From a virus, in the IMG/VR virus record IMGVR_UViG_3300037584_000749, positions 1 through 29,275 of that record: DNA of 29,275 bases, one strand, 5' to 3'. The notes beneath the pieces were generated by a model. The model searched no databases and was not told where the DNA came from. It saw only the letters and a list, made by a program, of their open reading frames with translations. The translations under genes were made by a program, and so were the position numbers. This document shows positions 1 through 29,275 of this stretch, one piece after another (position 1 is the stretch's first letter; every line of letters starts with the position of its first letter).

Positions 1-127
1 TGGATCAATAGCTTTAGACGAAAGTGGAAATCCTATAGTGCAAGAAGGCGCAACAACTGATATAAAAACTTTTTTTGGGAGTGAGATGTTTGATGAGCTT
101 TATTTATGGTTACATAGGGAAAAAACT
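1..127. repeat. Left copy of exact 127-bp terminal repeat
   Basis: These bases are identical to 28665-28791 and stop matching at 128 (c here, t at 28792). Both copies lie in the same reading frame of the same tail gene. The simplest reading is that the contig is a circle cut inside this gene, with two different continuations after the shared segment. A length of exactly 127 matches a common de Bruijn assembly k-mer size, so the boundary is probably set by the assembler rather than by a biological repeat. Confidence 0.95.
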
Positions 128-1477
128 CCATCAAGTGCTGAAGGAGCTACTCCAACACAATATGGCGTAGATCAAACAACTAGAAATATAAAATATAAAC
201 TTTCAACATATACTTCTCTTTATCCTACTTGCGGTAGCGCAGATGTTTTATCAGGAGATAACTTAACTGTAAATGAAGGGGAATCATATACAATAAGAAT
301 TAGGTTAGCACCAAGTATCACAACGAATACAGGTGAAATTATAGTCAGAGACATAACAACAAACGAAATACTATACTACAAAGAAAATATAGCATTTAAT
401 TCATCCTCAACAGTAACAGTAATTCTAACTGATTTAACAAGTGGTACATTAAGTTCAAGAACATATAAACCTGAAATAAGAATTAATTGTCAAACAGGAC
501 AAACATTTGCTTCATTAAATGCTTGTGGTAATGTTGGTATGCAAATAGATAAAACAGTAGGTGGAGTTACTACAAATCACTTTTACGGAAATGCAAGTAC
601 AATAGTTTTAGGCTTTGGTGTTTTTATACAAGACTATTTACCTAAAATGAAAATAATTGACTTTTTAGCTGGTTTATTTAAGATGTTTAATTTAGTTGCT
701 TATACTAAAGTTGACAGCAGTACTATTTATGTAGAAACCTTTGATGACTATATGACTAAGGGTGTTGTTACTGATATTACTGAATATATAGATATATCAC
801 GATCTAACATAAATCGTCCTGTTCCTTATAGTAGAATTAACTTTAAATACTCACCTCCTGTTACTCAAACTAGTTTAAGGTTCATAGATAAATTTGCACA
901 AGTATTTGGAGATTTAAAATATCAAGCGCCTGAGAAATATGATGGACAAGAGTTTAATCAAAATTTACCTTTTGAAAGAAGTGTATTAATAAATTTAGTA
1001 ACTAATTCAGGTGCTATTACTAATAATATTTTAGGTTGGTGGGTAGATGCAGACAGTAAAACTGCTTTAGGAAAACCATTTATATTTTTTAACAGACTAA
1101 CTGATGCAAGTAGTTATCCTCTTTTTGTTTCGCAGACAACATATAATGCGCCATCAAATGTATCTGTAGATGAAAATCATACTTTGAACTTTAACGCAGA
1201 GTATAGCGAATTTAACAGAGATATAAATGAGAATAGTTTATTTAAAAGATTTTATGAGCAATATATTATACAGACATTTCAAGAAAATGGTAGAATTATA
1301 AAATTATCTGCTCAATTGCCAATAAGTTTTATGTTAAACTATGAGCTTAATGATATTATGCAAATTAACGGAGAACAATATTATATAAATAGTATTAATA
1401 TGAATTTAGCAACAGGCAAAGCAGAATTAGAATTAATAGTTAAAACAGCAACATATACAAATAGCGTACTGACATAA
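2..1477 (+). CDS. Tail-tip structural protein, C-terminal part (start missing; version A)
   Basis: The frame is open from base 2, so the ATG at 38 is an internal methionine and not the start. This is the C-terminal continuation of the gene that starts at 27961; joined at the 127-bp repeat the full protein would be 726 residues. The family is a large tail protein found just upstream of the tape measure in many flavobacterial phages and prophages, probably at the tail tip or baseplate. The stretch read from about 128 to 600 (TPTQYG through HFYGN) differs strongly from the version at the right end, while the framework motifs NEGESY, DLTSGTLSSR and QIDKTV are kept. The rest (DYLPKMKIIDFLAGLFKMF onward) reads as the conserved C-terminal domain. 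It is followed by an overlapping small gene and the tape measure. The exact role (hub, receptor binding) is inference. Confidence 0.8.
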   Translation, partial: GSIALDESGNPIVQEGATTDIKTFFGSEMFDELYLWLHREKTPSSAEGATPTQYGVDQTTRNIKYKLSTYTSLYPTCGSADVLSGDNLTVNEGESYTIRIRLAPSITTNTGEIIVRDITTNEILYYKENIAFNSSSTVTVILTDLTSGTLSSRTYKPEIRINCQTGQTFASLNACGNVGMQIDKTVGGVTTNHFYGNASTIVLGFGVFIQDYLPKMKIIDFLAGLFKMFNLVAYTKVDSSTIYVETFDDYMTKGVVTDITEYIDISRSNINRPVPYSRINFKYSPPVTQTSLRFIDKFAQVFGDLKYQAPEKYDGQEFNQNLPFERSVLINLVTNSGAITNNILGWWVDADSKTALGKPFIFFNRLTDASSYPLFVSQTTYNAPSNVSVDENHTLNFNAEYSEFNRDINENSLFKRFYEQYIIQTFQENGRIIKLSAQLPISFMLNYELNDIMQINGEQYYINSINMNLATGKAELELIVKTATYTNSVLT

Positions 1478-1626
1478 TGATAAGAAATATAATAGAATTA
1501 TTGCCTTATTTAAAAGGCGAAACAGAAAATATAAGAATAGCACAAGGCAAATACAAAATGCCAGAGACTATTAAAGAAGGTTATAAACAAATAAAACAAG
1601 AGTTATGGCAAAGAAAGTCTATATAG
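1477..1626 (+). CDS. Small protein between tail-tip and tape measure genes (49 aa)
   Basis: The ATG overlaps the stop of the tail-tip gene (TAATG) and the ORF ends 22 bases inside the tape measure gene. Such tight coupling on both sides supports a real translated gene. The product is a charged helical peptide starting MIRNIIELLPYLKG and containing an IAQGKYKMPETIKEGY stretch. It has no membrane segment or cysteines. I do not recognise a named family. Its place, between a tail-tip protein and the tape measure, suggests a minor tail or tail-assembly role. The translation could also serve mainly to couple expression of the tape measure. Confidence 0.6.
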   Translation: MIRNIIELLPYLKGETENIRIAQGKYKMPETIKEGYKQIKQELWQRKSI

Positions 1627-3383
1627 ATTTTGAGTTAAGATACAAAGAAGCTGTCAAGAACTTAGATGAAATGCAAAAAGAGTATTCTAAGTTAGAAAAG
1701 CAAGTAGATAAAACTTCAGAGTCTCAACAAGAATTAGGTAACATATTAGACACTACTACAGGCGGAGCTGTTACTAAATTTAAAAATCTTAGAGGTACTC
1801 TAGGAAATGTTATTAAAAGTTTTAAATCATTAAGAGTAGCGATCTTAGCTACTGGTATTGGTGCTTTAGTTATTGCTCTAGGTTCTCTAGTTACAATGTT
1901 CCAAAACTCAGAAGAGGGACAAAACAAGTTTGCTAAATTAATGACACAAATAGGAGTTGTTACTGGCAACGTAATAGATATTGTTAGTGATTTTGGTAAT
2001 GTAATGTTTAATGTGTTTACAGGAAACTTTAAGGCAGCAGGAGAAGCATTAAACGAAGTTACAGAGGGTATAAAAAACTTTGGAGAAGAGACAGCTAAAG
2101 AAATAAAAGTTGCTGGCGAATTATCTGACAAAAGAGCTAAAGCTGATAAATTAGAAAGAGATTTAATTGTAGAAAGAGCTGAGGCAACACGAAAATTTAA
2201 TGAGCTAAGAGAAAAGGCTGCAGACAAAGAAAATTTCACCGCACAAGAAAGAATTGATTTCTTAGTAGAGGCTGGTAAAATAGAAGAAGAAATAACACTT
2301 AAAGAAATAGATGCAGCTAGGTTAAGGTTTGAGGCAAAAAGAGATGAAAACAAATTATCACAATCAACTAAAGAAGATTTAGATGAAGAAGCAAGACTTA
2401 AAGCTGTATTAATTGAACTCGAAGCTGGAAGATTAAAGAAACAAAAAACTTTAAATGCAGAGTTAACTACTAATAGACGAGAAGCTAAAGCAGAAGAAAT
2501 AGCGGATGAAAATGAACTAGCTGCACTAAAGAAAAGTATTAGAGAAGCAGAGGCTGTTTCTGAGGAAGATAAAAGAGCTTTAGAATTACAAAAAATAGAT
2601 GAGCATTATCAAGAGTTAATAGATAAAGCTATAGAAAATAATTTAGCTACTGATGAGCTTGAAAATGCACAAAGACAGGCTAAGCTGGATAAACAAGCTG
2701 AGTTTGATGCTGAAGATGATAAAAAGAAACAAGAGAAAAGGGATAAAGAATTAGCTGATCAAAAAGAACAGGCAGATGCTGAAGCAAAAATAGAAGCAGA
2801 AAGAAGAAAACAAAAAGAAGAAACGTTTAGATTTGCAGTTGAATTAGCAGGATCAGAAACTAGATTAGGCAGGGCTTTACTTTTAGCTAAACAGGTTTTA
2901 CTAGCAAAAGAAGCAATAATGAATTTTAAAGCTAATGTTGTAAATGCCACAGCAGCCCTAGGTAATGTATCACTAACAGCATCTGAGGCAGCAGTAGAAA
3001 CTACAGCATCAATAGCAAAAGCAGCTAACGTAGCACCGCCTCCCTTTAATATACCTTTTATTTTAACAGCTCTATCTACCGCAGCTACAGTAATGTCAGC
3101 GGTAAAAGCAGCTAGAGGTAAAACTAAACAAGTTGCAACAGGTTTAGGAGCTGGGGGTGGAGGTGGAGCTTCACTTGAAAACATTAGTACACCTACCATA
3201 TCTGACGTAAGTGGCGGAGAATCGGTTACTCCTCAACTGGGATTAGCTGGTGGTTCAGGAATAAATCAAATAGCTCAAGCATTTGGACAGCAACCTCCAG
3301 TACAAGCATTTGTTGTAAGTGGAGATGTAACAACAGCTCAAGAATTAGACAGAAACATAATTACAAGTGCAAGTATAGGATAA
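1605..3383 (+). CDS. Tape measure protein
   Basis: 592 residues. Expected to set tail length and fill the tail tube before ejection. Residues 1-50 are helical and charged, 77-99 form a strong hydrophobic segment (LRVAILATGIGALVIALGSL), and about 165-400 are a long coiled-coil region very rich in Glu, Lys and Ala. A second hydrophobic, Ala-rich region follows at about 445-500, then a Gly-rich linker near 510. The C-terminus carries VVSGDVTTAQELDRN, which I recall as typical of tape measures in Bacteroidota phages. At 592 residues it would specify a fairly short siphovirus tail (about 1.5 Angstrom per residue by the usual rule gives near 90 nm; inference). The start overlaps the preceding small gene. 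The two antisense ORFs over this gene are compositional shadows. Confidence 0.88.
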   Translation: MAKKVYIDFELRYKEAVKNLDEMQKEYSKLEKQVDKTSESQQELGNILDTTTGGAVTKFKNLRGTLGNVIKSFKSLRVAILATGIGALVIALGSLVTMFQNSEEGQNKFAKLMTQIGVVTGNVIDIVSDFGNVMFNVFTGNFKAAGEALNEVTEGIKNFGEETAKEIKVAGELSDKRAKADKLERDLIVERAEATRKFNELREKAADKENFTAQERIDFLVEAGKIEEEITLKEIDAARLRFEAKRDENKLSQSTKEDLDEEARLKAVLIELEAGRLKKQKTLNAELTTNRREAKAEEIADENELAALKKSIREAEAVSEEDKRALELQKIDEHYQELIDKAIENNLATDELENAQRQAKLDKQAEFDAEDDKKKQEKRDKELADQKEQADAEAKIEAERRKQKEETFRFAVELAGSETRLGRALLLAKQVLLAKEAIMNFKANVVNATAALGNVSLTASEAAVETTASIAKAANVAPPPFNIPFILTALSTAATVMSAVKAARGKTKQVATGLGAGGGGGASLENISTPTISDVSGGESVTPQLGLAGGSGINQIAQAFGQQPPVQAFVVSGDVTTAQELDRNIITSASIG

Positions 3384-3402
3384 GCAAAAAAAATAAATTA
3401 AA

Positions 3403-3409
3403 CGTTATA
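3403..3409 (+). promoter_or_regulatory. CGTTATA element before the head-protease gene
   Basis: CGTTATA followed by ATAAT and the ATG at 3415. The same heptamer with the same 5-base spacing to an ATG occurs at 5392, 7832 and 25168. It sits in a 31-base gap after the tape measure gene. A TTATAA core would place a transcription start at or next to the ATG. An A-run lies about 17 bases upstream but is not distinctive in such AT-rich DNA. Confidence 0.6.
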
Positions 3410-3414
3410 ATAAT

Positions 3415-4986
3415 ATGAAGATTATAGAACTTATTTTAGGAGATAATGTATTTTCAGGAATAGAAGCTATTTCACTTGTTGAATCTCCAGCAATTGAAGA
3501 GGACTTTATAGCTTTAAAATCTCAAGAAGTTAAATTAGCAGAAATATCTAACGAAAAGCGAATTTTAATGGGTGCTTTACTTGTACCTAATAAACCAATA
3601 TATAGAAAAAGTGGTGAAGAAGAATATTATATATATTTCTCTAAAAAAACAATAGAAAAAGCATCTCAGCTTTATTTAATGAATGGTAATCAAAATAATA
3701 CTACTTTAGAACATCAGTACTCTTTAAAAGGGCTAACATTAGTAGAATCTTGGTTAGTAGAAGATGAAGTACACGATAAATCTAGAAAATATGGTTTAGA
3801 TGTACCAGTAGGTACTTGGATGGGAGCAGTAAAAGTAAACTCTGATGAAGTTTGGGATGAATATGTAAAAACAGGAAAAGTTAAAGGATTTAGTATAGAG
3901 GGTTATTTTGCTGATAAAGCAGAACGTCCACAAGAACCAATAAATGACTTTGAAGAAGAAGAGGCAGCAGAAATGCTTTCTGTAATTAGATCAATTGTAA
4001 AAAAAGATGCTAGACTTAAAGAAGGTGAAAGAAGAGAGTTTGAGTCTTATAGTGATTATCCTCAAGCGCTTAAGAATAATGCTAAAAGAGGTATAGATTT
4101 AAATGAGAAAGTAAAGAATAAGTGCGCTACTCAAGTTGGCAAGATAAGAGCTAAACAACTATCACAAGGTAAACCAATCTCTAAAGAAACTATAAAGAGA
4201 ATGTACTCTTATTTAAGTAGAGCGCAGGAATATTATAATGAATCAGACAAAGAGGCTTGTGGCACTATATCTTATTTGTTGTGGGGTGGTAAAGCAGGTT
4301 TAAGATGGGCAAAATCTAAATTAAAAGAATTAGGAGAAATAGAATTAGCTTCTATGATTGTCAATGAAGATTTTGCAATTATAGATGATAGATTAGCTTA
4401 CTCAACACAAGAGAAAGCCGAAGAAATGGCAAAGAACATAGGATGCGAGGGTTTTCATACTCACGAATACGAGGGTAAGACTTGGTATATGCCTTGCGAG
4501 GTTCACATCAAAGAAGATATGAATAAATGCCCTAAGGGTTTTAAAAAAGTATATGGTAAATGTGTAAAGATGGCAGAGGTAGGCAAAAGAGGGGGAATTA
4601 AGGAATCTCCTAAAGCACCAAAGTCAGATACACCAAATCCAAACCCAAAAGGTAAGGGTACAGCAAAAGGAGATGCCTCAACAACAAGAGGTGCTAAAGT
4701 ATCTAAAAAAGATGAAGCTAGTTTAAAAAAAAAGTCAGATGAGTTTAACGAGAGATACAAAAAGAAATTAGGGTATGGTGTAAATGTAGGAATGTTAAAG
4801 GCAGTATTTCAAAGAGGTTTGGGAGCTTTTAATGTTTCAAGAAGTCCAAGAGTAAAAAGTGCTTCACAATGGAGTTTTGCAAGAGTAAACGCTTTTTTAT
4901 ATTTAGTTAAAAATGGACGTCCACAAAACAAAAAATATACAGGAGACTTTGACTTATTGCCAAAAGGACATCCTAAAAAACCATAA
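3415..4986 (+). CDS. XkdF-like prohead protease with C-terminal extra domains
   Basis: 523 residues, several domains. Residues about 1-175 resemble the XkdF-like/S78-type prohead serine protease family: an N-terminal LVESPAIEEDF motif, LEHQ with His100, then GFSIEGYF with Ser160 as the likely catalytic pair. Residues about 205-310 form a second domain with SDYPQALKNNAKRG, NKCATQVGKIRA and CGTISYLLWGGK, seen in phage head proteins. Around 350-400 is a Cys-containing segment (GCEGFH, MPCEVH, KCPKGFKKVYGKC), then a Gly/Pro/Lys linker and a final domain of about 75 residues (GVNVGMLKAVFQRG to LLPKGHP) of unknown role. The protease should cleave scaffold and capsid during head maturation. It opens the head cassette under its own CGTTATA element. 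The assignment of the extra domains is open. Confidence 0.8.
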   Translation: MKIIELILGDNVFSGIEAISLVESPAIEEDFIALKSQEVKLAEISNEKRILMGALLVPNKPIYRKSGEEEYYIYFSKKTIEKASQLYLMNGNQNNTTLEHQYSLKGLTLVESWLVEDEVHDKSRKYGLDVPVGTWMGAVKVNSDEVWDEYVKTGKVKGFSIEGYFADKAERPQEPINDFEEEEAAEMLSVIRSIVKKDARLKEGERREFESYSDYPQALKNNAKRGIDLNEKVKNKCATQVGKIRAKQLSQGKPISKETIKRMYSYLSRAQEYYNESDKEACGTISYLLWGGKAGLRWAKSKLKELGEIELASMIVNEDFAIIDDRLAYSTQEKAEEMAKNIGCEGFHTHEYEGKTWYMPCEVHIKEDMNKCPKGFKKVYGKCVKMAEVGKRGGIKESPKAPKSDTPNPNPKGKGTAKGDASTTRGAKVSKKDEASLKKKSDEFNERYKKKLGYGVNVGMLKAVFQRGLGAFNVSRSPRVKSASQWSFARVNAFLYLVKNGRPQNKKYTGDFDLLPKGHPKKP

Positions 4987-5105
4987 TGGCTAGAAATGTT
5001 GTTAGGAAATATGTAAAACCAAAACGTAAATCGCACCCTCATAGCAAAAATGCGAGTGCAGGTAAAACAGGATATAAAAAAAAATATAAAGGACAAGGAA
5101 GATGA
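4986..5105 (+). CDS. Very basic micro-protein (39 aa)
   Basis: ATG overlaps the protease stop (TAATG). The product is extremely rich in Lys and Arg, with RKYVKPKRKSHPHSKN near the start and KTGYKKKYKGQGR at the end. No hydrophobic segment. Its charge would suit binding to packaged DNA or to acidic scaffold. I recall similar KPKRKSHPHSK-type small proteins in Bacteroidota phage head regions but no assigned function. It is tightly coupled to the next ORF, overlapping its start by four bases. It is too short for most automatic ORF filters. Confidence 0.6.
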   Translation: MARNVVRKYVKPKRKSHPHSKNASAGKTGYKKKYKGQGR

Positions 5106-5203
5106 AAAAAATATGTTTATTTATTCAATGGATAACTTTTAAAAAAGTTTGTTTAGGATATTGCCAAAAAGGTTTATGTCCTAAGAAAAATAAAAAACAA
5201 TAA
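5102..5203 (+). CDS. Cys-containing micro-protein (33 aa)
   Basis: Starts at ATGA, overlapping the stop of the basic micro-protein. It has four cysteines (positions 5, 17, 21 and 26) in the pattern C-x11-C-x3-C-x4-C with WITFKKVCLGYC in the middle. This could be a small metal-binding fold, but no ligand is proven. The end is basic (PKKNKKQ). Coupling to its neighbours and the regular cysteine spacing argue against chance. Function unknown; the head cassette context suggests a capsid-associated or assembly role. Confidence 0.5.
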   Translation: MKKICLFIQWITFKKVCLGYCQKGLCPKKNKKQ

Positions 5204-5205
5204 AA

Positions 5206-5349
5206 ATGAGAAAAGTAATAATACCAGCAAAAGCTAGTCCAAGAGGTGGTAGAAGAGGATGTTTATGTGAAGATAATACCTATTCTGTTAAATGTTGTGA
5301 TGGTAGCATAAGAGCGCAAGGTATAGGCAACATAACAAAAACACCATAA
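5206..5349 (+). CDS. Cys-rich micro-protein (47 aa)
   Basis: Begins two bases after the preceding stop. It starts MRKVIIPAKASPRGGRRG, then has four cysteines in C19-x-C21 and C30-C31 (GCLCEDNTYSVKCCDGS), and ends AQGIGNITKTP. I recall RGCLCEDxTYSxxCC-type small proteins recurring in Bacteroidota phages and prophages, without a known function. The CxC/CC pairing suggests a metal site or disulfides. It closes the micro-ORF trio before the scaffold gene. Confidence 0.6.
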   Translation: MRKVIIPAKASPRGGRRGCLCEDNTYSVKCCDGSIRAQGIGNITKTP

Positions 5350-5391
5350 TTAAAAATAAAAAAACCAAAAATACAAATATAAATTAATAAT

Positions 5392-5398
5392 CGTTATA
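5392..5398 (+). promoter_or_regulatory. CGTTATA element before the scaffold gene
   Basis: CGTTATA, then GTAAT and the ATG at 5404, the same spacing as three other structural genes. It lies in a 54-base AT-rich gap after the micro-ORF trio, the only gap in the head cassette of that size. It would give separate, strong expression of scaffold and capsid. Confidence 0.6.
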
Positions 5399-5403
5399 GT
5401 AAT

Positions 5404-6015
5404 ATGAAAGCAACAGAAATCTTAAAAAATATCAAAACTTTCTTAGGAGAAGAAACAATAGAAGAAACTCCAGTAGAACTTCAAGAAGAAGTTACAGAGG
5501 AAGTAAAAGTAGAGTTAGCACAAGCTAAACTTGAAAACGGAACACTAGTAGAATCAAGTTCATTTGAAAAAGGTGATGAAATTTTTATCATAACAGATGA
5601 TGAAAAAGTAGCTATGCCAGTCGGAGAATACGTTATGGAAGATGGTAAACTTCTTGTAGTTGAAGAAGAAGGTATTATAGCTGACTACAGAATTGTTTCT
5701 GATGACGTACCACAAAAAGAAGATGAAAAGAAAGAAGAAATGGATGAGGAAGCAGCAGTTTACGACTGGAAGGGTATGGAAAAAAGAATTAAAAATCTTG
5801 AAGATGCTATCGCAGATTTAAAATCTAGGATGGGAGAAAAAGAAGATTTTGAAAAAATTGAGCAAGAAGTAAAGCAACAGTTATCAGAAACACCTGCTGC
5901 TGATCCTATTACTCACAGTCCAGAAGTGGACAATAAGAAATTCAATCTAAGGTATGCACAAAACAGAAAGCAAACATCTTTGGATAGAGTGTTAAATAAA
6001 ATGTATAATAACTAA
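5404..6015 (+). CDS. Head scaffolding-like protein
   Basis: 203 residues, directly upstream of the major capsid gene. The N-terminal third is very acidic (runs of Glu with few aromatic residues). Residues about 40-100 form a compact segment with GTLVESSSFEKGDEIFIIT and MPVGEYVMEDGKLLVVEEE, which I recall from flavobacterial phage proteins preceding the capsid. Residues about 125-170 are a predicted coiled coil (RIKNLEDAIADLKSRM), and the C-terminus is basic (NLRYAQNRKQTSLDRVLNKM). Acidic, helical, with a basic C-terminal capsid-binding tail is the usual scaffold layout. The likely partners are the capsid protein at 6028 and the protease at 3415. Function is inferred from composition and position. 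Confidence 0.7.
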   Translation: MKATEILKNIKTFLGEETIEETPVELQEEVTEEVKVELAQAKLENGTLVESSSFEKGDEIFIITDDEKVAMPVGEYVMEDGKLLVVEEEGIIADYRIVSDDVPQKEDEKKEEMDEEAAVYDWKGMEKRIKNLEDAIADLKSRMGEKEDFEKIEQEVKQQLSETPAADPITHSPEVDNKKFNLRYAQNRKQTSLDRVLNKMYNN

Positions 6016-6027
6016 AATTAATTAAAA

Positions 6028-6957
6028 ATGGCAAATCCAACTTATACCGCTGGAAGTTACGCTGGTGAATTTAGTGGTAAAATTATAGGCAGTGCATTGC
6101 TTAGCGCATCAACTTTAGATGCTGGTGCAGTAACAATTATGCCTAACGTAAAGTACAAATCTGTAATTCAGGTAGGTGCTTGGGCAAATGTAGTAAAAGG
6201 AGCATCTTGTGATTTTGATGCAACAACGACTTCATTAACTCTAACAGAAAAAGTATTAGAAACAAAAGAATTACAAGCTAACGCTCAACTTTGTAAAAAA
6301 GAATTGAGAGACGAATGGCAGGCGATTGAAATGGGCTTCTCAGCTTTTGCTGAAATTCCTGCTTCTTTCGAGGAGTATGTAATCTCAAGAGTTGCTGCTC
6401 AAGTAGCAGACGCTTTAGAAACTTCTATCTGGGCTGGTGCTGCAGGTGCTGATGACTTTGATGGTTTTCAAAACTTAGCTTTAGCAGATGGTGATGTAGT
6501 AGATGTTACAGCAGTAGCTGTTGATTCTGCAAATGTAATTGCACAAATGGGAGCTGTAGTAGATGCTGCTAATAAAGCAACTTTACAGAAATCAGACTTA
6601 ACTCTTTATGTTTCAACAAATGTAGCTAGAGCTTATATTAGAGCTTTAGGTGGTTTTGGAACATCAGGTTTAGGTGCAGCAGGTATCAACGATCAAGGTA
6701 CTACTTGGTACTCTAATGGAGCGCTTTTAACTTTTGAAGGTATTCCAGTATTTGTTTGTAACGGAATGGGTAACAACAAAATGCTTCTTACTTATAAGAG
6801 CAACCTTTTCTTCGGAACTGGCTTAACTTCAGATATTAATGAAGTAAGATTTATTGATATGGCTGACAAAGATGGCAGTAATAATTGTAGAGTTATTATG
6901 CGTTATACCGCGGGCTGTCAAATCGGAGTAGGAGCAGATATTGTTTACTATTCTTAA
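6028..6957 (+). CDS. Major capsid protein (HK97-like fold expected)
   Basis: 309 residues, following the scaffold gene by 12 bases with an A-rich leader. The sequence is Ala/Gly-rich and balanced as expected for a highly expressed shell protein. Landmarks are MPNVKYKSVIQVGAWANVV near residue 40, KKELRDEWQAIEMGF with a helical spine near 90-125, and the C-terminal CRVIMRYTAGCQIGVGAD. There is no long N-terminal delta domain; the separate scaffold gene agrees with that. Codon use includes more C-ending codons than neighbours, consistent with strong expression (impression by eye). It is followed at once by an intrinsic terminator, so scaffold and capsid form one transcription unit. Confidence 0.85.
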   Translation: MANPTYTAGSYAGEFSGKIIGSALLSASTLDAGAVTIMPNVKYKSVIQVGAWANVVKGASCDFDATTTSLTLTEKVLETKELQANAQLCKKELRDEWQAIEMGFSAFAEIPASFEEYVISRVAAQVADALETSIWAGAAGADDFDGFQNLALADGDVVDVTAVAVDSANVIAQMGAVVDAANKATLQKSDLTLYVSTNVARAYIRALGGFGTSGLGAAGINDQGTTWYSNGALLTFEGIPVFVCNGMGNNKMLLTYKSNLFFGTGLTSDINEVRFIDMADKDGSNNCRVIMRYTAGCQIGVGADIVYYS

Positions 6958-6967
6958 AAACTAATCC

Positions 6968-6997
6968 AAAAGGGGTAGTTAAGGCTACCCTTTTTTA
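6968..6997 (+). terminator. Intrinsic terminator after the capsid gene
   Basis: GGGTAG (6973-6978), a six-base loop and CTACCC (6985-6990), flanked by A-rich and T-rich sides with a T6 tract. It lies 11 bases after the capsid stop. Its 5' arm AAGGGGTA recurs in two of the terminators after the tail tube gene. Confidence 0.85.
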
Positions 6998-7006
6998 ATA
7001 TTAACC

Positions 7007-7031
7007 TAACTTGTTGATTATCAATAAGTTA
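7007..7031. repeat. 11-bp inverted repeat before the tail tube gene
   Basis: TAACTTGTTGA and TCAATAAGTTA are complementary apart from one G-T pair, around a TTA loop. There is no T-tract after it (AAAATAAAA follows), so it is not a terminator. It could be an operator or a leader hairpin. It lies between the capsid terminator and a TATAAT at 7042-7047 that is four bases from the tail tube ATG. Confidence 0.6.
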
Positions 7032-7051
7032 AAATAAAAAATATAATCGAT

Positions 7052-7588
7052 ATGGCTTGTTTATTAACAAAAGGTAGAAATATACCTTGTAAATCAGGAG
7101 TAGGTGGCTTAAAGTCAGTTTACTTTGCAGATTTCGGTACTTTAGGTGCAATTACTATTACAGATTTTGAAATAGCATCTATTGCAGGTAGCCCTACTTT
7201 ATATCAGTTTGATCTCAAAGGCAACTCTACGATGGAAACCACAGTAACAAGTTCTAGAGAAAATGGTACTACATTTTATGAAAGTACTTTAACTTTAAAC
7301 TTCACTTTCCAAGACAGACACACTCAAGAAGAGATAAGACTTCTTGCTATTGCACGTCCACATATTTGGGTTGAGGCTTATAGTGGCGAAGCAGGTAGCT
7401 CTTACTATTTAATGGGTAAGGTTAATGGTTGTGAGCTAACTTCAGGAACATTTTCTAATGGAGCAGCAATGGGCGACTTAAATGGTTACTCATTGACGTT
7501 TGTAGCTACAGAAATGGCTGCACCAGACTTTACAGTTTCAACAGTTGTAACAGGTGCTTCTCAAGGTTCGAAAATAACTCCTAACTAA
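7052..7588 (+). CDS. Major tail tube protein
   Basis: 178 residues starting MACLLTKGRNIPCKSGVGGL, a start I recall from major tail proteins of flavobacterial phages. The motifs SRENGTTFYESTL, TLNFTFQDRHTQEEIRLLA, ARPHIWVEAYSG and AAMGDLNGYSLTF suit the beta-rich tube fold. It is transcribed alone, with terminators on both sides, which suits a protein needed in many copies. The likely promoter is TATAAT at 7042-7047, four bases from the ATG, so this transcript may also be nearly leaderless. It stands between capsid and portal operons rather than beside the tail chaperone. Confidence 0.75.
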   Translation: MACLLTKGRNIPCKSGVGGLKSVYFADFGTLGAITITDFEIASIAGSPTLYQFDLKGNSTMETTVTSSRENGTTFYESTLTLNFTFQDRHTQEEIRLLAIARPHIWVEAYSGEAGSSYYLMGKVNGCELTSGTFSNGAAMGDLNGYSLTFVATEMAAPDFTVSTVVTGASQGSKITPN

Positions 7589-7616
7589 TAGGGTTTACTT
7601 TGTATCAAAAAAAATT

Positions 7617-7647
7617 AAGGGGTATGTAAATCATATCCCTTTTTTTT
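7617..7647 (+). terminator. Intrinsic terminator 1 after the tail tube gene
   Basis: AGGGGTATG (7618-7626) pairs with CATATCCCT (7632-7640) with one G-U pair and a five-base loop, followed by a run of T to 7647. It lies about 30 bases after the tail tube stop. Confidence 0.85.
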
Positions 7648-7707
7648 ATATCTTTATTTAAACTTTATAAGTTTTCATAATTGAATATAGTTTTTGTTTA
7701 GTAGAAA

Positions 7708-7735
7708 GAGGTAGTTTAATTACTACCTTTTTTTA
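7708..7735 (+). terminator. Intrinsic terminator 2
   Basis: AGGTAGT (7709-7715) and ACTACCT (7722-7728) form a 7-bp stem with a TTAATT loop, followed by T7. No gene lies between it and terminator 1. Confidence 0.8.
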
Positions 7736-7778
7736 TTTAAATATTTTTTCTATATTTATAATGAGTAATTTTCTTTAT

Positions 7779-7808
7779 AAGGGGTAGCAGGAGTGTTACC
7801 CTTTTTTC
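7779..7808 (+). terminator. Intrinsic terminator 3
   Basis: AGGGGTAGCA pairs with TGTTACCCTT (one G-U pair at 7787/7796) around GGAG, followed by a T-rich run. The 5' arm matches the capsid terminator. It ends about 24 bases before the CGTTATA element of the portal operon, so it isolates that promoter from upstream transcription. Confidence 0.8.
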
Positions 7809-7831
7809 TTACACAAAATTTAAATATTGTA

Positions 7832-7838
7832 CGTTATA
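7832..7838 (+). promoter_or_regulatory. CGTTATA element before the portal operon
   Basis: CGTTATA, then TAAGT and the ATG at 7844. It follows a three-terminator stack, so new transcription must start here or very near. This is the best contextual evidence that the heptamer is a promoter. Confidence 0.65.
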
Positions 7839-7843
7839 TAAGT

Positions 7844-8209
7844 ATGATACACTTGACTACATCTGCTTCGGCTCAAACTATGAAAATAATTCCAAGAAGT
7901 TATGCTGGTACAGTAAGTATGATTTTAAGAGACGATTCAACAAACGTCTCTACAACCTACTCATCTATTAGTACAACAACAGACAAGAATTACTTAGTAA
8001 TCTCTAAAGCATTAAGCCCTGTATTAGTAGAAGGTAGATTTTATGACTTAACAGTTAAACAGGGATCAAGTGTTATTTATAAAGATAAGATATTCTGTAC
8101 TGATCAAACTATTAATCAATCTAACAATGATTATTATTCAGTAAATGACGGAGCTTATACAGTTCCAACTGGTACAGATGCTTATGATAATGATTATATT
8201 ATAATATGA
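7844..8209 (+). CDS. Predicted structural protein ahead of the portal gene (121 aa)
   Basis: The ATG at 7844 is chosen over an in-frame GTG at 7793, because the latter lies inside terminator 3 and the CGTTATA element sits five bases before 7844. The product begins MIHLTTSASAQTMKIIPRSY and is beta-rich with many Ser/Thr and no charged helices, ending in an acidic Tyr/Asp-rich tail (GTDAYDNDYIII). KIFCTDQTINQSNNDYYSV is a further landmark. I recall similar short proteins beside structural genes in flavobacterial phages, with no set function; a head-decoration, neck or fibre-linked role is possible. Its stop overlaps the portal start by four bases. Confidence 0.65.
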   Translation: MIHLTTSASAQTMKIIPRSYAGTVSMILRDDSTNVSTTYSSISTTTDKNYLVISKALSPVLVEGRFYDLTVKQGSSVIYKDKIFCTDQTINQSNNDYYSVNDGAYTVPTGTDAYDNDYIII

Positions 8210-10017
8210 AAAATAAAACAGAATTAAGTATTGTTAATTTAAGCACCTATACTTCTCCACAAGTAAAAGAGAAAGCTGGAGCTGATTGGGTAGAATTTGG
8301 TGCAGACAATAATTATTTTCAATACCTAATTGACAGATATAATGGCTCACCGACTAATATGGCTATTATAAATGGTATTTCTGAAATGATTTACGGAAAA
8401 GGCTTAGATGCTACTGATTCTAACAGAAAACCAGAAGAATATGCAATGATGATTACTTTATTTAAAGATGAGGTGGTTAGAAGATTATGTTCTGATTTAA
8501 AGTTAATGGGACAATGTGCAATACAAGTTATTTATTCTAAAGATAGAAGTAGAATTGTAAAGCTAGAGCATATTCCTGTAGAAACTTTAAGAGCAGAAAA
8601 ATGCAATGATAAAGGAGAAATACCTGCATATTTTTATTTTAATGATTGGGCTAAATATCGTAGAGGTAATAAACTAAAAAGAATACCTGCTTTTGGAATG
8701 TCAAACGAAGGACTAGAGATACTATATGTAAAGCCTTATAGAGCAGGTTATAAATATTATAGTCCGCCAGATTATGAGGGAGGAACTCAGTATGCAGAGC
8801 TTGAACAAGAAATATCTAATTATCACCTTAACAACATTCTAAATGGACTAGCTCCAAGTATGTTAATTAATATGAATAATGGGACACCATCTCCAGAGGA
8901 AAGAGAGATGATAGAACAAAGAATATATCAGAAATTTTCAGGGACTAGCAATGCGGGCAAAATGATCCTCAGTTTTAATGATGATCCAAGTACCGCGGCA
9001 ACTATTGATCCTGTTCAATTAAGTGATGCGCATAGTCAATATCAGTTCCTAAGTGATGAAAGTTCTAAAAAAATTATGGTATCTCATAGAGTAGTAAGTC
9101 CTATGTTACTTGGAGTAAAAGATAATACAGGTTTTGGTAGCAATGCAGACGAACTAAAAACAGCAAGTATCTTAATGGATAATATGGTAATACGTCCATT
9201 TCAAACATTGCTTATTAATAGTTTTGATACAATACTTGCTTACAATGACATTTCTCTGCATTTATACTTTAAAACGCTTCAGCCGCTTGAATTTACAGAC
9301 TTAACTAATGTAACTGATGCAGAAACAAGAGAAGAAGAAACAGGAGTTAAATTATCAGAGGATAAAGAAGATACAAATCTTTCTGATCTTGACAAGTTTA
9401 TAGATTTAGGAGAAAATGAAGAAGATTTATTAAAAGATTATGATTTAATTGATGAACACGAAGTGGACTATGATTTAGAGGATGAATTAGATGCAAACAT
9501 TGAGCAACTAAACAATGAAGTAAAATTAGCTAGAGTAGGTAAAGCAACTCCGTATAAAGAGAGTGAGCAAGATGGGAAAAGTAAAAAGAAAGAAGATATT
9601 ACATATTTAGTAAGATATATGTACACTAAAGCACCTGGTAAAGCAGATTCATCAAGAGATTTTTGTAAAAAGATGACAAGAGCAAATAAAGTTTATCGTA
9701 AAGAAGATATTACTGCTATGAGTGATATACCTGTAAATCCTGGCTTTGGAAAAGGTGGCGCAGCTACTTATTCAATATGGTTATGGAAAGGCGGAGCTAG
9801 ATGCTTTCATAGATGGACTAGAAAGATATATGCTAGAAAAGATGGTGATAGAAGTTTAGGAGATACTGTAAGTACAAACAAAGCAATTAAAGATGGTTTT
9901 AAACCTAAAACAAATGCTAAAAAAGTACCTATAGCGCCTAGAAATATGCCATATGAGGGATATACCGCAGCGTATTGGAATAAGATGGGATTCACTTATG
10001 ATAATTTAAAGAGGTAA
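8206..10017 (+). CDS. Portal protein with C-terminal morphogenesis-like domain
   Basis: 603 residues. Residues about 1-365 match a phage portal: an N-terminal wing, a NNYFQYLIDRYNGSPTN motif, a stem/clip region with YHLNNILNGLAPSMLINMNNG near 206-226, and SHRVVSPMLLGVKDNTGFG near 293-311. About 365-445 is an acidic linker. About 465-545 is a separate domain with RDFCKKM (484-490), YRKEDI, an NPGFGKGGAATYSIWLWKGG stretch and ARCFHRW (531-537). The F-C and C-H-R-W pattern recalls MuF/SPP1 gp7-type head morphogenesis domains, but that is inference. The portal forms the dodecameric DNA gate, binding terminase (24 kb region) and the connector at 10020. It is encoded far from terminase, after the capsid, which is unusual. 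Confidence 0.82.
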   Translation: MKNKTELSIVNLSTYTSPQVKEKAGADWVEFGADNNYFQYLIDRYNGSPTNMAIINGISEMIYGKGLDATDSNRKPEEYAMMITLFKDEVVRRLCSDLKLMGQCAIQVIYSKDRSRIVKLEHIPVETLRAEKCNDKGEIPAYFYFNDWAKYRRGNKLKRIPAFGMSNEGLEILYVKPYRAGYKYYSPPDYEGGTQYAELEQEISNYHLNNILNGLAPSMLINMNNGTPSPEEREMIEQRIYQKFSGTSNAGKMILSFNDDPSTAATIDPVQLSDAHSQYQFLSDESSKKIMVSHRVVSPMLLGVKDNTGFGSNADELKTASILMDNMVIRPFQTLLINSFDTILAYNDISLHLYFKTLQPLEFTDLTNVTDAETREEETGVKLSEDKEDTNLSDLDKFIDLGENEEDLLKDYDLIDEHEVDYDLEDELDANIEQLNNEVKLARVGKATPYKESEQDGKSKKKEDITYLVRYMYTKAPGKADSSRDFCKKMTRANKVYRKEDITAMSDIPVNPGFGKGGAATYSIWLWKGGARCFHRWTRKIYARKDGDRSLGDTVSTNKAIKDGFKPKTNAKKVPIAPRNMPYEGYTAAYWNKMGFTYDNLKR

Positions 10018-10019
10018 TT

Positions 10020-10520
10020 ATGGCAACAGTATTATTTATAACAAGAACGGACTTAGTAAAAAACTCTATCATTGATGGTAATGTAGATACTGATAAATTT
10101 ATACAGTTTATTAAGGTTGCACAAGAAATAGAAATTCAAAATTATCTAGGAACTAAGTTATATAATAAGATAGGTGCTGATATTGCAGGTAGCGGTTTAA
10201 GTGGTAATTATCTAACATTAGTTAATGAATATGTACAACCAATGTTAATATGGTACGCTCAAGCAGAGTATATACCTTATGCGGCTTATCAAATTAAAAA
10301 TGGTGGTGTATATAAGCATACTAGCGAAAATGCTGAAACAGTTGCTAAAAATGAAGTTGATTTTCTAGTACAGAAAGCAAGAAATACAGCAGAGTATTAT
10401 ACTCAAAGATTTTTAGACTACATATGTAATAATAGTGGTTTATTTCCAGAGTATAATCAAAATACAGGCGGTGATGTTTATCCAGATACTGACGGACTAT
10501 TTAATGGTTGGGTGCTGTGA
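10020..10520 (+). CDS. Head-tail connector / head completion protein
   Basis: 166 residues, two bases after the portal stop. The N-terminus (TRTDLVKNSIIDGNVDTDKF) and the central AQEIEIQNYLGTKLYNKI, followed by LTLVNEYVQPMLIWYAQAEY, are helical and match the all-alpha adaptor type (gp6/gp15-like) that docks below the portal. I recall near-identical proteins in flavobacterial phages placed after the portal. It likely acts in the neck, joining the portal and the HK97 gp10-like protein at 26504. No catalytic residues are expected. Its stop overlaps the GTG of the following small gene. Confidence 0.7.
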   Translation: MATVLFITRTDLVKNSIIDGNVDTDKFIQFIKVAQEIEIQNYLGTKLYNKIGADIAGSGLSGNYLTLVNEYVQPMLIWYAQAEYIPYAAYQIKNGGVYKHTSENAETVAKNEVDFLVQKARNTAEYYTQRFLDYICNNSGLFPEYNQNTGGDVYPDTDGLFNGWVL

Positions 10521-10630
10521 TATACAAACCAAAAAGTAAAAATATAGTTAAACTTAAAAAGTTTTTAAATATGAACTGGGTACAAACAAATACAGGTAAT
10601 GTATCTGTAGAATACAAAACAAGTAAGTAA
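10517..10630 (+). CDS. Small basic protein after the connector (37 aa)
   Basis: Uses GTG at 10517, overlapping the connector stop (GTGA), and its own stop overlaps the next ATG (TAATG). The double overlap supports it. The product is basic at the N-terminus (YKPKSKNIVKLKKFL) and ends VSVEYKTSK. No known family. It may be a minor neck component or a coupling peptide. Confidence 0.45.
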   Translation: MIYKPKSKNIVKLKKFLNMNWVQTNTGNVSVEYKTSK

Positions 10631-10818
10631 TGGCTTACGGAAAAATATATGACTCTACGTGGTGGGGTGTTGGTGTTTGTGATAACACAATAGGCTGGGG
10701 TGAAATATATAAAGCTCTAGTTGATTGTACTCCCACTCCTCTTTTTGAGATATTAGCTGAGAATGGTGATTTCTTAATAACAGAAAGCGCAACAGTAACA
10801 TATATAGTAACAGAATAA
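10630..10818 (+). CDS. Small Trp/Gly-rich protein before the fibre (62 aa)
   Basis: Starts MAYGKIYDSTWWGVGVCDN and continues with GWGEIY. A MAYGxIY...WWG...GWGxIYP opening is something I recall from short proteins encoded beside tail fibres in Bacteroidota phages. The second half is Thr/Val-rich beta-prone sequence. Probably virion-associated, perhaps a fibre adaptor; function is not established. It overlaps the previous stop and is followed 19 bases later by the fibre gene with an A-rich leader. Confidence 0.6.
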   Translation: MAYGKIYDSTWWGVGVCDNTIGWGEIYKALVDCTPTPLFEILAENGDFLITESATVTYIVTE

Positions 10819-10837
10819 AAAAATAAAATAAAAGAAA

Positions 10838-12298
10838 ATGGCAAATAAAAAGTTTTCAGATTTTACATTAAAAACCGATTCAGCTAATGTAGATTTCGTA
10901 GTAGGATATGATGGATCGGATAATGTAAGAATAGCACCAAGTAATTTAGGTGGTGGTGCTACTAGTTTAAATGGTTTAACAGATGTATTAATAGACGGAA
11001 CGTCAAGCTATTTAGTAAATATACCTGCTAGTTTAAGTGGGAATCCTGCTGATAATACTGTTTTTGGTAATGGTGCAGGAAACGCATTGACATCAGGTTC
11101 AAGTAATACATTTATAGGACACGATGCAGGAGCAGGGGTATCAGGAGATGAGGATAACGTAGCAATAGGAGAGGGTGCTTTTTCTGCATCTAATGTATTT
11201 AAAGGAGTAGCAGTCGGTTATCACGCAGGAAAAAATAATAACGGAAACTATAATGTATTTGTAGGAGAGAATGCAGGTTTTAATACAAGCTCTAGTAACA
11301 ATACTTCAGTAGGAAATAATGCAGGTAGAAGCGTAACAGCATCTGATCATACTTCTATAGGTTACCAAGCAGGATATTCTAATACTTCAGGTATTGCTAA
11401 TACAAACATAGGACATCAAGCAGGGCGTACAAACACAACATCACACGGAAATACTAATGTTGGTTATCAAGCTAATTATGATGGTACAGGCTCATTTAAC
11501 ACAGCAATAGGGCATTTAGCAGGAGAAAATTTATCAACAGGGGAGGAAAATACCATAGTAGGTAGTGGTTGTGCAGTAGCTTTAAATACAGGAGCAAGAA
11601 ATATTGTAATAGGGCAAGGTGCTATGATTGTAAACACAGATGGTAATGATAATGTTGCAATAGGACACGATGCACTACCTGCTGAAACAGGTGGAGACAG
11701 GAATGTTGCTATTGGCGCACAAGCATTACTCGCACAAAATCAAACTTTTGCTTCACAAAATGTTGCAGTAGGTTATGCTGCTGATGATGGTAATTTAACA
11801 GGTAATTTTAGAGTTTGTATTGGAGGACAAGCAGGACATTCATCTGCGACAGGAACAAACGTAATTAATATAGGTTATAATTCTAACGAGGGTTCAAATA
11901 GTGCTGCAAACGTAGTTACGTTAGGTAATTCATCTATTGCAACTTTAAGATGTCAAGTAACAACAATTACTTCATTATCTGATGAAAGAGATAAAACAAG
12001 TATTGAAGATTTACCTTATGGTTTAGATTTTATAAATAGTTTACAACCTAAAAAGTTTGTTTGGGATAATAGAGAAGAAACTGACAAGTATGGCGATACT
12101 TACACAAGCTCTCGTAAAGGTGCTAAAGATATTGGATTCATCGCACAGGAATTACAATCAGTAGATGACGATTTCTTAAATTTAGTTTATGATGAAAACC
12201 CTGACAGACTTGAAGCAACATACGGAAGATTAGTACCTGTACTTGTTAAGGCGATACAAGATTTATCAGCTAAAGTAACAGCATTAGAAAACGCTTAA
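10838..12298 (+). CDS. Tail fibre/spike with YadA-like repeats and S74 chaperone domain
   Basis: 486 residues. Residues 1-60 form a short virion-anchoring region. About 70-365 consist of imperfect repeats of the form N-T/V-x-I/V-G-x-x-A-G spaced about 15-28 residues apart (for example NTFIGHDAG, NVAIGEGAF, NTSVGNNAG, NTAIGHLAG, NVAIGHDAL), like the left-handed beta-roll of YadA-type trimeric heads. About 378-486 are a Peptidase_S74 intramolecular chaperone with SDERDK (Ser381, Lys386 as the expected self-cleavage pair), DIGFIAQEL and a C-terminal coiled coil (LVKAIQDLSAKVTALE). The chaperone should drive trimer folding and then cut itself off before Ser381. The mature fibre probably binds the host surface. 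It is the last large structural gene of the portal operon. Confidence 0.85.
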   Translation: MANKKFSDFTLKTDSANVDFVVGYDGSDNVRIAPSNLGGGATSLNGLTDVLIDGTSSYLVNIPASLSGNPADNTVFGNGAGNALTSGSSNTFIGHDAGAGVSGDEDNVAIGEGAFSASNVFKGVAVGYHAGKNNNGNYNVFVGENAGFNTSSSNNTSVGNNAGRSVTASDHTSIGYQAGYSNTSGIANTNIGHQAGRTNTTSHGNTNVGYQANYDGTGSFNTAIGHLAGENLSTGEENTIVGSGCAVALNTGARNIVIGQGAMIVNTDGNDNVAIGHDALPAETGGDRNVAIGAQALLAQNQTFASQNVAVGYAADDGNLTGNFRVCIGGQAGHSSATGTNVINIGYNSNEGSNSAANVVTLGNSSIATLRCQVTTITSLSDERDKTSIEDLPYGLDFINSLQPKKFVWDNREETDKYGDTYTSSRKGAKDIGFIAQELQSVDDDFLNLVYDENPDRLEATYGRLVPVLVKAIQDLSAKVTALENA

Positions 12299-12316
12299 TA
12301 ATTAAAAATAATAAAA

Positions 12317-12562
12317 ATGTATAGAAACATAATAACATCAGAAAACACACCTGACAGTCATAAAGCAGTAATTACAGGGCAGATTGATGGGCAGTTAGCA
12401 CAAGCAGCAGCAGATGAAAATTTAGATGCTATAAAAGAGCATTTTAAATGGGTTTTAGCTAATGACTTTTATAAGAATGAGTTAAGTGCAGAACAAATAA
12501 GCTCAATGGAATCATATTTACCTGCTGATTATGCAAACGATTATCAAGATTTACCAAGTTAA
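12317..12562 (+). CDS. Hypothetical protein following the fibre (81 aa)
   Basis: Starts MYRNIITSENTPDSHKAVITG after an A-rich leader 18 bases from the fibre stop. It is acidic and helical (GQLAQAAADENLDAIKEHFK, LSAEQISSMESYLP), with no signal peptide or membrane segment. Placement directly after a fibre would fit a fibre assembly factor or tail component, but nothing in the sequence shows this. I do not recognise the family. Confidence 0.6.
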   Translation: MYRNIITSENTPDSHKAVITGQIDGQLAQAAADENLDAIKEHFKWVLANDFYKNELSAEQISSMESYLPADYANDYQDLPS

Positions 12563-12567
12563 TTTTG
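12560..12567 (+). promoter_or_regulatory. TAATTTTG, Bacteroidota-type -7 element
   Basis: A perfect TAnnTTTG box, followed by TAACTTTATATAAA, 30 bases before the ATG at 12598. No clear TTTG -33 box is seen upstream. It would start the membrane/lysis gene block separately from the portal operon. The downstream pattern GTAnCTTTATA is shared with the element at 16418. Confidence 0.55.
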
Positions 12568-12597
12568 TAACTTTATATAAATTAAAAAATATATAAA

Positions 12598-12741
12598 ATG
12601 AAAATAACAAAAGAACAAGTTAACAGAGTAAATCAAGTTATTAATACTTTACCTATTGCTTTTTTAAGTCAAGCACAAGAAATTGTAAAGATTTTAAATG
12701 AAAGCATAGAAAAAGAAAAAGAAGAAAAGGATGAATTATAA
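12598..12741 (+). CDS. Small helical protein (47 aa)
   Basis: Starts MKITKEQVNRVNQVINTLPI and ends in a strongly charged coiled-coil-like tail (NESIEKEKEEKDEL). It is the first gene after a TAATTTTG promoter element and overlaps the next start. No known family and no catalytic features. Possibly regulatory or a lysis-block accessory; unassigned. Confidence 0.55.
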   Translation: MKITKEQVNRVNQVINTLPIAFLSQAQEIVKILNESIEKEKEEKDEL

Positions 12742-12910
12742 ATTTAAAAGCAGAGAAGATTTAATTGCTATGTTTAATAGCATACCTACTCCTCATTCTC
12801 ACATAATTAAATTACACGGAAATTGCGCTAATATTGAATGGGATGGTGATGCACCAGAAGGGTGGAGTGAGTACGAGGCTAAACAAAAAAAATCAAAGAA
12901 AGATGGCTAA
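12731..12910 (+). CDS. Small hypothetical protein (59 aa)
   Basis: ATG overlaps the previous ORF by 11 bases and the stop overlaps the next start by eight (12903). The product starts MNYKFKSREDLIAMFNSIPT, has HSHIIKLHGNCANIEWDGDA in the middle and a Lys-rich end (KQKKSKKDG). No membrane segment. The clustered His/Cys residues are too few to claim a metal site. Function unknown. Confidence 0.55.
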   Translation: MNYKFKSREDLIAMFNSIPTPHSHIIKLHGNCANIEWDGDAPEGWSEYEAKQKKSKKDG

Positions 12911-13217
12911 AATAGGAGAGGACACTAATGTTACCTTAGATTTAAAAACTATCGGTATTATAATTACAGGTGCAGTAGCTATAGCAACAACCTATATAAC
13001 TTTGTCAGCTAGTGTATCAAACAATACTGAGAGCATCGAATCTTTAGAGGGCAATACTGTCAATCCTATAGAGTTTCAATATAAAGATGAGTTAGTAAGA
13101 AGCACTATCAAACGTATTGAAGAAAAACAAGAAACAATGAATGAAGATGTAAGCGAAATTAAAGATCAATTAGGAAAGATTGATGAGCGCTTATATCAAA
13201 TCAGTAAAAATAGATAA
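12903..13217 (+). CDS. Membrane-anchored coiled-coil protein of the lysis block
   Basis: 104 residues using ATG 12903 (MAKIGEDTNVTLDLKTIG). The upstream non-ATG start at 12834 would run through the preceding small gene in another frame and is not used. One transmembrane helix lies at about 16-35 (GIIITGAVAIATTYITLSA), followed by a long charged coiled coil (about 68-104). I recall proteins with the same MAKxGEDTxVTLDLKTIG start in Bacteroidota phages near lysis genes. A holin-like or spanin-like role is possible, but only the one-helix topology is visible. Confidence 0.65.
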   Translation: MAKIGEDTNVTLDLKTIGIIITGAVAIATTYITLSASVSNNTESIESLEGNTVNPIEFQYKDELVRSTIKRIEEKQETMNEDVSEIKDQLGKIDERLYQISKNR

Positions 13218-13549
13218 TGAGATGTGTAATAGCCCTATGTGCATTTTTTGTAACGGCTGTTTGTAATTCACAGAATAAAGATGATATTACAGTAATCAAC
13301 TATACTGCAAAGTTTGTTGAGGAAATATCATTAAAACAATTCAAAGATTACAACCTACAAACCTACTTTATGAGTGAACATTCTAAAATGTTTGCTAAAG
13401 AAAAGGTAAAATATTTACCTACAATAATTCTATACAATAACGGAGAGGAGATTTTAAAAATAGAAAGTGGTATAGATTTAAAGCTACCTGAAAATTGGGA
13501 AGATACTCTTTCTGAAGAAATCGAAATATTACTCCAAGATAAATTTTAA
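13217..13549 (+). CDS. Exported thioredoxin-like protein
   Basis: 110 residues. A signal peptide is visible at about 1-19 (MRCVIALCAFFVTAVCNSQ) with a typical flavobacterial NSQ end. The mature part has an acidic VNYTAKFVEE-like strand and helix, then KYLPTIILYNNGEEILKIES, the proline-bearing strand and hairpin typical of thioredoxin folds. No CxxC active site is seen in the mature region, so redox catalysis is unlikely; it may be a structural thioredoxin fold. It overlaps the previous gene by one base and precedes the outer-membrane barrel by two bases, so the two are probably made together in the envelope. Function unknown. Confidence 0.6.
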   Translation: MRCVIALCAFFVTAVCNSQNKDDITVINYTAKFVEEISLKQFKDYNLQTYFMSEHSKMFAKEKVKYLPTIILYNNGEEILKIESGIDLKLPENWEDTLSEEIEILLQDKF

Positions 13550-13551
13550 TT

Positions 13552-14694
13552 ATGAAAAAACTACTAACCATTGTACTATTATTGTTTGCTACTACATTAT
13601 TTTCACAGGTAATCGGTGAGCCAAACAAAAAAGAAGATAAAATCGTAAAGAAATACAAGTTTAAAACATTCTTTAAGAATATATTTAAGTATTCAACTCC
13701 TTATGTAAGTTATTCAGAAAACAATAGTTTACAGGGCAGACAGACGTTTTATGTAACACAAGAAAGCGAATTAATTGAAACTACAGTAAAAAACCCTAAT
13801 AACTTTGCATTTAACTTTGGTATTAGGAAGATTGCTAGATTTTCTTATGAAGATAGAGTTAATTGGTATGACGGAAACGAATCAAGAAGCGTAACACAAA
13901 ATTCTAACGTAGGAAACGTAGATGGACTAGAATATTTATTTAACATATCAAATGGTAGGCAACAAAGCAGAGAGTTTATAAATAAACAATTCTTTGTAAG
14001 ATACGTTGGTAAAAACTACATACTAAAAGCAGAACACCTAAAAAACGATATTGTAGATATTGAATACAGCTCCTTAGATGCACGATTTAAAATTCCGATA
14101 GGTAAAAGACTTAATTTAAGTTTTGGCGCAATAGCACGTACTAATCCTGTTGCTTATGGGCATAATCCAATACAAAAGTATCTTGAGGATTACGCTTGGT
14201 GGACTTTAAGCTATGAATATGCCAACCATACAGATCAAATATATGAAATGATTGATCCTTTTACAGAAGAATCTTTAGGCTATGATTATCTATGGTATGA
14301 TGCTAATAATAACCTTATAAGTTCGTCAGATGAGGACTATAGACGATTACACTTTGGTAGAGTTGTAAATAGATATAATGACGAAGAACTAGCAAAGATA
14401 GGCGAGTTTACTTATTTATCTGGTGTCTTGGGTTTAGATTATTATTTCTACCGAAAGAATGTTTGGATTCACGCATTCGCAAATGCTTTAAGTTACCACA
14501 AACTTTTAGAGGGAGATAAAAGATATTCTTATGATAATTTCATAGGAGACGATAAATGGGTAGATATACAAAGTGGAATTATCTTTGGTTTTAGAATCAA
14601 TAAATGGTTTGGGTTATTTTCAGAATATAACTATCAATCATATTGGGGTAGAGAGATACAAGAAATTAAAACAGGTATAAACATAAAATTCTAA
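13552..14694 (+). CDS. Predicted outer-membrane beta-barrel protein
   Basis: 380 residues with a clear signal peptide at 1-19 (MKKLLTIVLLLFATTLFSQ). The mature protein is made of alternating amphipathic strands rich in aromatic residues (FAFNFGIRKIARFSYED, FFVRYVGKNYILKAEHL, LNLSFGAIARTNPVAYG, SGIIFGFRINKWFGLFSEYN) and ends in a strand closing with IKF, the usual aromatic C-terminal signal for barrel insertion. This points to a phage-encoded outer-membrane protein. It could change phage adsorption (superinfection exclusion), act in lysis, or be virion-linked; none is shown. It lies between the exported thioredoxin-like protein and the endolysin. Confidence 0.65.
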   Translation: MKKLLTIVLLLFATTLFSQVIGEPNKKEDKIVKKYKFKTFFKNIFKYSTPYVSYSENNSLQGRQTFYVTQESELIETTVKNPNNFAFNFGIRKIARFSYEDRVNWYDGNESRSVTQNSNVGNVDGLEYLFNISNGRQQSREFINKQFFVRYVGKNYILKAEHLKNDIVDIEYSSLDARFKIPIGKRLNLSFGAIARTNPVAYGHNPIQKYLEDYAWWTLSYEYANHTDQIYEMIDPFTEESLGYDYLWYDANNNLISSSDEDYRRLHFGRVVNRYNDEELAKIGEFTYLSGVLGLDYYFYRKNVWIHAFANALSYHKLLEGDKRYSYDNFIGDDKWVDIQSGIIFGFRINKWFGLFSEYNYQSYWGREIQEIKTGINIKF

Positions 14695-14697
14695 TAA

Positions 14698-15156
14698 ATG
14701 CAAATAAGCAAACATATTTCTTATAAAGAAGCAGTACACAGCGCAACAGCCAAGCGTAGAGGCATAGAGAATGTACCCAACGAAGATCAATTAGAAAATA
14801 TGTATAAAGTAGCACAATTTATTTTTGAACCTCTTAGGTTGTATGTAGGTGGTGCTATAAAGATTACATCTTTTTTTAGAAGTCCAGAAGTTAATACTGC
14901 AATAGGTGGCTCAAGCAAGTCGCAACATTGTCAAGGACAAGCAATAGATATTGATGATGTGTTTGGGCATAAAACTAACTATGAGATGTTTAATTACATT
15001 AGAGAGAATTTAGACTTTGATCAACTTATATACGAGTTTGGAACTAACGATAATCCTGATTGGATTCATTGCTCTTATGTTTCAAAAAAACTTAATCGTA
15101 ATAGAGTTTTAAGAGCTATAAGAGAAAACGGCAAAACAAGATACGAATTATTTTAA
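14698..15156 (+). CDS. Endolysin, M15-type peptidoglycan peptidase
   Basis: 152 residues matching the Peptidase_M15_3 family, zinc D-Ala-D-Ala-type peptidases that cut the peptide part of peptidoglycan. The metal site reads SQHCQGQAIDI (His77, Asp84) and DWIHCSY (His124), with Glu113 in LIYEF as a likely catalytic base region. ITSFFRSPEVNTAIGG is the usual strand-loop before the site. There is no signal peptide, so release should depend on the holin at 15378. The gene starts three bases after the barrel gene and its stop overlaps the next small ORF (TAATG). Confidence 0.85.
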   Translation: MQISKHISYKEAVHSATAKRRGIENVPNEDQLENMYKVAQFIFEPLRLYVGGAIKITSFFRSPEVNTAIGGSSKSQHCQGQAIDIDDVFGHKTNYEMFNYIRENLDFDQLIYEFGTNDNPDWIHCSYVSKKLNRNRVLRAIRENGKTRYELF

Positions 15157-15308
15157 TGGACTTTTCTATAATACTTCTATTGCCTAATGGTATAAATTTA
15201 GGGTTTAATTATTTTCCTATGACAGAGGAATTTGAGTATGAAGAAATAAACATATATTTATTAATGATACAGTTAAAATGGAGATTTTATTATGATCAAA
15301 AAAATTAA
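15156..15308 (+). CDS. Small hydrophobic/acidic protein in the lysis block (50 aa)
   Basis: ATG overlaps the endolysin stop. The product starts MDFSIILLLPNGINLGFNYF and continues with an acidic stretch (TEEFEYEEINIYLL) and MIQLKWRFYYDQKN. I recall short proteins with the same FGINYF...EEY...VNIYIL layout beside endolysins in flavobacterial phages. It has hydrophobic patches but no clear long transmembrane helix. Possibly a lysis accessory. It overlaps the next gene by 17 bases. Confidence 0.6.
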   Translation: MDFSIILLLPNGINLGFNYFPMTEEFEYEEINIYLLMIQLKWRFYYDQKN

Positions 15309-15381
15309 AACATATTGGGAGAGTTTTAAAAAGTGGTGGCAAGAATTTAAAGAAAAACATATTATAAAAGAAATAAAATGA
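15292..15381 (+). CDS. Amphipathic micro-peptide before the holin (29 aa)
   Basis: Starts MIKKIKTYWESFKKWWQEF and ends KEKHIIKEIK, alternating Trp/Phe/Ile with Lys/Glu, which forms a strongly amphipathic helix. It overlaps both neighbours, including an ATGA overlap with the holin. Such a peptide may sit on the membrane surface and help lysis, or the ORF may simply couple holin translation. Too short to assign. Confidence 0.45.
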   Translation: MIKKIKTYWESFKKWWQEFKEKHIIKEIK

Positions 15382-15833
15382 GCAAAAAATCTTTTAAAGA
15401 AAGTACAGTAGGAAAGATGCTATTAGGTGCAGCAAGTCTTATTAATCCGACATTAGGTAATGTGTTACAAGGTGTTACAAGTCCAAAAGAAGCTATTGCA
15501 GAAATAACAAAAGCTGAGGTTAGTCAGGATGATAAAATCAAGTTACAACAGCTAATATACGATCAACAAAATAAAGAGATACAATCTATTACTTCAAGGT
15601 GGCAGGCTGATACAATGTCTGATTCTTGGTTAAGTAAAAATGTACGTCCATTAGTATTAGTTTGGTGTATTTGTATATTTTCTTTAGCAGGTATATTAGA
15701 CAGTATAGAAAACATACCATTTCATATTAACGATACTTGGAATGATACTTTTGAAAAAGTAATGATGGCTGTTGTGTTAGCTTACTTTGGTGGAAGAACT
15801 ACAGAAAAAGCTACAAGTTTATTTAAGAAATAA
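15378..15833 (+). CDS. Holin (3TM GTA-holin-like)
   Basis: 151 residues. The layout fits the GTA_holin_3TM family (Pfam PF11351 as I recall): a short N-terminal hydrophobic segment (about 11-30), a helical linker ending SRWQADTMSDSWLSKNVRPL, then hydrophobic helices at about 91-108 (LVLVWCICIFSLAGI) and 125-139 (FEKVMMAVVLAYFGG), and a basic TTEKATSLFKK tail. The QAD...SDSWLSKNVRP motif is the most telling. It should make inner-membrane lesions that let the endolysin at 14698 reach the wall. Last gene of the lysis block. Confidence 0.8.
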   Translation: MSKKSFKESTVGKMLLGAASLINPTLGNVLQGVTSPKEAIAEITKAEVSQDDKIKLQQLIYDQQNKEIQSITSRWQADTMSDSWLSKNVRPLVLVWCICIFSLAGILDSIENIPFHINDTWNDTFEKVMMAVVLAYFGGRTTEKATSLFKK

Positions 15834-15944
15834 AAGGCGTATATATAATTAATATATATAATTCACAGAGTAAGTTGTTTAAGGGATGAGTATATATTAT
15901 ATATATATAGGCGAAGTTATATATTTTTTTTGTAATTTCAAATA
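15834..15944. other. AT-rich palindromic spacer between lysis and recombination genes
   Basis: The spacer contains TATATATA-ATTAA-TATATATA, a second TATATATTATATATATATA tract, and two partly similar segments beginning AGGCG (near 15835 and 15909). It ends with TAT8GTAATTT shortly before the next ATG, resembling the TA-T(n)-GTA elements elsewhere. It could hold a promoter, an easily melted origin, or an operator. No gene is seen. Confidence 0.4.
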
Positions 15945-16343
15945 ATGCCTAGAAAAACTTCAAGAAAAAATTTAGTTAAAAAATTAGATGCTGTATTTAG
16001 CGAATACATAAGGCGAAAATATGCAGACAAAAATGGCATAGTAAAATGCTATACTTGTAACAAAAAAGCATATTGGAAAGGTGAGGGTATGCAAAATGGA
16101 CACTTTATTTCAAGAAGATCAAGAATACTAAGATGGAGGGAAGATAATTGTAGGGTGCAATGTTATTCTTGTAACTGTATGAGATATGGACAAGCATATA
16201 TTTTTGGAGCTAATTTAAATAAAGAATATGGCTATAACATAGCTGAGGAATTGTTAATAGAAAGTAAGAAAATAATTAAACAATCTGATCAAGATTTATT
16301 AGATTTGATAGATGAATATAAAGAAAAAATAAATTTGTTATAG
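15945..16343 (+). CDS. ninG: NinG/Rap-like recombination nuclease
   Basis: 132 residues of the lambda NinG type, a structure-specific nuclease aiding phage recombination. It has paired cysteines CYTC (35-38) and CYSC (73-76) that should bind zinc, GHFISRRSRILRW (52-64) with the expected catalytic His, and DNCRVQCYSCN ending the HNH-like core. The N-terminus is basic (MPRKTSRKNLVKKL). The end is an acidic helix. It is a monocistronic unit: an AT-rich spacer lies before it and a strong terminator just after. Other recombination genes (SSB-like, RecE-like nuclease) lie downstream. Confidence 0.82.
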   Translation: MPRKTSRKNLVKKLDAVFSEYIRRKYADKNGIVKCYTCNKKAYWKGEGMQNGHFISRRSRILRWREDNCRVQCYSCNCMRYGQAYIFGANLNKEYGYNIAEELLIESKKIIKQSDQDLLDLIDEYKEKINLL

Positions 16344-16358
16344 TTTTTTTCCTTTGTT

Positions 16359-16392
16359 TTAAGAGGGGTTTACTTCGGTAAGCCTCTTTTTT
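16359..16392 (+). terminator. Intrinsic terminator with UUCG loop after ninG
   Basis: A stem of about 13 bp with G-U pairs, arms AAGAGGGGTTTAC and GTAAGCCTCTT around a TTCG tetraloop closed by C-G, followed by a run of T. It lies 15 bases after the ninG stop. Confidence 0.88.
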
Positions 16393-16417
16393 TATTAACA
16401 AAAGTTTGTATTTAAAA

Positions 16418-16426
16418 TATTTTTTG
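16418..16426 (+). promoter_or_regulatory. TATTTTTTG -7-like element before the SSB-like operon
   Basis: TA-T6-G, one base longer than TAnnTTTG, followed by TAGCTTTATAAAAA. It lies 22 bases before the ATG at 16449 and just after the ninG terminator, so an initiation site is expected here. A TTTG at 16405-16408 is too close to be a normal -33 box. Confidence 0.5.
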
Positions 16427-16448
16427 TAGCTTTATAAAAACAAAAACA

Positions 16449-16574
16449 ATGGAAACACCAAAAGACGAACTTATAGAATTGTATTATAGAAGAATACAGT
16501 CTATGGAGTTTAAGATTAATCAATTACAAACACAATTAAATAAAAACAATGAAAGGAAAAATCACACACATTAA
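16449..16574 (+). CDS. Small coiled-coil protein (41 aa)
   Basis: First ORF after the promoter-like element, with an A-rich leader. The product (METPKDELIELYYRRIQSME, then FKINQLQTQLNKNNER) is a single helix with heptad-like spacing, so it may dimerise. It overlaps the following gene by 26 bases. No known family; it may be a regulator or accessory of the SSB-like proteins. Confidence 0.55.
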   Translation: METPKDELIELYYRRIQSMEFKINQLQTQLNKNNERKNHTH

Positions 16575-16905
16575 TCCTAGAGGCGAATATTCAAACGCTT
16601 CAGGAGTATTTAACAAGTATCAAGTCAGATTTGATGATGGTAAAGAATTTCAGTTCTTAGCCAAAGGAGATTTTAAAAAGTCTGTCGGAGATACTGTCGA
16701 ATACAAAGTAACAAACGAGGAATACAAAACAGCAAAGCTAGAATATAATCCTTTACCTACAGTAAACAACGTAAGTAAAGATCAACTTATTATAAGACAA
16801 AGTATGGTAAAAGCAGCAGTAGATTTCCATAGAGGTAATCCGCAATCTGATATACATACAGTTATGGGAGATGCTCAAATATTAATCAATTTTGTAAACA
16901 AATAA
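16549..16905 (+). CDS. Predicted OB-fold DNA-binding protein (118 aa)
   Basis: Residues 1-65 alternate short strands (KGKITHINPRGEY, NKYQVRFDDGKEFQFLAKG, VGDTVEYKVTN) in a manner typical of OB folds. Residues about 78-118 are helical with QLIIRQSMVKAAVDFH and ILINFVNK; a similar IRQSxxKAAV...FV segment ends various phage and plasmid single-strand-binding accessory proteins. It precedes the DUF3127 SSB-like protein by three bases. A role in binding single-stranded DNA during replication or recombination is likely but inferred. Confidence 0.5.
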   Translation: MKGKITHINPRGEYSNASGVFNKYQVRFDDGKEFQFLAKGDFKKSVGDTVEYKVTNEEYKTAKLEYNPLPTVNNVSKDQLIIRQSMVKAAVDFHRGNPQSDIHTVMGDAQILINFVNK

Positions 16906-16908
16906 AAA

Positions 16909-17244
16909 ATGAATAAAATGTCAATAAAAGGAAAAGTAAAACAAATACAAGAAACAGAAACAAAAGGAAACTTTACATTCAGAAAATTAGTAATAGAAAC
17001 TAATGAAAAATATCCACAAGTAGTGTCATTAGATTTTACAGGTAACAATGTAGGATTATTAGATGCTTGGAAAGTAGGAGACAATGTTGAGGTTTATTAT
17101 AATGTAAGAGGAAGAGCTTGGGAAAACAAAGAGGGCAAAGTTCTTTATTTTACAACTCTTAACGGATGGAGTGTAAGAGAGTACAGAGAAGAAGTTGCGG
17201 TGGAGGCTCAGTCTCCAGACAGAGAAGATGATCTTCCATTCTAA
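16909..17244 (+). CDS. SSB-like protein (DUF3127 type) with acidic DDLPF tip
   Basis: 111 residues. The opening IKGKVKQIQETETKGNFTFR, then VIETNEKYPQVVSLDF, WKVGDNVEVYYNVRGR and FTTLNGWSVR, fits the DUF3127 family of OB-fold single-stranded-DNA-binding-like proteins common in Bacteroidota. The last residues DREDDLPF resemble the acidic tip of bacterial SSB (DDDIPF), which recruits repair and replication partners. ATG 16909 is given; an in-frame ATG at 16918 (MSIKGK) is equally possible. It ends its operon: an intrinsic terminator follows. Confidence 0.72.
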   Translation: MNKMSIKGKVKQIQETETKGNFTFRKLVIETNEKYPQVVSLDFTGNNVGLLDAWKVGDNVEVYYNVRGRAWENKEGKVLYFTTLNGWSVREYREEVAVEAQSPDREDDLPF

Positions 17245-17261
17245 TTAACTATTTAAATATA

Positions 17262-17285
17262 GGGGGTTTCGTACCCCCTTTTTTT
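17262..17285 (+). terminator. Intrinsic terminator abutting the next start codon
   Basis: GGGGGT (17262-17267) and ACCCCC (17273-17278) with a TTCGT loop, then T7 to 17285. The ATG of the ATPase gene begins at the next base (17286). The T-tract thus replaces the usual A-rich leader of that gene. Confidence 0.85.
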
Positions 17286-18194
17286 ATGCTTATAAACTAC
17301 GATGAACATATAGACAAACTAAACGACTTTAGAAAAGGTAAAGTCAAAGAGGCATTAAAGCTAGGTAATAAAGAACTAGATGCTTCATTCCGCTTTGTTG
17401 CTGGTAATATGAATTTTATTCTCGGACATAACAACGTTGGTAAAACACACTTTACATTTTATCTAATGTTACTCTATTCAATTAAACATAAAATTAAATG
17501 GTTAGTATTTAGTTCTGAAAACGATCCTGTACAGCTCATAAAAAAACTTATTGAATTTTTAGAAGGCAAACCAATAAACAAAATAGAAGAATCAGATTAC
17601 GAAAAATCAAGAGATTTTGTATATAATCATTTTAAGTTTGTTGACATAAACAGACAGTACACTTATAAAGAATTATTAGACTTAGCTAAAAACATTAAAG
17701 AGGCTTGGAATTATGACGGGCTATTAATTGATCCTATAAACTCACTAAGAAAAGATTTAAGAAATACAAATGGTTATGAATACAGCTATGAGTGCTTAAC
17801 TGAGATTCGGTTATTCTGTAAAAAATATAACGTATCAACTTGGATATGTTGCCACGCAGTTACAAATGCTTTAAGAACTAGATATAGTGCAAATCACGAG
17901 TTCGGCGGACAAATAATGCCTCCTACTATTGGAGATGCTGAAGGAGGAGCCGTAAATGGAAATAGGTGTGATGACTTCTTAATTATACATAGAATGATAG
18001 CTTCACCAGATTCTTGGATGTATACGAGAATGTATGTAGCTAAGGTTAAGGAAATGTCGTTAGGATATAAACCAACAAGCCACGAATCACCAATACTATT
18101 TAAGTCAATACTTAATAACGTAGGCTTTGAAATAGGTGGTACAAATTTAATAAAGTATAGAACTAAAAAACAATTAACAATTGACAACTCTTGA
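17286..18194 (+). CDS. DnaB/RecA-type replicative ATPase
   Basis: 302 residues. A RecA-fold motor with Walker A GHNNVGKT (47-54) and Walker B GLLIDP (145-150); WLVFSSENDP near 72-81 is the strand and glutamate region after the P-loop in DnaB-like and KaiC-like ATPases, and STWICCHAV is the sensor strand. It lacks the long N-terminal DnaB domain, so it is a helicase core or a related recombinase/loader. The closest picture I recall is the DnaB-like ATPase of Bacteroidota phages, with motif GHxNVGKT and EGGxxxNRxDDFLxIHR as seen near 218-232. It probably unwinds DNA or handles filaments with the SSB-like proteins. No polymerase or primase accompanies it. The start directly follows a terminator T-tract. 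Confidence 0.75.
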   Translation: MLINYDEHIDKLNDFRKGKVKEALKLGNKELDASFRFVAGNMNFILGHNNVGKTHFTFYLMLLYSIKHKIKWLVFSSENDPVQLIKKLIEFLEGKPINKIEESDYEKSRDFVYNHFKFVDINRQYTYKELLDLAKNIKEAWNYDGLLIDPINSLRKDLRNTNGYEYSYECLTEIRLFCKKYNVSTWICCHAVTNALRTRYSANHEFGGQIMPPTIGDAEGGAVNGNRCDDFLIIHRMIASPDSWMYTRMYVAKVKEMSLGYKPTSHESPILFKSILNNVGFEIGGTNLIKYRTKKQLTIDNS

Positions 18195-18672
18195 GAAATT
18201 AGCTAGTAAGCACAAAACCTGGATAAGGATTGTAAAGTCTTTTGGGTGCAAAGGTTATTTGTGTGAAGATGTCGTGCAGGAGGCTTATCTAAAAATCAAC
18301 ACTTTACTTGATAAAGGTTTAAATATAAATTATGAAGATGATATAAATTATTTTTATATGTATCGAACCTTAAAATCTTTGTTTTTAGATTTATGCAGAA
18401 AGGAATCTAAAATACAGAAAGTTAATGTTGAATATTTAGAAAAATTTACACAGCCAGAGCAAGAAACAAAACACAAAGATATAACAGGGAAAATGCGACA
18501 ACTAAACACCTTACTAGATAAAATGTTTTGGTATGATGCTAAAGTATTTAATTTAATTTCTGGGGGTATGTCGATTGCAGAATTATCAAAAAAGTCAGGG
18601 ATAAGTTATTATAGCCTGTATAATACTTACAAAAATACTAAGATGATAATTAAAAAAAATATAGAATGGTAG
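18181..18672 (+). CDS. Small sigma-70-like transcription factor
   Basis: 163 residues. Residues about 12-40 (WIRIVKSFGCKGYLCEDVVQ then EAYLKI) match the region 2 core of ECF-like sigma factors, where the E-D-x-V-Q-E motif binds RNA polymerase. Residues about 55-75 correspond to a shortened 2.3-2.4. Residues about 125-160 (ISGGMSIAELSKKSGISYYS followed by LYNTYKNTK) are a region 4 helix-turn-helix. TTG at 18181 is the only plausible start, because TAA lies two codons upstream and no ATG precedes the conserved region; it overlaps the ATPase gene end by 14 bases. Weak TTG initiation plus translational coupling would keep its level low. A role in late transcription is inferred. Confidence 0.72.
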   Translation: MTTLEKLASKHKTWIRIVKSFGCKGYLCEDVVQEAYLKINTLLDKGLNINYEDDINYFYMYRTLKSLFLDLCRKESKIQKVNVEYLEKFTQPEQETKHKDITGKMRQLNTLLDKMFWYDAKVFNLISGGMSIAELSKKSGISYYSLYNTYKNTKMIIKKNIEW

Positions 18673-19091
18673 AAGATTTTAAAAGAGATTTAGAAAGAGG
18701 TAAATTTCACGAAAGATATATCTTGAATAAAATACAAAACAAATATAGTAAAGCATATATAGTAGATGGATATTATAAAGAATATGACATTTATGTTCCT
18801 GAGTTAGATTTTGGTATAGAGGTTAAGTTTGATGAAAGATCAAGTCAAACTGGAAATATAATTATAGAAACAGAATCTAATAACACACCATCAGGAATAA
18901 GTACAACAAAAGCTAAATACTGGGTTATATATGATGGAGAACAATATAATTGGATTTTAACTGATAACATAAAAAAATGTATAGAAATTCATAATTGCAA
19001 AGAAAGAAAGTTTGTGTGTAGAGGAGATACAAAAACTAAAAAGGCTTATTTAATAAAACGATTTTTATTTTCAAAATATAAAGAATTATGA
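18666..19091 (+). CDS. PD-(D/E)XK nuclease, Holliday-junction-resolvase-like
   Basis: 141 residues. The core motif runs from Glu16 (FHERYILNKI) to YDIYVPELDFGIEVK with Asp41 and Glu52-x-Lys54, the signature of the PD-(D/E)XK fold. A following stretch (DERSSQTGNIIIETE, then SGISTTKAKYWVIYDG) is one I recall from phage nucleases of this type. Probable substrate is branched or recombining phage DNA; junction cleavage would help resolve replication products before packaging. It overlaps the sigma-like gene by seven bases and the next ORF by four. Confidence 0.68.
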   Translation: MVEDFKRDLERGKFHERYILNKIQNKYSKAYIVDGYYKEYDIYVPELDFGIEVKFDERSSQTGNIIIETESNNTPSGISTTKAKYWVIYDGEQYNWILTDNIKKCIEIHNCKERKFVCRGDTKTKKAYLIKRFLFSKYKEL

Positions 19092-19219
19092 GACTAGGAG
19101 ATTTAATAGAAAAGATTACAACGTTCACAGGAATCAAATGGATTGTAAAAAAAATATGGGGTGATGATTGTGGATGCGACAAACGAAAAGACAAAGCAAA
19201 CAAAGTAAAGCTATGGTAG
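19088..19219 (+). CDS. Small CGC-motif protein (43 aa)
   Basis: ATGA overlap with the nuclease stop. It starts MRLGDLIEKITTFTGIKWIV and contains DDCGCDKRKDKANK near the end. I recall this LGDLIE...TG...CGCDKRK layout as a recurrent small protein in Bacteroidota phages, unassigned. The CGC plus basic stretch may bind metal or nucleic acid. It overlaps the following ORF start by seven bases. Confidence 0.6.
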   Translation: MRLGDLIEKITTFTGIKWIVKKIWGDDCGCDKRKDKANKVKLW

Positions 19220-19413
19220 AAAAAGATAAAAAAGAATGGAAAAAATTCTTAAATAGAAAAAAGCAAAGTGAATTAAATAGACAACAAATAAAACTGGTTG
19301 CTAGTTTACACTCTAAACTCTTTTCTCATAAGTATGAAGAACCTTGCACTTGCAATGGCAAAGTTTACAAAAGATGGATAGAAGATATAAATAAAATATA
19401 TGAGTCTAAGTAA
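19213..19413 (+). CDS. Small basic protein with CTC motif (66 aa)
   Basis: ATG 19213 (MVEKDKKEWKKFLNRKKQ) is preferred; a TTG-type start further upstream would duplicate the region of the previous gene in another frame. The rest reads VASLHSKLFSHKYEEPCTC then NGKVYKRWIEDINKIYE. The HKY..PCTCN.K.Y..WI pattern resembles conserved small proteins of phage replication regions, without known function. It is very basic in the first third. It overlaps the next gene by 14 bases. Confidence 0.55.
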   Translation: MVEKDKKEWKKFLNRKKQSELNRQQIKLVASLHSKLFSHKYEEPCTCNGKVYKRWIEDINKIYESK

Positions 19414-19816
19414 AGTACATAAGTTTGAGCAATCAATAGTAAGTCTGTTAAATCTGCAAGGATGGCATTTAGAGTGGTGTGGTGGTGGTTATGAGCATTT
19501 TGATTGTATAGGTACAAGCCCTAAAGGCAAGTCAGTTGTAATGGAAATTAAATGGAGAAAAAAACATTATGACAAAAAAATGATAGAAAAATATAAATTT
19601 GATAAACTTTTAGCTGAGGATGCAGAGGCTTTATACTTTGTAGCTGATCCTAAAGGACATTATATATTTTGGCTAAATGATTTAGCTAAACAAGAAACTG
19701 TAGAGTTGTATTGTCCAGATACGACTTTATGGACTAAGAAACGAAACAACAAAGAGTGCTACTTACTGGATGAAAGAGACGCTCATAAAATACACATTAA
19801 TTATGCCACTTCCTAA
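19400..19816 (+). CDS. Predicted PD-(D/E)XK-type nuclease (138 aa)
   Basis: A second short nuclease-like protein in the same operon. Asp35 in YEHFDCIG and Glu49-x-Lys51 in SVVMEIKWR give the D-(x)n-E-x-K pattern, followed by KYKFDKLLAEDAEALYFVAD and FWLNDL. The layout resembles small endonuclease-like folds in which D/E-x-K residues bind Mg ions. Catalytic activity is not proven. It may work with the resolvase-like nuclease at 18666. It overlaps both neighbours by 14 bases. Confidence 0.55.
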   Translation: MSLSKVHKFEQSIVSLLNLQGWHLEWCGGGYEHFDCIGTSPKGKSVVMEIKWRKKHYDKKMIEKYKFDKLLAEDAEALYFVADPKGHYIFWLNDLAKQETVELYCPDTTLWTKKRNNKECYLLDERDAHKIHINYATS

Positions 19817-19943
19817 ACCTAAAAAATACGAATCAAGAAAAGACTTTATGCAACGCTGTATGAACAACAAAGTAATGGTTGACGAATATAAAGATGCAAA
19901 CCAAAGAATTGCAGTTTGTTCATCTATTTTTAAGAAAAAGTAA
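19803..19943 (+). CDS. Small conserved phage-type protein (46 aa)
   Basis: Begins inside the end of the preceding gene (overlap of 14 bases). The product MPLPKPKKYESRKDFMQRCM with QRIAVCSSIFKKK at its end matches a small family I recall across many phages (P.P...E....F..RCM....M..E..D..QR.AVC...W), often near portal or protease genes and of unknown function. Two cysteines are conserved in that pattern. It is the last gene of this operon; a promoter-like element follows. Confidence 0.6.
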   Translation: MPLPKPKKYESRKDFMQRCMNNKVMVDEYKDANQRIAVCSSIFKKK

Positions 19944-19962
19944 TTAACATTTGTTTATATTG

Positions 19963-19972
19963 TATTTTTTTG
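19963..19972 (+). promoter_or_regulatory. TA-T7-GTATATTAG promoter-like element
   Basis: TATTTTTTTG followed by TATATTAG, about 30 bases before the ATG at 20002, in a 58-base spacer. It resembles the elements at 16418 and 12560 (T-run, G, TA). A TTTG lies at 19950-19953. Confidence 0.45.
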
Positions 19973-20001
19973 TATATTAGCAGTAAATAAAACTAATAAT
20001 T

Positions 20002-20151
20002 ATGAAAAAAGTATTAATAGACAGATTAGAAATCCTAGATGATTTAGTTGTAACAGGGACTTTTAAATGGAGATCAGAGATTGATCCTAGTTGGAAACCT
20101 ATGGTTTGGAATGAAACCTTTGAATGTTGGACAAAGAATTATTGTGGGTAA
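20002..20151 (+). CDS. Small hypothetical protein (49 aa)
   Basis: First ORF after the promoter-like element, with an A-rich leader (ATGAAAAAAGTATT). The product has MKKVLIDRLEILDDLVVTGT, then aromatic residues (FKWRSEIDPSWKPMVW) and ends ECWTKNYCG. No known family. It overlaps the next gene by up to 41 bases depending on the start used there. Confidence 0.5.
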   Translation: MKKVLIDRLEILDDLVVTGTFKWRSEIDPSWKPMVWNETFECWTKNYCG

Positions 20152-20440
20152 AAAGATAAACAATCTTAAGGAACTAGAGATTTGGACTGATCTAAATTTT
20201 CTTTCTTCTATAATTAAAAGTAGAATAGATAAAAGAAAAACAAAGAATTTAGAGAAGATGTCTGAATCTATTGTGAGAGTTATTTATTACTTTCAAGAAT
20301 ACTCCAACAATATACGACTACATAAAAAAGCTCTTGGAGAATACAGACTTGCCAAAAACAGAGCAATAGAAAGAGCAAGAAAAGCAGAGAAACAAAACGA
20401 AAAACTTAAACTTAAAATAAAAAAATATGCCAATTTATAA
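20111..20440 (+). CDS. Coiled-coil protein, start uncertain
   Basis: From ATG 20111 the product is 109 residues (MKPLNVGQRIIVGKKINNL). A GTG at 20144 that overlaps the previous stop would be the better coupled start and gives 98 residues. The C-terminal half is a long basic coiled coil (GEYRLAKNRAIERARKAEKQ). The central part (EKMSESIVRVIYYFQEY) is helical. No catalytic motif is visible. The operon context (RecE-like nuclease, DnaA-domain protein) suggests a DNA-metabolism accessory; unassigned. Confidence 0.55.
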   Translation: MKPLNVGQRIIVGKKINNLKELEIWTDLNFLSSIIKSRIDKRKTKNLEKMSESIVRVIYYFQEYSNNIRLHKKALGEYRLAKNRAIERARKAEKQNEKLKLKIKKYANL

Positions 20441-20675
20441 CGAAATATTTGACAGCTATAGAGAAGAGGTAGATAAAATTCATAAAGCTATGAGGCTACT
20501 TGTTAAACACCGATATAAGATAATTGATTTAGAGAATCACCTTATACACAATGGTAATATTGACAAGGCAAGATCAAGAGCAATACAAGGAGAAGATTCT
20601 AAAAGAGCAAGATACGATAGAGTACCAAAACACTCACGAGTTTATCTAAGCACTAATGAAGAAAGTAAAGAATAA
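20427..20675 (+). CDS. Small basic helical protein (82 aa)
   Basis: Overlaps the coiled-coil gene by 14 bases. It has MRLLVKHRYKIIDLENHLIH and a strongly basic second half (KARSRAIQGEDSKRARYDRV). A RLLxKxxYxIIDLExxLI segment appears in other phage proteins I recall, without a function. Likely nucleic-acid-associated by charge only. The stop is two bases before the nuclease gene. Confidence 0.55.
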   Translation: MPIYNEIFDSYREEVDKIHKAMRLLVKHRYKIIDLENHLIHNGNIDKARSRAIQGEDSKRARYDRVPKHSRVYLSTNEESKE

Positions 20676-20677
20676 TT

Positions 20678-21442
20678 ATGATACAATTATTAAACGGAGA
20701 AACGTTTAGAGAGGATGAGATACTAGAGCTAATGAAAGATGATGAGTTCTACTATGGTTACTTAGGCAAAGCTGCACTCAGTTCCTCATCTATCAAACTA
20801 CTATTAGATAGTCCAAAGAAATACAAATACGTTACAGAATACGGATCACAAGAATCAAATGCTTTAGATGCAGGTTGGTTATTTCATACAGCAATACTTG
20901 AACCAGAAGTTTTTAGCTCACAAATATTTGTAGATGTGCAAAGCAAAAACACAAAGGCTTATAAACTAGCTAAAGAAGAACACGGAAAGGTTTTTACTAT
21001 GAAACAAAAAAGAGATGCAGAGAGATTAGCTGATGCCTTTCTAAGAAACGAACACGCCTTACAACTAATAACAGACTGCGAGTTTGAAGTTCCTGCAATA
21101 GGTATGGTGCAGGGTTATCCGTTTAGAGGCAAAGCAGATGTCTTAGGAAAAGGATTAGTAGATTTAAAAACAACAAGCGACTTAAAAGCATTTCCTTATG
21201 CTGCAAGAAAGTATGGATATGATGTACAAGTATATTTATACTCAGAACTATTTAACAAACCTTACGAGGAGTTTAAGTTTGCAGCTATAGACAAAGGATC
21301 ATTAGATATAGGTATCTATGATGTTAGTGAGGAGTTTTATTTACAAGGAAAAGCTAAAGTAACAAAAGCAATAGAAACATTTGAAACATTTTTTATTAAC
21401 GGAGCAGACTTGGATAGTTACTGCATTAAAGGGACATTATGA
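20678..21442 (+). CDS. Exodeoxyribonuclease VIII-like PD-(D/E)XK nuclease
   Basis: 254 residues, matching the PDDEXK family related to RecE/ExoVIII (Pfam PF12684 as I recall). Motifs in order: LSSSSIKLLLDSPKKYKY (35-52), ALDAGWLFHTAILEP (62-76, His70), a Glu-rich strand near 135 (CEFEVPAIG), YPFRGKADVLG with Asp154, VDLKT with Asp162 and Lys164, then YDVQVYLYSE (181-190) with the conserved Gln and Tyr. It should degrade one strand from double-strand ends, feeding recombination with the SSB-like proteins; no RecT-like annealase is recognised. Its stop overlaps the DnaA-domain gene by four bases. Confidence 0.8.
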   Translation: MIQLLNGETFREDEILELMKDDEFYYGYLGKAALSSSSIKLLLDSPKKYKYVTEYGSQESNALDAGWLFHTAILEPEVFSSQIFVDVQSKNTKAYKLAKEEHGKVFTMKQKRDAERLADAFLRNEHALQLITDCEFEVPAIGMVQGYPFRGKADVLGKGLVDLKTTSDLKAFPYAARKYGYDVQVYLYSELFNKPYEEFKFAAIDKGSLDIGIYDVSEEFYLQGKAKVTKAIETFETFFINGADLDSYCIKGTL

Positions 21443-21879
21443 GCGAGGCAAATAAAATAGCAAAAGACATTATTGATATATCACAAATAAATCTATTTTC
21501 TAATACAAGAAAAAGAGAATTTGTAGAGATAAGAAGTTTACTTACGTTTATGCTTAGACATCATTGCGATATGAAGTTTAAAGAGATAAAAGAATTTTAC
21601 GAATCTAATGGAAAGAATTATGATCACGCAACAGCAATACATAGTTTAAGATCATTTGAAATGAATAGGAGATACAATCCAAAGTTAGATAAGTATTTTG
21701 ATATAGTTCTTCTTAGAGTAAGAAACAAAACAAAATTAAGAAAAGCGCTATTAAACCACATAATAGACTACACTAAAGCAAAAGACTTAAAAAGACTTTT
21801 AAAAATAGTAGATAAATTACCCTTAAAAAATATAGATGGAAAAGAACAAACAAAAGAGAAAGCAGATACCCTTGTATAG
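21439..21879 (+). CDS. DnaA domain IV-like DNA-binding protein
   Basis: 146 residues. Residues about 20-80 read like the origin-binding helix-turn-helix of DnaA: REFVEIRSLLTFMLRHHCD corresponds to the R..E.V..R....YLxR helix, KFKEIKEFYESNGKNYDHAT to the loop and signature helix, and YDHATAIHSL (61-70) to the DnaA DHSTVxHA box. It lacks the AAA+ ATPase domain. It could be a replication initiator, an origin-marking factor that recruits host DnaB or the ATPase at 17286, or a repressor. The second half is basic and helical (KTKLRKALLNHI, KDLKRLLKIV). Confidence 0.7.
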   Translation: MSEANKIAKDIIDISQINLFSNTRKREFVEIRSLLTFMLRHHCDMKFKEIKEFYESNGKNYDHATAIHSLRSFEMNRRYNPKLDKYFDIVLLRVRNKTKLRKALLNHIIDYTKAKDLKRLLKIVDKLPLKNIDGKEQTKEKADTLV

Positions 21880-22162
21880 TGGACTAGTAAAATACTTTCC
21901 TGATGCACTATGCGAAGTATCAAGAGTAAGCTACATAGGAAGTAAACAACATCATCCTGACGAGGAGATACATTGGGATAGAGAAAAAAGCAAAGACGAT
22001 TTAGATGCACTTATGCGACACTTAATGGAAAATGGTATGCACGATATAGATGGAGTAAGACACTCAGCAAAGATTGCTTGGAGAGCATTAGCACACTTAC
22101 AAAAAGAAATAGAGGGAGATAAGTTTCATTCCTCAGATCATATAATATCAGGAACTGAATAA
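21836..22162 (+). CDS. dATP/dGTP diphosphohydrolase N-domain-like protein
   Basis: 108 residues, overlapping the DnaA-domain gene by 44 bases. It begins MEKNKQKRKQIPLYSGLVKY and has FPDALCEVSRVSYIGSKQHH, EIHWDRE, DALMRHL and HSAKIAWRALAHLQKE, the order seen in the family annotated as dATP/dGTP diphosphohydrolase N-terminal (PF18909 as I recall). That family hydrolyses or senses purine dNTPs, in some phages linked to altered base use. Here it stands alone as a short protein. Metal-binding residues are plausible in HWD, RHL and the His of GVRHS. Activity unproven. Confidence 0.65.
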   Translation: MEKNKQKRKQIPLYSGLVKYFPDALCEVSRVSYIGSKQHHPDEEIHWDREKSKDDLDALMRHLMENGMHDIDGVRHSAKIAWRALAHLQKEIEGDKFHSSDHIISGTE

Positions 22163-22180
22163 TAACTAAATATAAAAACA

Positions 22181-22924
22181 ATGGAAACAATTAAAAAAGG
22201 AATATATAAACCAAATTACTCAATTAATAAACTAAAGTATGCAACAGTCAACAGAGATATGACACTTAATCACGCACATAACTTTAAAACAAAACTTATA
22301 GATTATGGGTGGATGATGCCAATAGTAGTATCAAAAACAGGTGATGTATTAGAGGGACACCATAGGATAGAGAGTGCAAAGCTACTCAAACAAGAAACAG
22401 TACCTGCATACATAGTAGATTGGGTAGACACAAAACAAGTTAAAGAACACTTAGATTGTATTATTAGCCTAAACAACGGAAACAAAGCTTGGAGTATGTT
22501 TGATTACCTCAAAGCATTTGCAAAGCATAACGATGACTACAAAACAGTTTATGATGCTTATATGAGCAACTCTAACAATGTATCAGTAGGAAACATAATA
22601 AACATATTCTTTAGACATAACAACTCTAAATTTAAAAAAGGAACAGCTAAAATAGAAGATTTACAATTTGCTAAATATTTATTATATAACATATCTAACT
22701 TATACGAAAAGTATGGTTACAAAAAAATCCAAGCGTATTGTGTAAGAGAATTTATCAAAGTAGCATACGCTAAAGCACAAAAAAACAAAAAAGCAGTAGA
22801 TTACTTATTTAAACAATATGAAAAGATGGCAAAAAGAGATCATTTAGCTATATCATCTATAAGTGAGTTTAAACCTATATTAGAAGTATATTTAAACGAT
22901 TATAAATTATTATCTAAACAATGA
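22181..22924 (+). CDS. ParB-like nuclease/DNA-binding domain protein
   Basis: 247 residues. The N-terminal 100 residues carry the ParB/Srx fold: MPIVVSKTGDVLEGHHRIES with EGHHR at 58-62 in place of the ParB GEHR box and VPAYIVDW after it. The remaining 150 residues are helical and basic (YLLYNISNLYEKYGYKK, FIKVAYAKAQKNKKAV) with no ParB helix-turn-helix recognised. Phage ParB-like proteins of this type are often paired with DNA methyltransferases; here the stop overlaps the methyltransferase start by four bases. It may nick or bind DNA, or bind nucleotides like CTP-binding ParB; undetermined. Confidence 0.75.
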   Translation: METIKKGIYKPNYSINKLKYATVNRDMTLNHAHNFKTKLIDYGWMMPIVVSKTGDVLEGHHRIESAKLLKQETVPAYIVDWVDTKQVKEHLDCIISLNNGNKAWSMFDYLKAFAKHNDDYKTVYDAYMSNSNNVSVGNIINIFFRHNNSKFKKGTAKIEDLQFAKYLLYNISNLYEKYGYKKIQAYCVREFIKVAYAKAQKNKKAVDYLFKQYEKMAKRDHLAISSISEFKPILEVYLNDYKLLSKQ

Positions 22925-23562
22925 AAATACTAAATCTTTATGCTTGTTTGGGAGGTAATAGATATAAGTGGGGAGATAACCACGATATTACAGCTGTAGA
23001 ATGGGATGAGGAATTAGCAAGATTATATCAAGAGAGATTTCTAAAAGATAAAGTAATAGTAGCAGATGCACACGAATACTTGTTAAAACATTATAAAGAG
23101 TATGATTTTATTTGGAGTTCTCCTCCTTGTCCAAGTCATAGTAGAATAAATATCAGCCAATATACGAGAGATAATTGGACACCAAAATATCCTGATATGG
23201 CACTATATCAAGAAGTAATTTTTTTAGATAATTATTATAATGGACAATATGTAGTTGAAAATGTTATACCTTTCTATGAGCCATTGATACCTGCAAAGAA
23301 AAGAGGTAGGCATTTATATTGGTGTAATTTTAGACTGCCAAACATATTAAGTAAAAGAAAAAATCCTGACTTATCAAGAACAAAAAATTTAATAAATGCT
23401 ATGTCAGAGTTTCACGATTACGACTTTAGAAAATATAAAGGAAAACAAAGAATGAATAAAATAGCAAGAAACCTTGTAGATTATGAAGCAGGAAAAACTA
23501 TATTAGACACAGCTTTAGGAATAATGACAAAACAAGATACAACTCAAACAGAATTATTTTGA
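22921..23562 (+). CDS. Small cytosine-C5 methyltransferase-like protein
   Basis: 213 residues. NLYACLGGNRYKWG (5-18) is motif I for AdoMet, ITAVEWDEE (23-31) motif II, VIVADA (45-50) motif III, WSSPPCPSHS (65-74) motif IV with Cys70 as the nucleophile, ENV (113-115) motif VI and KKRGRHLYW (126-134) motif VIII. Most C5 methyltransferases exceed 300 residues and have PCQ at motif IV; this one has PCP and almost no target-recognition domain. It may be a solitary enzyme protecting phage DNA from host restriction, or a fast-evolving relative. No restriction enzyme gene is nearby. It overlaps both neighbours. Confidence 0.72.
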   Translation: MKILNLYACLGGNRYKWGDNHDITAVEWDEELARLYQERFLKDKVIVADAHEYLLKHYKEYDFIWSSPPCPSHSRINISQYTRDNWTPKYPDMALYQEVIFLDNYYNGQYVVENVIPFYEPLIPAKKRGRHLYWCNFRLPNILSKRKNPDLSRTKNLINAMSEFHDYDFRKYKGKQRMNKIARNLVDYEAGKTILDTALGIMTKQDTTQTELF

Positions 23563-23702
23563 AAGATAAGAAATGGACACATAAACAAAAGATAGCACAG
23601 ATAGAAAGAATAACAGCTAATCTTTATATAATGGTAGATAAAATATCTAAAGAGATTATAGAGATTAAAAAAAGACTACCTGAACAAAATCCTGAAAACT
23701 AA
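23559..23702 (+). CDS. Small helical protein before the terminase genes (47 aa)
   Basis: TTG start at 23559 overlapping the methyltransferase stop (TTGA). The product MKDKKWTHKQKIAQIERITAN followed by LYIMVDKISKEIIEIKKRL is one coiled-coil-like helix. I recall similar KWTxKQRIxQIExxTANLYMM proteins in Bacteroidota phages. Its stop codon runs into the CGTTATA element of the terminase operon. Confidence 0.5.
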   Translation: MKDKKWTHKQKIAQIERITANLYIMVDKISKEIIEIKKRLPEQNPEN

Positions 23703-23709
23703 CGTTATA
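23703..23709 (+). promoter_or_regulatory. CGTTATA element before the terminase genes
   Basis: The heptamer is the same as before the head and portal genes, but here no ATG lies five bases downstream. A TTG lies three bases on (23713) and the likely true ATG at 23737. A start near 23715 would give a 22-base leader, unlike the leaderless pattern elsewhere. Confidence 0.5.
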
Positions 23710-23711
23710 TA

Positions 23712-23733
23712 CTTGAATAATCAAGTTTTTTTC
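23712..23733 (+). terminator. Possible weak terminator or leader hairpin
   Basis: CTTGA-ATAA-TCAAG followed by T7, directly after the CGTTATA element and just before the small terminase ATG. The 5-bp stem is weak. It may end read-through from the replication genes while new transcription begins at the element. Confidence 0.35.
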
Positions 23734-23736
23734 AAG

Positions 23737-23976
23737 ATGAGTAAACACGGAGGTAAAAGAGAGGGTGCAGGTAGAAAGCCTAAACAACAAGAGCAAGATC
23801 TAATAGACAAGCTCGATACTATTATAAACAAAGAAGAAGTAATTAAAAAGTTAGGAGAAAAAGCTCTTAGTGGAGATATGAGAGCTATGGGTTTGTATAT
23901 GGGTTATAGATATGGTAAACCAAAAGAAACAAAGGACATACACATAAACGAAGATGTACCTTTATTTATTGATTAA
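23737..23976 (+). CDS. terS: Small terminase subunit-like protein
   Basis: 79 residues from ATG 23737 (MSKHGGKREGAGRKPKQQEQ). The upstream in-frame TTG at 23713 would add eight residues from a hairpin sequence and is rejected. GGKREGAGRKP is the basic opening common to many small terminases and similar helix-turn-helix proteins; about 30-60 form helices (LIDKLDTIINKEEVIKKLG). It should recognise the packaging site and feed DNA to the large subunit. It overlaps the large subunit start by one base (TAATG). Confidence 0.7.
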   Translation: MSKHGGKREGAGRKPKQQEQDLIDKLDTIINKEEVIKKLGEKALSGDMRAMGLYMGYRYGKPKETKDIHINEDVPLFID

Positions 23977-25145
23977 TGCAAATATCCAAAACCTACGCAC
24001 TAAACAAACTTCGAGAACTAGACAAAAGAGTTCGTATAATTAGAGGAGGTTCTTCTGCAGGTAAAACAATAGCTATAATAGCCATACTTATAGACTATGC
24101 AATTCGTAACAAATCAAAAGAAATAAGCATAGTAGCAGAATCAATACCTCATCTTCGTAGAGGTGCTTTAAAAGACTTTCTTAATATCTTAAAGGGGTTG
24201 AATAGGTATGATGATAGAAAGTTTAATAAGAGTACCTTAAAATACGAATTCAGTAATGGTAGTTATATAGAATTCTTTAGCACAGATCAGCCAGACAAAT
24301 TAAGAGGTGCAAGAAGAACAGACTTATTTATTAATGAGTGCAACAATGTGAGCTTTGATTCCTACCAACAACTAGCAGTTAGAACATCAGGCAATATATG
24401 GCTCGACTATAACCCTGCTAACTTATTTTGGGTTGACAAAGAATTAATAGGACAGCAAGATGCGAACTTTATAACATTAACCTATAAAGACAATGACAGT
24501 TTACCAGAATCAATAATTAAAGAAATAGAGAAAGCTCAAGTAAAAGCTAAGACATCTACTTATTGGGCTAACTGGTGGAAGGTGTACGGACTAGGACAGA
24601 TTGGTAGTTTAGAGGGTGTATGTATTCCTGATTGGAAACCTATAGATCAAATACCACAAGAAGCTAGATTACTTTGCGCAGGCTTAGATTTTGGATATTC
24701 TGTAGATCCAAGCTCAATTATAAGACTTTATAAATGGAATGATGCTTACATCTTTGATGAGGTATTATATCGTAAAGGAATGTTAAATAGAGATTTAAGC
24801 TACTTCATAAAACAGAACAATATACTAGAACACATATACGCAGATAGTGCAGAGCCTAAGTCAATACAAGAGTTAAGGAACTATGGGCATAAAGTTTATC
24901 CAGTTACAAAAGGTAAAGATTCAATAGTCTATGGTATTAACCTAATTAACCAAAATGAAATCTATGTAACCTCTAAGTCTAAGAATCTTATTAAAGAACT
25001 CCAAGGCTATATTTGGGACAAAGACAAAGAAGGTAACAATCTACAAAAACCTACAGGCTTACATCCTGATTGCATTGATGCAGCACGATACGCTTTAATG
25101 ATGCAATTAAAAAACCCAAACAAAGGGAAATACATAATTCAATAG
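23976..25145 (+). CDS. terL: Terminase large subunit
   Basis: 389 residues, the packaging motor and nuclease. ATPase: GGSSAGKT (24-31) as Walker A and DLFINECNN (116-124) as Walker B with the catalytic Glu121, with TDQPDKLRGARRTD between. SGNIWLDYNPAN (139-149) follows as the coupling region. Nuclease: LDFGYSVDPS with Asp238, YADSAEP with Asp290, and HPDCIDAARYA (363-373) with Asp365/Asp368, a full RNase-H-like set. This PBSX/XtmB-like type suits packaging of concatemers. It is preceded by the small subunit and followed, after a 34-base gap with a CGTTATA element, by tail genes and not by a portal. Confidence 0.92.
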   Translation: MQISKTYALNKLRELDKRVRIIRGGSSAGKTIAIIAILIDYAIRNKSKEISIVAESIPHLRRGALKDFLNILKGLNRYDDRKFNKSTLKYEFSNGSYIEFFSTDQPDKLRGARRTDLFINECNNVSFDSYQQLAVRTSGNIWLDYNPANLFWVDKELIGQQDANFITLTYKDNDSLPESIIKEIEKAQVKAKTSTYWANWWKVYGLGQIGSLEGVCIPDWKPIDQIPQEARLLCAGLDFGYSVDPSSIIRLYKWNDAYIFDEVLYRKGMLNRDLSYFIKQNNILEHIYADSAEPKSIQELRNYGHKVYPVTKGKDSIVYGINLINQNEIYVTSKSKNLIKELQGYIWDKDKEGNNLQKPTGLHPDCIDAARYALMMQLKNPNKGKYIIQ

Positions 25146-25167
25146 TTTCTAAAACTTTTTATTTCTA

Positions 25168-25174
25168 CGTTATA
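25168..25174 (+). promoter_or_regulatory. CGTTATA element before the tail operon
   Basis: CGTTATA, TATGT, then the ATG at 25180: the same 5-base spacing as at 3403, 5392 and 7832. It would start the tail genes that run through 27957 and across the contig junction to the tape measure. Confidence 0.62.
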
Positions 25175-25179
25175 TATGT

Positions 25180-25830
25180 ATGAGAAAAGAAGTTATAGTA
25201 CCAGATTCACTAAACGAAATTACACTAGAACAATATCAGAAGTATCTTAGTATACAAGACAAAAATGAAGATGAGACATTTTTAGCTATCAAGATGATAG
25301 AAATATTTTGTGGTATTAAAGCAGATTTAGTTTTAAAAATGAAAGCTACTAGCATAAGAGATATTACAAGTGTGCTAAGTGAAATGTTTAATCAAAGTCC
25401 TCCTCTAGTTAAAGAATTTAAAATGAATGGTATTGATTATGGTTTTATTCCAAAATTAGAAGATATGACTTTTGGAGAGTATGTTGATTTAGATACTAAT
25501 ATAGGAGACTTTGATAATATGCATAAAGCAATGGCTGTTCTTTATCGTCCAATAACCCAAAGATATAGAGATAAATATTTAGTAAGTGAATATACAGGAG
25601 ATGATTCTGAAAAAATGAAGGATATGCCAATGGATGCTGTGTTAGGTTCTATACTTTTTTTTTATCATTTAGGGACGGACTTGTCGAGAACTATGCTGAA
25701 TTATTTGGAGGAGGAGGAGGAAATGAATATAGTGCAACAGCAAATTTTGGAAAGAAGTGGGGATGGTATCAATCAATTTTCACACTCTCTCAAGGGGATA
25801 TTAGAAGATTTGAAAATATCACTAAATTAA
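25180..25830 (+). CDS. Tail assembly chaperone, short form
   Basis: 216 residues. VPDSLNEITLEQYQKYLSIQ, IEIFCGIKADLVLKM, NGIDYGFIPKLEDMTFGEYV and MHKAMAVLYRPI match the chaperone-type proteins I recall at the start of flavobacterial tail operons. It probably coats the tape measure during tail assembly, like lambda gpG. A T9 run at 25655-25663 (in-frame ctt ttt ttt tat) is a candidate -1 slip site, and a long out-of-frame extension follows. The zero-frame product ends after a LEEEEE stretch and a GDGINQF...LKGILEDLK tail. First gene of the tail operon, under a CGTTATA element. Confidence 0.75.
   Translation: MRKEVIVPDSLNEITLEQYQKYLSIQDKNEDETFLAIKMIEIFCGIKADLVLKMKATSIRDITSVLSEMFNQSPPLVKEFKMNGIDYGFIPKLEDMTFGEYVDLDTNIGDFDNMHKAMAVLYRPITQRYRDKYLVSEYTGDDSEKMKDMPMDAVLGSILFFYHLGTDLSRTMLNYLEEEEEMNIVQQQILERSGDGINQFSHSLKGILEDLKISLN
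25656..25662 (+). other. Candidate -1 ribosomal slip site (T TTT TTT)
   Basis: The heptamer TTTTTTT has codons ttt ttt in the chaperone frame (25657-25662). Sliding back one base keeps pairing and continues at 25662 in the extension frame. About 45 bases downstream is GGAGGAGGAGGAGG (25707-25720), striking in a phage that otherwise lacks Shine-Dalgarno sequences. No other canonical heptamer was found in the overlap. Confidence 0.55.
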
Positions 25831-25919
25831 ATATACACGAATGTTTATATGCTTTAAGTTTTATGAAAGATAAAGCAGAGCTTGAAGCAAAACAAATTAA
25901 AAGACAAATGAAAAAATGA
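25662..25919 (+). CDS. Frameshift extension of the tail chaperone (gpGT-like)
   Basis: In the -1 frame the sequence is open from 25611 to the TGA at 25917-25919 and contains a conserved-looking stretch: NFGKKWGWYQSIFTLSQGDI then RRFENITKLNIHECLYALSF and a basic KQIKRQMKK end. FGxKWGWYxSIxxLAxGDIxRFxxxTKLxxHxCL is a pattern I recall from proteins encoded after the chaperone in Bacteroidota phages. No ATG, GTG or TTG precedes this motif in its frame; the first ATG is well inside it. Expression therefore most likely depends on a -1 shift, giving a 246-residue fusion (161 shared plus 85 new). Its start overlaps no gene other than the chaperone. Confidence 0.62.
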   Translation, partial: LSFRDGLVENYAELFGGGGGNEYSATANFGKKWGWYQSIFTLSQGDIRRFENITKLNIHECLYALSFMKDKAELEAKQIKRQMKK

Positions 25920-26047
25920 TAGAAATATTAGAACACTTATTCGGATTATGTGGAGAGCCACACTTAAATATATTTACGTTAATGATTTTAGTAGCTCTAC
26001 CATTAACATATACACAAATAAGAAAAAAAAGAAAAATAAATGAGTAA
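25916..26047 (+). CDS. Small single-helix membrane protein in the tail operon (43 aa)
   Basis: ATGA overlap with the frameshift extension stop and an eight-base overlap with the next gene. It reads MIEILEHLFGLCGEPHLNIF, then a hydrophobic helix (TLMILVALPLTYT) and a basic end (QIRKKRKINE). FGLCGEPH is a motif I recall from tiny proteins at the same place in Bacteroidota phages. The topology fits a membrane peptide, which is odd in a tail operon. Function unknown. Confidence 0.6.
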   Translation: MIEILEHLFGLCGEPHLNIFTLMILVALPLTYTQIRKKRKINE

Positions 26048-26513
26048 TCAAGGAGTAAGAGGATATTATCAAATAACAGAAACTATTAAGACACAGTTAT
26101 TAGCTGATGAGAATGTTAACACAGTAACAACAGGCGATATAACAGAGATAGATTTATCTAAACAAACCATATTCCCTTTAAGCCATATTATAGTTAACAA
26201 TGTTACAATACAAGAACAAGTGCTTCAATTTAACATAAGTGTTTTAGCTATGGATGTAGTAGATCAATCTAAAGATGAAACCACAGATATATTTAGAGGT
26301 AATAATAACGAGCAAAATGTTATTAATACACAATTAGCCGTAGTCAATAGATTAGTAGGAGCATTAAGGCAAGGAACAATACATATGGATTTATACCAAC
26401 TAGATGGAGAGGTTTCGTGTGAATTTTTCTATGAAAGGTTTGAAAATCTAATGGCAGGAGTTACTTGCACTTTTGATGTATTTGTAGCAAACGATATAAA
26501 CCTATGCGACTAA
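26040..26513 (+). CDS. Tail completion / tail terminator-like protein
   Basis: 157 residues: NQGVRGYYQITETIKTQLLA, then DITEIDLSKQTIFPLSHIIV, FNISVLAMDVVDQSKDETTD and a beta-rich end (CEFFYERFENLMAGVTCTFD). The N-terminal helix plus beta-sandwich layout is that of minor tail/tail terminator proteins that cap the tube below the head. Similar proteins with IFPLSHIIVNNV are frequent in flavobacterial phages. It probably meets the connector proteins at 10020 and 26504. It overlaps the next gene by ten bases. Confidence 0.65.
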   Translation: MSNQGVRGYYQITETIKTQLLADENVNTVTTGDITEIDLSKQTIFPLSHIIVNNVTIQEQVLQFNISVLAMDVVDQSKDETTDIFRGNNNEQNVINTQLAVVNRLVGALRQGTIHMDLYQLDGEVSCEFFYERFENLMAGVTCTFDVFVANDINLCD

Positions 26514-27022
26514 AAGACACTAAAGACATATTAAACAAGTTTGCTAAGTATGTGGTACAACAATCAAAAAGTAACCTTACTAAGCAAAGAAAGAATGTTA
26601 CTAAGAATTTATACAATAGTATTGACTATAGAATAAATGAATATAAAGACAGCATTGACTTGTTATTTAGTATGGAAGATTATGGGGCATTTCAAGACTT
26701 GGGTGTAAGTGGTACAAAAACAAAATACAACACTCCTTACAGTTATAGAACAAAGATGCCTCCAAGCAAAGCATTTAGTGGATGGGTAGTAAGAAAAGGA
26801 TTAAGTGGCACTAGAGATAAAGCAGGGAAATTTGTACCTAGAAAATCTTTACAATATGCAGTAGCAAGAGGTATATTTGAACACGGCATAAAGCCTAGTA
26901 TGTTTTTTACCAAACCTTTTCAAAGAGCGTTTAAATATCTACCACAAGAATTAAGAGATGCATTTGTTTTTGACATAGAGCAAGACAAAATGTTTTTTCC
27001 ACAAAATATGAACAAAAATTAA
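26504..27022 (+). CDS. HK97 gp10-like head-tail joining protein
   Basis: 172 residues. N-terminal helix (LNKFAKYVVQQSKSNLTKQR), then SIDYRINEYKDSIDLLFSME and DYGAFQDLGVSGTKTKY, the G-x-F-x-D-x-G pattern of HK97 gp10-type tail completion proteins. The middle is basic and glycine-rich (PPSKAFSGWVVRKGLSG). The C-terminal half is helical (YAVARGIFEHGIKPSMFFTK), and FxKPFxRAF is also common in this family. It should join tail to head with the connector at 10020. Confidence 0.68.
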   Translation: MRLKDTKDILNKFAKYVVQQSKSNLTKQRKNVTKNLYNSIDYRINEYKDSIDLLFSMEDYGAFQDLGVSGTKTKYNTPYSYRTKMPPSKAFSGWVVRKGLSGTRDKAGKFVPRKSLQYAVARGIFEHGIKPSMFFTKPFQRAFKYLPQELRDAFVFDIEQDKMFFPQNMNKN

Positions 27023-27024
27023 TT

Positions 27025-27957
27025 ATGGCAAATATATTATTAAGAAGTCCGTACTTCGAGACAATTACAACAGGATCACATCTATCTGCTAAGTTAGAAT
27101 TAACAATAGATGGTACTTTAAGATATACAATAATTAAAAATGCTACATCAAACAGAACTGTATTTGAAATAGCTAGTTTAGCTAAAGATTATTATAACGT
27201 AGATGTATCTCTTTTAGATACTGTAGCAATTTCAGGGACTTGGTATGCATATGATGCTATAGATGGAGGAGGCACACAATTAGCTACCTCTTCATTTACA
27301 CACACAGGTTATTTTGGTTATTCTTTATTTACAGATGGTGCAAATACAGCTATAAACAATACTAATGCTGAACTTACTAACACAGGTGGTTCTCAAATTA
27401 TATATCTACCAGATAACACAGCAGGATATGCTTATGATATGAATAGTGGTACTGCAACTCTTGCAACGATAAGCACCTCAGCAACAAGCGTAGCAGCAAC
27501 ATCAGGTAATTACACTTGGACAATAGAGCGAATATGCAACCCTACTTATACACCTATAGAAGTTAACTTTATCAATAAGAATGGAGTGCCTCAGAATCAC
27601 TATTTCTTTTTAAAATCAACAAAGAATTTAAGAACAAAAGCAGATAATTATAAGAAAAATATATTTGATTATTCCTCGTCTAATTATAACAGGAAACATC
27701 ATCAAAACGCTGTATTTAATAAAAATGGGAATATAAGATATACTTTAAACACAGACTATATGATAGAAGCATATAATGATGTAATGCAGGATTTGTTATT
27801 AAGTGAATATGTTTGGATTGATTATGATGGTATATCATCTCAGCCTGTTGTTGTTACATCTAGTTCATTTAAGTATAAAACATCAGTAAATGACAGATTA
27901 ATACAATACACGATAGAAGTAGAACAAGCAAATCAAATTATTAATAATATACTATAA
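27025..27957 (+). CDS. Distal tail / minor tail protein
   Basis: 310 residues starting MANILLRSPYFETITTGSHL. The N-terminal third is a beta-sandwich (LELTIDGTLRYTIIKNATSN), the centre is Thr/Ser/Ala-rich, and the last third has NPTYTPIEVNFINKNGVPQN, a basic segment (KSTKNLRTKADNYKKNIFDY) and VNDRLIQYTIEVEQANQI. ANILLRSPY...L.I.G...YT is a start I recall from tail proteins that precede the DIS-type tail-tip protein. Placement between the joining protein and the tail tip suits a distal tail (Dit-like) or baseplate hub component; the assignment is by position. Confidence 0.62.
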   Translation: MANILLRSPYFETITTGSHLSAKLELTIDGTLRYTIIKNATSNRTVFEIASLAKDYYNVDVSLLDTVAISGTWYAYDAIDGGGTQLATSSFTHTGYFGYSLFTDGANTAINNTNAELTNTGGSQIIYLPDNTAGYAYDMNSGTATLATISTSATSVAATSGNYTWTIERICNPTYTPIEVNFINKNGVPQNHYFFLKSTKNLRTKADNYKKNIFDYSSSNYNRKHHQNAVFNKNGNIRYTLNTDYMIEAYNDVMQDLLLSEYVWIDYDGISSQPVVVTSSSFKYKTSVNDRLIQYTIEVEQANQIINNIL

Positions 27958-27960
27958 ATG

Positions 27961-29275
27961 AAGCGTGAGGTACAATTATATATATCTGATACTAGAGTTG
28001 ATTTATTCAAAGATGAAACAATAAGTATCACAGATTCTATACAGAACATTTCTGATATAAGTAAAGTATTTACACCATTTTCTAAAACATTTAATTTACC
28101 AGCATCAGCAACAAATAATAAACTATTTCAACACTATTATAATTTTAACATTAGAGATGGTTTTGATGCAAGATTCCAAGTATCTGCAAAAATAGAAATT
28201 AATTTTGTTCCATTTAGGAATGGTAAAATCAGATTAGAGGGTGTGTCTATGAAAAACAATAAGCCTTATTCTTATAAGGTAGTTTTCTTTGGAGAGCCAT
28301 CAAGTCTAAACGATTTATTTGGTGAAGAGGATTTAAGCTCTTTAAACCCATTATCTGCATATGACATTGAGTATAATTTAAGTGATTTATTAAATGCTTT
28401 TAAAACTGGTTTACAAACTACAGGAGTTTTAGCAACTAATGATTCTAATAGAAACATAGTAGTCCCTCTTATAACTTTAAAAAATTATTATACTTATGAT
28501 ACGCCTAGCACAAATAGATTAGACACAGGTAGTTTTTCAGATATAGAAAATGAAGTAAAACCTGCTATAAAACTTAAAAGAGTTATTGAAGCAATACAAA
28601 CTCAATACAATATTGCTTTTAATATGGTAGATGAACACACAGACGAATTTGTATTAACTGAAGATGGATCAATAGCTTTAGACGAAAGTGGAAATCCTAT
28701 AGTGCAAGAAGGCGCAACAACTGATATAAAAACTTTTTTTGGGAGTGAGATGTTTGATGAGCTTTATTTATGGTTACATAGGGAAAAAACTTCACATACT
28801 GCTTTAAACAGCACTACAGAACAATTTGGTATTAATTATACTACTGCTGCAATTAAAAGAACATTAAGTGATTACACTTATATAGGTGGAGATGGAGATG
28901 TAGTGTCAGGAGGTAAAATTACAATCAATGAGGGCGAATCTTATTCTTTAAGATTTAGATTTCTCCGATCTTTTTCTACTGTTGCACCTATTGAAGTTAT
29001 ATCAAGAGATAAAACAACAAACGAATTATTTGGTGTACAAAATCGTATATCTACAGGATCAGCGTTTACAGTACCTTTTATTGATTTAACAAGTGGTACT
29101 TTATCTTCGAGAGTATTTGAACCAGAAATAAGAATAAATAATAACACAAGTCAACTTCTAACTTTTCAAGCACAAAGTACTTTTCCGTCAGCATTTGGAT
29201 TACAAATAGATAAAACTGTTAATGGAGTAACAACAAACCACTTTTACGGTAATAGTTCCTTTCAATTAGCAGGTA
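27961..29275 (+). CDS. Tail-tip structural protein, N-terminal part (runs off the end; version B)
   Basis: Starts MKREVQLYISDTRVDLFKDE three bases after the distal tail gene and is open to the end of the window. SIQNISDISKVFTPFSKTFN, LPASATNNKLFQHYYNFNIR and GKIRLEGVSMKNNKPYSYKV are the hallmarks of a large tail protein in flavobacterial phages and prophages. Residues from about 236 to 277 are encoded by the 127-bp repeat. Past 28791 it continues as version B of a domain whose other version lies at 128 onward. Version B and A share NEGESY, DLTSGTLSSR, PEIRIN, QIDKTV and TTNHFYGN but differ widely between. Either continuation keeps the frame open. A host-contact role for the varying part is inference. 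Confidence 0.8.
28665..28791. repeat. Right copy of exact 127-bp terminal repeat
   Basis: Identical to bases 1-127 and in the same reading frame. After it the sequence diverges from the left copy. It marks the point at which the contig should close on itself. Confidence 0.95.

Follow-up and report, generated by a model that had tools for sequence, protein, structure and literature searches.

The structural and packaging genes of this phage are very probably expressed from a common late promoter that is probably recognized by the phage's own ECF-type sigma factor and that very probably leads, for the most part, to leaderless first genes. As envisaged here, the promoter would comprise an AAA box in the role of a -35 element, 14 bp, the bases C-12 G-11 T-10 T-9 A-8 T-7 A-6, five further bases and a purine at which transcription starts. 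The sigma factor, made from the replication operon, would bring host RNA polymerase to these promoters and would activate the operons for structure and packaging. Four of the five sites would have +1 at the A of the ATG, so that the first gene of the operon would be read from a leaderless mRNA, and the small terminase message would carry a 22-nt leader. The takeover of host RNA polymerase by a phage sigma factor is a known strategy; the proposed pairing of an ECF-type late sigma with a start-codon promoter, and the apparent recognition code that connects them, would be the new part.

A bipartite motif upstream of the late genes

The window (the whole stretch of DNA that was analysed, 29,275 nucleotides) holds nine copies of CGTTATA on its two strands, where 2.9 are expected and where none of 100 shuffles reached nine; its abundance is genuine and well beyond chance. 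Six copies start on the + strand, at 3403, 5392, 6901, 7832, 23703 and 25168, and three on the - strand, at 17826, 20436 and 27193. The positions 3403, 5392, 7832, 23703 and 25168 are those of the first base of the motif and not of an ATG. An earlier note on this DNA had reported most of this placement from the letters alone, and an exact count agrees with it: CGTTATA-N5-ATG is found at 3403, 5392, 7832 and 25168 and nowhere on the - strand, the copy at 23703 lies ahead of the small terminase gene with no ATG at the five-base distance (its ATG is at 23737), and the one remaining + strand copy, at 6901, is inside a gene, as are all three - strand copies. The intergenic placement of the motif, also claimed there, is equally firm, since a generous gene set leaves just 3.4% of the window between genes, and the presence of five of the six + strand copies in that share has P ~2.5e-7.

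What the earlier reading overlooked was an upstream AAA box, together with the probable cognate sigma factor. The pattern AAA-N14-CGTTATA has five matches in the window against 0.11 expected (0 of 100 shuffles), all of them intergenic, on the + strand and ahead of late genes, and none of the four coding CGTTATA copies has the AAA at N14. In four of the five bipartite copies the C of CGTTATA is exactly 12 bases before the ATG. The genes behind the motif are structural and packaging genes, identities that fit a late promoter. The predicted promoters and the features that accompany them are as follows.

3386-3415, + strand: late promoter 1 (AAA 3386-3388, N14, CGTTATA 3403-3409), predicted +1 at the A of ATG 3415, head maturation protease gene; kept in relatives
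5375-5404, + strand: late promoter 2 (AAA 5375-5377, CGTTATA 5392-5398), predicted +1 at the A of ATG 5404, scaffold-like gene and then capsid gene
7617-7641 and 7700-7737: two further terminator-like hairpins upstream of promoter 3
7779-7804, + strand: hairpin resembling an intrinsic terminator, immediately ahead of promoter 3
7815-7844, + strand: late promoter 3 (AAA 7815-7817, CGTTATA 7832-7838), predicted +1 at the A of ATG 7844, pre-portal gene and then portal gene
16361-16390, + strand: terminator-like hairpin ahead of the replication cluster, presumed early, in which the sigma gene lies
18181-18672, + strand: ECF-type sigma factor by its structural model, 163 aa, TTG start; the protein proposed to read these promoters, with S66 and D70 as proposed specificity residues
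23686-23715, + strand: late promoter 4 (AAA 23686-23688, CGTTATA 23703-23709), predicted +1 at G 23715, small terminase ATG at 23737; same layout in relatives
25151-25180, + strand: late promoter 5 (AAA 25151-25153, CGTTATA 25168-25174), predicted +1 at the A of ATG 25180, chaperone-like gene

A CGATATA-N5-ATG at 26492 was considered as a sixth site and rejected as a coding coincidence, because its matching bases vary in relatives and lie within upstream coding sequence. The order of a terminator-like hairpin followed by the pre-portal promoter is also visible in relatives. Several relatives share a conserved T-rich box ending TTTTGTAATTTC (window 15834-15944) ahead of the gene at 15945, a candidate early or host-read promoter.

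A search with the portal protein led to 80 IMG/VR loci, and in the loci chosen in this way CGTTATA-N5-ATG again marks the genes for protease, scaffold and pre-portal protein, with no copy on the opposite strand. Among loci chosen by portal or sigma there are 131 bipartite sites in the sense orientation and none in antisense, with ATG at +12 in 120; removal of near-duplicates leaves 13 nonredundant sites, with ATG at +12 in 11 and an AAA-box spacing of 14 likewise in 11. Loci found through the motif pattern itself (L106-L221 and L223-L341) were excluded from these unbiased spacing counts. The small-terminase sites and some scaffold sites of relatives keep the bipartite motif without an ATG at +12, and most of the genuine non-ATG sites have a purine at the +1 place, which argues for a promoter and not a translation signal. 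In one clade (for example L050, L059 and L065) the scaffold promoter reads AGTTATA-N5-ATG with TGTAAAAT upstream, and the protease promoter is still CGTTATA.

The Nonlabens phage P12024S (Inhavirus, JQ823122), whose portal is 37% identical to that of the window, bears CAAA-N14-CGTTAATA (CAAA-N14-CGTTA) at several genes, with the C 12 bases before the ATG, and its P12024S_33 is annotated as a sigma-70 region 2 protein. It differs from the window in its -10 element, which is CGTTAATA and not CGTTATA, and in its sigma, which is only 24% identical. From P12024S we infer a flavobacterial host for the window phage.

The phage sigma factor and the predicted start site

The structural model identifies the product of the open reading frame at 18181-18672 as an ECF-type sigma factor. 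In the AlphaFold2 model two helical domains (residues 1-74 and 101-160) are joined by a disordered, low-confidence linker (78-98), which is the sigma2-linker-sigma4 architecture of ECF sigmas. The top Foldseek matches are all ECF sigmas (sigmaE, SigL, SigH, RpoE, AlgU and SigW, probability ~1), with a best E value of only 2.2e-3 and a whole-chain TM below 0.5. The Pfam Sigma70_r2 model gives this frame 17.5 bits, under the gathering cut-off of 24, and a weak match of this kind is found in 17 of the 18 members of the sigma family; the PHROG sigma family is matched at E = 1e-4, and sequence searches with the sigma against the PDB and cultured phages returned nothing useful.

Among the 37 long contigs picked by portal or motif, 34 have a member of the family, as do P12024S and L105, and none of 9 pattern-matching contigs that lack homologous late genes has one. 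Four of the 37 contigs (L283, L298, L315 and L339) match the motif only in-gene, and as the sole match is within coding sequence they were rejected as CGATATA genomes. Because common descent by itself gives co-occurrence, these counts alone say little as to whether the sigma reads the motif. The IMG/VR contigs behind L221 (18322-19241) and L270 (20556-21550) have tandem sigma-like frames, the second more distant, which are possibly a duplicated sigma.

In the open complex of sigmaH the -10 element is G-11 T-10 T-9 with T-9 flipped out, N88 contacts T-10 and N92 contacts the -11 pair (PMC6411747). The phage sigma was set without gaps on the sigmaH residues of that study (PMC6411747), a proposed register which would equate S66 with N88 and D70 with N92. 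An alignment with E. coli RpoE was set aside in favor of the gap-free register: RpoE has four additional residues between the anchors, and this brings residue 66 to N84. By sigmaH geometry CGTT occupies -12 to -9, which would place +1 on the A of the ATG. The CGT/GTT type of -10 element and its rigid spacing to an upstream box are characters of ECF promoters. Matches to sigma70-type consensus sequences are not above chance in the window, where the Bacteroidota housekeeping (sigmaA) -7 box TAHHTTTG occurs 36 times, the level of chance, and on the + strand serves none of the five sites.

The retention of genes and spacing in relatives, the bipartite element, the terminator-like hairpin just ahead of one copy and the ECF geometry make it likely that transcription from a late promoter begins at the start codon. 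This much of the earlier note is supported; a sigma70-like TATAAT reading gives way to an ECF-type element, and the 'TTATAA/T core' that the note described fails at 5392, where the letters are TTATAG. Its proposal of leaderless late mRNAs is likely to be right for four of the five sites, given the ECF geometry, the promoter evidence and the constant T-1/A+1, but the small terminase mRNA should have a 22-nt leader. The same promoter and sigma might nevertheless start transcription one or a few bases off the A, giving very short leaders or messages from which the A is lost. Start-site choice commonly varies by a base or two, and this version is unlikely without being negligible; against it, the ECF geometry derived from sigmaH places +1 on the A, T-1 is invariant among the ATG sites, and a purine stands at +1 in most genuine sites without ATG. 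Leaderless mRNAs are few in Flavobacterium psychrophilum (5.5%; PMC9723704) and the transcripts of F. johnsoniae are mostly leadered (PMC6847099), so that leaderless late expression would be unusual for a flavobacterial host and, if the model is true, would take place where host mRNAs mostly have leaders.

Promoter bases that vary in step with residues 66 and 70 of the sigma

The promoters are probably read by the phage's own ECF-type sigma factor, and the strongest evidence is an apparent coevolution of promoter and sigma, in which the residues concerned align with the sigmaH readers of -10 and -11. The motif was expected at the same sites in related phages, and close relatives keep it; in distant clades its position and layout are kept and its letters change together. 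Genomes switch the motif coherently, some having CGATATA at all their own late promoters, and orthologues of late promoter 5, ahead of the chaperone-like gene, bear clade-specific triplets. In a first class comparison, in which the second column listed is an alignment gap, residue 66 alone cleanly separates CGT (S, A, T or N) from CGA (G), and it ranks first of 163 positions for the CGT/CGA class among 103 sequences. A tree made without residue 66 has three promoter-class changes, which residue 66 follows save in L563, with G66 and yet a CGTTATA promoter.

L105 has H at both 66 and 70 and TATTATA ahead of several late genes. Residue 70 was for this reason suspected of reading -11, and other residue-70 genomes were examined; as expected after L105, Q at this position goes with TATTATA and N with TTATATA, that is, with other -11 bases. 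Sorted by residues 66/70, the -12/-11/-10 triplet is CGT with (S,T)/D (49 sense-strand sites for SD and 21 for TD), CGA with G/D (11), TAT with T/Q (11) and TTA with G/N (8), the TAT and TTA sites lying mostly ahead of the chaperone orthologue and background matches being present, notably antisense TTATATA in SD genomes. When positions are ranked in the wider later set, residue 70 comes out on top for base -11, and residue 66 takes third place for -10. Residue 66 has about three independent switches and residue 70 two or three, numbers with which a sign test cannot reach significance, and many loci are without a classifiable promoter because their flanks are short. The code apparent from these sequences would pair S, T or N at 66 with T-10 and G with A-10, and D at 70 with G-11, Q or H with A-11, and N with T-11. 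We think it reasonably probable that a widespread phage family related to a flavobacterial phage uses an ECF-type late sigma whose 66/70 recognition code for -10/-11 evolves, with switches re-set across the late promoters of each genome and initiation at the start codon kept throughout.

A host ECF sigma or another phage regulator might read the motif instead, the phage sigma merely occurring with it, as would be expected among related phages; promoters of ECF type with a CGT box do exist in Flavobacterium psychrophilum (PMC9723704). This is improbable, in that the promoter letters track residues 66/70 of the phage sigma at the positions predicted from sigmaH, and the strict pattern in bacterial genomes turns up in many different phyla and has phage homologues beside it at none of 116 loci, a scatter on which identification of the motif as a host promoter was also rejected. 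It is very hard to credit CGUUAUA as an RNA-level signal for ribosome recruitment or processing, fixed in its distance to the start codon, since the constant ATG spacing at four window sites and in relatives that would suit it has to be set against small-terminase and some scaffold sites that keep the bipartite motif without ATG there, the rigid 14-bp gap to the AAA box and the covariation with sigma residues.

Recognition by the phage sigma, if true, would provide a readable late-gene switch for uncultured phages related to flavobacterial phages. The numerous natural pairs in which sigma and promoter have changed to match each other would offer ready data on the ECF recognition code, useful for orthogonal sigma-promoter pairs and for spotting phage sigmas that family models miss.

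Known systems and further features of the window

The phage sigma resembles ECF (group IV) sigmas such as Mycobacterium tuberculosis sigmaH and E. coli sigmaE in its predicted two-domain sigma2-linker-sigma4 fold and, as regards sigmaH, in residues aligned with the readers of -10 and -11. Its promoters share with ECF promoters the G-11 T-10 T-9 kind of -10 element and the rigid gap to an upstream box. It is distinguished by being phage-encoded, by a Pfam match under the cut-off and by a predicted +1 at the start codon, and the upstream box is AAA or CAAA and not the GGAAC type of many ECF promoters.

T4 gp55 and SPO1 gp28 are phage-encoded sigma factors. Sporulation-like sigmas are also encoded by phages (PMC9429907). 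The strategy of redirecting host RNA polymerase with a phage sigma is a known one; the sigma of the window differs in being of ECF type and in belonging to relatives of a flavobacterial phage. The literature searched contained no account of a late ECF-type phage sigma with this promoter. The late promoters of AR9 and phiKZ, AACA-N6-TA/G and TATG (PMC5312081), are alike in having a short consensus at a fixed distance from the start site and are different in that multisubunit RNA polymerases of the phages recognize them. The same study remarks that phage transcripts often lack a leader, and in it AR9 leaders are 26-491 nt (PMC5312081).

Two further observations concern the window itself. Its ends, 1-592 and 28665-29275, are two variants of the same gene region (127 bases identical, ~71% over 608 aligned columns), which suggests that the genome is circular or terminally redundant and that its assembly drew on mixed strains. 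The frame at 21439-21879 encodes a protein with a DnaA C-terminal-like domain just under the Pfam cut-off, possibly a replication regulator.
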